NCBI GenBank assembly: GCA_021018995.1
Contig: CM037584.1
Span: 150,429,317 to 150,493,316 of the forward strand
Direction of reading: 5' to 3'
Source: Chloranthus sessilifolius
Lineage: Eukaryota > Streptophyta > Magnoliopsida > Chloranthales > Chloranthaceae
Length of the DNA: 64,000 nucleotides
Below are positions 1 through 64,000 of this stretch, piece after piece. The position numbers and the translations under genes were made by a program. The first letter of the stretch is position 1; the number at the start of each line of letters is the position of its first letter. The notes beneath the pieces were generated by a model, which was given only the letters and a program-made list of their open reading frames with translations, searched no databases and was not told the DNA's origin.

Positions 1-737
1 CTCGGCTTTTAATTCATCGGTTCATAATTTCCCGTTCTGCTCTGGTCCGTATTCCACCTTCCTTATTGCTCCCTCTGGCGGTACTTGTTGTTATTTTCTT
101 CCTCTACCACCAAGGCCTTGATCATGACCTCTCCATAGGTCCTTAGCTGGAATGGTGCTACTCCCCCCCTCACGTCCGGCTTCAATCCTTGCTAAAACCT
201 CTTTGCTTTCATCATCTCTGTGATGACTTAGTCGGGCGCGAAGCGAGCGAGTCGCATGAACTCCACTCAATATTCTCTCACAGTCATCTTCCCTTGAGTA
301 AGTTGTAGAAACTGGATCTCCATTTGGTTCCTCACCACTTTTGAGAAATACTGCTTGTTAAATTCCTCGACGAACTCGTCCCAAGTCCAAGGCATATCTA
401 GGGTCTCCTGAGCCCTAGTCCTAGAAACGGACTTCCACCAAGGCCCAGCCTCCCCGTCTAACATGTAGGCTGCCCAACGGACGCTCTCATCCTCTGTGCA
501 CGTGAGTACACTAAAAACCTTCTCCATCTCACTTAACCAGTTTTCAGCTGCCATAGAGTCTGCCTGTCCTGAAAAGCTAGGACGTCTCATCCTCCTAAAC
601 TCGATAAAAGCTGAAGATACTGGCGGTGTCAGAGCCACTAGAGGTGTTGGTGGCTGATGCTGCTCGTGGGCAGTATGAGTTGCCAAGGATGCTGCCTGCT
701 GAGCCATAGCAGCCGCCATGGTCTCCATGGTGTGCAT
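1..737 (-). pseudogene. Gag fragment of a Ty3/Gypsy chromovirus (Tekay-like)
   Basis: Gag is the capsid protein that packages retrotransposon RNA. A 156-residue open frame (737 to 267) contains the retrotransposon gag core: FRRMRRPSFSG, then AENWLSEMEKVF, then AGPWWKSV and WDEFVEEFNKQYF, ending VREY where a stop interrupts the usual continuation. Below 266 the same gag can be followed only through stops and frame changes (GLKPDVRG-like and QLRTYGEVM-like blocks), and it leaves the window at base 1. It lies directly downstream of a primer-binding site (1065-1076) and an LTR, as expected for a minus-strand element. The same domain recurs at 32091-33201 with moderate similarity. Broken and unlikely to be functional. 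Confidence 0.85.
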
Positions 738-1064
738 TATCCTCTAACACTCCTCTCTATCCTCATTCCTCTCTATGACTCTCTCATGTTATCTCTGATC
801 TTGATCCTGACGATCGCGATCCTGAGTCTCTGCCCGATCTTGGCTACTATGGCCACCACTGCCAGAAGCCCCTCTATCTCCTATAGGCACTCTATTTACG
901 TCCGAGATAAAATCATCTCAACTATACAAGCATCTACTATGGCCACCCCAGGTCGGCCCCTTCCTCTAGATGACATAACGGTCTGCATGTGAAAACAAAG
1001 TTCTCATTAGCAGAAGTCCTTATGCTCTGACAAAAGAATGATTGTCAGAATTTTGAAAAGAAAT

Positions 1065-1076
1065 GCTCTGATACCA
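1065..1076 (-). other. Primer-binding site, initiator tRNA-Met type
   Basis: On the minus strand this reads TGGTATCAGAGC, the classic plant LTR-retrotransposon primer site complementary to the 3' end of initiator methionine tRNA. It lies 4 bases from the LTR beginning at 1081 and about 330 bases upstream of gag, which fixes the orientation of the remnant as minus. Confidence 0.9.
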
Positions 1077-1080
1077 ACAA

Positions 1081-2676
1081 TGATAGTCCGGAATTTGGCA
1101 CCCCGAAACCCGTGCCATCAGCACGTTCCTCCAGACTGTACCCCAAAACCATGCACAGAATATTGGTATAACAAGCAATGATTAATAAATAAAGCAAATA
1201 ATTGTATAAGGCAAAAAAGTAACATGCCCATCTGGCACAATAAAAGACAGTTCTACTTTCATGCCACTGCATGAACAGAGAACCGAGCCGAACCATCGGT
1301 GATAAATAGATCACCCCAAATGGTTTGCCTAAAGAAATAATCAATTTAATTATATTGTTCATCAAAATAAAGGCTTGACATACCAAGCCGTACAATCTGC
1401 TCTCAAAAACACTCTCTCAAAGTACTCAGCGGAGTCTCCTAGAAGAAGCCCTCGGGAGGAGGCTCCAACTCGTCCCCAGGCACTTAATCCGAATCACCCA
1501 AATCTATGTCTCCCGAAGCCTCAGCCGCCACTAATAAAGGACCTGCGACGTATAGTCAAAAGGTTGAGCTACATCCTAGCTCAATAGGGAACCACACAAA
1601 GAACATATAAATCAAAATCTCACATATATTCCATGATATTCTAAGCATGATGTGTCTATGCATTTGCTAGAAAACAGTTTAAAAGATGGTAATTTGCATT
1701 CAAGTTACTGGTAATTTGTATATCTTACTTTACTATTGATTTATCATGAATGACACTGAACAGGCCTAAAGCAAAGCTTAAATCTTCAACTTAAGTAATC
1801 CCCGAGCAATATAGCATCGAGCCCCAATGGAATACCCACCATCGTCACCTAAATAAATAGTTGTTATATGTATTCCCTAGGAATACTACCCAAGCCCCTT
1901 TCTCAATAGGCGGCAGGGTTAAACCTCATCTCAACATCCACAGGATGTGCTTAGCGTCTGAGATAGACCTCACTTGCGTGTATGCGTCACGGATATCCTG
2001 CCGCATTAGTCATGGGTATCCCGCCACGTCAGTGGGGTATTCTAAACAAACCTCAAATAACAAAAATAATATGTACTTTACATATAGTTGCTCACCGTAT
2101 AAAGTGCTATCTTATATCAGTTAGGCCTCAACAGTAATTATTCAATCTTATTTACATCCCTGGGATGTCTAATTTACTCGCATCACACTGATGCCTTTCT
2201 TACTTTCTCATCCCCTAGGGATGTCTCATTTTCATTTGCTCTCTTAGTCTCAGTTACTCGCATCACACAGATGCCTTTATCACATTCTTGGTGTCACACA
2301 CACACCCATTTTTACAAAGCTTTTCATAGTTAAAACATTTTTAATTCTGATAAATATATTACTACATACATGCTCTTATAATTAAAGTACATGTTCAAGG
2401 TGTTCCCTACCTTAGGTCTCCGAAGGTCCAAGCATCAAGGTCCCACGTGGCTCCTTGTGCTCACTTTCACACGTACCACCTATGGTACATCACAACACAT
2501 GCAATACATCACTAAAGATGTAGTAAAGAAGGTCCGAGACCCTCCATGAATCTCAAAGTCAAACTAGAAAGTCAAGTTAAACTGCCAAAGTCGATTAATC
2601 GATTTCCAAAATCGATTAATCGAAACCCAAATCGATTAATTGATTCCCAAAATCAATTAATCAAAACTCAAAATCG
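1081..2676 (-). mobile_element. Truncated 5' LTR of a chromovirus (Tekay-like)
   Basis: Begins TGATAGTCCGG next to the primer site and is closely similar along its length to the LTR at 27770-30300 (shared blocks include the CCGTGCCATCAGCACG segment near 1110, the AGTACTCAGC/CTCCTAGAAGAAG block near 1420, and the CATCACACTGATGCC repeats near 2180-2270). Towards the right end it enters the family's ATCGATTAATCGAT array (2590-2670). Homology then stops abruptly near 2676, where Athila-like sequence starts, so the 5' part of this LTR (U3 and promoter) is missing. No gene is seen inside. Confidence 0.85.
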
Positions 2677-2689
2677 AGGAGGGACATGA

Positions 2690-3818
2690 GTGGGTGATGC
2701 AGAAGCTGCAGTAGCTACTACTGCTGTTGAGGAAGGAGTAAAGGATGGTGAGGAAGGAGGTATGGGAAAAGGTGGAGCTGCTACCTCCACAGACTAGGTA
2801 GCTGTTGTGGAAGGTGAAGCAATGGGGGAAGACGGAGGAGTTAAATGGAGAGGTGAAGGAACCGGGGAGAGCGGAGAAGTGTGAGAGGGTTAGGGAGTTG
2901 GAGAAGGTGGACTGAGTGTTGACTGAATGGATTGAAGGCAGGAGCTCATGAGGGCTTGGTTGTCGGTATTGATTGTCAATTGAGTTTGAAAGGACTGTAA
3001 GAGGGAGAGAATTTGGGTGAAAGTGTCAGGCATGGTGGGGGTAGAGGGGACAGGTGTTTGGATGGGATGGAAAGGAGAAGAGGGTGCATGGTTAAAATGA
3101 GGGGGAGTGGGGGAAGATGGAGGAGATAAATGGAGAGGTGAAGGAACCAGGGAGAGTGGAGAAGTGTGAGAGGGTTGGGGAGCTGGAGAGGGTGGACTGA
3201 GTGTGGACTGAATGGATTGAAGGCAGGAGCTCATGAGGGCTTGGTTGTCGGTATTGATTGTCAATTGAGTTGGAATGGACTGTAAGAGGGAGAGAATTTG
3301 GGTGAAAGTGTCAGGCATGGTGGGGGTAGGGGACAGGTGTTTGGATGGGATGGAAAGGAGAAGAGGGTGCATGGTTAAAATGAGGGAGAGTGGGGTGTGG
3401 AGAGTCAGGAAGTGGGGTGTACTCATGAGCAACATCCTCCACAATTGAAGTCATGAGGGCAGTGAACCCAGTGGTGGTGAACGGGTCCACACTCTGTGTA
3501 TGTAAGAAGGGGTTGAGGAGGGGAGCAATCAGAAATGGATTGGTTAATGGGTAGAGAAGACATGGTAGGGGTGGGCTCTGAGAATGTAGGAGGTGCAAGG
3601 ACTTCAGGTTGGAAGATCTGAGTGTTGGGTGAAAGTAAAACAGGTCCAGAGGTGGGTGGAAAGAGGTCTGTTGGAAGAGGGACAGATACAAAGGGAAAAA
3701 GCAACGTGGGTGGAGGTGTGGGTAATGAGACAGGTAGGGTAGGTGAAGGGATGGATGGTGGTATCACAGCAGGAAGATTTACTACCATGGTAGTGGCCAC
3801 CTCCTTAGCTTCCTCCAT
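2690..3818 (-). pseudogene. Proline-rich C-terminal part of an Athila env-like frame
   Basis: Athila elements usually carry a third, poorly conserved 'env-like' frame after pol; its function is unproven. Here the minus strand encodes long proline/serine/threonine-rich stretches around a conserved block (VEDVAHEYTPL, then DTFTQILSLLQS, then NTDNQALMSSCLQSIQSTL) that is also present at 56784-57242 in the nested element. The block is spread over overlapping frames, so there are frameshifts. A 285 bp segment is duplicated in tandem (separate entry). The C-terminal hydrophobic segment seen in the nested copy is absent because the element is truncated on this side. Confidence 0.7.
2829..3398 (-). 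repeat. Two-copy 285 bp tandem duplication inside the env-like frame
   Basis: Copies at about 2829-3113 and 3114-3398 are nearly identical by eye. The period is 285 bases, exactly 95 codons, so the duplication keeps the frame and doubles the DTFTQILSLLQS/SSCLQSIQSTL block with its proline-rich linker. The homologous region of the nested element (56784-57242) has only one copy. Confidence 0.85.
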
Positions 3819-4143
3819 TCCAGCTAACTTACTCTTCTTAATTAAGGTGAGACTGGTGGACCATTCTCATTTCTCATACACATTTGTGGTCAGCTTCTCC
3901 ATTGGCTCATTCCTCTTGACTACATACTTCCCAACCTTGAGCAAGCATGTAATGAGCCTGCTAAAGGCAATCCACCTCCTTTAGCAAATGCCTATCTTTT
4001 CAGCACTTTTTCATTGATGTCCACCATTGTCTCAAATATCAACTAAAGTGCACTCAAAAATTGCCCTTGTGAATAGTAGTACAAGGCATCTACAATTGGG
4101 GGCCTTCTCTCCTGCAGGTGCCCAGTGACATAATCATTTTTCC

Positions 4144-4869
4144 TCAAAATGGTATCAATGAATTGAGACTGGGTTGGAGATCTCTTCTCATCAAGGATTC
4201 ACCAGATCCCATAATTCCATTAGTGAGCTCCTTAGCCATTTCTTTGAATGTAACCTGTTTGGGTGCTCCCTCAGATCTACTAGCGTCAAATTTGTGTGGA
4301 ACTCCCAAAGCCATCCCAATATCCTCGCTATTCATTGTGATTTGCCAATCATCAATCAAAATCTCCAGCACAGCCTCTTTCCCAGGTACCACCTTCTTTT
4401 TCAAATTATGGTATCAAAATTTAACCAGCCAAGGGTACACATTCTCCTTCAAGGGTGTAAGTAGGGGTAGCAAACCTTCCTTCTTCAAATATTCCAGTGT
4501 CTCCTGGCACTCCCCAATGTTGGCAAAGTATGCCAGATCAAAGTCTGTCTCCGGGACAAGACTCAAATTATCCACAAACTCATTGGGGATGGTTAACACA
4601 GCTGAAAGCTCTATTGTAGGTGGTCTGTCAAGGGTGGGCAAAGGGGCTTCCGCAACTAGAGCAGCCCTCTCTAAGGGTGTTTCTACCTCAGGCTCCTTAA
4701 TTCTGACAGCTTTTGCTTTCTTGGCCGTAGGAGCCTTCTTAGGCGTCTCCTCAAAGAGCTTCCTCTTCACAGGTGGTTTGGTAGCTGGCTTCAATTTCTT
4801 AGAGGATTTGGGGGTGGAAGCGGCTGGTCTCCGGAGTAGGTTTGCTAGGGTTTCCTCAGGCTCAGCCAT
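4144..4869 (-). pseudogene. N-terminal domain of an Athila env-like protein (putative plant transposon protein domain)
   Basis: Starts at MAEPEETLANLL (4869) with a lysine/proline-rich basic stretch (KSSKKLKPATKPPVKRK; a possible nuclear targeting signal). A folded domain follows: FDLAYFANIGECQETLEYL, LLPLLTPLKENVYPWLVKF, a stop near 4413, then YHNLKKKVVPGKEAVLEIL, DIGMALGVPHKF and TFKEMAKELTNG. The pattern (a Y/FPxLV-like segment, then an 'xALGVP' motif) matches the plant transposon-associated domain found in Athila third ORFs; I assign it on pattern, not on a search. One stop separates the halves and the frame shifts after 4144. A TATA-like box at 5192-5197 and a motif array lie just upstream, suggesting that it once had its own promoter. 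Confidence 0.65.
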
Positions 4870-5179
4870 TTTACTCTCAGGGATTGCTCACTCACCAACT
4901 TGTAATGAAATTTAGAGGTTAATAATTAGAACAACAACAGATTGGCGGTGGGAAGGCAACTTTCCCCAAAACTCCTAGGGTTTTACAGATATCGCAATGC
5001 ACCGCTCTAATTTCTCCAAAATCAGGTGCAAAATGCTCCTCTATGCAAGCTCACTGTATTTATGAAATGACAGAGTGAATAACTAAAGGTTCTGTGAGGA
5101 ATTAGAGGAGAAGGAGGGAGGCGAAAGATCAGGAAGAGAGCTAGGGTTTTGCAGAAGGTATCGAATGGGGCAGAAATGA

Positions 5180-5515
5180 CCTATCGTCAGGTATATAAAG
5201 GGTGAAATACAATTTCGATAGGATGAAATGGACGGTTTCAATAGGTTAATGTGTCCTATAGAAAGCTTAGCAGACAAAGCTTTCAAAAGGGATGATTTGA
5301 TAGGATCCCAATAGGTGGAACCATCCTTCCGATAGGTTTAAATGGTACACGATTCATCTTTTCGATAGGTTCCCGATAGGTATCCAGAACCCATCGAAAT
5401 CTTCGTTTTGCCCCTTTTTAACCTATCGAGAAGTTGGTTTCACCTGTCGAAAAGCCTCAGTGCCTATCGAAACCATCAAATATCCTATCAAAATCACCAT
5501 GTGACCTAACGAAGG
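5180..5515 (-). promoter_or_regulatory. Internal promoter-like region: TTCGATAGG array plus TATA box upstream of the env-like frame
   Basis: About a dozen copies of CGATAGG or its complement CCTATCG, with variants, occur here in both orientations (for example near 5213, 5327, 5358, 5372, 5422 and 5462). On the minus strand a TATATA box (5192-5197) follows the array, and the env-like ATG at 4869 lies about 320 bases further on. The same motif forms an array upstream of the TATA box in the LTRs of this family (9905-10290, 54050-54480, 58750-59180). The shared order of array then TATA suggests a common regulator; this is inferred. Confidence 0.6.
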
Positions 5516-5743
5516 GTGAACTCTCAGTCCCAGCACTCAGTAGGCTTAGTTGCTATGCTGCCCTACGATTTGTTTTCCTTGTGGACAAGCTCCCATTATC
5601 TTAGGACAGCTGGCAATATTGAAATGATGGCCTAGTATTTTATCATGGCATTTTTATTGCAAAAGAACATTAATCAAAACACAAAGTAAACACCGAAAAC
5701 AAAAGCAAAATATGGTACAGATGATACATACTAAACTCAGGGG

Positions 5744-6922
5744 CTAGCTTGGAGGATCTGAAAGGTCAACGGTCTCCTCCGGCTCATCAAACTTGTCACC
5801 TTTTGTGGAACTTTTCCGCAGTAGATGTCCATCCCCTGAGTGCTGCTTTGCCTTTGTAGGCCAACCATTGCCCTGTAGCAGCTGATGTGGGTTTTTAGGC
5901 ACAACCTCTTCTAGTATATCAATGGAAAAGCAGGCCTCATCTAGAGGGGGTTGATGAGCTGTGTTGAGCACATTCAACTTTACTTTCATGTTGCCAAAGG
6001 AGACTTCTATGACTCCTGACCTACATTGAATGCAGGCATTAGCCGTGGCCAAAAAGGGCCTACCTAAAATCACTGGTATGGAAGAAACACATCTGCTTGG
6101 CTCCATGTCTAGCACCAAAAAATCAGCAGGGTAAAAAAACTTGTCAACTCCCACCAGGATATCTTCAATGACCCCCACAGGCTTTTTTTCAGATCTGTCA
6201 GCTAGTTGCAAGACCACATGTGTGAGCTTCAACTCTCCTAAGCCCATCTTCTCATATACTGGATATGGAAGCAAGTTCACACTAGCTCCCAGATCTAACA
6301 AGGCCTTTTCAATTTTATGATCCCCAATGATGCAGGGGATAGTGGGGACTCTAGGGTCTTGAAATTTTGTGGGGGTTGCAATAGACAGAATTTGCTTTAC
6401 CTTTTCTGTTGAAAAGACCTTGGATAAATGTATCCTAGACTGTCTTTTATGGGTGCATAACTCCTTTAGAAACTTGACATAGGCTGGAATTTGCTTGATT
6501 GCATCAAGTAAAGGCAAGTTGATCTTCACTTGCTTAAAAGTTTTCATCATTTCCTCTATTTTACCTTGCCCTTTGTCGAAAGGGGAAGGTGCTTGCAATG
6601 CCATGGGAAATGGCAAATGTGGGACTACTTCCTCATTTGCAGCCTTAGCCAGCTGGTCATCTTTCTTTTTAAATTTTTTATTTTCTTGAGAATCTTCATT
6701 CTCTTTCTTATTCAAACTAGGTTGTTCTTGGTTGTCCACCATTGGTGGCTCTTGTTGTGTCCTTTCAAAAACCACTTCTTTTTCTTTTTCCAAATTTCTC
6801 ACAGGCTCACAGACCACTTGATTATCCACTAGCCTTCCACTTCTCAATGTAGTAACAGATTTAGCTTCCTCATGGGTGGAGAAAACTTCACCCACTACAA
6901 ACTGTCTCCTTGGATTATCCAA
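5744..6922 (-). CDS. Athila-type retrotransposon aspartic protease (3' part of gag-pro)
   Basis: A 392-residue open frame. N-terminal part: VVGEVFSTHEEAKSVTTLRSGR (TLRSGR is characteristic of Athila polyproteins), followed by a charged Glu/Lys/Gln linker. Residues about 200-330 form the protease fold: the active site reads ALLDLGASVNLLPY (D-L-G-A replaces the usual D-S/T-G, as is normal in Athila), then VVLQLADRSEKKPVGVIEDILV, FFYPADFLVLDME and PVILGRPFLATANA. It would cleave the gag-pol polyprotein. It ends at TVDLSDPPS, and no RT follows. It is the longest intact frame in the element; the in-frame ATG at 6922 is probably internal to the original gag-pro frame. Confidence 0.85.
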   Translation of the reverse strand: MDNPRRQFVVGEVFSTHEEAKSVTTLRSGRLVDNQVVCEPVRNLEKEKEVVFERTQQEPPMVDNQEQPSLNKKENEDSQENKKFKKKDDQLAKAANEEVVPHLPFPMALQAPSPFDKGQGKIEEMMKTFKQVKINLPLLDAIKQIPAYVKFLKELCTHKRQSRIHLSKVFSTEKVKQILSIATPTKFQDPRVPTIPCIIGDHKIEKALLDLGASVNLLPYPVYEKMGLGELKLTHVVLQLADRSEKKPVGVIEDILVGVDKFFYPADFLVLDMEPSRCVSSIPVILGRPFLATANACIQCRSGVIEVSFGNMKVKLNVLNTAHQPPLDEACFSIDILEEVVPKNPHQLLQGNGWPTKAKQHSGDGHLLRKSSTKGDKFDEPEETVDLSDPPS

Positions 6923-6929
6923 TGTGTGG

Positions 6930-8171
6930 CTAGGCAGCCTCCCTTCCTCTCTTAGTCAAAGCATTAGACAGCTGACCAAGATGTTCTTCTATCTTTTTAA
7001 TGCTTTGGCTGTGAGAGTGCACAGTTTGAGTTAAGGGACTCAAATTCTGCAGTGAGGCTAGAACTTGTTCCTCGAAAGAAGGTAATCTCACAGCTGGAGG
7101 GGGTGCAGGTTGTTGTACAGGCTGGGTCATGGGCTGCTGGTAATGAGGCTTGGGAACATAACTTTGGTGGTAGGGTTGAGCATTTTTGTAGGGCATGGGC
7201 TGCTACTGCTGGTTTGGCAGTTGGAGTGGTTTCTCCAGTGGTACCCAGGAGCAGGCTATTGCCCATAGGACTGGGTGGTAGCCACATGTTCTAGAACAAA
7301 ATCTGGAAATTAGACAGCTGAGGGGCATTCCTCAAGGGAGTGAGTGGGGGACTGGCATATAGCACATGCCTCCTCCACTCTAGCAGCCATGGGTAGGCAT
7401 TGTTCCCATGAGCTTATCAAATCTCAATGCCAAACTGTCCAATTTCCTCTCTAAATTACTATGCACATTTACCTCATACATCTTCCCTATGGTAGTACTC
7501 TCCTTCACCATTCTAGGAGGATCTAAATCCCTAGACAAAGTCTCCCTTTGCATGGAGTTATCACTAATGATATCAAACAACTCCCAAGCCTCCCCAGCAG
7601 TTTTATGGAGGTAAGTACCACCACAAGAGGCATCAACCATATCCCTGCTTTTGGAGTCAATCCCTTGATAGAAACTTTGGACAAGTTTCCATTCTGGGAT
7701 TTGATGATGGGGACATTTCTTCAGGAGTTCTTTGAATCTCTCCTAAGATTGGTGAAAATCCTCAGTTGGATCTTGAGCAAATGCCCTTCCTCAACTGGCT
7801 TGTCTTTGACATGGGAAAATTTTGGCCAAAAATTGACATTGAAGATCACTCTAGGACTGAATACTGTTGGGGGGAAGCATGGATAACCAGGTCTTGGCTC
7901 TATCCTTCAATGAAAAAGGAAAGAGTCTCATCCTGGTTGCCTCCTCCCCCAAACCTATGATATTAAAAGTGGTGCACAGTCCTAAGAATTCATCAATGTG
8001 CTTGTATGGATCCTCTTTGGTAAGGCCATGGAATGAGGGTAGCATCTGGATTATGGAAGATTTAATTTTATAATTTCCTTGAGCAGCAGGGAATTGAATG
8101 CAGAAGGGGGAATTGTAAACCCCTGGTGCATTAAATTCCTTTAGAGTTCTAAGCTGTTGTTGCTCACCCAT
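6930..8171 (-). pseudogene. Athila-type gag
   Basis: Starts MGEQQQLRTLKEFNAPGVYN (8171). The gag core follows: SSIIQMLPSFHGLTKEDPYKHIDEFL, then TRMRLFPFSLKDRAKTWL, the signature of Athila gags, with a stop near 7851. Further down in other frames come GGTYLHKTAGEAWELFDII (7640-7380) and a zinc knuckle of form C-x2-C-x4-H-x4-C (CAICQSPTH...C, near 7325-7372), then a Pro/Gln-rich tail to 6930. At least three frame breaks separate these pieces. The gene sits between the primer site (8601-8611) and the protease, the normal order. Confidence 0.8.
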
Positions 8172-8600
8172 TTCGACAGATTCAGCTGCAACAGATGTGG
8201 GTGAAATTTATCTAGATCTAAGAATTCTTTCAACCTCTGGATTTAATGGAACAATCTGAAGGTTCAGAGTTCTCCTTCCAAACATACACCACTCACAATC
8301 TTATTGTAGAGCAAATCTTCAAACACAATAATCCGGAACAAAAATAAATGACCAATGAATCTAAAACAAAAGCAACAGATCTGACAAATTAATAGGGGTA
8401 GAGGGAAGCAAACTCAAGAGCAGCCTCTAGCACAATGTTCTTCCTTAGCAGCAGCTCCAGATATGATGAAATGATAAAAAGAACTAGAAAACAACAAGAC
8501 TTACAAACATAGTTGGTGAAAAATCAAACAAACTATCAAAGATCTATGATCTAAACTAAAACAAACTTAGATCTACCAATTTAAAAGCACGCCTCCCCTA

Positions 8601-8611
8601 CAGCGGCGCCA
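8601..8611 (-). other. Primer-binding site, tRNA-Asp type (Athila)
   Basis: Minus strand reads TGGCGCCGCTG, beginning 6 bases from the LTR end (8618). TGGCGCC is the core of the tRNA-Asp-complementary primer site typical of Athila elements. Bases 8212-8600 between here and gag are untranslated leader with no further feature seen. Confidence 0.8.
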
Positions 8612-8617
8612 AAAACT

Positions 8618-10563
8618 TGTTGGGGAACTGCCTTGCATTCAAAAAGGAGTTTAAATTTACTCAATTCAAAGTAGATCACACACATAGACCTGTAAGTATT
8701 CAATGCCTGTTACAGCAAGTTTTAAAAGAGTACGTAAGGGAAGGTCCACAGGGAGGTGAGTTCAAAATATGATAAATCTCCATATCTGAAAGAGATCTGA
8801 CACCCTACCTAAAACTAGGTTAGTAAAAGAAAGGGGAGAGGTTTTAAAGGGTTGTCACTAAACTACAAATAAAATGCAGAATTAACTGGGATCGAGTCTA
8901 GAGTTCAGATCTTACAATTGGAAGGGATTAAAAATAGAAAATAGAGAAGAACATCTTGGAGTTTGGACTTACTGCAATTGGATTGAGCTGATCGTGTTAC
9001 AGGGGGTTCAAAGCACACCAATCCCTTAGCTTGCTACAAGCACAGCTGCAGAGTAGAAGAATCTACTATAAACCAAGGGATTTGACTGATCTTAAAGCTA
9101 TGATCTGTCCACTTCAATGGTCACAGACCGGTTTAAGGAGAAAGAATCCAAGTGAAACCAGAGATTGAACTAATCTTAAGGCTATGGTCTATCCACTTCA
9201 ATGGTCACAGACAAGATCCTATAGATCTCCTCCAACTCAAAGGTTTTAATCAGAGCATTAAAACCACTACAGATGCTGTAATTACTAGGTCACAGGCACA
9301 GGCAATTGCAAGGATATCAGATCTAGGGAGATCAAATGGTATCCAAGAGGTCTACTAGTTAAGTGGGTGAGCTGATCAACAAACTCCTCTACACAAATCC
9401 GATTGAGCACCATATGAAATCAAGGGAACTATAGATCTAATTAAAACAATAAAATCAACATTTACATTGCATAAAACTCACTCTACAATGAAATGCTCTC
9501 AGATCTGTAGTATGTGCAGCAATTGACCCACAAATAACGCTCTCAACCTTACCCAATTACAGATCAGACCTCACTCCTTATTACTCCAAGAGAGTTAGAC
9601 AACCATCGTTGAGCTAAAGGAGGGGAAACAAAATTTTGTTGCAAGCCCTAATCCCCAGATTTAGATCCCCCTTAATTACAATTAGGGATCTCATTATATA
9701 GCTTTTCCCTCTCATTTCTCCCGCCAATATTCCCTTCTAGAAGGTCCTCAAAGTTCGTTAGAGTTTTATCAGAGCACGTGGGGTTGGTTAGCCTAGGGCA
9801 TCTTCAGGATCGTCGTGCCGATCACCAAAGTGCCTCGAGTTACTTGCTACAGGTCACCAAGTTGTAGCGTGTGAACAACCTATTTTCTGAGAAGTTCTTC
9901 ACACGATTTTGATAGGTTGAGGAAGCTTCTGACAGGTTAAAATGGAGCTTTTTGGTCGTTTCGCTAGGTTCTCAGATCTCTTCGATAGGTTCCAATAGGA
10001 TGAGCCTTCTCTTAATGCGTCAGCGTTCTCTACCCCTTTGTCTGGAGCATTCACATGCTGGAAAAGCTTTTCGATAAGTTCAGCTCTGCATGTCAGCATT
10101 TCGATAGGATGATTTATTTCTTTCTTTTAGCTGCTCGATAGGTTCTTGGATCCTATCGAACTTCTCAATCCTCACGAATTATTCCTTTCTCTGTCTTCAT
10201 ATCCTACCAAAATCCTTCCATCTGCATGAATTACTCCATTTTTAGCCCTCGGTTCCTATCGAAGCCTTTAGATAACCTCTCGATAGGATATTTTCTACCT
10301 GCTTTCACTTCCTTAACTCTGCCCTGCTATTGCCACATGCCCCAAGTAGCCAATGGTGTGCAGCCCTCTTATGTGCCATTGCTGGGTCTGCACTATGCTG
10401 AGAGATGGACTTCTTTGTGCAACATTTTTGAGTGATTTTCTGCACTATTCCTATCTTTTATTACTATCTACAAAACAGATTCAACAGGTGCTTATTATTG
10501 TGGTCATAGGTCCATCAAAGGTCAGGTTAACGGCTAAAAACTGGCATTTTTCACTACTTAACA
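8618..10563 (-). mobile_element. 5' LTR of the Athila-like element
   Basis: Runs from TGTTGGGGAAC to ...CACTACTTAACA (TG...CA ends). It is clearly homologous to the 2.03 kb LTRs at 52707-54732 and 57409-59437 (shared AGCAAGTTTTAAAAG, 'AGAGATCTG', 'GCTATGATCTGTCCACTT', CCACTACAGATGCTGTAATT and terminal blocks) but is a different copy. On the minus strand the promoter order is a TTCGATAGG array (10290 to 9905), then a TATATA-containing box at 9693-9700. Its short internal frames are not genes. Confidence 0.85.
9905..10290. promoter_or_regulatory. TTCGATAGG motif array in the U3 region of the Athila-like LTR
   Basis: Around ten copies of T(T/C)GATAGG(T/A)T or its complement, with variants (near 9908, 9963, 9979, 10072, 10098, 10136, 10153, 10255 and 10280), lie about 200-600 bases upstream of the LTR TATA box on the minus strand. 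This is the same motif and the same relative position as in the nested element's LTRs. Confidence 0.65.
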
Positions 10564-12900
10564 AGCCGTCGAGTCTCCGCTAGCCAAGCTCCCAACTCAT
10601 CCTCCGCTGCCCTAACCTGACCAACCGAGGAGGCTAAGGAGTGGAGCATCTCCTCATCAGGATTAGGAGCACACCCCATCCGCTCCATCACCCGATGGAG
10701 GGCGTCTAATGCTCCCAGCACGCTCTCATTGAGATGGCCCTACTCCAACGCAGCCAAACTCTCCCTCAAAGCCAACACCAACTCCGACCCACCGATCGCG
10801 AAAGAGCCACTCCCATGGAAGGGACGTGGGAAGAGGTGCCCGCCACCTAATGCACTAAACCACTGCACATACTCCCGGGCGTCCACCTTGTCACGCGCCC
10901 CTATAACCCTGGTCCACCCAGCTCTAAAATCTGCTATTTGAAGTGTCATCTACTCAGTAAAATTCTGGCTAGGAGGGTCGGTCATCCTCTTCGCCACTCT
11001 ATGGCAAATATTTGGAGGGACTCCCTAAGCGAGCCCCAATTGTCGTACCACTTGAGATGTGTGGATCCTCTCCACCCTCTCAAAACAATAGACCCATATG
11101 TCGACATCAAAGACCCACATGTCAACATCAAAGAAGGGCCAGACAGACTGAATCACTGGCATGCCCGCATCCTCCTCATCCGCATACGGCCTCCAAATCA
11201 CCTACAACCAAGAAAACAAGCCAACCCCTCAGCAAAGACTCAAATCCTAAAAGACTGAAATGAAACAGAAAAAAACATACACTTGACGATCTATACCTAC
11301 CCCGCGTGCATATCCTCAAAGAGGCCACGCGCGGTCTGAAGATCCAAAGACCAACGACGACCCCTCAACGCCTCCCTCCACACGTGCATCATCAAAAACG
11401 TGAACCTCACCTCCAACAGAATCTCCGGATGATGAAAAGCTAAGTGATCATTTGCCCAAAACTAGAAAATAAAATAGAAGAAATGCTAAGTAGATGCTAC
11501 TATCAAAAGACCAAGAAAAAAAGATAATGATACTATGACATCAATTAACTAAAACTCACCTGGAGGAAGGGAAGGAAACCTTCGATCGTTGCAACGCCCC
11601 ATCCCCGATAGTAAAGCTGCTCATAAAGATGCGCTAATGCGGCCGCACCCCACACATAGGTGGGGACTCAATCCAAGTCCCCGAGAATCATCAAAATAAT
11701 CCGGTGATGCATCCCCAAGTCGAAGAAGAGAAGAGTACTGCACCAAGGAAGTGCATCAAGAATACTCGAAGCACCCTATCCGCAGCCAACCCCAGCTCCA
11801 CTATGGGATCCCGGCCTGCCACTATCACACAATGTACCTCATAAGACACCTTCACCTTTGAATGACACCTCGAGGGGACAAAGCCACTCGTAAACGTATC
11901 AAAAAACCAAGTGGCTCGAACTACACCTGGCCCCGATCCGCTCAACCTATATGGCACACCCAAAATCTCCTCACACACTGCTAAGTACTCTCCTACCATC
12001 CGCCCTGTGATCGGCTCACCCTCGAAACCAAGCCAGTCCTCTGGAGTCGGTAACATCATTCCAACTGGAAAGAGAAGTGCTTGATGCCTCTCCCTCCACC
12101 TCTCCAAGATCGCCGCAATTTGGCCACGATCGACGTGAAAGGGCTCCAGCGCTAGGATCGGTCTGAAACCGAAAGACACCAACCATGCCTACTGAAACTT
12201 CGGCAAGGCACGGTACCAAGTATGAGACTCGGTCCATGTCGAGCTGATAGCCAGCTGCAGGGGCTCCTATTGAACGAAACATAAATAATAACAGTAAGAC
12301 TAACACATACCTATGATGAAAGACAAACAAATTTAGAATTAAAACCAAGTCAAATATGCCCAAACACAATAACAATTTACAATAAACACCCAAACTATGA
12401 TAAGGGCAACTGAATAGAAATATGGCCTATCTCTAGATACCATCATGATGCATGAGTGAGCACACAACTAAGGATCAATGCAGGTTTGACATAAATTAGA
12501 AAGATTTTTAGAGCCTAAAAAGCCTATGTCATAACCTAAATGGCTAAGAAAATCTTGATCATGGGTGCTTACCTGGCCTCGAACGAAGAAATCCACCAGC
12601 GGGAAGTGCCTGCGATCTCGATGCTCCTCACCGTGGTGCTCCTCAGCCGGACCTTCAGCTCTCACCCTTAGGAATCTCACCCTCAATCCTCTCACCCTCA
12701 TCCTTAGCGACCCCCTGCTCAATCTCAAGCACCTCCTCCCTAACCCTTAACAAGTCAACCTCTAGTACCTCCTCTCTAACCACCTCCCCAACATCCACCT
12801 CCCTGACAACGGCGGTCCGAGCATCGGAAGTCTCACCCATCTCCGCCCCTAGCATCCTCTCCAACATCCTCTCCAACTCAGAAACAGTAAACCTCACACT
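10564..12900 (-). pseudogene. Plant mobile domain (PMD) gene carried by a retroelement, multi-exon, degraded
   Basis: PMD proteins (aminotransferase-like plant mobile domain) occur in plant transposons and in the MAIN/MAIL host genes, where they act in silencing and genome stability. Exons can be read on the minus strand: an acidic N-terminal exon (about 12900-12573, GT donor at 12572), the PMD core exon 12254-11560 (IAAILERWRERHQALLFP, TPEDWLGFEGEPITGRMVGEY, WGAAALAHLYEQLYYRGWG), exon 11461-about 11300 (FWANDHLAFHHPEIL) and exon 11201 leftwards (VIWRPYADEEDAG, then VVRQLGLA). At least five in-frame stops and two frameshifts are present. The 3' end is interrupted at 10563 by the Athila-like LTR. 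It is antisense to the adjacent LTRs, whose TATA boxes are on the plus strand. Confidence 0.75.
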
Positions 12901-15134
12901 CAAACAAATCAAATAAGCTACAAAATAAACTAAACCTGAATTTACAAAAGAAATTAAAATCATAATCTCTTCATAAATAAATAAAATAATTATAAAGTAC
13001 ACTGAGGGCATACCCTCTGAATACACAAATTGAAACAAGAAACTAACAAAAAAAAAAAGCCTATTCAGGCAATGCCCGAATCTAGATTTATTCGAGAAAC
13101 TAGAAATCTCAGAGAAGCCCGAAGGGGGGAAGCACTCACGGAAAGCCACCCAGGACCTGCGGGATCCACCCTTAGAAGCTCACCTTAGAAACCATAAAAA
13201 GGGAGAGAAACTAACATGGAATCCACAGAGCCTATTGAGGAAAAATAGGCATCGGTCACGAGATTTCTGACCCTGTCTTATCTTCGGGTTTCCTTTCTAC
13301 CACGTTTTTCTCATCCACCTCTTCCCTTAGCATGGTAGCAATTCGACTGCTACCCTGCATTCCCAATCCCGTCCATTCTCAATAATCTACTCAATAAACA
13401 CAACTCTTTGGGTCCAACACCCGAGATACAAAAAAGAAAGGAAGAAAAGACATTAATGAACAAGAAAATGCCCAATCAAAACTTTTAATCCTAAACTTGG
13501 AATAAAATTTAAAACAACAAGAACACAAAACTTTTAGCTCACACATTTATAAACTATGCCTCCTGAATTACCAAATGACAAGTGTCACACCTTTAAACCC
13601 TTCCAATCTAATTAAATCTAAACCAAACACATACCCCCTTTGAAAGACCACAATCCATGACAGACTCAGATGAACCAATAATCACACAACACTTATCCCT
13701 TCAAGGAAACACAAATCCCAAAGCAAAGTAAATAAGCCGATAAGATTTGAACACTTAGCACCCATCCAAAACTTTTGGAAAACTCACACCTCTTAACAAG
13801 TGTCACCTCAAGTCAAACAAAAGACTAGAACAAAATACCTTAAACTTCACTCTAAAAAATGAAACCCTAAATTGTTTGGGACCCCGCCAAGAAAAATGCC
13901 CCAACCAAACCAATCAGAACCAAGTAAACCCTCTAAACAAACCCCATAAAATAAACTGAACTCCAAGCTAAACTAAATCCTGAAATAAGTCAAGCAAATT
14001 AGGTAAATCCAACTAATCCGCTAATAAGTTTAAACAAATAAGCAAGCACGACAAAATAAAAAAAATGCCTCTTTATTCATAACTCAACTTTTACAAGTAT
14101 CACCGGAGGCATAATTCCTGAATTTATAACCCAAAATGAAAACCTAAAACTTTAACCTACAACCCAAAACGAAGACTGGGTTCAAAAGTGAGACGAAGCG
14201 AGCAGCAAATTCTGCTCTGAGCGTCCAATCGGAGGCTTCAGGGAGAATTGGTTGGGAAGCACATCCCTCCACTTTTTACTCCTTCTCTTTCACTATCTTC
14301 ACCACCTCCACTGCCACCTCCTCAACGCTGCCTTCACTGCTCCGTAAAAAGGACTGACGTGAAGACTAGCGCCCTCATTCCCAATACCGCTCACTCCTAA
14401 AATAACACCGTCCACGAGCATCACCTCAAGACGGAGATCATGTGAAATAACGAATATAGGAAGAAATGACATCCCAATCGGATGGTTAGATCGCCCAATA
14501 TCACTAAAATAAGAATTTCAAAATACAAGATATCTAGAAAAAGGTCAAAAATCGAGACTAAACCAGAGAATGAAAAACAAATGAAAGCTCCCTCGCTTGT
14601 ATAGAGTATGGACTCAATCACACAGCCAGTGCACAGGAGCTTAACTAAATCACACATCACACACGATGCGCACAATCCAAAACGCGCGCCCTAACCAAAG
14701 AGCGCAAATAAGCCATCGCCCACGCCAACCGTTAGACACTTCGATCGCGCGCACTCCATGAACCACGCAAATTTATCAAACGACACACTGCTGTCGTGCG
14801 ACCTGAAAGGTCACCCGTACACTGACCTGGTGACGCCTCGATCACGCGCTATGGTTATAGTGCATAACACAATCACACGCACACTTACATGCGCATAAGC
14901 GACCCCTCAAGCATGAGATCGCACACCTGAAAATAGGTTCGCAATCGTATTAAGCGACCTAAAATAGGTGCTCAATGCCTAACTTTGCATCACACTTTGA
15001 TCAAAATTCACCCGTCTTATCGCTTACCCTTGCATGAGAAGGAAGCATCAACAGTACCCATCCCCATTGCGATAACATGTACACATGCGATATCACCTCA
15101 ATATTCAGTCCCATCATAATAAATTAGCCATACC
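12901..15134. other. Long noncoding stretch upstream of the PMD pseudogene
   Basis: No coding region is recognisable on either strand; short frames here match nothing I know. Base composition changes from AT-rich (12900-14180) to more GC- and CpG-containing (14640-15130, many GCGC and CACGC words). By analogy with 34960-38094 in the Ogre-type element, this would be the untranslated 3' part of the retroelement, lying between the antisense PMD gene and the 3' LTR. Confidence 0.5.
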
Positions 15135-15505
15135 CTCATGTCCCATCGCGAGAAGCTGAAAGCAAATCTCCCGAGAACGTGAGCACGCCACCACTACCTA
15201 CGCTTAGTCGACATTCCATCGCGAACATCACTACCTAAAAAAAAAAAAAGCTCCGACAGCACATGCCACACCGTATGATGAAAAGAGGAAAAGATTGTTC
15301 ATGTCCCATCGCTAAGCCAAAGGGTTCTCTCTCTCCCGAATTGATCACCACGCCCCACCAGGATTCACCCAGCACGCAGCCAAAGAAAGGGAGAATCCCC
15401 AGGTCCCATCGTGACATCATTTCTCCCAAGACATCACATCACAACTGCCAAGCCTTTCCACAGCATACCTGAAGAGAAGAAATCTCCAAAGTCCCATCGC
15501 GACAC
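15135..15505. repeat. Dispersed GTCCCATCGCGA array
   Basis: Five copies of G(T)CCCATCGYGA, with variants, at about 15140-15151, 15214-15224, 15303-15314, 15403-15414 and 15491-15502, separated by 75-100 bases of unrelated sequence. A related CCCCATCGCAAGA occurs at 19571-19583, between the two LTR copies. The array lies just before the first LTR copy and upstream of the antisense PMD gene. Role unknown. Confidence 0.6.
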
Positions 15506-15542
15506 TACGGCGCCACCAGACTATACAAACTATGCACAATCT

Positions 15543-18500
15543 AGGTAAGTATCACCCCTAGGTAAGTACTACCCACTTTCTTTTTTTTTTTACTCGATAT
15601 TCTTCATAAATATACAGTTAGCTATGATTAAGTTAAATATTTTCAAAACCCGTCTCTCTTGACTCGTGAATCATTGTAGTCCTCCCATAAGAGACAATCA
15701 TATGTACTCGCCAAGAAGGTTAGACGGAGTATTCGGTATGCCAAGTGTCGTCTTGACAACCACAATAACGGTCGGGTCCACAAATCTCATACTGGTGGAT
15801 CTGCTCAGTGACATCTCGGAAGCCACATTTTCTGCTGTTTCACCACCAAATTGATCTTAAGTTAAAATCCCTAAAATTTCAAAACCCCCAAATTTTCAAA
15901 ATCCCCTTACTAAAAAAATACAAATAAATAAATAAGAGCGAAGAAAAGAAGAATAAAATAAGATAAATAGACCCAACTCAACTTTCTTTAAATACCAAAA
16001 AAAAATTGATTAAGCACCCCATCACCCGCGAATAATAAATTATACTTAAACCTAAACTTTAACACCTAAGACCCCTGAACTCACAATCAAGTGTATATCC
16101 CACTGCGCAGAATTGGATCAAGCGCACACTCCACTATGCAGAATCATTTGTTCAGACACATTAGCACTAGAATTCCCAACTTATAGGCTGACTCCAGATG
16201 AATCAAGCGCACGCGCCACTGCACAGAATTCAATTAAGCACACCTCACAAGACCCCCACCTTAATTACCAGCCCAAATTGGCCATTCCCCTAGGAAACTG
16301 AACATTGAGTATATTTAATTTAAGAATTTACAAATGCCTATTGGAAAAGTAACGTCTGACGCGCATTGGTGTGAGCAATGACATGCCCGGTCTGACATTA
16401 CTTACAAAAGCCTTCGATATTACATGATACTTCATTTTATTACTATCGATCCTTGGACCTAGTTTTGGACATTTGATTGATGCCCGATATCTCGATTGCA
16501 TAAAATCCCTCTATTAGCTTGCGCCATATGGCGGAATGTGCCATGCACTCACAGGCCTAGAATGTGCCCTTCGACAGCTACCATTTGCCCTTCAAATGCT
16601 CTATTTTAGCTTGCACTGATAGATAAGAAAGTCAAGCATGTCATGTCAGCATCTCCAGTTCACATTTGTGATTTCTCAAGAGAAACGAGAAGACACCTCG
16701 AATGAGGGGTGTCTACTTCTTCGACGCATTCTTACTTATCAAGAGCGCGCCGAAGAGGGGCATCTATAGACACCCCCATTTTGCCCTCTCAGAATATACA
16801 AATTTGTTCGATCAACCTTAGACCTCATAACCCTGATATGGGACCATATACTGAAACAATAGTATGTGGCTGGACACAGGCTGAAACAATAGTTCTATGG
16901 CTCATGCCCCATACCCCTGACGTGGGAACCATGCACTGAAACAATAGTACATGGCTGAACACAAGCTAAAATAATAGCTCTGTGGCTTAGGTCCCGACGC
17001 AGGGAGACTATATACTGAAATAATAATATATAGTCAGAATGCAGACTGAAATAATAGTCTCGCATTTCAGACCCCTAACCCTAATGTGGGACCATATACT
17101 GAAATAATAGTATATGGCTGGACATAGGTTGAAATAATAGTTTTGTGGCTCAGGCCCCATACCCCTAATGTGGGAACCATGTATTGAAATAATAGTACAT
17201 GACTGAATAGAGGATGAAATAATAGCTCTGTGGCTCAGGTCCCAACGTAGGGAGGCTATATACTAAAACAATAGTATATAGTCGAAATGCAGGCTAAAAT
17301 AATTGCCTGGCATTTTAGACCTGACCCAGACCCGAATAGCTCCGAATTGCGTGCCTAAAATCATGCACGCAATTTGATTGCACGCCAAATTACCCGCTTG
17401 TAATCAGTCCCTCTTCTAGACTAGACCACTCCGAGACTCGATCACGCGTTTATCATGAGAGGCGCAATATGATTGAGCACCCCATCACCAGCGCGTAATT
17501 GGCCTATGCCCGGCCTAGCCTCACCATCCTTGATCCCTAAATTTCTTCGATTAAATGCTTTGAGAGTGGTGCTTAATTAGATTACGCACCCCAAAATGGG
17601 CGCGCAATTAGTTCTAACGCTATTATGACTAGGAAACTCGCTGAGCAAGTCAGCCGGTCGCTCACTGAGTCGGTGCACAATTTTATTAAACTCCTGAAAC
17701 AGAGCGTTTAATTGAAGAAAAACCTATAAAAGTTTTTTTTAATTTCAACCCAAAAAAAAACAAGGAGGAGAGCGAGAGAGAACGGACATTTTTTGAGATT
17801 CCGAAACCAGAGAACTCTGAGAATGAGCACATAGAGCAACCTAACCATGATTTCGAAATTCAAGCCCAAAATCTTCGAGGTTTCTCTCCGCAGCCCCCGT
17901 CCTAGGTAAAAAAAATCTTAGTTTTAAACTTAGGATCATTCTCTTAGTTTTAATTATAGGTTTTAATTTTCAGTTCGAAACCGTAGCACCCTTTTTTAGA
18001 CCACAAATTTTTTATATCTAGTTCTAGTTCTCCGAATTTAGAACTAGTCCTTAATCCGACGGTCTAATTTACCAACCCTCGACTTTAATTCCATTCTAAA
18101 ATCTCAATTTCCAGTCCTATCATTAATTTTTGGTTCTAGTCTTTGGATTCTAGAACTAGTCTCTAATCATAGGGTCAAATTTTCTAATTTCGAACCCGAA
18201 TTCAATCCAAGAAATTTTAATTTTAATTTTAATTTCTTAGTTTAATATTTCTAAAAAATCCTAAATATTAATTTTAGTTTCTATAATTCTAGTCTCTCAA
18301 TTTTATTCATACTTATTACTCCGAAATTGACTTTGAAAAATCCAAAAATACTATTTTATAATCCTAAATCTAATTTATCTTTAATCTCAGCCATCCGATT
18401 TACCCAAGGGAGCTTACGGAGGGTACTCGGGAACGAGGCCAATCCTCCTTAGCATAGCTAGCCCAAACCCCCTTTTTTTAGAATTACTTAGTTGCTTTAA

Positions 18501-19544
18501 TTAGGGTTATAATATCAGTTCCATAATTTCTTCTTAGAATTTTAGTATAGTCAATTTACATGCTTTATTTTAATTAAATCCTTAGAATAATTACTTCGAT
18601 TAGAACTCCAATAGAATTAATTCCTTTATTTTAATTAAATAATTCTAGCATAGTTAATTCCTCACTTTATTAGACCCCAGTATCAGTAATCAATCCTTTT
18701 ATTTCAATTAGAATCTTAGTATAATTAATTCATTGCTTTAATTATAATTCTAGTCAAATCAGTCCTTTATTATAATTAGAATTTAGTATGATTAATTCAT
18801 TGCTTTAATTAGATTTTAAGTACAGTTAATCAAATTAGTTTGTTTCCCTCAATTAGGTTTTTCTATTTTATTCATATAAAAATTAATTCATTAGTTAAAT
18901 TAGAGTTTTAGTAAAACTAGTTCTCTATTTCAATTAAAATTCTGGTACAACTAGTATACTTGCTCTACTTGGAATTTCAGTATAACTAGCATGCTTGGTT
19001 TAATTAAAGTTTCATTAAAATTAATACACCTATATTCCTAGTACAATTAGGAGACCGATGTTAATTGGACTTTTAGTAGTATTAGGACACTATATTAATT
19101 AGAATTCTAGTCGTGCTAGGAAACTAAAATTAATTACACTCCGGATAGAATTAGAATACTAAATTAAATAAACCATAATAAATTCCCACATAACTAAATT
19201 CACAAGAGAATTGAGAAGTCTAAACTCATTAGAACTACAATAATAACAGGGGACAGGGAAGAAAAATTAAACTATCTAAATTATAAGAAAAGACATAGCT
19301 GCTAACGTTCGTAGGCAGACGATTCAGTAAAGAAGTAACCGACGCTTGCTCTAAAGCGTGATCATTGACGTGTTGCAGCGTCGTTAAATATCTGCAGCTA
19401 GCGATCGTAACAAACTAGGAACCTTCCTAGAAAACCTTTACTTCTAACATTCTGAACGCCGCGTCGCTAGAGTCCACTTGGACATAATTGGAGCCACCGA
19501 TTCAATGGGAACCGAGAGGAACCCAAAAAAAGCGCACACCAACA
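15543..19544 (+). mobile_element. LTR copy A of a large PMD-bearing retroelement
   Basis: Homologous in order to 19587-22378: the GGTTAGACGGAGTATTCGG block (15718 and 19736), the 'CTCAGTGACRTCTCGGAAGCC' block, the GGTGTCTACTTCTT block (16707 and 20550), a plus-strand CCTATAAAAG box (17723-17732), the 'GGGAGCTTACGGA' block (18410 and 21806), and a terminal 'CCGAGAGGAA...ACCAACA' end at 19544. The plus-strand TATA box sets its orientation as plus. At about 4.0 kb it is longer than copy B because of AT-rich expansion (17900-19250). The left boundary is approximate. The PMD pseudogene to its left is antisense to it, the same layout as in the Ogre-type element. No gene inside. Confidence 0.65.
16830..17310. 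repeat. Hairpin family with constant GAAAYAAT loop, two 248 bp periods
   Basis: Twelve copies of (G/A)AAA(C/T)AAT at 16853, 16883, 16938, 16968, 17017, 17048, 17101, 17131, 17185, 17216, 17265 and 17295. Most are bracketed by short inverted arms that differ between copies but still pair: CCATATACT/AGTATGTGG, CCATGCACT/AGTACATGG, CTATATACT/AATATATAG, GCAGACT/AGTCTCGC. Spacing alternates between about 30 and 49-55 bases, and the six-copy set repeats with a 248-base period. The array lies 400-900 bases upstream of the LTR TATA box. A shorter version is at 20738-20800. Confidence 0.8.
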
Positions 19545-20174
19545 GTGACCACCATGAAACAACACCAACTCCCCATCGCAAGACAAACCAGGTAAGTTTC
19601 AACCTCTCCTTCACTCGATATTTCTTGTAAAATATAAATAGCTAATATTAAGTCAAGTGTTTTCAAAACCCGTCTCTCAACTCATGAATCACTGTACTCC
19701 TCCCATAAGAGACAATCATTAGTATCCATGGGGAAGGTTAGACGGAGTATTCGGCATACCAAGTGTCGCCTTGACAACCACATAAATGGTCAGATCCACA
19801 AATCCCGCTTCGGTGAATCTGCTCAGTGACGTCTCGGAAGCCACATTTTCTGTCATTTTACCACCGAATTGATCTTAAGCTAAAGCCTCCAAATTTTCAA
19901 AAAAACCTCTGTCTATCAAAATTCACTTCTCACCACTCCAATCCATTCTTTCCCCTGGGAAACCAAATACTATGTATGCTCAACTTTCAAAAATTATAAA
20001 TGTCCATTGGAAAAGGACGCCTGACGCACCATTAGTGTGAGCAATGATGTGCCCGGTCCGATATGACTTGCGAAAGCCTTCGCCATCAAATTACTTTAAA
20101 TTATCTATTCACTTGACCTCATCTCTGGGCATTTGTATGACACCCCTCGATACCTAGATTGCATAATTCACCTC

Positions 20175-20425
20175 TGTCTGAGTGCCCCTTATAGCAGGTC
20201 GCGACATGCGACGGGATGCCACTTGCACCCGTAGATCAGGATATGACGATTTCCCTCTGTCTGACTTCCCCTTGCAGCAGGTCGCGACATGTGATGGGAT
20301 GCCACTTGCACCCGTGTATCAGGATATGCCAATTTCCCCCCGTTTAACTGTCACTTGTAGCAGGTCACGACATGTGACGAGAGGCCACTTGCACCTGCGA
20401 TTGGGGATACGCCTCTTGATAGCTA
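20175..20425. repeat. Three-copy 84 bp tandem repeat
   Basis: Units share AGCAGGTCGCGACATG (anchors at 20192, 20276 and 20359), then 'GGGATGCCACTTGCACC' and GATCAGGATATG-like blocks. The period is 84 then 83 bases. GTCGCGAC within the unit is itself palindromic. Copy A retains only a diverged single unit near 16520-16580. It lies in the U3 part of LTR copy B. Confidence 0.8.
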
Positions 20426-21867
20426 CCATTGGGCCTCCAAAGGCTCCCTTTTAGCTTGTGCTGAGAAATAAGAAAGCCAAGCACTTCATGTCAGCACTCC
20501 AGTTCACACTTGTGATTTTCCAAAGAATATAGAAGGCACCTCAGAAGAGGGGTGTCTACTTCTTTAACGCATTCTTATTCCACAAGAACGCGTCGAAGAG
20601 GGGTATCTATAGAAACTTCAATTTTGCCCTCGCAGAGTATACAAACTTGTTCGGTCAACCTTTGACCTTACCTATGATTTCTAGAGAAGGACTGACCTTC
20701 TCCGAAGACCTTACAACCCTAAATACGGGGACCACATACTGAAATAATAGTATATGGTAGAGACTCAGGCTAAAGCAATAGCTCTGTGGCTGGGTCCCGA
20801 CCCGACCTGACCCGGGAAGACCCCAAATTTTGCACCCTCACAGAGGTGCGCAATTCGATTCCAATCATGGATACATGCGAGCAATTGGTCCCACTTGGAT
20901 CAGGTTCATTCTTCCTGTGGACCGCCTTTGGACCTGATTACGCACCCTATATAAGCCACGCAATCTGATTCCACGCCCAACCACTGGCGTGCAATGGGTC
21001 CCACTTGGACCCGACTTCCACCTCCCACGGACCGCCACAAGACCCGATTACACGCCTCACACAGGACGCACAATCTATTGCACACTCCACCACTAGCGTG
21101 CAATTGGTCCCCAGTTGGACCTGGTCTCTAAATCCTTAGACCGCCCAAACTCCCCAATCAGGCGCACACGAGCAGGCGCTTAATTGTATTGCATGTTTCG
21201 AACTGGACGTGCAATTAGTTCTAAGTGAGCTGGAGCTAGGATACCCAGTTGAGCTAGTCAGTCGGTCACTCACTGAGTCTCCCACTGACCCAAACTGGAT
21301 TAACCACCCCGGACAGGACAAGCAATCTAATTACACTCACTAGACAGGGCGCGTAATTGAATCCGACCGACCAATTGCACACCTACCCAGGGGCACGAAA
21401 TTACCCCGATACCTATAAAAGGAACCACTTACCTCGGTCAACGACACCAATTTTGATAGCAATCTCTCTCCTTCGAGCTTAGGCCGTCCAAGGAAGTTTT
21501 GAAGTTCTCTCTGCAGCAGAGAGGAAGAAGCGATAGTCTTCAGGTAATCTCTTAAGTTCTAGTTCTTAACTTCTAGTTCTAGATCTTAATCTCTAGTTCT
21601 AGTTCCTAGGTTCTAGTTCTTAATTTTTTTTCTAGTTCTTAATTCTCCTTCTAGTTCTTAATGTTAGTCTGAATTCTTCGTTCTAGTTCTAAATTCTTAA
21701 TTCTCGATCTCAGTTTTTGATTCCCACTTCTTAGTTCATAATTCAAATTCAATTTTTAATTCTCTATATTTCTAAAATAAACCTTAGCCACCCGATTTGC
21801 CCAAGGGAGCTTACGGATGGTACCCGGGAACGGGGCCGATCCTCAGCATAACGGGCCATAACCCCTC

Positions 21868-22080
21868 TTTTTAATTAGACTCCTAGTAGGATTAGGAGAC
21901 TAGGTTAATTAGACTCCCAATAGGATTAGGAGACTAGGTTAATTAGACTCCCGGTCGGATTAGGAGACTAGATCAATTAGACTCCGATTTGGATCAGGAG
22001 ACCAGGTTAATTAGAATTCCAATAGGATTAGGAGATTAGATTCATTAGAATCCTAACATAAGTAAGAAGGCCAAACTAGT
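21868..22080. repeat. Tandem array of a roughly 32 bp unit (TTAATTAGACTCC...GGATTAGGAGACTAGG)
   Basis: About six imperfect units, each with (T)TAATTAGACTCC and a 'GGATTAGGAGACTAGG' half, follow the CCCAAGGGAGCTTACGGA block downstream of the LTR TATA box. Copy A has a looser, AT-richer version between 18480 and 19200, indicating independent expansion in the two LTR copies. Confidence 0.75.
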
Positions 22081-22378
22081 TAGATTAAACGCAACCCAAA
22101 GCTGTTAAAGTTGGTCGACTGACATTCAGTAAAAGAGTTCAACTTGTAAGCCCCCGCTCTTCTTAAACTGTGATTAGTGACGTGTTGCAGTGTTGATAAA
22201 CATCTGCAATAGGTGATCGCATCAACCCAGGTATTCTTCATTTAATATTTGCCTCTTCATTTCAACATTTAATATTTCCTAATTTATTATTTCATCGCCT
22301 TTGTCCGAGTCCACTTGGACCGAATTGGGCTGCTTATTCTGGGGATCGAGAGGAATCCAGAAAAAGCGAGTACCAACA

Positions 22379-23570
22379 GACTGGCAATCGCGATTAGACT
22401 CTTTTCTCTAGGGTTGCCCCAATTTAGTTAGTTTCGATCGATCAACTATTTAAGTTATGATAGAGATAGTGGTCTAGAACAAAGTACAATGTAAAATCGA
22501 TCGATCGACTAGCAAAGTAAGCCTTTATTTTTTGTATTCTGCCCAAAATCGATCGATCAAATTAGAGGCTTCGATCGATCGATTTCAACATTTTTACAGT
22601 CTTCAATGGTCGAGATCAAGATCTGAAATCAAACTTATGATTTTTAGGATTTCGAGAATCAGATTTGATCATCAATATAGTAATACCCTAGAAATTATAA
22701 TACGACAACCCCAGATAACGAAATCTACCTCTTCAAGTGTGATTCGTGAATCCACGGTGATTGGGGCTTACAGGGGCATTGGTGTTCCATGCTTATCGTC
22801 CGTTCAAGTTTCCTTCTTCCTCTTGGTCGTAATGATGCCGATGGTCAAGGTGCCTTGTGGAAGAACACCTTAATGATCTTAGGGAGGTTTGAAGAAGGGT
22901 TAATGGTCAAGTCCTACTAGGTAGAACCGGATTTCCAATCCTATTCCATATGTTGTCCTTGGAAATAGGAAAATCTTGACTACATGTCAAGTGAAAACCA
23001 AGAAAGTTAAGATTGTCCGATTTCCAAGGGCAGAAGATGGGGTGGGACTGGAATTCTGGTTCTACCTTGTAGGGCTTGACCATTCCCCTTGAAGAAGATC
23101 AAAAGAGATGGGTGGTGGCGGCTAGGGTTTCGTAAGAAGAAAAAAATAAGAGAAGATGGCTAGGGTTCTTCTCATGGCTCTTTTCTTAAGAAGAATTCTA
23201 GAGAGTTTATGATTTAGGTTTCTACGGAAGACACCTTTTTATAACTTATTGGAGATTATTCGGTGTTAGGCTGACATACCAAGAGTAGGTGTATAGGCTC
23301 TTTACTTCAAGTTCAAAAATAGAATTTTAAATCCACTTAACAAGGTTTGATCCCTAGCCCTCTCGTGTATAACTCAAGCCTCCAACCATTGTGCAATCAT
23401 GTAGCTTGTGTGATTATTCACACAATTATATATGTGAGTCTTTTAAACCAAGCTGTATATTTTTAGTTTTAAATTGTTTTGAAAACTCAAGGCATGTTGT
23501 GTATGCGTTGTTAAGCATATACATTTGTTAAACGTATTAAGGTTTGGAAATTTTGGGGTTGCACACACAG
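22379..23570 (-). mobile_element. LTR-like remnant of a chromovirus, poorly defined
   Basis: No gene is recognised. Three observations suggest a diverged minus-oriented chromoviral LTR: an ATCGATCGATCGA array at 22430-22590 resembling the ATCGATTAATCGAT arrays of the other LTRs, a 'TTCGGTGTTAGGCTGACATACC' segment near 23250 like the TTTCGGTGCTAAGCGCATACACC segment of the LTRs at 30100 and 31320, and a 'GAAATTTTGGGGTTGCACA' end near 23566. The open frame at 22532-22873 matches nothing I know and is not called. Confidence 0.35.
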
Positions 23571-24056
23571 AGCCAACAAAAGAACTATGCTGACCTAAAA
23601 AGAACGAACATCAAGTTTCAGGGAAACTTGGAAAAATTATTTAATTTTGTTTTCCTATTCAGCAATATACCTTACTAAGACAATGCATTCCTTTCAGAAA
23701 GAGGACAGCGTCGATATCAAGATCTCGCCTACCAAAGGCATGATGTGATTCGGGAAACGTGGGAAACTGAGCCAACGTTACGTCAGACCCTTTGAGATAT
23801 TGGGTCAAGTCAGCGAAATCGCATATCGAATTGCCTTACCGCCTCAGCTTTCAAACATGTATAACGCTTTTCACATATCCATGTTGAAAAGGTACGTAAG
23901 TGACCCGACTCATATCTTGGACTATCAGCCCATCGAGCTCCACAAAGATATGACTCTAGCTGAGGAGCCGATACAAATTCAAGACCGTAAGGAATAGATC
24001 TTGCGTACCAAATGAATCCCACTCGTACTGGTTAGGTGGCGAAATCATTCATTTGA
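23571..24056 (+). pseudogene. C-terminal fragment of a chromovirus (Tekay-like) integrase
   Basis: Reads SQQKNYADLKRTNIKFQ, a 76 bp interruption (23622-23697), then DSVDIKISPTKGMM, a stop, FGKRGKLSQRY and ILGQVSEIAYRIALPPQL, then AFHISMLKRYVSDPTHILDY and DMTLAEEPIQIQDRKE. These are the linker, GPF/Y-type region and start of the chromodomain-side tail of a Ty3/Gypsy integrase. The interruption is flanked by TTTCAG on both sides. The upstream integrase core and all other pol domains are missing. It runs antisense to the LTR that follows, so it belongs to a different, older insertion. Confidence 0.85.
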
Positions 24057-24589
24057 TAAAGTGTGATAGCCTAATTTTCCCCACATAGATTTCAGGGAAG
24101 ATCGAACCGTCCGATGATCGAAATTCAGAACAAACTTTTTCTTGCAAAAAATCAAAGATCAATCAGATATCATATGACGTGAACAGATAGATTCCATTAA
24201 CTATATAGAATAGAAATTACAAAACTCAAGACCACCGGTGGCGGCTGACTGTCACCTAAACTGTGGTATAATCTACAAAAATATATATAGAGATCAAATC
24301 CCGAAGATATACCAAATCAAAGGTATAAAAGTTAACACTACACCTAATCTAAAGGCAATGCACTACGAAAAATATTCTTCGGGCAGAAGATCTTCTTTCG
24401 ATACAAAGTCAGGATTCGCTCCCAAGCATGTGACCTGGTCAATGTCTACACCTATGACACATAGTGTGGGGGTGAGCTAACAGTCTAAGCTCAGTAGAGA
24501 AAAGTTCAATACCAATTCACATCTTTTCGATCAATGCATAGGTTAAATGACTAAATTTCAAGACATTTTCATACCAAATTCAAAAGCAT

Positions 24590-25960
24590 TTTCTTTCATA
24601 TCAAAACGGAAAGGCATTTTCATATCAAAATCGGAATTAAAGTTCTTAAAATCAAAGTTCGGACTTAACATTCAAAGGTTTCTAATTTAAAGTTCTGATT
24701 CAACATTCAAAGGGTTCTAATTCAAAGTTCTGATTCAAAGTTCAAAGGTTTATATTTCAAAGTTCTGATTCAACATTCAAAGGGTTCTAACTCAAAGTTC
24801 TGATTCAAATTTCAAAGGTTTCTAATTTAGAGTTCAAAGGGTTCTAATTCAAAGTTCGGATTCAATGTTCAAAGAGTTCTAAGTTTGGATTGAAGGTTCG
24901 CGTACATATTCAAATGCTTACAGATAACTCGTTGTAACTGTCCAAATCACGGATACCCGCCGTGCCGGTCTAAATCACGGATAACTAGCCGCACTGGTCC
25001 AAAACACAGATAACCTGTCGCACCAATCCAAATTATGGATTTCAAAGAGTCGGAGTTCAGAATTCATATTCATATTCAAAGTTCATATTCAAAGTTCATA
25101 TTCAGAGTTCAGATTTTAGAGTTCAGATTCAGAGTTCAGAGTTAGAGTTCTTATTCAGATTTCAAAATCAGAGTTCAAATTAAGAATTCATATTCAGAGT
25201 TTAAAATCAGAGTTTGTATTCAGAGTTCAAAAATCAGTGTCCAATACACTGCTCACTTGTCGGTTCAAAGTTCAATTTCCTAAATTCAAATTAGATTCAT
25301 TGCTCATATCAATTCATGTCAGATTCTATCAGATTCCATGTTCATATCAATTCATATCAGTTCATATCAGTTTGTATCAATTCATATCAGAATTTGAGTT
25401 CATATTAGTTCTTATCAGTTCAATTCTATCATTAAGATCTATGAATCGAAATAAAAAATGATATTGAGCATCAAATTTCCCTTACTATTTCAAATTCAAA
25501 TTTGAGGTTTCCATATTCAAAGAATTTAATTTTTCATAGTTCCATATTCAAAGTTCTAAGCTGATGAAACATTCAAAGTTCATATTAGAAGTTCATTTTC
25601 AATTTCATGTTCAAAGTTCATACCTAAGTTCTTATTCAAAATTTGAAGTTCACATAAAACATTCGATCTCAGAGTTCACAGTTGATCATATCATGGAGTC
25701 TATGAATCAAAATTGTGCATTAAGTTTTCCCTACATTTCAAATTCAAATTTCAAAGATTCAATGTTCAAAAGTTCAGACATTCAATATTCAAATTTCGAT
25801 GATTCGAAGAATGAAATTTCAAACCAATATTCCAATTATTTCAAATATCCAATGCGGTCAAATTTAACAGATTCTACATCAATTTATCAAAATCACATTT
25901 CATTTCAAGCATGTCATTCAGATCTATGAATTGAAGGCAAAAATGAAATCTTGCATTGAA
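24590..25960. repeat. Low-complexity TTCAAAGTTC / TTCATATCAG repeats within the LTR
   Basis: Dozens of imperfect TTCAAAG(T/G)TTC, TTCATATTCAGAG and ATTCATATCAG units make this stretch nearly free of other sequence words. The short frames here are products of the repeat and not genes. Confidence 0.75.
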
Positions 25961-26369
25961 TTTCCCCTACCTCAATTCCTAACGTCGCAAGAAGGTATGC
26001 GATGACCCTCATCGACGGTGATTGATTCCTTCCCCTACATCACATTTACAATGATGCATTAAGGATTGATTTTAATCACTAATAACCTCGACGTCACTAA
26101 TAACTTCGACGCACTTAAATATTTTCTCAAATTGAGGTGAAATGGACAAGTTCATGCTAACCTTGGATCATATATAACTTGTCCCAACTTCCCGCTCAAT
26201 TCTGACCTTCAAACCACTTAATTCATCAAATTTCTATTTCCCGAAAAGTTATAAAGCTCATTTTCTTCTTTCCAATGCCATAAGAATTACATCAATCCAA
26301 CTTTAAAGTAAAAGGTTATGGCTAAAATACCAAGGTAGTCTCAGTACTCGCTCCAACTCGCTCTAGTGA

Positions 26370-26515
26370 TTTTCAAATCCGCTCAAGCGAATTTATCGAA
26401 TTTTATGTGGCACACCAAATTCGCTCGAGCGAATTTTTCCAAAAATTTTTGCCTGCAACAATCACTTGAGCGAATTTTCCTCTTTGTTTCTAAAGCTAAC
26501 TTGCTCGAGCGGTTT
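26370..26515. repeat. GCTCGAGCGAATTTT short array
   Basis: Four diverged copies (about 26376-26397 as GCTCAAGCGAATTTAT, 26422-26437, 26463-26478 as ACTTGAGCGAATTTTCC, and 26502-26513) at intervals of roughly 40-46 bases. CTCGAG is palindromic. It lies downstream of the minus-strand TATA box of this LTR. Confidence 0.55.
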
Positions 26516-27311
26516 AACCCAATTCAGTCACCCTTTGGGTTTCTTCTTCCTCAATCCGGCTTTCCCCAAGCCTCAAAAATTCATCAGCAATCACACATAT
26601 CATATCAAAAAATTGGAAACCTAATGCGTATTGATTATGCTATGTATTTACCTTCTTAGATCGTGCGTGCAAAGCTCGTGATGATTGACATCAAAAAGAG
26701 GGTTTCGGTGCCGAGCATGTGGAAATCTCACAGTGATCGATGTTAAAAACTAACTCCGTGCTAATAAGCGATGATCATCCTCTTACAACGTGCACGCTAC
26801 GTTTATGATGATCGGTTTACCCTCGTTCGAAGCTATGCCCCCTCTCGCTCCTCGATCTACATGACATTTCACGTAGAAGATCCCTCGCGATTGGAGTCAA
26901 CAAGAAGACAGAGTTCTTATGAAGAAGATGGCACCCTCTTTGCGAAGAAGACGAAGCTTGAGGAGTGATCTTTCGATTGGGTTCCACAAGAGGATTTGAG
27001 AAAGGTGGGAGCTCTCTCACTCGCTCTCTCTCTTACAAAGAAAACCCAAATGAAATATCTAGATATTTCGCTTGTCTTATCCTTTTATACTCATGGGGTC
27101 TATTTTGGTGCTAAGTCGGCACACCTCGACTCGGTGTACGAGCTCCTTATCAAAGGGCCCAAACATAAGGTCCAACTTAACTTTTCACGCTTTTTATACA
27201 AAATCGCATTCTTATAATTTAATCAACCTCAAAACTCTTAGGCGGCATTGTGTACTTGCCGAACATCTACACAAAATCGAGTGTGTTCAAAATTTTTTTG
27301 AGATGCTACAT

Positions 27312-27769
27312 TCTCCCCTCCAGAAATTTTCATCCTCGAAAATTCACTACGTATTCTTTGGGTTGGAAGACATAGGGTCAATCATCAATTCGCATCAATA
27401 GTCATTTCAAAATCTTTCACCATCGAAACTCTAGACTCTAAATCTAAAGTTCTAACTTTTGTCACATATATAGCCAAAGAATATATATGACACATAAGGA
27501 GATCTAAATTATCCTTTAATTGAAGACCTATATTACGCAGTTAAAATTCAACGATGTTCATTCACAAGTCGAACAATCAATTACACAACCATAGCCAGTG
27601 AGAATATATTTACAAAAAATTTTACAGAACCGTTCACAAGTAAATCAGGGCTTCAGTCAATCATCCAACCATACATTTATACAAAATCCACAATAGGTAA
27701 TATGTACCCATGACTAAGTCGATTTTTTTTTTTTGGCAACCATTCAATGTATACCATACATTCACAATC
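27312..27769 (-). mobile_element. 3' untranslated internal region of the chromovirus
   Basis: Starts with the polypurine tract (27312-27322 as TTCTCCCCTCC on plus) followed by AAATTTTCATCCTCGAAAATTC, closely matching 30312-30340 in the other chromoviral copy. The rest is AT-rich with no coding sequence. It is interrupted at 27770 by another element. Confidence 0.6.
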
Positions 27770-29309
27770 TGTGACAGCCCGGATTTTGACACCTTAAAAC
27801 CCGTGCCATCAGCACGATCCTCCAGACCGTGCCCCATGGATATGTACTGAACATTGGTATAACAAGCAATAATAAAGAAATAAAGTAATAACTGCATAAA
27901 GCGAAAAGTTAATATGCCCATCTGGCACATACAAAAGACAGTTCTACCTTCATGCCACTACATGAACCGAGAACCAATCCGAACCATCGGTGATAAACAG
28001 ATCACCCCAGATGGTTTGCCTAAAAGAATTATATCTATCTAATTACATTGTTTATCAAAATAAAGGCTTGACATACCAAGCCATACAATCTACTCTCAAA
28101 ACCGACTCTCTATCAAAGTACACAGCAGAGTCTCCTAGAAGAAGTCCTCAGGCGGGGGCTCCAACTTGTCCCTAGACACATAATCCGAATCACCCAGATC
28201 CACGTCTCTCGAAGCCTCGACCGCGGCTAATAATGGACCTGCGATGTATAGTCTAAAGGGTGAGCTACATCCTAGCTCAATAGGGAACAGCACAATAAAC
28301 ATATAAATCAAAATCTCACATATATTCCATGATATTCTAAGCATGATGTATCTATGCACTTGCTAGAAAAATAGTTTAAAAGATGGTAATTTGGATTCAA
28401 TTTTACTGGTAGTTTGCATGTTTTACTTTACTGTTGATTTATCATGAATGACACTGAATAGGCCTAAAGCAAAACTTAAATCTTCAACTTAAGTAATCCC
28501 CGAGCAATATAGCATCGAGCCCCAATGGGATACCCTCCATCATCATCTAAATAGACAGTTGTTAAAATGTATTCCCTAGGAATACGACACAAGCTCCTTT
28601 CTCAATAGGCGGCGGGGTTAAATCTCATCTCAACATCCCTGGGATGTGCTTACTATGTACGGATAAACCTCCGTACTGGTGTTCGGATTGGTCGCTGTAC
28701 CGGTCACAGATATCTTGCCGAGTCAGTCGTGGGTATCCTGCCACGTTGGTGGGGTATCATAAACAAACCTCAAATAATAAAAATAACATGTGCTTTACAT
28801 ATAGTTGTTCACCATGTAAATGTGCTATCTTATATCAGTTAAAACCTAACAATAGTTATTCAATCTTACTTACATCCCTGGGATGTCTAAATTACTCGCA
28901 TCACATTGATGCCTTTATCACTTTCTCATCCCCTGGGGATGCCTCATTTTCATTTACTTACTTGGTCTCTGTTATTCGCATCACACTGATGCTTTTATCA
29001 CTTTCTTGATGTCACACACATACGCATTTTTAGACAGATTTACACAGTTAAAACCGTTTTAATTTGATCTCTATATCACTACATACATGCTCTTGTAATT
29101 AAAGTGCATGTTCAAGGTGTTCCCTACCTCAAGTCTCTGAAGGTCCAAGCATCAAGGTCCCACGCAGCTCCTTATGCTTGCTTTCACACGTACCACTTAT
29201 GGTACATCATAACACATACAACACATCACTAAAGATGCAATAGAGAAGGTCCTAGACCCTCCATGAACCTCAAGGTCCAATTGAAAAGTCAAGTGAAACT
29301 GCCAAAATT

Positions 29310-29725
29310 GATTAATCAATTCCTAAAATTGATTAATTGAACCCTAAATCGATTAATCGATTCCCAAAATCGATTAATTGAAATCCAAAATCAATTAATC
29401 GATTAATCGAAATCCCCAACATGGCAAAGTCGATTCTCAAATCGAGTAATCGAAAGTCCAAAGTCGATTAGTTGATCCCAAATCGATTAATCGAAATCCA
29501 AAATCGATTAATCGATTTCCCAAATCAATTAGTCGATTTCCCCAAGTCTTTTCTCTCCAGTCACTGGAGGTACTCAGTTGATTAGTCGATTTCCAAATCG
29601 ATTAATCAATTTTCAAAATCGATTAATCGATTTCTAGATCGATTAATTGAAATCGGGCATCCTGGCTTTTTCAACTTCTAGACCAAAATCGATTAATCCA
29701 TTCTCAAAATCGATTAATCGATTTG
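29310..29725. repeat. ATCGATTAATCGAT palindrome array in the chromoviral LTR
   Basis: More than fifteen copies of AATCGATTAATCGATT or one-base variants, separated by short runs such as TCCCAAA or TCCAAA. TCGATTAATCGA is a perfect palindrome. The partial LTR at 30640-30925 and the truncated LTR at 2590-2670 carry shorter versions, so copy number varies between LTRs. Confidence 0.85.
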
Positions 29726-30639
29726 GCCAGACTCAGCCCCTTCTCAGGCTCTTCTTCCAAATCTTTTCCTCATCAATTCCTCCCTTTTCCTATGCCTTTT
29801 AATCTATCTTTTAACTAATTTTAATCATCTACAATCTATGCATTTACTTCAATTAGAAACTCACCTCCAATCAAATCTCAATTTGATCAATTATCTAGGT
29901 TGGAATGGCTAGGGTTCCAGCTTTGTTCCAACGATTTCAATCGCGTTGAATCTGAAAATCAATGCTTGATCCCCTCTTGGTTTGCATTAATTATTGGCTC
30001 AATAACTCCTCTTTACTCTCTCTCTCTCTCTTCTTAACTCTCTCTTCACCAACCCAAACAAAAGAATTCTAGGTTTATTAAACCCTTATATCCTCTCTCT
30101 GATTTCGGTGCTAAGCACATACACCAGAGATAGGTGTATGTGACCACTAACTCACACTATACACCACTTATGTCACATTGACATCACATTAGTTCATCAT
30201 TTAATGAGTCCACTATTTAACCATCACTTGGTCAAACCTACGGTCAGTCGGCAAGGATCTCGAGGTCACTGCTTAACGCTCAAATTTTTAGGATATTACA
30301 TTCTCCCCACCTTGGGAATTTTCGTCCTCGAAAATAAACCCAAAGGTGCGTTGGTTGGGTACCCCACACACTGGGGTGTCGCGTACCCGATCACGAAAAA
30401 TTAACTATATATCACTACATACATGCTCTTGCAATTAAAGTACATGTTCAAGGTGTTCCCTACCTCAAGTCTCTGAAGGTCCAAGCATCAAGGTCCCACG
30501 CGGCTCCTTATGTTTGCTTTCACACATACCACCTATGGTACATCATAACACATGCAACACATCACTAAAGATGCAATAGAGAAGGTCCTAGACCCTCCAT
30601 GAACCTCAAGGTCTAATTGAAAAGTCAAATAAAACTGCC

Positions 30640-30925
30640 AAAATCGATTAATCGATCCCAAATCGATTAATCGAAATCCAAAATCGATTAATCAAAATCC
30701 AAAATCGATTAATCGATTTCCCAAATCGATTAGTCGATTTCCCCAAGTCTTTTCTCTCTAGTCACTGGAGGTACCCAGTCGATTAGTCGATTTCTAAATC
30801 GATTAATCAAATTTCAAAATCGATTAATCGATTTCCAGATCAATTAATCGAAATTGGGCATCCTGGCTTTTTCAACTTCTAGACCAAAATCGATTAATCG
30901 ATTCTCAAAATCGATTAATCGATTT
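30640..30925. repeat. ATCGATTAATCGAT palindrome array, second LTR copy
   Basis: Same motif and neighbours as 29310-29725 but shorter; roughly 130 bases of array present in the first copy are missing here. The flanking 'CCAAGTCTTTTCTCTC' block is retained in both. Confidence 0.8.
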
Positions 30926-31724
30926 GGCCATACTCAGCCCCTTCTCGGGCTATTCTTCCAAATATTTTCCTCATCAATTCCTCCCTTTTTCTATGCCTTT
31001 TAATCTATCTTTTAACTACATTTAACTAATTTTAATCATCTACAATCTATGCATTTACTTCAATTAGAAACTCGCCTCCAATCAAATCTCAATTTGATCA
31101 ATTATCTAGGTTGGAATGGCTAGGGTTCCAGCTTTATTCCAATGATTTCAATCGCGTTGAATCCGGCAATCAATGCTTGATCCCCTCTTGGTTTGCATTA
31201 ATTCTTGGCTCAATAACTCCTCTTTACTCTCTCTCTCTCTCTCTCTTCTTAACTCTCTCTTCACCAACCTAAACAAGAGAATTCTAGGGTTATTAAACCC
31301 TTATATCCTCTCTCCAGTTTCGGTGCTAAGCGCATACACCTGAGATAGGTGTACGTGACCACTAACTCACACTATACACTACACTTATGTCACATTGACA
31401 TCACAGTAGTTCATCACTTCATGAGTCCACTGTTTGATCATCACTTAGTCAAACCTACGACCAGTCAGCACGGATCCTGAAGTCACTGCTTAACGCTCAA
31501 ATTTTCGGGATATTACATTATCACACAAACCTTGTATATACAAAATTTAAAGGGAAAGACACCCACAATTAGACATAACCAAATACATCCAGTTCCCCTA
31601 CAATAACAAAAATAGTCATGACGAATTAGGCGAACATGTCTGCCATTGTACCAACAAGGTACACCTAGTATCAATCATAATCCATGTTACTTACTGTAAC
31701 AAAACATACATCCGCAATAATTCA

Positions 31725-31960
31725 AGAAAATATCCACAACTAAACCATTACCACACAATATCACCCCAAGATATCCACAACTAAATTAAAACATCCACAA
31801 TTAAACCATTGCCACACAATATCACCCCAAGATATCCACAACTAAATTAAAACATCCACAATTAAACCATTGCCACACAATATCACCCCAAGATATCCAT
31901 AACTAAATTAAAACATCCACAATTAAACCATGTCCATAAAATATCAACAAACTATCCACA
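31725..31960. repeat. 61 bp tandem repeat, about 3.7 copies
   Basis: Units contain 'CATCCACAATTAAACCATTGCC' and ACACAATATCACCCCAAGATATCC and repeat with a 61-base period; the last unit decays. It lies in untranslated AT-rich sequence between the internally deleted element and a gag gene. Confidence 0.85.
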
Positions 31961-32090
31961 ACTAATTGAAAGTACTAATAATTATTTACCATAAAACCCA
32001 AAATAAAAGTAGGGCCTCCATGACCCATCTAAAATATACCCAAGGTTTTATTTTTATTTTTTTAAACCAAGGTAGAAGACCAAGTGGGCC

Positions 32091-33201
32091 CTAAGCATCG
32101 CTAGTCAATGTCATCCTTTCTTTCTTTGCTTTGGGACAATCTCTTATCCTATGTCCTTTCCGGTCACACTTGAAGCATGCACCCATGGTCCACCTACATT
32201 CCTCCGTCCTATGTTGCTTTCCACATTGCGAGCATGACTTGACAGGTACAGATGGAGCGATACATGAAGTCTGTTGTCCTACTGGCACACTGCTGTAGTA
32301 GGATTCAAAGGAAGGAAGGTCCTCGTAGGTGTAGGCATTGGCGGCCTCGAGTAGATAGTCTGAACAGGTTGACGAGGTGCTGGCATCAGAAGTCTCGGTT
32401 CCTTGCTCGCCTGCTCTTGGGCACAATTGGCACTCGACTGGCCCTATTCTTACCTTGTTATTCTCTTCTCCGATGCATCTTCTCGATATCTTGTTCAGCT
32501 ATAAGAACCAAGTTCATGACCTCTACATAGGTCCTTAGCTGAAACAGAGAAAATCTCTCTTGGATAGTGGGCTTCAGGCCATGCTCAAACTTCTTGGCCT
32601 TCATGAGTTCAGTGGCAACAAGTTGCAGAGGAAACTTGGAAAGCCTTGTGAACTCGGCCTCGTACTAGCATACAAACATTCGTCCTTGCTCTAGTGATAT
32701 CAACTCGACTTTCCACTGATCTCTCACTGCATCAGGGAAATATTGCTCATTGAATTCCTCAACAAACAAGGCCCAGGTCCATGGGACACTCGATGTCTCT
32801 TGTAACTTAGTCCTTTCTATAGACTTCCACCATGAGTCTGTTGCTCCTGCCAATTGGAAGGCAGCCTAGTTAACCTTTTCTTCTTCGGTGCTAAGAATCA
32901 CACGAAGAAGTTTTTCCAATGGATTCAACCATTCTTCCGCTTCGAGCGGATCAGCTTGACCATTGAAGCTTGGAGGATTCATTCTCCTAAACTCTTAGAA
33001 TCCAGAAGGTGGGCATCTTGATGCAAGATGGGCCATCATGTTGACCATCGCCTCTAACAATTGGCCAGTTAGCCCATTGTCGCTTCCTACTCCCAACGGA
33101 ATGTTACTCGCTCTAGTGGCTATTCCTTCACCACCTAATATCCCTTCACCACTTGAGGTGCGTCTATTCCAGAAGGCCCTAGGTCTACTGCGTGGAGCCA
33201 T
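32091..33201 (-). pseudogene. Chromovirus (Tekay-like) gag with two zinc knuckles
   Basis: Start MAPRSRPRAFWNRR (33201). Then FRRMNPPSFNGQADPLEAEEWL, AGATDSWWKSIERTKLQET, WALFVEEFNEQYFPDAVRDQ, and GLKPTIQERFSLFQLRTY through frame changes. The C-terminus (32426-32091) has CSQCGKQHRTEEC (C-x2-C-x3-H-x4-C) and CFKCDRKGHRIRDC (C-x2-C-x4-H-x4-C), which bind RNA during packaging. At least four stops interrupt it. The pol region that should follow on the left is missing. Related to, but diverged from, the gag at 1-737. Confidence 0.85.
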
Positions 33202-33339
33202 ACTGATCTATCACAATCGAACAAAAGTCTTAATTAGTATTGATCGTGAGACAATCCCGCCCACTGTCCAACAGAATCTAAAGCCATAGCTTTAACAAAT
33301 GGGTTCGCAACCTAAGGTCACCTAGGACTTAAAGCCTAT

Positions 33340-33348
33340 GCTCTGATA
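33340..33348 (-). other. Remnant of a tRNA-Met primer-binding site interrupted by the Ogre-type insertion
   Basis: Plus strand GCTCTGATA is the start of GCTCTGATACCA, the complement of the initiator-Met primer site seen at 1065-1076. It is followed almost at once by the Ogre-type LTR at 33353. The far flank at 62230-62262 contains ATCTGATATCAAC followed by TGTGACAC, which looks like a primer site and LTR edge of the same sort. Confidence 0.6.
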
Positions 33349-33352
33349 GAAT

Positions 33353-34959
33353 TGTGCAACCGTGGTAATCGAGATGATCCCGTTGCGACGATGTGCTCTC
33401 TAACAAAAAAATATAGAGTCGCCACCTAGAGCTTTCGGTGTCTCGAGATACCTAGTTCATTTTATGAGCACTTAAGTGCTAAAAATATGACTCTGAATCC
33501 AGTCCACACCAAAGGCTCTTGGGTAGGGGCTTCGGTTATCAATCGGGAAGGTGTTAGGCACCCGATCAACCTGCTTAGCATAGTCTCTACTAATGGCCAA
33601 AAATAAAATGAAGTAAAAGAAAAGAAAATGGTTTCCTCTTGCCCAAATGGTACTCCAATCCTATTTGTGCCCCTCTGTTCCTACCGAAAATGCGGCGGCG
33701 TAACGGCACAAAATGAGAGGGTACGGAGAGCAAAAGGAGATAGGATAAGAAAGGGGAGAGCCGAAGCCCTCAGGCCCTTGTAGTACCGTAGAGGAGCCTT
33801 GCATGGCTTGCTTTTGATGAGCTTTTGGAGGCTTGAATGGTGGAAAAAGGAGTTCTAACCACTAAGGCCTACTAGCTAAGAGATGGAGAAGAGAGGCTAG
33901 AGGATCATACACACCTAAGTTAAGGGTTTTGGGTGTAAGAGCAAGCTTGGGAAGGGTTTTTGAATTTTGGATTTTAGGTGAAAATAGTGCACCAAAGGGA
34001 CGAAGAACTTCTCACTTGGAGCTCTTTCTCTCTTAAGCAAAATTCTCAACCCCTAAACCAAGGGGAGGGGGACTCTATTTATAAGAAATGGGTGGATTAG
34101 GAGGGTGTTTAGATGCTAAGCATGGTTAAGAATTAGGTAATTTAGCATCTAAGGTTTCCTATGGTTTTTGGAGCCTTGAAATATGTGAGAAGGTCCTCCA
34201 ATGGTGGATGATGTGGTGAGGCCTTATGCCACTTCAAGGGGTGAAAATAGGCTTCAAAAGGGTGAAATAGAACTAACAAAACACACTCCAAAGGTCAAGG
34301 TGGTCAACAAGTCAAATCCCAAACATGAAATTCAGGGTAAAATCCAACAGTTACTATTCATATGCCTGGCGCAACTAATAGTTGCACCAGGCAAATGTAC
34401 AGTAAAACAGTATGTACAGTGCTTGGAAGTCAGCTCGCAAGGATGGGGCTCACTTTTGAATCTGGCGCAACTATTAGTTACGCCAGGCTTAAAATAAGGG
34501 AAAATTGGCCTGGTGCAACTAAAGTTTAATACTAGCGCAACTATTAGTTGCGCCAAGTCCCTAAGGGGCCCACATGACTTTACATTCATGTCCTCCGGGC
34601 TCAATTTTCCATATCTTTTGACGTATACCTCCGATGGGGGTGATTCTTGGACCATTGGAAAGCTGACGATCTCTACTTAACAACAGTATGAGACTCAATT
34701 GCAGCAGAGGGCCATAGCTAGTTCCAGTGCACCACTCTTTATCCATAGCCTGGTAAGGTTAGGTTTAGGGTTCAAAATGGATTCTAAGGGTCGAGATTGG
34801 TTTCTAAAGGTTCGGGATAGGCTTCTAAGGGATCTAGGGAGATTCCTGAGGGTTTTGGGGTGACTCCTAAAGGTTCTATACATGCCATCAAAAGCTCAGA
34901 ATTGCACCTCTCTCGAAAGCTATTTCGATCGGGCCTTGGGCCAAATTTGGGTGTCTACA
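33353..34959 (-). mobile_element. 3' LTR of the Ogre-type element
   Basis: 1607 bp, TG...CA ends. The minus-strand TATA box (TATAAATA, plus 34076-34083) lies about 280 bases downstream of the palindrome cluster (34365-34557). It is adjacent to a polypurine tract on the right (34960-34975). Compared with the other LTR it lacks about 18 bases that remove half of one palindrome near 34522. Confidence 0.92.
34365..34557. repeat. Palindrome cluster 1 (3' LTR)
   Basis: Core palindromes (arms TGGCGCAACTA and TAGTTGCGCCA around one A/T) at 34367-34389, 34463-34485 and 34533-34555, plus a half copy at 34509-34522. The distance between the first two is 96 bases, twice the 48-base period seen elsewhere. 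The first copy extends to 27 bases with CC...GG outer pairs. Confidence 0.92.
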
Positions 34960-34975
34960 GATGCCCCTCTTTGGT
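34960..34975 (-). other. Polypurine tract of the Ogre-type element
   Basis: Minus strand reads ACCAAAGAGGGGCATC immediately before the 3' LTR start TGTAGACACCC. A purine run ending at the LTR is the expected plus-strand DNA primer. Confidence 0.85.
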
Positions 34976-36650
34976 ATCTGATCACTAATGATCGTATGCC
35001 AAAGAAAAGAGACATCCGAAGAGGCCCAAGACATTACTGACGGGTCCGCTGCATTCAGAACAAACTTCAAACATCAGGTGAGCAACACGGTGAGAAAACA
35101 AAAGCCCTGGGGTGTCAGGCTAATCATTCGTTCCTTGAGGTAATCGATTCCCAAGTCCTTAGCGACATTACTGGGCATAACCGAGGTGGAATGAGTTGGT
35201 GGAAGCCCAATAGCTGGGAAAAATGTTTGCCTCTCAAGTTGTGAAAGCCCGTTAGTCAAAAAAAATGTCCGCTTCTCGAGATGATTTGAAGGTGATTGAT
35301 GTTCGAGATTTATTCTGAATACAACAGTTTCATAAGTAAGAGGGGTGATCGACCCATATTCAAAGATAGGCACGAAGTAAGCATACGCAAGGCTCCATAG
35401 TTTGCATCCAATCCTACAAGGCATTTGACGACCTCATTGGATTATTCGCGGGTGCCCTTGCTGAAAGCAGGGTTCAAGATCTTTGGGCGAACCCATCGAT
35501 CCCAAATTTTATTTAGCATGACCACCCGAGCGAAGTGAATAGATGTCACAATGATTTTTGGGAGTGCATGCCATTTTGAAAATGTGCCCTGGATCAACAG
35601 AAGCTAGAGTATCCAGCTTCAACTACCTTGAACAGATCCAACCAAACATTGGGTGTCTCCCAAAAGGGGGCATCTAATCCTGGTCTCTGTTGACAATGAT
35701 CATAATCATCAATTAACTGTACATAACTATGCACCCATCAGGGGCGATAAGCAGCAACAAAGGCGATGGAAGCCCCGACCCGGACCCGGCCGGGTACAAT
35801 TTACAGGGATAAACGACCATCAAACGGATACCTAGACGCATGACATACACTTTATAGGGATACCGCTGCCCATACAGGTTTTAAGCCTGTAGAAAATAAA
35901 AAAGGGAAATTATCCCTTCTGAATGCATGGTTGCACATAGTTTGATTGACACATAATCTCATTCTCAACAGGTTGGTCTCAACCAATGATTGACCTTTTC
36001 CAACGGAGAATCTGAAGCTTAAGACACTTAAGTTCACATGAATCTAAAACAGAACGCTCATCGTAAAGATTTAGTAGTGGAGTCGGCTCGGTCAAAGCAT
36101 TGATTGTTTGACCAGGACCGACACCATTGCTCCTTCCTACTTCCTTGAAGTAGGATCCAGAATCCAAGGTGTGCCTTAGACTTAGAGCATTATTATCTTA
36201 CAGTGGTGTTGCTGATAAAATATTGATATTTAATCGATTTATGCCTGTGCGTCCCTGTGGGGAATGTAAATCTATTTTTTAATTTTTCCATCATTTTATG
36301 CAATTTTTTTTTAATTTTTCAACTGTCATTTCATGTGATTTTCTGAAACTTTGAAGCTATTATTTTATATGAATTTTTTGAAAATTTCAAGCTATTATTT
36401 TATGTGAATTTTTTGGAATTTTCAAGCTATTATGTGAATTTTTTTGTGAATACTTCTGGCTTCTCTGTGGGGATTTTTCATTTTTGTGTAGGACCGAGGT
36501 GCTTATCGACCTCAGTCCGTCTTTATTTTAGCGCGGCTTCCTTGGCAAGTCGAAGGATGACCGAAATGCTGCCTCGGGAGCGCACGCATTGGCCGGGAGT
36601 GACAGATCAAACAATAAAAAGTGGGGTAACCGGTTTTCCCATCTGACCCG
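34976..36650. other. Noncoding region between 3' LTR and the PMD gene
   Basis: No coding region recognised on either strand. It contains short AT-rich repeats near 36290-36440 (TTTTATGTGAATTTTTTG units) and otherwise unremarkable sequence. It may hold the 3' end of the minus-strand genomic RNA and distal upstream sequence of the plus-strand PMD gene. Confidence 0.5.
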
Positions 36651-36677
36651 TACCAGGCCCAGAACCCGGCCTAAGTG

Positions 36678-36751
36678 CCTGGTGCAACTATTAGTTGCGC
36701 CAGGCCACTATGGGCCTTAAAATAGTCTGGCATAACTAATAGTTGCGCCAA
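36678..36751. repeat. Palindrome cluster 2 (upstream of the PMD gene)
   Basis: Two copies at 36680-36702 (27 bases with its CC...GG extension, 36678-36704) and 36728-36750, start-to-start 48 bases, with a 25-base spacer. They lie directly before a TTTAAA-containing TATA-like stretch (36765-36770) and the putative PMD 5' exon. Confidence 0.92.
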
Positions 36752-36761
36752 GCAAAAGGAG

Positions 36762-38094
36762 GGATTTAAACAGCCCGAACTCGGGCTGTGGGGCATCATT
36801 TCGAATTGCCCCCCCCCCCCCCTCTTCCTCTTTGAATCCGAAAACTGTCCTCCTCCTAGGGTTCCTTTACATTGCCTCTACACGTGCCCTATTGCCGTTG
36901 CTTTTGCTTGTGGATAGATCGCCGGCTCACGCTAGATCAAAGACCCCTATTTTTCTATAAGGTAATCAAAAAAACCTCTCTTCTTTTTTTTTCTATTTTT
37001 TTATTTTTCTTGCTTTTCCTTGTAAATATCATCATGATCTTGTATTATTAGATGAATAATGGTTTATTTTTTGTTGTGAATATATTTATTGATGATGTGT
37101 TGATGATTTTTTTTTGAATAATGCCCTCTTTTTGTTGTTTTATGAATTTTTTGTTGATGCCTAAATATATATATTTACACATTCTCTCTTCTCTTTTTTT
37201 TGGTTTTGTCTTATAAGAAAGGGGTTTTCTTCTTGTTTTTGGTTTTTGTTTTTATTTTGTATACAAAGCAAGGATTTTGGGTATTTTTAATGATTTTTTG
37301 GACATTAACTAGGAGAAAGGGGATTTTTGGTTTTTTAAAAATTAATCAAAGAACTAATGATTTAATTAAGGGAAAAGATTTTTGGTTTCTCTTAAGGAAA
37401 GGGATTTTTTTTTTTTCGAAAACTAAACTAAGATATTGATTTATTATTACCGTCTACCATATTTTTCGTACTGGCCCTCTCCTTCTCTCTTTTTTTTTTG
37501 GTTTTATGGGTATGATGGAAGGGTCCCCCCCTCCTTTCTGGTTTTCTAACATAAAGGGACTTTTTCTTAGTTTTTTTGGTTTTGGGTTCCGATTTTAGGA
37601 GCTTAAAAAAGAAAAAAGATACTCTTTTTTGTTTGTTTGTTTTTTTTGTTTTTGTTTTTTTTTTTTCTCTTAACTTTGGCTCTTTTTTTCTTTCTCTCTT
37701 TTTTTTTTCTTTTCCTCTTTTTTCTTTTCATTTTCAAATGACGATTTTTTTATTTGAATAACTTGCTTTATTTTTATACATAAAAAAGGGAGATTGGTTT
37801 TCTTTTTCTTTTTATTAAGAGGGAAGAGATCTTTTTTTTTGGTGTTTTGCATTTTGTTCTATTTTCGAAAGCAAGGAAAAGGAGCCCTCTCCTTTTTTGG
37901 TTTCGCCAAACATAAAGAAGGGCCCTTTTCCTTTTTAGTGAACATGAAGAACCAACACATTTTTTGTTTGTGTGGATGTAAAACAAAGGCATTTATTATT
38001 TTTTTTTGTTTTGTTGTTTTTTTTTTTTTGAAAGAGCTCGTTGCACATGTATCTTTGTACCTGACCAGATGTGATTGCCTTTTGTTGCCTCAGT
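36762..38094 (+). promoter_or_regulatory. Putative promoter, 5' UTR and leader intron of the PMD gene
   Basis: A weak TATA-like TTTAAA (36765-36770) is followed by a C/T-rich leader (CTCTTCCTCTTTG..., 'CTAGGGTTCC'). A likely splice donor AAG|GTAATC lies at 36961/36962. The next 1.1 kb is very T-rich, typical of plant introns, and ends TTTTGTTGCCTCAG at 38093, one base before the ATG at 38095. The short frames in the T-rich stretch (37200-38000) are low-complexity and not genes. The intron is inferred from splice-site and composition signals only. Confidence 0.5.
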
Positions 38095-40514
38095 ATGTCA
38101 GGCGGTGATGAGCACATTCCTGAGGAGGGACCCGAGATTGTATATGGTCCGCGGGAGGAGCAGTTCCTCTGGGTGGAGCGGAGAGTGGGCCCATGGCTCG
38201 AGATGCAGGGTGAGGCTGCTCGGGCCGACCTCTTTCATCAGCAGCACACCCATATCTCAAATTTTGGAATAGCGAGGAAGGTAAAAGACAGGTTCAATTT
38301 CTTTCCTTTGCGCAGTTTTACTTTACTCCTGCAATCTGATGCGCATTTTTTGGGTGCAGGATTTGCCCAATATTGTGTTCCGCGGGGGGTGGCTCGACTT
38401 CCATGAGTTCTACCTCTATGTCCCCCCCGTAGTGAAGGTCCTGTTGGAGCAGGTGGGCTTTGGGGAGTTCCTGTCCTGTCCCGCTATGAGAGTCGATGCT
38501 GCTTATTTGAAGGCCCTGATCGAGAGGTTTCGTCCTGAGACCATGACATTGCATATGTCGTACGCCGAGATGACATTGACGCCCATTGACTGGGCCATGA
38601 TTACCGATATTAGGATAGGGGGAGTCCCGATCTCCACCTTGGCGGTACCGAGCTGGGAGGACGTTACTCGATTGATTGGGGCCTATCCCCCTTGCGGACA
38701 GACCCATGGTACAGAGGTCAAGATGTGTTGGCTGACTTCCCTCTTTTCACTTGATGAGTTGGTGGACTTGGGTCAACCAGATAGGGCGCTCTATATCACA
38801 CTCGAGCAAGCGATCGTCCTAGCTCGTATCACCCTCCTAATCCTGTTGGAGAAAACCCTCTTCACAAATGCCAGTGGGGGGCGAGTCAGCCTGGGCTTGT
38901 TGAGCGTGATGGATAATTGGGGTGAATCCCTAGGTACGACTGGGGAGGGGCAGGTTATGCGTGGTTGATGTATAATTTATCTCAGGTTACGAGCTGTGGG
39001 TTTTTGGGCCACGCTAGAGGTAATTTCGCATTTCCTTGCCCTCGTCAATACACATTCTTTTTTTTTTACTTTTATGTGCCATTGACCTGCTTTTATGTGT
39101 TGCCTCTTTAGGTATGGGGATACCACCACTTCCACCCCGAGCTCCCTCTCCTTTTCTCGGAGGCGCTCAACTATCCTCTTCTCAGCAACTGTCATCAGGC
39201 CCGACGTCGTGACATGGGCCTAAAGCATCTAGAAATGGGCCTATGGTCCCAACTTGATTTGATGGTCCCCGAGCAGGTAACAACTCTCCTCTCCCTTCTC
39301 AACCTTTGTTCATTTTTAGCTTGGAAATTTTCTTTGACTGAGGTGTTGCTTGCTTGGTTTTTCTCCCCCTTTTTTGAGCAGATCCTCCCTGATCCATATC
39401 TGACATCCCCTTTCTGGGACCGAGCAACAGTGGGTGCCTCCCGTCTATTCAACAATCACCGCGTCACCTTCTTTTACGGAGCCTGGGCCTGGTTTTATTA
39501 TCTAGGGGAGCGAGTGGAACACTAGTTTCAGGGCTACTACGCCATACCTGTGGATCCTCCGATGGACGTTTGGAATCCCGCTGGTAGTATTGAGGAGCTT
39601 ACAGCGGCTTTTTTCAACAATGGGTTCCCTATCCATGCCCTTCACATGCCTGGGGACAATCATTTCTGGTATGAATGCCTGCCTCATTGATTCATCCTGC
39701 CGGGCTTTGTCCCTAGCGCTAATTTTCTAGCATTTGGCGGCCTGCTTGGTCAGGTAACTCTTCTCAGCTTGGATTAGTTTCCCTTATATTTTTAATTCAG
39801 CCTTTGTCTCATCTAAGTGGATCTTTATTTTGTTCATAGTTTGCTCTGGGAGATGATTCGAATGGTGAGGGCAGGCCGAGTACAGCTGATGTGTCAGGGG
39901 TAGATCCCTCTGGCGCTGGCCCTTCTGGTGCGAGTCCCTCGGGTGAGGTCTCCTTGGGTGTTGGTCCGTCGGGTACCTCTCATGCTGGTATCCCTGGTGG
40001 TGATCCGTCCATAGTCTACGGGACCTTTCGGCGCCTTGACGATGGCTTCCTCTCGGACCTCTGTGCTGACGTAGATCGACAGGCACGGCTCTCCGTCGAA
40101 GCGGCCCGTGTTCCTCCTCCTGAGGTGGTCCCTGGGGTAAGTCTTCTGATGACCCATTCTTCCTTCATTTTGGTTTCCTCCTGCGTACGCTTTTAGGATT
40201 GTCCTAACAACTGAATATTGTATCGTAGGACTTCAACTCGGCCATGGAATATGCGGAGTATCACCGTCATCTTGCAGAGCTTAGGGAGGTGGAGACGGTG
40301 AGTACCTGGCTGCCCTGCTCCTCTTATACATTTCATTAATACTGGTCCCTTAACTGATCTTGACCTTGACCGTGCTTTGCAGCATGCTCGTGCCAAGGAG
40401 TCGCGCTCCCTACTCAGTAGGATCTCGCAGGCGTGGTCTAGGGTGGGGGACATGCGGACCTATCAGGGCTCTTCTCGCCGTCGCAAGAAATCAAAGGGTG
40501 CGAGCAAGGAATAG
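38095..40514 (+). pseudogene. Plant mobile domain (PMD) gene, seven coding exons, antisense to the Ogre-type pol
   Basis: Exons with GT...AG junctions: 38095-38280, 38360-39019, 39112-39276, 39382-39753, 39840-40136, 40229-40297 and 40383-40514 (TAG 40512). Every exon length is a multiple of three, giving about 626 codons. The PMD core is in exon 2: IVFRGGWLDFHEFYLY, YLKALIERFRPETMTL and EMTLTPIDWAMITDIRIGG, continuing in exon 3 as VWGYHHFHPELPLLF and exon 4 as FFYGAWAWFYYLGERVE. Exon 5 is Gly/Ser/Pro-rich; exons 6-7 are basic, ending RRRKKSKGASKE. Defects: a +1/-1 frameshift pair around 38935-38985 and two stops in exon 4 (TAG after RVEH, TGA after LPH). PMD proteins are linked to silencing control in plants; here the role is inferred. 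Confidence 0.8.
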
Positions 40515-40889
40515 GCTTCTGATTTTGTTTTGAGAAGTCAATACTCTTTGGAATTTGATTTGTATTTGTTTAAACATTTGGGGATGATTGATGTGGTACT
40601 TTGGAAACAAATTTTATTTTTATTATCATTTGGGAGATAGTCTTGCTTTGATTTTATGCCCCTATTTCTTGGTATCAAATCCGCTTCTCTGCAGGATGTG
40701 TTGGCCCAAAATGTCTTTGGAAAGTGACCCCCTTTGGTTGCATGCCTTGATGTAGGATTGGTCCTGTATATAAATAAACAGAACAAATGCTTAGCTGTTA
40801 AATGAACAGGGCGTGTGAAGCAAACAAACAAAAGGGTGTAAGCCCCCCATTTAGGTCCCGAATTGGCTGAAGAGGGGGAGCTCGGAGTG
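40515..40889. other. Intergenic region after the PMD gene
   Basis: AT-rich 3' flank (plausible 3' UTR of the PMD gene) with no coding region seen. It leads into palindrome cluster 3. Confidence 0.5.
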
Positions 40890-41055
40890 TGGCGCAACTA
40901 ATAGTTGTGCCAGGTTAAAATCCCCAGAAATATGTGCTGGCGTAACTATTAGTTGTGTCAGGCAAAACTAGGGGCCAGAATGTGTTGGCGCAACTAATAG
41001 TTGCGCCAGGCTTGTCCTGGGGAAACACTCACTGGCACAGCTATTAGTTGCGCCC
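40890..41055. repeat. Palindrome cluster 3 (upstream of the DUF7745-type gene)
   Basis: Four copies at 40890-40912, 40938-40960, 40986-41008 and 41033-41055. Start-to-start distances are 48, 48 and 47; spacers of 24-25 bases differ in sequence. The copy at 40986 is a perfect 23-base palindrome; the last has lost its end pairing (GCGCCC). Confidence 0.95.
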
Positions 41056-41082
41056 TGTTTAACCTGGGGGGTAGTGGGTCCT

Positions 41083-41088
41083 TATATA
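41083..41088 (+). promoter_or_regulatory. TATA box of the DUF7745-type gene
   Basis: TATATA in CCTTATATACTCG, 28 bases after the last palindrome of cluster 3 and 164 bases before the ATG at 41252, on the plus strand. Position and context fit a core promoter. Confidence 0.65.
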
Positions 41089-41251
41089 CTCGAGTTAGTC
41101 CAAAAGTCACTTCTTTTTTGTTTGACTTGTCCCTTTTGACTGGTTCCCATTGCTCTTGCTTTTCTAAAGTGGGTCCATCACCATACACCGATTTTTATCC
41201 TCTCAAAAGATCCTTGTACGTTCATGGGCCCGCTTTCTAGCCCTCCCTTAC

Positions 41252-42707
41252 ATGGAGGGCCCGGAGCTAATTTACCCCCTTTGGGAATTTTTAGCGGCCT
41301 AGTTTGGGAGCTTGAATGAGAGTGAGCTTGCCGACTTGGGGCGCCTTGGGCTATCTCGCCTTCCTTCCTTCCTAGAGATTCCTCTTCGGTGGGAACTTCT
41401 TCATGCCACCGCTTCATTCTGGGACGTGAACCTCCACGTATTCCGTTTTGGGAAGCGGGAGCTAACCCCAATTCTCGAGGAGCTATCCAATCTGTCTGGC
41501 CTGAAGCTTCACAGGGGCCTTGCAAGATTTATGCCTCGGCCAAGATATTCTAGATCCGTTCACCTTACTCTCGGTTTGAAGAAATCCAAGTATGAGAAGA
41601 GCCTTATTAGGGAACCCACAAGGTGTTCGCTGAAATTCCTCAAAGAACTTTTTGGTGATGAAAGCCTCCGAAAATTGCCAGTTACGAATGTCTTTAATGT
41701 GAAAGCTCTAGCAGTTGGTCTCATCTCTGAAATCCTCCTCTACACCGGGGGAGAGAGCTTCTCATTGGTAGTCTGTGATATTTTGATGGAGCTGGAGGCG
41801 GGCCGGTCCATGATGCACTTGGTGCTTGCCGAGTAGTACCGATGCCTTGATTCCTTTGCTTTGGGTAAGGTGGAGGGCCTTCGTGGATGCCCTCTGTTGC
41901 TTCAGGTTTGGTTGGGTGAACATTTTGCGGTTTTGGATCTGTGCCCCGCTTTTACATTGCCCGAGGCAAGGTGGCCCAATATTTTTTTGGTAGATGCCAC
42001 CTGCTTCCACAGGGTGATGTGCCAGCTCTGAAGCTTTGGTTGACCGATGTCGAGCTGATATGGAGGCTTCCTTGGTCAGACCGAACCTTTTCAGTGATTC
42101 GTTCTAGAGACCATGAGGGCATCACTCTCCTAGGATTGACTGGCAGCACCTTCTACTTCCCATTTCGAGTACTGTGCCAATTTGGCTGCTTCCAGCAGGT
42201 GCCTTGCGAGGCCAGACCCCCTTTATGTGATTTGATCTTTTCTAGGGTATCCTCTGGGGACATAGATCGGATTGCTGCTCTTTAGGAGATGCATCAGTCG
42301 ACGCTGATGTGTGATGTTGAGCAAGGAGACTCGGTTAGGACTTCTCTGAGTACGAGGCTTGGCTGTTGACTGAGCGGCCTGCCGGTGATGGCCCGAATTT
42401 GTCAGATATCATTGATATTGAAGGCCCCTGACCAAAGAAAGAGACGGCACTCCGAGCTCGTATCGAGCTATTGGTGGATGAGAAGAGGGTCCTGCAAGAA
42501 CTTTTGGCATGCGAGAGGGTTAGAGCAGACACAGCGGAGAGCGAGGTTCTCCATTTGAAGGGATCACTGAGCATTGCTTTTGGAGCGGCGGACTCTTCTC
42601 GGAAGAGGTTCAAGAGCCTGCATGGTCGTTGGCTGACTGAGAGGAATGTCCGAGAGGATGACCTTTATGCTGAGATTAGCGCTTTGAAGCGCGAGCTGGG
42701 CCGCTAA
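41252..42707 (+). pseudogene. DUF7745-type accessory gene, antisense to the Ogre-type pol
   Basis: Reads MEGPELIYPLWEFLAA, a TAG at 41300, then FGSLNESELADLGRLGLSRL, RWELLHATASFWDVNLHVFR and FGKRELTPILEELSNLSGL; a TAG at 41834; then, after a frame change near 41960-42000, LKLWLTDVELIWRLPWSDR, ITLLGLTGSTFYFPFRVL and QFGCFQQVP. The 'FWD...FRFG...TLEEY'-like and 'LLG..G...Y.P..VL.QFG' patterns match the plant domain DUF7745, often seen in retroelement proteins of unknown function (family from memory, not searched). The C-terminus (42430-42707) is a charged, probably coiled-coil segment (LRARIELLVDEKRVLQELL...) ending ALKRELGR. TATA box and palindromes lie just upstream. Confidence 0.65.
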
Positions 42708-42938
42708 CTCCTTCCTGCACATAGAACTTTTTGCACAGATCATATATACAAAAAAGGGGTGTAGAAAACCCCTTTAAAAATATACACACTTTTTTGGTAT
42801 ACATATTTTCTTTATGTTTTTGGTTGTTTTTGTTTTATACTTGTAAAAAGGAAAACACGTTAGTCATCACACAGACTATTTTTTTGGGATGAGTGATGCA
42901 AAAGGCAGTTATATACATCTATACAGATCTATTTTTGG

Positions 42939-42996
<58 letters not shown>

Positions 42997-44134
42997 AATT
43001 TGTTTTTGTGCCTTAATCATTGGGTGATACTTTGGGGAAACCCTGGGTTCACTTTTGAGCATGGTCGAACCCTTTCTTTGGAGTCGGACCTGGGTGGGTT
43101 TCTGGTTTTTTGCCAAGGCCGGCACATCGATCCCTTCGGATTGAGTTGAACCTTTCTCCTTATCTCGAGTCATACGTTTGATGGTGCGGGTTTCATAAAG
43201 ACAATTATGGTCGGGACCCGATTTGAACTAGCATGAGCGACCCTCAAAAAGGGATCAGGGGGAGTAACCAAGAAGGCTCCTCAAACATCAATATTTTCCA
43301 TCAGTCCAAACCTTTCTTTTTCAATTTTTCTTTATTTATCTCCTTTTTTTTACCCGTAGTGCCCTTTCAGGCTTTCAACACGTCCATGGGTTTAGCTCTC
43401 TTACCCCAAGCGCCCTTTCGGGTTTTCACCTGGTCCACACAAACTCGTTGTTTTTATCCGTAGTGCCCTTTCGGGCTTTCACCACGTCCATCTTGCTTTT
43501 GAGCTTGTATTTTTATTTTATTTTTTATTCTTTTTATTATTTTTTCAAGAGCCACGACATAGACGTCGATTCCGTCATAGCCGGCTAGATGGGGTTCTGG
43601 TGTCGTCTCACGACTTGGCTCATGTTGACTTAACAGATATTATGACTGCTTGCGAACCTACAAAGAGGGCTTCCTTCAGGGCGTAGCTTGGCCATGGGTT
43701 AGGTTAGGATTTGAAGGTATGCTGGGCTAAAAGGGTTTCCTTAATACGGCTTCAGTTTTCTAAACATACTTTCTTCCTTGGAGGTTTTACTGTACATGCC
43801 CCGTGATTCTTCTACATTTTTTTTCTTTTTGTTTCATTTCAGGCAATCTCTTTTTGAGGTTTTACTTTTTCGATTTTTTTGGATTTTGATAGTAACTCTG
43901 CTTCATCTTTTCTCTTCCTCTCTTTTTTGGCATATGTACATGTATATATATATATATTTTTTTTGGGAAAGGGGTTTATTGAAAGAAAGGCCCAGGCTCA
44001 AAATGGGGTAGCAAAGGATATCATCATTTTTTAGGGACGCTTTTTGGCTACTGTATTTGGAATGAGGGCCTCTTTCGGGTGGTTCTTAAGCAGTCACGTA
44101 TATGTTTCACCAACACTTACCTTGTCGTGATGGA
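42708..44134. other. Noncoding region between the convergent accessory gene and pol
   Basis: No gene recognised. It contains a (TA)n run of about 38 bases at 42943-42980 followed by 17 T, three copies of a GTAGTGCCCTTTCGGGCTTT-type unit with a 52-base period (43356, 43408, 43460), and a second short TA run near 43946. It probably holds the 3' ends of the plus-strand accessory transcript and of the minus-strand gag-pol region. Confidence 0.55.
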
Positions 44135-45110
44135 CTAAGAGTAGAACCATCGGACGTATCCAGCGTTGATGGGCTTAGGAAGATGATCTCTGTCCATGGT
44201 GGTGAGGCGGATGGCGTATCCCGACAACACTTCTCGGATGACGTATGGTCCTTCCCAGTTTGGCTTGAATTTTCCCCTCGGATTGGCATGGAGGGATGGG
44301 AAGATCTTCTTCATCACAGTGTCTCCTACCTTTAGATCGCGATCACGGACACGTTTATTGTAAGCACATGCGATTCGCCCCTGGTAAACTTGAGCGTGAC
44401 ACAAGGCTAGGAGTCTCTTTTCGTTCAGTAAGTTTAGCTGATCAAAGCGTGATCTCCCTTTCTCTGCTTCGGGTAAGCCTAATTCCATGAGGATTCGGAG
44501 CGAGGGTACTTCAACCTCTACCGGGAGGACGGCCTCGGTTCCATACACAAGGGAGAATGGTGTTGCCCCTATAGTGGTACGGATTGACGTTCAGTGGGCC
44601 CACAAAGCAAATGGCAGCATTTCACTCCATCTCGATAAGTGACGACCATTTTCTCAAGGATGCGGACGACTATCTTGTTCGCGACTTCCACAGCTCCATT
44701 AGTTTAAGGCCGATAAGGGGAAGAGCGATGGTGCTTGATCTTGTATTGCTCGCAGAAGTCTCGGATGCGCTTATTCGCAAAGTTTGTGCTATTGTCCGTG
44801 ATGATATCTTTGGGTACTCCAAATCGGCACACAATATTGTTCTTGAGAAACTTCTCAACGTCAAGGCCCCAAGTAGCAAATGGCCAAGGAGTGGTCATGC
44901 AGTGAATATCAATGGCAGGAGTTTGTATCAGACTGAAGTGTTCTTAATACTTGTAGCATTTTTGAACTTGTTTGTAGCAATCCGATTTCATGGTGGTCCA
45001 AAAGTATCCCTGTCGTAGGATTTTCTTAGCGAGCATGTGACCGCTGACGTGGGCTCCACATACTCCCTCATGGATTTCTTTCATAATATTGACCACTTCA
45101 CTTTTAGTGA
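44135..45110 (-). pseudogene. Ogre-type integrase
   Basis: The integrase inserts the DNA copy. The H2C2 zinc-binding region is readable at 45110-44960 (EIHEGVCGAHVSGHM, then KSDCYKQVQKC). The catalytic core begins ATWGLDV (first Asp), but the next 40-45 residues are missing: the sequence jumps to EKFLKNNIVCRFGVPKDIIT with DNSTNF (second Asp), then a stop, then NGAVEVANK (Glu). The C-terminal domain (44548-44135) has YGTEAVLPVEVEVPSLRIL, ACAYNKRVRDRDLKVGD and GKFKPNWEGPYVI, ending YVRWFYS. There are several stops, one before the core near 44938. Inactive. Confidence 0.85.
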
Positions 45111-46100
45111 GGCACCTGAGTAAGATGTTATTATATGATCGCTTGTAGAGGCATTCCCCGTAAATGACGTAACCTGCCGCTAAACGTTAAATGGTTCGTC
45201 GGTCTGTCTTGGATGTACCCTCTTGGAAAGTTAGGGTCTCGAGGAAATTCTTGATATCTGAGAACCAAGGTGGCTCATCATTAGGCTTTGTAGGTTCCTC
45301 AATCTAGAGGTAGAAGGCTGGCTCATTCCTTTGCTCGATCATAATTGGCTTCATCTCAACACCATAGGGGATTTCAATCATTGATGCCAAAGTTGCTAAT
45401 GCATCGGCAAAGCTATTCCTTATCCGGCGGACATATGAGAAAGTCACATCTTGGAAGCAAGCTATCAGATCCTCGAGGTGTTCATGATAGGGGATCAGTT
45501 TCTCATCTTTCGTCTTCCAGGCACCATTCGTCTGACATATGATTAACTATGAATCGCCAAATACTCGAAGGTGAGTTACATTCAGACCGAGAGCTACCTG
45601 CAGACCAGCGGCGCAAGCTTCATACTCAGCCATATTGTTAGTGCAAGGGAAGTTGAGCTTGATAGAGACCGGTACATGAGATCCTTTTGGTGAAATTAGG
45701 ATGGCGCCAACTCCTTAGCCCTCGACATTTGCTGCCCCGTCAAAGTGCATTACCCATGATTCTTCTTCTTCTTCTATATCGTCTTCCGTCATGAACAAAA
45801 TATCTTCATTTGGGAATTCGATTCTTAAAGGCTCATAGTCAGGTGAAGGATTATCAGCATGATGATCAGCAAGCGCCTGCCCCTTGATCGATTTCTAAGT
45901 GACGTATGTGATGTCGAATTCAGATAATGAAAGTTTCCATCGTGCGGTTCATCCAGTGAGAGTTGGCTTTTCAAATAGGTATTTTAATGGGTCCATTCGG
46001 GCCAAGAGCAGAACCGCCTGAGATAGCAAATAGTGGCGGAGCCTTTGAGTTGCCCATACAAGAGCCAGGCATGCTTTCTCTAGATAAGAGTAGTGCGCTT
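45111..46100 (-). pseudogene. Ogre-type RNase H region
   Basis: RNase H removes the RNA strand after reverse transcription. The minus strand gives WVMHFDGAANVEG (first Asp, 45736-45744), PVSIKLNFPCTNNMAEYEAC (Glu, about 45620-45633) and LRVFGDS (third acidic site, followed by a stop), then FSYVRRIRNSFADALATLAS. This is the additional RNase H typical of Tat/Ogre lineages. The preceding piece (about 46000-45900) with KYLFEKPTLTG and RWKLSLSEFDI links to RT. At least four stops. Confidence 0.8.
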
Positions 46101-46164
46101 CATAATCAGTAAACTTCTTGCTCAGATAGTAAATGGCCTGCTCTCTTCTTCCCGTTTCATCATG

Positions 46165-47467
46165 CTACCCCAAGACACATCCCATCGAAACTTCTGTCGT
46201 GGAGAGATACATCAAGAGTGGTCTCCCTGGCTCAGGTGGTACCAAAACAAGTGGATTAAGGAGGTAGCTTTTAATATTTTTGAACGCTGCCTGACAATCG
46301 TCATTCCATTGAATGGGTGAATTCTTCCTTAGTAACTTGAAGATCGGCGTGCAGATTGGAGTTAGCTGTGCAATGAACCGACTGATATACTGTATTCTGC
46401 CAAGAAACCCTCTAACCTCTTTCTCAATAGACAATGGTGGTATTTTAGTGATGGCTTTGACTTTGATTGGGTCGACCTCGATCCCCCTCCTGCTGACGAT
46501 GAATCCTAATAGTTTTCCTGACATAGCACCAAATGCACACTTCTGGGGATTTAGATGTAGTCAATACTTTCTCAACCTTTCAAACAGCTTCTAAAGGTTT
46601 ACCAGATGGTCGCTTCGCTCCGGTGACTTGGCTATCATGTCGTCGACATATACTTCAATCTCTTGGTGCATCATGTCATAAAATAGTGTAGTCATAGCTC
46701 TCTGGTATGTTGCACCAGCATTCTTCAGCCCGAATGGCATGACTCGATAGCAAAAGGTTCGCCCAGGGGGTAATGAATGTTGTCTTCTCACGATCAACCT
46801 CTACCATTTTGATCTAATTGTATCCTGAGAATCCATCCATAAATGAGAGCATTCCATGCTTAGCAGTGTTGTCTACCAAGATGTCAATGTGTGGTAATGG
46901 GAAATCTTCCTTCGGGCTCACTCTGTTCAAATTGCAGAAATCGATACACATGCGGACCTTTCCGTCCTTCTTCGACATAGGTACGATATTAGCTAACCAC
47001 TGTGGGTATTTGGATACCATGAGAAACCCCGCGTCATACTGCTTGATGACCTCGTCCTTGACTTTCAACATCCATTCGAGTCGGAGATGTCTCATCTTCT
47101 ACTTGATCAGCTTCATATCAGGGTGGAGGGGCAACTCATGCTCGACTAAATCAGTATCCAGACTAGGCATGTCCTCGTACGACTAGGAAAAAATGTCTTG
47201 GTATGACCGAAGGAAGTCGATCATGCTTTTTCTTTCCTTAGGAGATAGTGACATTCCGATTTTGGTTATCCTAGGAACCTCCTCAGTTCCTAGATTGACG
47301 TCTTCAATCTCTTCGACAATGGGGGTAGGGTCATGCTCAAAGTCGGAAAATTGGTCAAGGAGATCATCGGGGAGCTCCTCGAAGGGGGCATCCTCATCCA
47401 GACTCGTGATCCCTACCTCTTCTTGTATTTCTACAGGGAAGGGGTCGATTTCATGTGGGACAGGCAT
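46165..47467 (-). pseudogene. Ogre-type reverse transcriptase with acidic N-terminal linker
   Basis: Linker: EEDVNL-like acidic segment and LSPKERKSMIDFLRSYQDIF (47467-47183). RT blocks: EVIKQYDAGFLMVSKYPQWL, VPMSKKDGKVRMCIDFCNLN, MLSFMDGFSGYN (47095-46814); PPGRTFCYRVMPFGLKNAGA and the catalytic YVDDM (46636-46650); then the connection domain GFLGRIQYISRFIAQLTPIC and PPEPGRPLLMYLSTTEVSMG (46524-46165). The catalytic YVDD is intact, but frame breaks at about 46800, 46590, 46525 and 47100 prevent one continuous protein. Confidence 0.88.
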
Positions 47468-47559
47468 TTTGATTAAGGCATCCTTTTGTGGGACATTTTC
47501 TAGAATTTTAAATGATAATTTTTTTGGACTTTGGATTTTTTCAATGTTTTTGGGATTTT

Positions 47560-48210
47560 ATATTTTTTTCATGTTTTGGAGATTTTGTATTTTCTCCATG
47601 TTTTGGATATTTTGTATTTTTTCCATGTTTTTGAGATGTTTGTTTTCTTCGGAGACGGACCCTTGGCAAGGCTGGTTTGTGTATATATAAGGTATTGCCT
47701 GCCAAGGGCTTATCTCACTTTTTATAGGTTTTTTTTTTTGGGAAACGGGTGCCAAATGTTAGGCCACTCCCTGCTTCCAGGGTTCGGGGCAAAGATGCCC
47801 AGTTGCGTACCTGAGGGGCCACTTCTTTACCTATTGTGATAGAGAGTGCTGATTGATATGGCTCATTGGAGTCAGCCTCCATCATATTGATCCCCATTTC
47901 ATCTGAGATCACGTCCTCAAACGATAACTCAGTTTTATGGTGATTTACCACAGGAGGGGTTTGTTCAAGTATCGACCGTCGTTCCTCGAAAATGGATAAC
48001 GCGGCCAAATATATCTCCAAGCTGGGAAGGGAGTTCTGGGGATTGGTGGGATGGACTGGGGCTATGGGTTTGTGTGGGGTCAAATGGGTTGCCCCATTTC
48101 GATCGATCTTTATAACCCCTGCACTGACAAAGGAATCCCTGATGTGCGGCCTAGGGCGAGGTTTCTCTTCTATGTTGATTCCTCGAGCTCTTGCAGTCGC
48201 GGCGACCTGA
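47560..48210 (-). pseudogene. Linker between protease and RT of the Ogre-type polyprotein
   Basis: Open but low-information stretch: a region rich in QNMEKIQNLQNM-type repeats (47755-47558) and an upstream part with SEFDVISDEMGINMMEADSN-like acidic sequence. There are no catalytic motifs. It is only assigned because it lies in order between the G-patch and RT; degraded. Confidence 0.45.
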
Positions 48211-48227
48211 GCTTTCTCTTTGGCCTC

Positions 48228-49095
48228 TCAGACGTCTTGCTCTGTGGGCTTGTATCCTAGCCCGAATCTTACTTTCTGTCCCTTAGCCACAACTAGCTCT
48301 CTTCTGCCTTGTAAGTTGGGTCCCAGACCCCTACCTTTCTGATAGCCCCACTTTTGGAGCATTGCCACTGCCACTACCATATCACCTCCAGTTTTAGACA
48401 TGATGCCCTCAATGGGTTCTGGGAGTATAGCCGACTCCTCATATTCGAAACTGTGGAGGTCGACATCCTCAGCAGTGTGTGGTATATCCAGTATATTAGG
48501 TTTCTCCACACTATTGGTGGCCTTCTCTTTCTCACTATGCCCATCTCCGATGATTATGATAATCTTATGCCCTGATGCAAATTTGAGTTTCTGGTGCAAC
48601 GTGGAAGGTATGGCTCCGACTTCATGTAGCCACTGGCGCCCCAACAATAGGTTAAATGAGGATTTGATATCCATGACTTGAAACAAGATGTAAAAGGTCA
48701 TTGGCCCTATCAACAGCTCAAGATCAACTTCTCCCATTATTTCTCTCCTGGTATTGTCAAACCCTTTAGTGCTGGTTCTGGTGGCCTTAACATGCACGGA
48801 TCAACCCCGATCTTGGTGGCAGTTCTTAACGGGCATATATTCAATGCAGACCATTATCAATTAGTACCAAGGGGATAATCATATTTTCTAACTCAACGGT
48901 TATATTCAAAGATTTTGAGTGACTACCTCCTTCCTCAGGTAAATAGGCATAAAAAAATGAAATGGCATTTGGAGCCATCACTTGACCAATTATCTGCCCG
49001 ACTTCGTCTGGGCTAACTTGGAGTGATACATGCACATTTTTTAACACCCCCATTAATGCTTGGAAATGGAGTGGGATGTCATCAACAGATCCCAT
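48228..49095 (-). pseudogene. Ogre-type aspartic protease with G-patch
   Basis: N-terminal part (49095-48841): KSLNITVELENMIIPLVLIDNG, giving active site D-N-G (48852-48860), typical of this lineage instead of D-S/T-G, followed by a stop. C-terminal part (48797-48228): NTRREIMGEVDLELLIGPMT, FQVMDIKSSFNLLLGRQWLH, then AIPSTLHQKLKF. A linker is followed by a G-patch, MLQKWGYQKGRGLGPNLQG, a Gly-rich RNA-binding motif that Ogre-type elements carry after the protease. The frame is continuous from 48797 to 48228 but broken before it. Confidence 0.85.
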
Positions 49096-49099
49096 ACAG

Positions 49100-52000
49100 T
49101 GATATGGGCAAGTATTCTTCTCAACTGAGTCTCTAGTATATGTTCTCGACTCATCTTCTCGAAGGGGTTCACCACGCTGTCTTTCTTTCCTTCAGGTTGG
49201 GCTTGTGCTGCCACTGGTACTTCTGGCTGCTTTGATATCCTCCCTGACCTGGTAATAAAATCTACTGCCCCTTCTCTGCTGCTACTGCCGGCATTGACAT
49301 TTATTTGTTTGTAGCTTAGCGGAACCTGATGAGGATTATATGTGGGTCTCGAGAGCTGGAAAGGTATGGTTGCCGATTCTTGAGGTACTTGTACTGTCGG
49401 CTCAAGAGGTGTGGGCAATACTTGATTCACCTCGGTGGCAGCGGGTTGGGTAGAAAGATTCGGCCAAATGGGGGTGGTGAAGCTTGAAGGTGGTGGCATT
49501 GGAGGGAAGGAGGTAAAAGTAGGCCATTGATAGCTAGTGGGTGCTAGCAACAGATGGGGGGTTTGATGGGCTGTTAGGTAATTGATCGGGGTGGTGGAGT
49601 TTGCCGGTGGTTAGACTGGGGGTGATGGAGTGGGCGCATGCCATTGATAACTTATGGATGCGAGTGTTGGATTGGGGGCCTGGTGGCTTAAAGGGTAATC
49701 GATGGGGGTTATGGTGTATGGTGGTAGTTGAAATGGGGCAGGCGCAGGCCACTAATGACTGGCGAGTGCGGGTGCAGGATTGGGGGCATGGGGGTTTATA
49801 GGGTAATTGATGGGGGTTGTGGTGTATAGTTGGCATGCATTGATATTTACATAATTGACGGGTGTGGTGGACGAAAAGTATGTCCGGAGATCCAAAGGTT
49901 CAAATTGTGGGGTTGGGTTGGGGAAATATTCAGACAAATTTAGGGGTTCAATTACCCCAACATTCCTTTCTTCATCATTCCTCGGACATGGTGCCACATA
50001 ATTCTCCCAATCACTGATATAATCGGATGGGTCAAATTCAAACTCCTCATCTTCTATCATTCCGATGGTGGGTATGGGACCTGCTCCTCCAGTAGGATGC
50101 GAGGGTAGTGGCACTTGGTGAATATTAGCATGCTGAGAAGGTGCAGGGGGGATCATTTTCCCGGCATCGATTAAATCTTGAATGGCATGCTTCAACGGGA
50201 AGCAGCGATCCGTAGGGTGACCCGGACCCTAATGAAAATTACAGTGGGTATTTGGGTCATAGTTCCTTAGGATCGGGTGAGGAGGAGGTTGCGGTTGGAG
50301 AATAGCCACTAATCCCTTTTCTACTAATATGGGAAAAAGTACACTCAAAGATTGCCCCAGAGGTGTGAAGACTCGGTCGTAGCGGGCTCTCCTCTATTCC
50401 GGAGTCATTTACATTCCTTGCCCATTCCCCATTCTTTGCGTTTGCTCAGGCCTAACAGGTGCTGGTGGGGCTGCCTGAAATTGAAATGGGGTAGTATTAT
50501 CGGTCCTGGTATTGACTATGTTTTGGACATCGCCCCCTATTCTCTTCTCATTTCTCTGCTCTGAAAATCATCTAACCCCACTGGGTTCACTTGGCACGTT
50601 CTTATTCAGACGACCCTCTCTGATGGCATCCTCACATCGGTTAGCATTTTTCACCAGATCAGTAAAACTATACTACTGTTGGTATACCAAAAAGTCTGAG
50701 ATTACTGGCAGAGTGTTCTTTGAAATTATCTCTATTTGTTCATCATCAGGTATTCTATTCCTGACCTAAGCTGTCAGTGATCTCCATCGCCCTAAGTAGT
50801 CGTTGAAGGTCTCGTTCTGGTTCTGCTTCAACAGGCCAAGTCAGACTTACGCGGCTCGATGTCTATATTGTAGACATACTGTTCTTGAAAGAGATGCGTC
50901 AAGTCCCTCCACGTTTTCATCATAGACGGTTCTAATGATGTGAACCATCTTAAAGCCGGCCCGGTCAGACTCTTTTGAAAGACTTTTATTAGTAGTCTTT
51001 CGTCCTCCCCGTATTGGCATATGTCCCCGCAGTAGGACTTCAGGTTCGTAATAGGATTGCCTGTGCCATTATATTTGTCGAAGGCTGGCATTTTGAATTT
51101 GGGGGGCAGGGGGACCTCAGCGAACAGACATAAGTCTGTGAAGTCCGTGGCATGGATTTCAGCACCACCCATTTTCAACAGCTGCTTTTATATTTTGTCC
51201 AATTGTTCCTTCAGCTGCTCTGACTCTTTCGATACAGGGGTCGCTTTCTCCGCCGTCAGTTGGCCTTCACTCTGGGCCACCGGGGGATGGGCAATTATGG
51301 GAGGAGGGTTGAGGCTGGTCAAAGCCCCAGCATAGGCCCCGCTATTGCTAATCTCGTCCTCTTCATACTGCTGATCGGCATAGTGTGCAGCGAGGGCGGG
51401 ATTCTCTTGTTGTTGTTGCATGGGTTGGATGGGAATGACATGAGTAGGGGTTGGGTGAGCCCATTGGGGGTGAGGAAAGGTTTGTTGGGTGATGGGAATT
51501 TGGTTTTGAGGTGGGGCCTGATAGGGCCATTGGGTATGGGGGAATGTTTGGAGATGGCCTTGGGGTGTGGGGCCATGGGAAAATTGGGTTTGGGGTATGG
51601 CATGGGTTTGACCTGGGTGTGAGGGTTGGGTGAAATGTGGAAGGTCTAAGTGTGGGGTTTGGGCTTGGGCAATGAAGCCTTGGTCATTTTGGGCCATGGG
51701 CCACTGATGGGTTTGGACCATAGGTCCTTGGTAGGTTTGGGCCATGAGCCCTGGGTAGGTCTGGGCCATGGGCCCTTGATGGGTTTGGGCCAAGGGCCCT
51801 TGATGGGTTTGGGCTATGGGCCCTGGGTAGGTTGGGCCAATGGACCTGGGTAGGTTTAGGCTAATGGGCCTTGATGGGTATGGGCCATGGGCCCTTGATG
51901 GGCTTGGCCCAATGGGCCTTGATGGGTCTAGGCGATGGGCCCTGGGTAAGTTTGGGTGGTGGGGTATTGGGCCATGGGGCCTTAGGATATGTGGGAAAAT

Positions 52001-52327
52001 GGGGTTTGGTCCAATGAGCCTCGGGGCATGTGGGAGGTTGGAGATTGGGCCATTGGGCCTTGGGGTGTATGTGTAGTAGGGGGTTGGGCATTGTTTGGGG
52101 ATGGAAAATGGGCATTGTTTGGGCAAAAGATGGAGAATGGGGGGTTAGATTTTGGATATTTTGGAGGGTAATGGATGGGAATATGGGGGCGCCAAAAGGC
52201 CGATGACGGTAAAGGGGAGTTGGGTGAGGGGAATGGTGGAAAAAACTTCTCTTGAATGGGAGTGGGTGGGAGAATGTGGCGGGGATGAGTCGGGATCGGC
52301 GTCAGCCAGGTCCACTACCCACGACAT
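49100..52327 (-). pseudogene. Ogre-type gag
   Basis: Start MSWVVDLADADPDSSPPHSP (52327), one stop at about 52146, then a Pro/Gln-rich N-terminal region with GPMAQT(H/Y)Q repeats (51650-52000). The capsid core (51178-50828) has DLCLFAEVPLPPKFKMPAFD, GNPITNLKSYCGDICQYGED, LLIKVFQKSLTGPALRWF and DLTHLFQEQYVYNIDI, a standard Ogre gag. A knuckle-like CNFH-x-GPGHPTDRC and HAIQDLIDAGK follow near 50240-50160. The C-terminal region is Pro/Asn/Thr-rich to about 49100 with several frame breaks. It sits at the 5' end of the coding order, right after the leader. Confidence 0.82.
51650..52000 (-). repeat. Coding minisatellite in the gag N-terminus
   Basis: About a dozen imperfect 24-27 bp units (TGGGCCATGGGCCCTTGATGG-like) translate to repeats of GPMAQTYQ / GPLAQTHQ. 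All units keep the reading frame. The repeat expands the disordered N-terminal part of gag, with no known function. Confidence 0.75.
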
Positions 52328-52706
52328 TCTTCGGGAGCGGGTCAGGTAAGGGTGCCTCGGTTAAGGCCCAAAAATCCTCCTCCTTCTTCCCCTACAGGAC
52401 AGCGGAGGGCAAGATGATGCCGTTGTGTCGGCACCATAAACTATCTATTTCTTTTTGGGTTTTAATTATTTATTATTTTTTGGAATTTTTTGAAAGAGTT
52501 TTGAAAAAAATAAAGTTTCTAAGGCCTTGGAATTCCCTTTTCGGGTGGCTCTCATACCTTAATTCAAGACCTGCGGCTACAATTTTGAGGCACTTCAGAA
52601 GAATTGAAGGAGAACCTTCGATCTATTGAAGGCACGAAAATTGAGGAAAACAACCCAATCTCCCAGAATGAGCCAAAAAGAAGTTGCCCTCTTTTGACCG
52701 ACGGGG
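52328..52706 (-). other. Leader of the Ogre-type element, gag-proximal part
   Basis: Untranslated sequence between the gag start and the nested insertion. The leader resumes at 59438 beyond the nested element after the shared CGGGG. No separate gene. Confidence 0.6.
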
Positions 52707-54732
52707 TGTTGGGTGATTCCAGTGTGCTGATTTATGGTGTGAACATCAAGAGAAAACAGAGATGGGTTCAGCACAGCTGGGAAATCCTAGGCCTGCAAGA
52801 TACAGGATCCTTTGTAGCAAGTTTTAAAAGTAAGTAAGGGGAAGTCCACAGAGAGGTGGTTTGGAAATGGGTAAATCTCCAGATTTGTAAGAGATCTGGC
52901 ACCCTAACTAATGTTGATCTAGCTAAAAGACAGGGGAGAGATTAGATTGGAGTTTCACTTAATCTAAACTACAATTAAAATGCAGATTTTCTTAGATCGA
53001 ATCTGGAGCCTCAAATCTTGCAGATGGAGGGTTTAAAAACTCAGAAAATAGAGAAGAACAACTTGGAGATTGTTTTCACTGCAATCAGGTTGAGTTAAGC
53101 ATATTACAGGGCTTAAAAAGCACACAAGTCCCTCAGCTGGCCACAAGCACAGCTGCAGAGTATAAATTTCACTCAAAATCACAGGATCCACCTGGTCTTA
53201 AGGCTATGATCTGTCCACTTTAATGGTCATAGACCATCCTATAGACTTTATCGAATCCATGGATTGCAGCAGATGAATCCAATTGAGGCCTGAGCTTAGA
53301 TTTACCTTAAGGCTATGATCTATCCACTTTAATGGTCACAGACCATCCTATAGATCTCCTACAAAGCCAGAGACTCAATTAGAATAATTAAAACCACTAC
53401 AAATGCTGTAATTTCTAGGTCACAGATGTAGGAAATTATAGGGATATTTGATCCAGGGAATTCAGATGATATCCAAGAGGTCTATGAGTTAAGTGGGTGA
53501 GAAGATCAAGCAACTCCTCTACACAAATTCGATCGAGCACCAAAAGGAATCAAAAGATCTTTAGATCTAATTAAAACATTGAAAACAACATTTACATTAC
53601 AAATAAGGTCACTCTTACAATGGAATGCTCTCAGATTTGTAGTCTGTGCAGCAATTAACCCTAGCAACACTCTTAACCTTATCCAATCATAGATCTAACT
53701 CACTCCTTGCTGCTCCTAGGGTATTAGCCAACCATGGTTGGGCTAAAGGAAGGAAAATAAAATCTCACTGCAAGCTCTGATCTCCAAGAAATTGTTCAGA
53801 AATTCGATCTCCTTTAATGGCAATTGCAGATCTATATATATAGCTTTCTCCTCTGTTTTTTCTACCAAAAATCTCTTCTAGAAGGTCGTCAGAGTTTGTT
53901 AGAGTTCTGTTAAAGCACGTGGGCTGGTTAGGGCTTTCTAGGGCATCTTCTAGAACCTCGTGCCGGTCACCAAAGTGCCTCGGGTTGCGTGCAACAGGTA
54001 TTGAATCACCACGTGTGCACAGCTGAATTTCTGAGAAGTTCTGCACACAATTTCGACAGGTTCAAGGACCTTTCGACAGGTTGGAGGGACTCTTCGACAG
54101 GTTGGAGAACCATTTTGATAGGTTTCTTTCTGCATGTTATCCCTTCGATAGGATTGCTCTTACTCCTATCGAAAGACTCAATCACCATTCGATAGGTTCT
54201 GTTCCATCACTTTCATCTCGATAGGTTTAAGAACCATTCGATAGGTTCCTTTGACGCTTCAAGTAGGCTTTCGATAGGATGGTTTCTTCATTCCTTTTAG
54301 CTGCTCGATAGGTTCTTGGATCCTATTGAACTGCTCTATCCGCACGAATTCATCCTTCTTCTACCTTCCGATCCTATCGAAAACTTCTTCAACTACACGA
54401 ATTCTTTCTTTCTTTGCTTTCAGCTCCTATCAAACTCTTCAGGTGACCCATCGATAGGATGTTTTCAACCTATTCTCACTTTCTTCACCTTGTCCTGCTA
54501 TAGCCACGCGCTCCAAGGGTTCAATGATGTGCTACCCTTGGGTGTGCTATTGCTGAGTTCGTCCTATGCTGAGAGATGGCTCCTTGTTGGGCATTCTTGA
54601 GTATTTTTCTTCATTAGTATCTTCTTTTATTGTTGTCTACAAAATGCACTTGACAATGGCTTATTAGTGCGCTCACAGGTCTATCAATGGTCAGGTTATA
54701 GGGTGAAAAGTGGCATTTTTCACCACTTAACA
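52707..54732 (-). mobile_element. 3' LTR of the nested element
   Basis: 2026 bp. The minus-strand TATA box TATATATA lies at 53832-53843. A TTCGATAGG array (54050-54480) lies upstream of it. Short open frames inside are not genes. Confidence 0.93.
54050..54480. promoter_or_regulatory. TTCGAYAGG array in the nested element's 3' LTR
   Basis: About fourteen copies in both orientations, including TTCGACAGGTT (54053, 54068, 54090) and TTCGATAGG(T/A)T (near 54146, 54197, 54237 and 54269). The 5' LTR repeats the array at 58755-59180. It lies 200-650 bases upstream of the TATA box in transcription direction. Confidence 0.75.
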
Positions 54733-56320
54733 CACCCCCAAACCTAAGCTTTGGTAGTCCATGAGCAAAGGAGAATTAAAAGGAAATAAAAATGCCACTT
54801 TCGTAGGGAGCACAAATGCATTTAGCATATACACCAAGCCTTTTAAACCCCTAGGTGATCCCTAGTGGAGGAGTGAAGTCTCCTGAGGGTTTTTAGTGAA
54901 GGTACCCACAAACTTCTCCAATACACTTAGTTAATAATAGTGCAACCTGTTAAAGCAGAGTTTGAGCAAATCAAATAAATTCACACCATGCCCATTCATT
55001 AAAGGAAATTCAACAGAAAAAAAAAAACATCCATTTGAAAATATGAAAGTTTGCTGAAATCTCTCCATCATCACTCAGTTTGTGTCAAGGCATTTCTCCT
55101 GAAATTTTATGCATAATTCACCATCAATTTGAGGATCCTGCTCAGATACTTCCCCCATCAACTGGATTTCCGACCCAAGTCTCACCAGGGCTGTTCACTC
55201 ATTAGTACAGAGAAGAGGGATAAATCATATCTCTCAGCTTAAGAGCAGTTATAGCCCTCAAATAGGACTGCAAGCAGGAGCATAGGCATTGCTTGAATTT
55301 CTGACTTTTCCAGCTCTTTTCGCCATAGATTAAGCAGATTCTCATCTCCACATGACAGCTCAATCCACTTTCAGATCAGTAAGGTCTTTTTATTGGGTTG
55401 TAATGTGGCTTAGGGATGAGGTTTGTGAAGGACCAAAAAGGGATAACAGAGTTCAAAATTGAGAAATCAGTAAAGGCAAGGAGGTGATTCATGACTTCAC
55501 CTTCTTCAATTCAGAACCTCTTCACTGTCTTTTTGAATTTTTCAGACTTGAAGTGATCAGCTTCTTGTCTTCTTGTAGATTTTTAAGTGGAGTGACTTCT
55601 CTTCCTCATTCTTTTCCTTTGCTTCTTTTTTTTTTTTTTTTTTTATGTGTGTGGGTTGGAATGCCACAACATAACAAACTGTGTTTTCCTTTCTTTTGAC
55701 CAGATTTGCCACCTTACTCCTCTAACCTCATTTCTCCTTCCATTTCTTGATTTCTCTTATTGGAGGTAGACTGAAATGGGCCAAAGGGGTTTTGGGTTCA
55801 AACTTTCTGGTTTCTATCAAAGAAAACTGGGATTTTTTTTTGGCTCAAAAAGGTGTGTATCAAGGGCAGTTCAAAGGTGGGGAATTTCAGGCTCAAACTG
55901 TCCAAAGGATGGCTTTACTTCACATCTTCGATGTCCTGAGTGCTGTCAAGTTGTTTCAACTCAGATTTGCCTAACTTCTAGTGATCAAGATTAGGTCCAG
56001 TCAGTCCTTAAAGCAAAAAGAATTGCCATGACACTCTTCAAAGAAATCTTTCAGGCCCAATTCTCACTGGGTATGGCCTTCCATCCAATTTTTCTAGGGG
56101 GTATCTTCACAGTCTCTTCTCATTGCTGGTGTATTACACATCAAAAACTTTCTTCAAAAATTCTTGATATTTTCTTCATGAAAAATGTTAAAACTTCAGC
56201 TTACTTCAGTTGCAAATGGTTTTTAAAGTTTCCTTAATAACAAATATGAGGTGAATTCATTCTCTTTTCGATTATTCCTTTTTAACTTGGCTGCACTAAA
56301 ATTAACTAGTTTATTGGCAT
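54733..56320. other. Noncoding internal region of the nested element
   Basis: Begins with the polypurine tract (plus strand CACCCCCAAACC at 54733-54744). The rest holds no recognisable coding region on either strand; the small open frames at 55480-55990 match nothing I know. Confidence 0.6.
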
Positions 56321-56324
56321 ACAT

Positions 56325-56345
56325 GCCACACCCCCAAACCTTAAC
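56325..56345 (-). other. Second polypurine-tract-like sequence inside the nested element
   Basis: Minus strand AAGGTTTGGGGGTGTGG repeats the tract found directly before the 3' LTR (54733-54745), about 1.6 kb upstream of it and just after the end of the env-like frame. Confidence 0.6.
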
Positions 56346-56379
56346 CAAACAGTGTCCTCACTGTTTTGAGAAAATTCAA

Positions 56380-57403
56380 TCAAGAGAGAGATAGGGTAAG
56401 AAGATATCTATAGAATAACACAACAAAAATGTCAAATATATACAAGAGACAAATGAAAAAGAAACTGAAACAACACATGGCCAAATTCAGCAGAGTGAGG
56501 TACGGAGGAATGTACATGTGCTGGAGAAGGATGATGGGCAAGGAAGGGGAAGTAGTGGATGGATAGGAGGGGGGGTAGAAAACGAGATCCTCACATGGAT
56601 CCGTTTGGGTGGAAGCATCATGGAAAGGAGGAGAGGAAAAGGGGGAATGGGTGGTGGGAATCTCAGCAACTCCAGAAACAGGTGCCGGTGGGGATGAAGG
56701 TAGAACAGCTATTAGGAAGGGAGGTGGTGGTAGAGATGGAGTTGCTAACTCCACAAATAGGATATCAGTAGGGATGGGGGAGGCTATGGGTGAAAAGGGG
56801 GGAGAGAAGTGGAAAAGTGAGGGGTCAGGGGGGAGAGGAGAAGTGGGAAGGGGTAGAGAAACTGAAGGGGGGGAGTAAGGGTGGATTGAATTGATTGGAG
56901 GCATGAGCTCATGAGGGCCTGGTTGTCAGTGTTAGTGGCTAATTGGGCCTGAATGAACTGTAGGAGGGAGAGGATTTGGGTGAAAGTGTCAGGTAGGGTG
57001 GAAGTAGAGGGGATGGGTGTTTGAATGGGATGGGAAGGAGAGGATGGGGCATGGATAAAAGGAGGAGGAGCGGTGGGAGGGGAGTCAAGTAGTGGGGTGT
57101 ACTCATGAGCAACATCCTCCACAATTGAAGAAATGAGGGCAGTGAAACCAGTAGAAGTGAACTGGTCCAAACCCTGTGTATGGATAGGTAGTGGTGGAGG
57201 GGGGGAATCAGGAAGGGGCTGGAGGGAGGGTGGGGAGGACATGGTGGGGATAGGCTTGGAGAAGGTGGGGAGTTCCAGGATCCCAGGTCAGAATTCTTGA
57301 GTGGTGGGTGGAAGGGGGACGGAGACAGATGTGAAAAGCAAGGTGGGTGGAGGTGTAGGTAAGGTAGATGGAAAATTGGGTGTTGTAGGAGGAATGGCTC
57401 CAA
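56380..57403 (-). pseudogene. C-terminal half of an Athila env-like frame with hydrophobic tail
   Basis: Pro/Ser/Thr-rich N-terminal part, then TGFTALISSIVEDVAHEYTP, DTFTQILSLLQFIQAQLATN and NQALMSSCLQSIQSTL (57242-56784), matching 2890-3444. A frameshift near 56890 leads into a second Pro-rich stretch and a C-terminal hydrophobic segment, CCFSFFFICLLYIFDIFVVL (about 56470-56400), a plausible membrane anchor. The N-terminal domain present at 4144-4869 in the other copy is absent. The start is unclear, because the element is a deletion derivative. Confidence 0.65.
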
Positions 57404-57408
57404 AAACT

Positions 57409-59437
57409 TGTTGGGTGATTCCAGTGTGCTGATTTATGGTGTGAACATCAAGAGAAAATAGAGATGGGTTCAACACAGCTGGGAAATCCTAGGCCTGCAA
57501 GATACAAGATCCTTTGTAGCAAGTTTTAAAAGTAAGTAAGGGGAAGTCCACAGAGAGGTGGTTTGGAATTGGGTAAATCTCCAGATCTGTAAGAGATCTG
57601 GCACCCTAACTAATGTTGATCTAGCTAAAAGACAGGGGAGAGATTAGATTGGAGTTTCACTTAATCTAAACTACAATTAAAATGCAGATTTTCTTAGATC
57701 GAATCTGGAGCCTCAGATCTTGCAGATGGGGGGTTTAAAAACTCAGAAAATGGAGAAGAACAGCTTAGAGATTGTTTTCACTGCAATCAGGTTGAGTTAA
57801 GCATATTACAGGGGTTAAAAAGCATACAAGTCCCTCAGCTGGCCACAAGCACAGCTGCAGAGTAGAAATTCCACTCCAAATCACAGGATCCACCTGGTCT
57901 TAAGGCTATGATCTGTACACTTTAATGGTCACAGACCATCCTATAGACTTTATCAAATCCATGGATTGCAGTAGATGAATCCAATTGAGGCCTGAGCTTA
58001 GATTTACCTTAAGGCTATGATCTGTCCACTTTAATGGTCACAGACCATCCTATAGATTTCCTATAAAGCTAGAGCCTCAATTAGAACAATTAAAACCACT
58101 ACAGATGCTGCAATTTCTAGGTCACAGACGCAGGAAATTACAGGGATATCAGATCCATGGAATTCAGATGATATCCAAGAGGTCTACCAGTTAAGTGGGT
58201 GAGCTAATCAAGCAACTCCTCTACATAAATTCGATCGAGCACCAAAAGGAATCAAAAGAGCTTTAGATCTAATTAAAACATTGAAAACAACATTTACATT
58301 ACAAACAAGGTCACTCTTACAATGGAATGCTCTCAGATCTGTAGTCTGTGCAGCAATTAACCCCAACAACAATCTTAACCTTACCCAATCACAGATCAAA
58401 CTCACTCCTTGCTGCTCCTAGGGAATTAGCCAACCATGGTTGGGCTAAAGGAAGGAAAATAGAATCTCGCTGCAAGCTTTGATCTCCAGGAAATTGTTCA
58501 GAAATTCGATCTCCTTCAATGGCAATTGGGGATCTATATATATATAGCTTTCTCCTCTGTTTTTCCTGCCAAAAATCTCTTCTAGAAGGTCGTAAGAGTT
58601 TGTTAGAGTTCTGTTAAAGCACATGGGTCGGTTAGGGCTTTCTAGGGAATCTTCTAGAACCTCGTGTCGTTCACCAAAGTGCCTTGGTTTGCATGCAACA
58701 GGTCATTGAATCACCACGCGTGCACAACTGAATTTCTAAGAAGTTCTGCACACGATTTCGACAAGTTCAAGGAGCTTTCGACAGGTTGAAGGGACTCTTC
58801 GACAGGTTGGAGAACCATTTCGATAGGTTTCTTTCTGCATGCTATCCCTTCGATAGGATTGTTCTTACTCCTATCGAAAGACTCAATCACCATTCGATAG
58901 GTTCTGTTCCAGCACTTTCATCTCGATAGGTTCAAGAACCATTCGATAGGTTCCTTTGACGCTTCAGGGAGGCTTTCGATAGGATGGTTTCTTCATTCCT
59001 TTCAGCTGTTCGATAGGTTCTTGGATCCTATCGAACTGCTCTATCTGCACGAATTTATCCTTCTTCTGCCTTCCGATCCTATCGAAAACTTCTTCAACTG
59101 CACGAATTCTTCCTTTCTTTGCTTTCAGCTCCTATCGAACTCTTCAAGTGACCCATTGATAGGACGTTTTCAACCTATTCTCACTTTCTTCACCTTGTCT
59201 TGTTGTAGCCACGCACTCCAAGGGTTCAATGATGTGCTACCCTTGGGTGTGCTATTGCTGAGTTCGTCCTGTGTTGAGAGATGGCTCCTTGTTGGGCATT
59301 CTTGAGTGCTTTTCTTCATTAGTATCTTCTTTTATTGTTTTCTACAAAATGCATTTGACAAGGGCTTATTAGTGTGCTCAAAGGTCTATCAATGGTCAGG
59401 TTATAGGGTGAAAAGTGGTATTTTTCACCACTTAACA
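57409..59437 (-). mobile_element. 5' LTR of the nested element
   Basis: 2029 bp, nearly identical to 52707-54732. TATA box TATATATATA at 58534-58547 on the minus strand, with the TTCGATAGG array at 58755-59180 upstream. It ends TTAACA next to CGGGG. Confidence 0.93.
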
Positions 59438-59556
59438 CGGGGGCGTATTGGGTGTCGGAGATGGCGGGGCCCAAACAAGGCACTAAGCACACTGATCGGG
59501 GAACTTGGGAGGTGGAAAGGGCCAAGGATTCGGGCTGGGGCTGTGCAAACAGGCCT

Positions 59557-59723
59557 GGTGCAACTAATATTTGCGCCCAGGTTGCAAGGGAGCCTTTTTA
59601 CACGTGCGCAACTATTAGTTGCGCCAAGGTAAAAAAAAAATGGACTTTAAGACTGGCACAACTATTAGTTGCGCCAGTTATAATTTCCAGGTTTTTGGGT
59701 TGGCGCAACTAATACACGCGCCA
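59557..59723. repeat. Palindrome cluster 4 (Ogre-type leader, before gag)
   Basis: Four copies at 59557-59579, 59604-59626, 59654-59676 and 59701-59723; start-to-start 47, 50 and 47 bases, with spacers of 24-27 bases of unrelated sequence. In the unnested element this cluster would lie about 500-650 bases upstream of the gag start. Confidence 0.93.
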
Positions 59724-60233
59724 GGCAAAATCTACTTCTCCAGAATGTTTGACAGCAGCCACCAACACTCGAAATGAGTCTCTTTTTTGGTTTTTTGTGG
59801 AAGCTAGGTTTCCGGGAACTGAGCTATTTTTTTTTTGTGATCGATTCTCTCCTCACTGCACCTAAAAGGTTTGAGTCCGGTATAACTCGCTAGCGTGCTC
59901 CCCAAGGTTTTAAACTTTGGAATGGGAACCCACCCGATATACCTCCGGCGCAAGCGCCTTCTCAAATACTAGGTGGGCTGGGGTTTTTCTGGATCATCAC
60001 GACTAGGGGCTGCCGCCATACTAAGACCCGAGTATTTATGTGTTTGCCTAATCCCAACCCACCCGCAAAACAAATTAATTAAGCTCCCTAACTTGGTTCA
60101 ATTTTAATTTTTTTTTCAAAGCTTTTTTTCTTATTTTTTTGAGAAAGTTTTCTTTAGTTCAAAGACCGGGAGTGATTATCCCGTGCCGCCACTACAGGCC
60201 GGCGTCCACTGGCGGAATATGAGTGCTCAAGTT
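59724..60233 (-). other. Leader of the Ogre-type element, LTR-proximal part
   Basis: Untranslated. Contains T-rich and CpG-containing segments (ACCTCCGGCGCAAGCGCCTT near 59945, a short inverted repeat). No gene seen. Confidence 0.55.
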
Positions 60234-60485
60234 GGCCCGCCAATCGGCTAAGGCACTTTAAACGACGGAAAATTCAAAGAATTGAAAGACAATGCACAAG
60301 TAGGCCCGCCAATCGGCCAAGGCACTTTAAACGACGGAAAATTCAAAGAATTGAAAGACAATGCACAAGTAGGGCCGCCAATCGGCTAAGGCACTGAAAT
60401 GACGGGAAAGTAAGGAAATTAAGAGACCATGCGCATGTAGGCCCGCCAATCGGTTAAGGCATGTAAATGACAGAAAAGTAGGGGT
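60234..60485. repeat. 69 bp tandem repeat in the Ogre-type leader
   Basis: Units 60234-60302, 60303-60371, 60372-60439 and a partial 60440-60485, each starting GGCCCGCCAATCGGCTAAGGC. The first two are nearly identical; the later ones diverge. It lies 125 bases from the primer site, in the 5' leader where packaging signals are expected. Confidence 0.9.
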
Positions 60486-60608
60486 GAGAAAAATGACTTA
60501 ATCGGAGGGGTGAGTTAAAAAATAGCAAAAATAAGATTAAAAAAATAGCAATAAATGTTAGGAAAAATAAACAAAGGCCTAGTTCATGGGAAAGCTCTAC
60601 AAACTACT

Positions 60609-60625
60609 CCCCAACAGAGTCGCCA
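60609..60625 (-). other. Primer-binding site, tRNA-Arg type (Ogre)
   Basis: Minus strand reads TGGCGACTCTGTTGGGG, starting 2 bases after the LTR end. This is the tRNA-Arg-complementary primer site characteristic of Ogre elements, so it supports the lineage call independently of the proteins. Confidence 0.9.
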
Positions 60626-60627
60626 TC

Positions 60628-62229
60628 TGTGCAACCATGGGAATCGAGACAATCCCGTCACGACGATGTGCTCTTTAACGAAAAAATATATAGTCCCCAC
60701 CCAGAGCTTTCAGTGTCCCGGGATACCTAGTTCATTTTATGAGCACCGAAGTGCTAAAAATATGACTCTGAATCTGGTCCTCACCAAAGGCTCTTGGGTA
60801 GGGGCTTCGGTTATCGATCGGGAAGGTGTTAGGCACCTGATCAACCCGCTTAATGCGGTCTCTACTAATGGCCAAAAATAAAATAAAGTAAAAGAAAAGA
60901 AAATGATTCCCTCTTGCCCAAATGGGCCTCCAATCCTATTTGTGCCCCTCTGTTCCTACCAAAAATTCGGTGGCGTAACGACACAAAATGAGAGGATAGG
61001 GAGAGCAAAAGGAGATAGGAGAAGAAAGGGGAGAGCCGGAGCCCTCGGGCCCTTATAGCACCATAGAGGAGCCTTGTGTGGCTTGCTTTTGATAAGCTTT
61101 TGGAGGCTTGAATGGTTGAAAAAGGAGTTCTAACCACTAAGACCTACTAGCTAAGAGATGGAGAAGAGAGGCTAGGGGATCACACACACCTAGGCTAAGG
61201 GTTTTGGGTGTAAGAGCAAGCTTGGGAAGGGTTTTTGAATTTTGGATTTTAGGTGAAAATAGTGTACCAAAGGGAGGAAGAACTTCTCACTTGGAGCTCT
61301 TTCTCTCTTAAGCAAAATTATCAACCCCTAAACCAAGGGGAGGGGGGCTCTATTTATAGGAAATGGGTGGATTAGGAGGGTGTTTGGATGCTAAGCATGG
61401 TTAAGAATTGGGTAATCTAACATCTAAGGTTTCCTAGGTTTTTTGGAGCCCTGAAATGTGTGAGAAGATCCTCCAATGGTGGATGATGTGGTGAGGCCTT
61501 AAGCCACTTAAAGGGGTGCAACAGAACTAATAAAACACACCCCAAAGGTCAAGGTGGTCAACAAGTCAAACCCTAAACATGAAATTCGGGATAAAATCCA
61601 ACAGTTACTGTTCATATGCTTGGCGCAACTAATAGTTGCGCCAGGTAAATGTACAGTAAAATAGTATATACAGTGCCTGGAAGTCAGCTCGCGAGGATGG
61701 GGCCCACTTTTGAATCTGGCACAACTATTAGTTATGCCAGGCTTAAAATAAGGGAAAATTGGCTTGACACAACTATTAGTTGCTCCAGGCAAAGTTTAAT
61801 ACTGGCGCAACTATTAGTTGCGCCAAGTCCCTAAGGGGCCCACATGACTTTACATTCATGTCCTGCGGGCTCGGTTTGCCATATCTTTTGACGTATACCT
61901 TCGATGGGGGCTATTCTTGAACTGTTGGAAAGCTGACGATCTCTACTTCACAACGGTATGAGACTCGATCGCAATAGAGGGTTGTAGCCAGTTCCGGTGT
62001 ACCACTCTTTTTCCATAGCCTAGTAAGGTTAGGTTTAGGGCTCAAAATGGATTCTAAGGGTCGAGATTGGTTTCTAAAGGTTCGGCATAGGCTTCTAAGG
62101 GATCTAGGGTGATTCCTGAGGGTTTTGGGGTGATTCCTAAGGGTTCCATACATGCCATCAAAAGCTCAGAATTGCACCTCTCTTGAAAGGTGTTTCGATC
62201 GGGCATTGGGCCAAATTTGGGTGTCTACA
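60628..62229 (-). mobile_element. 5' LTR of the Ogre-type element
   Basis: 1602 bp, TG...CA ends. The minus-strand TATA box CTATAAATAG lies at 61350-61359; the palindrome cluster (61619-61826) is about 260-470 bases upstream of it. About 1-in-10 sites differ from the 3' LTR by eye. Confidence 0.92.
61619..61826. repeat. Palindrome cluster 5 (5' LTR)
   Basis: Copies at 61621-61643, 61717-61739, 61765-61787 and 61803-61825; distances 96, 48 and 38 bases. The third copy is complete here but half-deleted in the other LTR. Confidence 0.93.
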
Positions 62230-62318
62230 AGATTCTAATGTCATATATCTGATATCAACTGTGACACAAGGTGACATAGTTGACCCACACGGGATCTAGA
62301 GCCATATCTCTAATACCA
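62230..62318. other. Right flank of the Ogre-type insertion
   Basis: Short remnant containing 'ATCTGATATCAAC' and TGTGACACAAGG, resembling a tRNA-Met primer site and adjacent chromoviral LTR end. It matches the interrupted site at 33340-33352 on the other side of the insertion. Confidence 0.45.
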
Positions 62319-62670
62319 CACTATGTGAAAATGCAAAAAAAACAACAGCCCATGACTGTCGTATTCCCAAAAAATGACAGTTTTAGACAGTCGAGTGAGC
62401 TGTCCTTAAAAAAGCAGTAGTATTTTTCAACGACATATTTAAACCATCGTTTATTTCATCAAAATAACGACTGTCTTCGACTGTCGACCACAAACAACGG
62501 TTTTGAGCTGTTGTTTTTTATGTAGTTTTTTTTTAAAAGAATACACTCACCCCATTTTTTTTACGACCCATTATGACTGTCGTTTTTCTCTCATACAATG
62601 ACGGTCATAGATGAGAAGAAGAACGACGGTTTTCGGCCGTCGTTTTTATATATATTTTTTCAAAAAGAAA
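62319..62670. mobile_element. CACTA (En/Spm-type) transposon end with subterminal repeats
   Basis: Starts CACTATGTGAAAATGC at 62319, a CACTA-type inverted-repeat end. Subterminal repeats follow within 330 bases: GACTGTCG units (about 62354, 62469 and 62576), ACAACGGTTTTGAGCTGTTG (62496-62515) and ACGACGGTTTTCGGCCGTCG (62624-62643), each able to form a small hairpin. CACTA transposases bind such subterminal repeats. The opposite end is not visible in the remaining 1.3 kb, so the element either continues beyond the window or is truncated. Confidence 0.7.
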
Positions 62671-63874
62671 TAATACATTAATTTAAAAAATAATAATAAT
62701 ATAAATTAAGTTCAGAATAAAATTAGCACATAATCTTTCACCTGCATATAAAAAATTAATGCTTCCGATCAATGGTCGGATTTTGATCTCTGAATAAACA
62801 TCCAAAGGAGGCCCAGTAACCATTACACAAGCAGTAAAAACACAAAAAGAAACAAGATAGATCATCTTTTAAGTGATAAATAAAGTTCCATAACTAAAAT
62901 ATTATTGTAAAATTATCATTTACAAATCGGTCTACAGAGAATGGAGAAAGAAACCTATTTTCAGCTTCTAAAGTAGAATGATCTGATTCTTCGACTTTAG
63001 GAATCGAATCACTAGAAGGAAAAAGAAAATAGAATAAAAAAAACTAGGTGAACCTAATTTCAAACTATTAGTGCGCCTGCCTCTTTTATTAGCATTTGAG
63101 CTTGATGAATCGATGGAGACGAAGTGAATATTAGATCGCCAAAGAAGAGCCTGCAGTAGTTGTATATCTGTTTTACACAAAGAATGGAGTCATCATATTA
63201 TATTAACAACTATTCTCAATCACTAGTTATTTCCAACATAGCACATTTAAAAAAAAATGAGAGGAAGGGGAGATAACAGATAAAATGGTAAGCATTCTGA
63301 TAGATAAATTACCTTCTTAGGCTTTTGAAATTAAACCATACTGAACCATACTCTGCTTCAAGTTATTTAAAGGACCTTCTACCAAGCACTCATGTTCCTA
63401 ATGAGATATGTATCAAATTTAGCAACCATTATTTAATATCCTTAACAACCAAAAGCTCGTCCAGTAAAAATAAATGCATCATTCAAGTTAAAATTAAAAC
63501 ATGAGCTAACCAAATTAAGCATGTAGTGATGTATAACACATGTCAAAACAAACGTACATTATTTACTTTCCCAGTGATTATGTAGTGATGTACAACACAT
63601 GTAAAAACAAAAGTACGTTATTTACTTTCTCAGTGATTTTTTTGTTTCCATTTTGAGAAGATCGAATTTTATTAAAGAGAAGTAATACAACTAAAGGAAA
63701 CCAATTTGGTTCTCCAATACAAAAAGTTGAAACAAAATACCAAGCCGTCCATTCCCTCCCGCAGCTATGTTAACATTAAAATTTGGATAAGCAGTAAAGA
63801 AATACAAATGATTTCTTTTGCTAATATTCTCTGATCAAACATAACTAGACTAGAAAATGAGAAGCACAATATAC
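62671..63874. other. AT-rich sequence between the CACTA end and the UPF1 exon
   Basis: No gene is recognised. The small open frame at 62968-63180 (minus) has a basic, Ser-rich stretch but matches nothing I know; its downstream edge carries a possible splice-like boundary. A 59 bp tandem duplication occurs at 63521-63579 and 63580-63638. The stretch could be intron of the UPF1-like gene or CACTA interior. Confidence 0.5.
63521..63638. repeat. 59 bp tandem duplication
   Basis: ATGTAGTGATGTAYAACACATG... starts at 63521 and again at 63580; the two copies differ at a handful of sites. No coding content. Confidence 0.85.
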
Positions 63875-64000
63875 CTTGTAGTGAGTCAATAAGCTATTCT
63901 ATAAAGGCTGTTTGCTTAAGACTTTATGATTTCCTAGAATAACCATGCCGTAATGAGCTCGAGTCAGTGCAACATTCAGCCTACGAGGATCATTAAGGAA
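63875..64000 (-). pseudogene. UPF1: Exon of a UPF1-like RNA helicase, carrying a stop codon
   Basis: UPF1 is the cytoplasmic RNA helicase central to nonsense-mediated decay. The minus strand from 64000 reads [33 protein letters not shown], a TAG at 63899-63901 where UPF1 has Trp, then NSLLTHYK, followed by GTATAT as a splice donor (63873-63874). [11 protein letters not shown] is helicase motif VI; the Arg after TRA is His here. The match to the UPF1 C-terminal helicase lobe is strong. The stop and the altered motif VI residue argue for a pseudogene or a fragment carried by the adjoining CACTA element. The rest lies beyond the window. Confidence 0.85.

What the first reader, a model, noticed from the sequence alone, without database searches (positions are those of the whole stretch)
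33353..62229. CRISPR-like geometry in a plant retrotransposon: 23-27 bp palindromes at about 48 bp intervals in five clusters
About 18 copies of a palindrome (arms TGGCGCAACTA / TAGTTGCGCCA around one A or T; the best copies extend to 27 bases) occur at 34367, 34463, 34533, 36680, 36728, 40890, 40938, 40986, 41033, 59557, 59604, 59654, 59701, 61621, 61717, 61765 and 61803, plus a half copy at 34509. Start-to-start distances are 48, 48, 47 / 47, 50, 47 / 48 / 96, 48, 38 / 96. The palindromes are conserved while the roughly 25-base spacers are largely unrelated between clusters. Conserved repeats with diverged spacers suggest selection on the palindrome, or its repeated homogenisation. This is not CRISPR: it is eukaryotic, has no cas genes and lies inside an LTR element. 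No function for it is known to me.
Basis: seen in the sequence. Interest (0 to 1): 0.95.

Follow-up and report, generated by a model that had tools for sequence, protein, structure and literature searches.

The report
Palindrome arrays at retrotransposon promoters
A very abundant plant retrotransposon carries evenly spaced copies of one palindromic DNA word in front of its own promoters, including those of two accessory genes of unknown function, which looks like a set of docking sites for a regulatory protein, possibly one the element makes itself.

Summary
In detail: 17 palindromes (0-3 mismatches of 22) plus a half copy, all inside one Ogre/Tat-like Ty3/gypsy element read on the minus strand. 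The unnamed 2.17 Gb host genome holds 58,168 copies (<=3 mismatches; reversed control 0). In the copies examined they sit in four places: the LTR (nearest site 273-284 bp upstream of TATAAATAG in 14 of 18 loci with LTR sites), the 5' leader, and directly upstream of the putative TATA boxes of two antisense genes, PMD and DUF7745. Of 20 DUF7745 promoters chosen without regard to palindromes, 18 hold 2-4 sites, spaced 47-49 bp but for one interval of 39. PMD promoters of the 12 with four sites: 12 of 12 hold 2-3 sites spaced 47-48 bp. Between copies palindromes are 85-92% identical and spacers 60-63%, yet spacer length is kept. Best reading: phased operators for a dimeric DNA-binding protein, probably element-encoded, that co-regulates LTR and accessory genes. 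The binder is unproven. PMD genes of another clade lack such arrays (0 of 6), so PMD alone does not imply them.

The parts
33353..34959 (-). 3' LTR of the element (element reads on the minus strand)
   Evidence: 89.9% identical to 60628-62229
60628..62229 (-). 5' LTR
34367..34555 (.). LTR cluster: palindromes 34367, 34463, 34533 and half copy 34509
34078..34083 (-). LTR TATA box (TATAAATAG on minus), 283 bp downstream of the nearest palindrome
   Evidence: nearest site 273-284 bp from the box in 14 of 18 loci with LTR sites
36680..36750 (.). P cluster: two palindromes 48 bp apart, upstream of the PMD gene
   Evidence: 12 of 12 related promoters hold 2-3 sites
36765..36770 (+). TTTAAA, putative TATA box of the antisense PMD gene
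   Evidence: TATA-like word 12-16 bp after the last site in 10 of 12 promoters
38339..38968 (+). open piece of the antisense PMD gene (PF10536, profile positions 1-138 of 347)
   Evidence: E=1.1e-10, above Pfam cut-off; substitutions by codon position 96/79/205
40890..41055 (.). D cluster: four palindromes at 48, 48, 47 bp, upstream of the DUF7745 gene
41083..41088 (+). TATATA, putative TATA box of the DUF7745 gene, 27 bp after the last palindrome
41303..41833 (+). antisense DUF7745 (PF24924) ORF, first open piece
   Evidence: E=4.7e-5, 23 bits, below Pfam cut-off of 26; 9,825 candidates genome-wide, 150 scored; codon positions 36/24/62
59556..59723 (.). G cluster: four sites in the 5' leader, just inside the 5' LTR; sites 1 and 4 are asymmetric variants
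61621..61825 (.). LTR cluster of the other LTR: 61621, 61717, 61765, 61803
61353..61358 (-). TATA box of the 5' LTR (TATAAATAG on minus), 262 bp downstream of the nearest palindrome
44138..51187 (-). gag, G-patch and RT/RNaseH pieces of the element (an integrase-like piece by eye only)
   Evidence: Pfam hits on 48228-48797, 50831-51187 and 46168-46560; none on 49053-49550, 44138-44590 or 46817-47098

Best explanation
The palindromes are operators: DNA sites bound by a dimeric (two-fold symmetric) regulatory protein. Arrays of 2-4 such sites stand in front of the LTR promoter and of the two antisense accessory-gene promoters (PMD and DUF7745), with a further array in the 5' leader. Shown by sequence, in the copies examined: the sites, their symmetry, intervals mostly of 47-48 bp (sometimes 37-38, one helical turn less; both near a half-integer number of turns), near-fixed distance to TATA-like boxes, conservation of site and spacer length but not of spacer letters, and presence in this element. 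Inferred: that a protein binds, that it forms phased arrays on the DNA, and that one factor therefore switches gag-pol and the accessory genes together. Most likely the factor is encoded by the element itself, by the DUF7745 gene or the PMD gene, and acts as a self-specific activator or anti-silencing factor (as Tas does in foamy virus, or VANC in VANDAL elements). Operator role: about 0.8. Element-encoded binder: about 0.5.
For: 58,168 sites genome-wide, reversed control 0. In 20 loci picked by a perfect site, 94 of 96 sites lie in element context: LTR 53, leader 25, PMD side 9, DUF7745 side 7. 20 DUF7745 promoters not picked by palindrome: 18 with 2-4 sites; intervals, window included, 47 (15), 48 (30), 49 (2), 39 (1). 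PMD promoters of the 12 of those elements that have four DUF7745 sites: 12 of 12 with 2-3 sites, intervals 48 (17), 47 (2), TATA-like word 12-16 bp after the last site in 10 of 12. LTR: nearest site 273-284 bp from TATAAATAG in 14 of 18 loci with LTR sites. In 13 DUF7745 promoters with four sites (window included), sites are 85-92% identical, spacers 60-63%, spacer lengths 24-26 except one of 16. Pooled 207 sites (<=5 mismatches, so partly alike by selection): AACTAATA at least 97.6% at each position; 112 of 141 intervals are 46-50 and 11 are 37-39. One promoter lost sites and TATA together (L048). Both antisense genes show excess third-position change.
Against: No binding, expression or methylation data exist here. 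No TATA-like word was found at the leader cluster, and its sites 1 and 4 are kept in an asymmetric form, so full symmetry is not needed everywhere. In the 21 DUF7745 promoters palindromes are not more conserved than the outer flanks (p=0.49). One promoter (L033) keeps four sites without the TATA word, and L029 has only a remnant. PMD genes of a second clade (30% identical to ours) have no TGGCGC sites and no comparable array in 5.2 kb upstream: 0 of 6 loci; the window's own copy of that clade holds only the different array 16820-17322 in its LTR. So PMD alone does not predict palindromes. Two of these loci show no DUF7745 within 4 kb downstream, which fits DUF7745 as binder, but n=2. No DNA-binding fold is shown; the single-sequence model was useless (mean pLDDT 35.8). 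A host factor would give the same conservation. The DUF7745 promoters come from the 150 best-matching copies, so they are close relatives.
Confidence: 0.55

Rival explanations
1. The sites are bound by a host transcription factor that the element has recruited, as many LTRs do; the accessory genes only share the host's control.
For: U3 repeats that bind host factors are common in LTR elements (own knowledge). Sites sit at promoter-proximal positions.
Against: The site is long (23-25 bp) and symmetric. In 20 loci none of 96 sites lay clearly outside the element (loci were picked by palindrome, first ones listed on one contig). E2F, the nearest host consensus I can name from memory (TTSSCGC), does not fit: the base before TGGCGC is C in 69% of 207 sites.
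Confidence: 0.3
2. The palindromes act as RNA hairpins or dimer-initiation sites in the genomic RNA (packaging, dimerisation, stability).
For: All window sites lie within the element, and a palindrome folds or pairs with itself; one cluster is in the 5' leader.
Against: Clusters keep near-fixed distances to TATA-like words of genes on the other strand and lie upstream of the LTR TATA box. Substitutions on the sense strand are C>T 10 v G>A 8, no wobble-keeping bias, and 1 mirrored double change v 26 one-sided ones (17 window sites); a weak test, since copies decay after insertion.
Confidence: 0.06
3. A decayed 48-bp tandem repeat with no function, kept alike by recent homogenisation or short age.
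For: Weak residual spacer similarity; whole units are gained or lost.
Against: Spacers and palindromes share the same age but differ in identity, 0.559 v 0.846. Leader sites 1 and 4 keep their own variant across copies, so they are not overwritten. Same site type at four otherwise unlike places.
Confidence: 0.05
4. Targets for integrase or nucleosome/heterochromatin phasing (structural, not promoter control).
For: Half-turn phasing; LTR elements are reported to target palindromes (PMC6911290, title and start of abstract seen in the listing).
Against: Near-fixed placement relative to TATA-like words at three promoters. Insertions at the sites were not searched for.
Confidence: 0.04

Closest known systems
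VANC anti-silencing systems of Arabidopsis VANDAL (MULE) transposons (PMC5735166 passages; PMC10398659 abstract)
   Same: Element-specific motif in dense arrays in noncoding regions of one TE family; arrays evolve by gain and loss of repeat units.
   Different: VANC motifs are 8-9 bp, arrayed in one orientation, and VANC binding is proven; here a 23-bp palindrome, a near-fixed 48-bp interval, an LTR retrotransposon, no comparison of DUF7745/PMD with VANC made, no binding shown.
Foamy virus Tas/Bel1 with response elements in LTR and internal promoter (PMC517496 abstract and passages)
   Same: One set of sites in the LTR and in an internal promoter (that this promoter drives the accessory genes is recalled); the internal target is 27 bp, a similar length.
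   Different: There the trans-activator is proven; here the accessory genes are antisense and the binder is unknown.
Ogre/Tat elements with PMD extra ORFs (PMC6317226 passages) and antisense ORFs of Retand/Grande (PMC11963269 abstract and passages, PMC7264820 passages)
   Same: Ty3/gypsy, extra ORF between pol and 3' LTR; PMD in 57% of Ogre elements; an antisense gene with its own promoter known in Grande.
   Different: The passages I read on these elements mention no palindromic operators shared by LTR and antisense promoters; I did not read the papers whole.
MAIN/MAIL1 PMD proteins and the 'DOWN' motif (PMC7156037, PMC5418596 passages)
   Same: PMD family; genes needing MAIN/MAIL1/PP7L are enriched for a promoter motif; anti-silencing use of captured PMD by MULEs was speculated.
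   Different: Host proteins that silence; their motif was not compared with ours.

Membership tests
Ogre/Tat Ty3/gypsy retrotransposon | LTRs plus gag and RT-RNaseH of Ty3/gypsy type | tested here: met
   LTR pair; Retrotrans_gag E=3.1e-7 and RT_RNaseH_2 E=2.8e-7 on minus-strand pieces
Ogre/Tat Ty3/gypsy retrotransposon | extra ORF with plant mobile domain | tested here: met
   PF10536, 41.7 bits v cut-off 34.9; 57% of Ogre per PMC6317226 (passage)
Ogre/Tat Ty3/gypsy retrotransposon | archaeal-type RNase H between RH and INT; RT phylogeny | not tested
   not searched
VANC-type anti-silencing system | family-specific motif arrays in noncoding regions | tested here: met
   in the loci examined:
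VANC-type anti-silencing system | element-encoded protein binds the motif and removes methylation | not testable with these tools
   no binding or methylation data
VANC-type anti-silencing system | related families have matching, different motifs | tested here: inconclusive
   second PMD clade: 0 of 6 loci with any comparable array upstream; diverged DUF7745 families not reached
Foamy-virus-like LTR plus internal promoter circuit | shared sites at LTR and accessory-gene promoters | tested here: met
Foamy-virus-like LTR plus internal promoter circuit | accessory protein activates both promoters | not testable with these tools
   needs reporter assays
CRISPR array | cas genes, prokaryotic host, acquired spacers | tested here: not met
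   Ty3/gypsy element in a 2.17 Gb genome; spacers in register across copies. No cas search was run.

The most novel reading that the evidence does not exclude
The antisense DUF7745/PMD genes of an Ogre-like retrotransposon encode a sequence-specific, dimeric DNA-binding regulator that assembles on half-turn-phased palindromes at the promoters of its own element, a VANC- or Tas-like self-recognition circuit in a plant LTR retrotransposon, giving a first function for these accessory ORFs.
Probability: 0.4. Interest if true: 0.88.

Novelty: new variant of a known kind. Interest (0 to 1): 0.76.

Why it matters
Antisense accessory genes of plant Ty3/gypsy elements are known from several families and their function is called unknown (PMC7264820, PMC11963269), and the role of the PMD domain is called undetermined (PMC5418596). 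A defined 23-bp palindrome with near-fixed spacing at the LTR and at both accessory promoters turns this into a direct test: purify the two proteins and ask whether they bind it. If they do, self-specific regulation or anti-silencing extends from DNA transposons to LTR retrotransposons, in a family with about 58,000 sites in one genome.

Tried and rejected
CRISPR: rejected (Ty3/gypsy element, huge genome). E2F sites: rejected by the base before TGGCGC. Chance: rejected. Matches to a 19-bp core in four bacterial contigs are one site each and were not followed up. Viral contigs: 0 pattern matches, no confirmed relatives of the PMD, RT or DUF7745 pieces. Structure of the PMD piece: unusable, so no fold search was run. 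Array 16820-17322 as a second example of the same circuit: not supported; its core was not found upstream of the PMD genes of 6 relatives. Helical phasing rests on two peaks, 47-48 and 37-38; the longer LTR intervals (96-101) are looser. The codon-position p-values are too small, since changes in the window copy are counted once for each relative. Diverged DUF7745 families could not be sought: the PF24924 search did not complete. Literature: eight searches listed no paper on such palindrome arrays; only open-licence papers are held.
Full report
OBSERVATION. The window holds 17 copies of TGGCGCAACTA-N-TAGTTGCGCCA with 0-3 mismatches, at the stated places; the next best matches have 8 mismatches, and 20 Markov sequences gave none below 6. 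The half copy is a 16-bp gap relative to the other LTR. All sites lie within 33353-62229 (LTR identity 89.9%).

THE ELEMENT. gag, G-patch and RT/RNaseH pieces read on the minus strand, as does the LTR box TATAAATAG. Between pol and the 3' LTR two genes read on the plus strand: PMD (PF10536, E=1.1e-10) and DUF7745 (PF24924, E=4.7e-5, under the Pfam cut-off; a later piece hits PMD at E=0.0021, also under the cut-off). A published survey found PMD extra ORFs in 57% of Ogre elements (PMC6317226, passages). A second element, 52707-59438, is nested in it. The open PMD piece covers only profile positions 1-138 of 347; whether an intron or a broken frame ends it was not settled. Against the window, substitutions in related copies fall on codon positions 1/2/3 as 36/24/62 for DUF7745 (2 copies) and 96/79/205 for PMD (4 copies) (p=9e-5 and 9e-17, overstated because the window is shared), so both were coding. 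Of 9,825 DUF7745 candidates 150 were scored; these are at least 84% identical, with frames open to 552 aa.

FOUR CONTEXTS. The genome (2,168,743,587 bp) holds 58,168 sites at <=3 mismatches, 0 for the reversed pattern. In 20 loci of 9.9 kb around perfect sites (the first ones listed on contig C1), 94 of 96 sites at <=5 mismatches lie within 150 bp of matches to the window's element made with palindromes masked (LTR 53, leader 25, PMD side 9, DUF7745 side 7); the other two, in L026, lie 174 and 221 bp from an LTR match.

PROMOTERS NOT PICKED BY PALINDROME. From the 149 other DUF7745 places listed I took 20 spread down the list and read 501 bp around the start. 18 of 20 hold 2-4 sites; L029 holds only a 6-mismatch remnant, L048 none, having lost sites and TATA together; L033 keeps four sites but not the TATA word. 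Intervals, window included: 47 (15), 48 (30), 49 (2), 39 (1). Non-CpG palindrome columns have pairwise identity 0.846, spacers 0.559 (p=1.5e-17), flanks 0.803; palindromes are not above flanks there (p=0.49). In the 13 promoters with four sites (window included), taken unit by unit, sites are 85-92% identical, spacers 60-63%, fixed-offset flanks 70-77%; spacer lengths are 24-26 but for one of 16. The strict TATA pattern matched after the last site in 5 of 21 rows counting the window, but the alignment shows TTATAT at that place in 16 of 21 (read by eye).

PMD PROMOTERS. For the 12 of those 20 elements with four DUF7745 sites I read 1.2 kb at the expected PMD promoter. 12 of 12 hold 2-3 sites, intervals 48 (17) and 47 (2); a TATA-like word stands 12-16 bp after the last site in 10 of 12, none in L050, at 57 bp in L053.

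LTR. 18 of the 20 palindrome-picked loci hold LTR sites. In 14 the nearest palindrome lies 273-284 bp upstream of TATAAATAG; L022 has it at 368 bp, L023 has boxes at 43, 138 and 415 bp, and L012 and L016 have no exact box within 700 bp. In the window the distances are 283 and 262 bp.

CONSERVATION. In palindrome-picked loci, non-CpG palindrome columns exceed spacers and flanks in all four contexts (11, 7, 3 and 4 rows, window included), also after dropping the perfect sites of the fetched loci (p from <1e-6 to 0.017). Leader sites 1 and 4 keep an asymmetric variant across copies, so they are not being overwritten by their neighbours, and full symmetry is not needed there. Pooled, 207 sites show a nearly invariant centre and more change at the CpG-bearing arms (the scan's own limit of 5 mismatches favours alikeness; the central base was set by orientation). 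In the window, 11 of 12 changes at CpG positions are transitions.

GEOMETRY. Of 141 intervals up to 160 bp, 112 are 46-50 and 11 are 37-39. At 10.5 bp per turn these are about 4.5 and 3.5 turns, so neighbouring sites face opposite sides of the helix. Constant length with free letters is what a protein array on DNA would need (inference).

MECHANISM. I infer operators for a dimeric regulator that ties together the LTR and both accessory promoters. The element-encoded proteins are the first suspects: the sites were found only in the element, the genes they control are of unknown function, and precedents exist (VANC, PMC5735166; foamy virus Tas, with a 27-bp target in the internal promoter, PMC517496). 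Spacers that change faster than flanks would fit escape from RNA-directed methylation as proposed for VANC target regions (PMC10398659, abstract), but that is speculation.

AGAINST. PMD genes of another clade (window 11694-12188; 6 of 149 relatives listed) have no TGGCGC site and no comparable array in 5.2 kb upstream (0 of 6); the window's own copy has only the different LTR array. In two of them no DUF7745 was found within 4 kb downstream, nor in the window copy, whose downstream side is broken up by other repeats; positive controls were found. So PMD does not imply arrays; DUF7745 may, on n=2. No TATA-like word was found at the leader cluster. No binding data exist.

NOVELTY. Eight literature searches listed no report of such arrays; only open-licence papers are covered. 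I rate it a new variant of a known kind: a TE with cis sites for a presumed trans factor. On rechecking I corrected the LTR count to 14 of 18 and added the window's 262 bp; the odds did not need to change.

Noticed in passing
16820-17322; relatives at 20731-20790: Array in a related LTR: core CTGAAAYAATAG flanked by arms that differ from unit to unit but stay largely complementary to each other (for example CCATATACT/AGTATATGG, CCATGCACT/AGTACATGG), core hits 30-79 bp apart. Looks like selection on hairpin or dyad shape.
   Followed up: partly
36770-36789: A second palindrome, ACAGCCCGAACTCGGGCTGT, directly after the PMD TATA-like word; a similar word follows it in 11 of 12 related promoters as printed (L053 not visible).
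   Followed up: no
2579-2677, 29304-29724, 30638-30924: 21-bp tandem arrays built on AATCGATTAATCGATT in or beside another LTR-like repeat.
   Followed up: no
20968-21210: Spaced inverted repeats with arms near TTGCACGC/GCGTGCAA about 110 bp apart in an LTR-like stretch.
   Followed up: no
52707-59438: Nested element with about 2-kb LTRs (94.5% identical) inserted in the 5' leader of the outer element; apparent 5-bp target duplication read by eye.
   Followed up: partly
51641-51998: 24-bp tandem repeat inside the minus-strand open frame upstream of gag, coding a proline-rich repeat.
   Followed up: no
60224-60477: 69-bp tandem repeat in the 5' leader just inside the 5' LTR.
   Followed up: no
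half sites TAGTTGYGCC in all clusters, e.g. 59654-59676: The half site resembles the VANC6 motif AGTTGTCC reported in PMC5735166; possibly chance, not tested.
   Followed up: no
L026:8017-8200, L011:3960-4080: Unrelated repeats rich in GATACGTATC-type palindromes.
   Followed up: no
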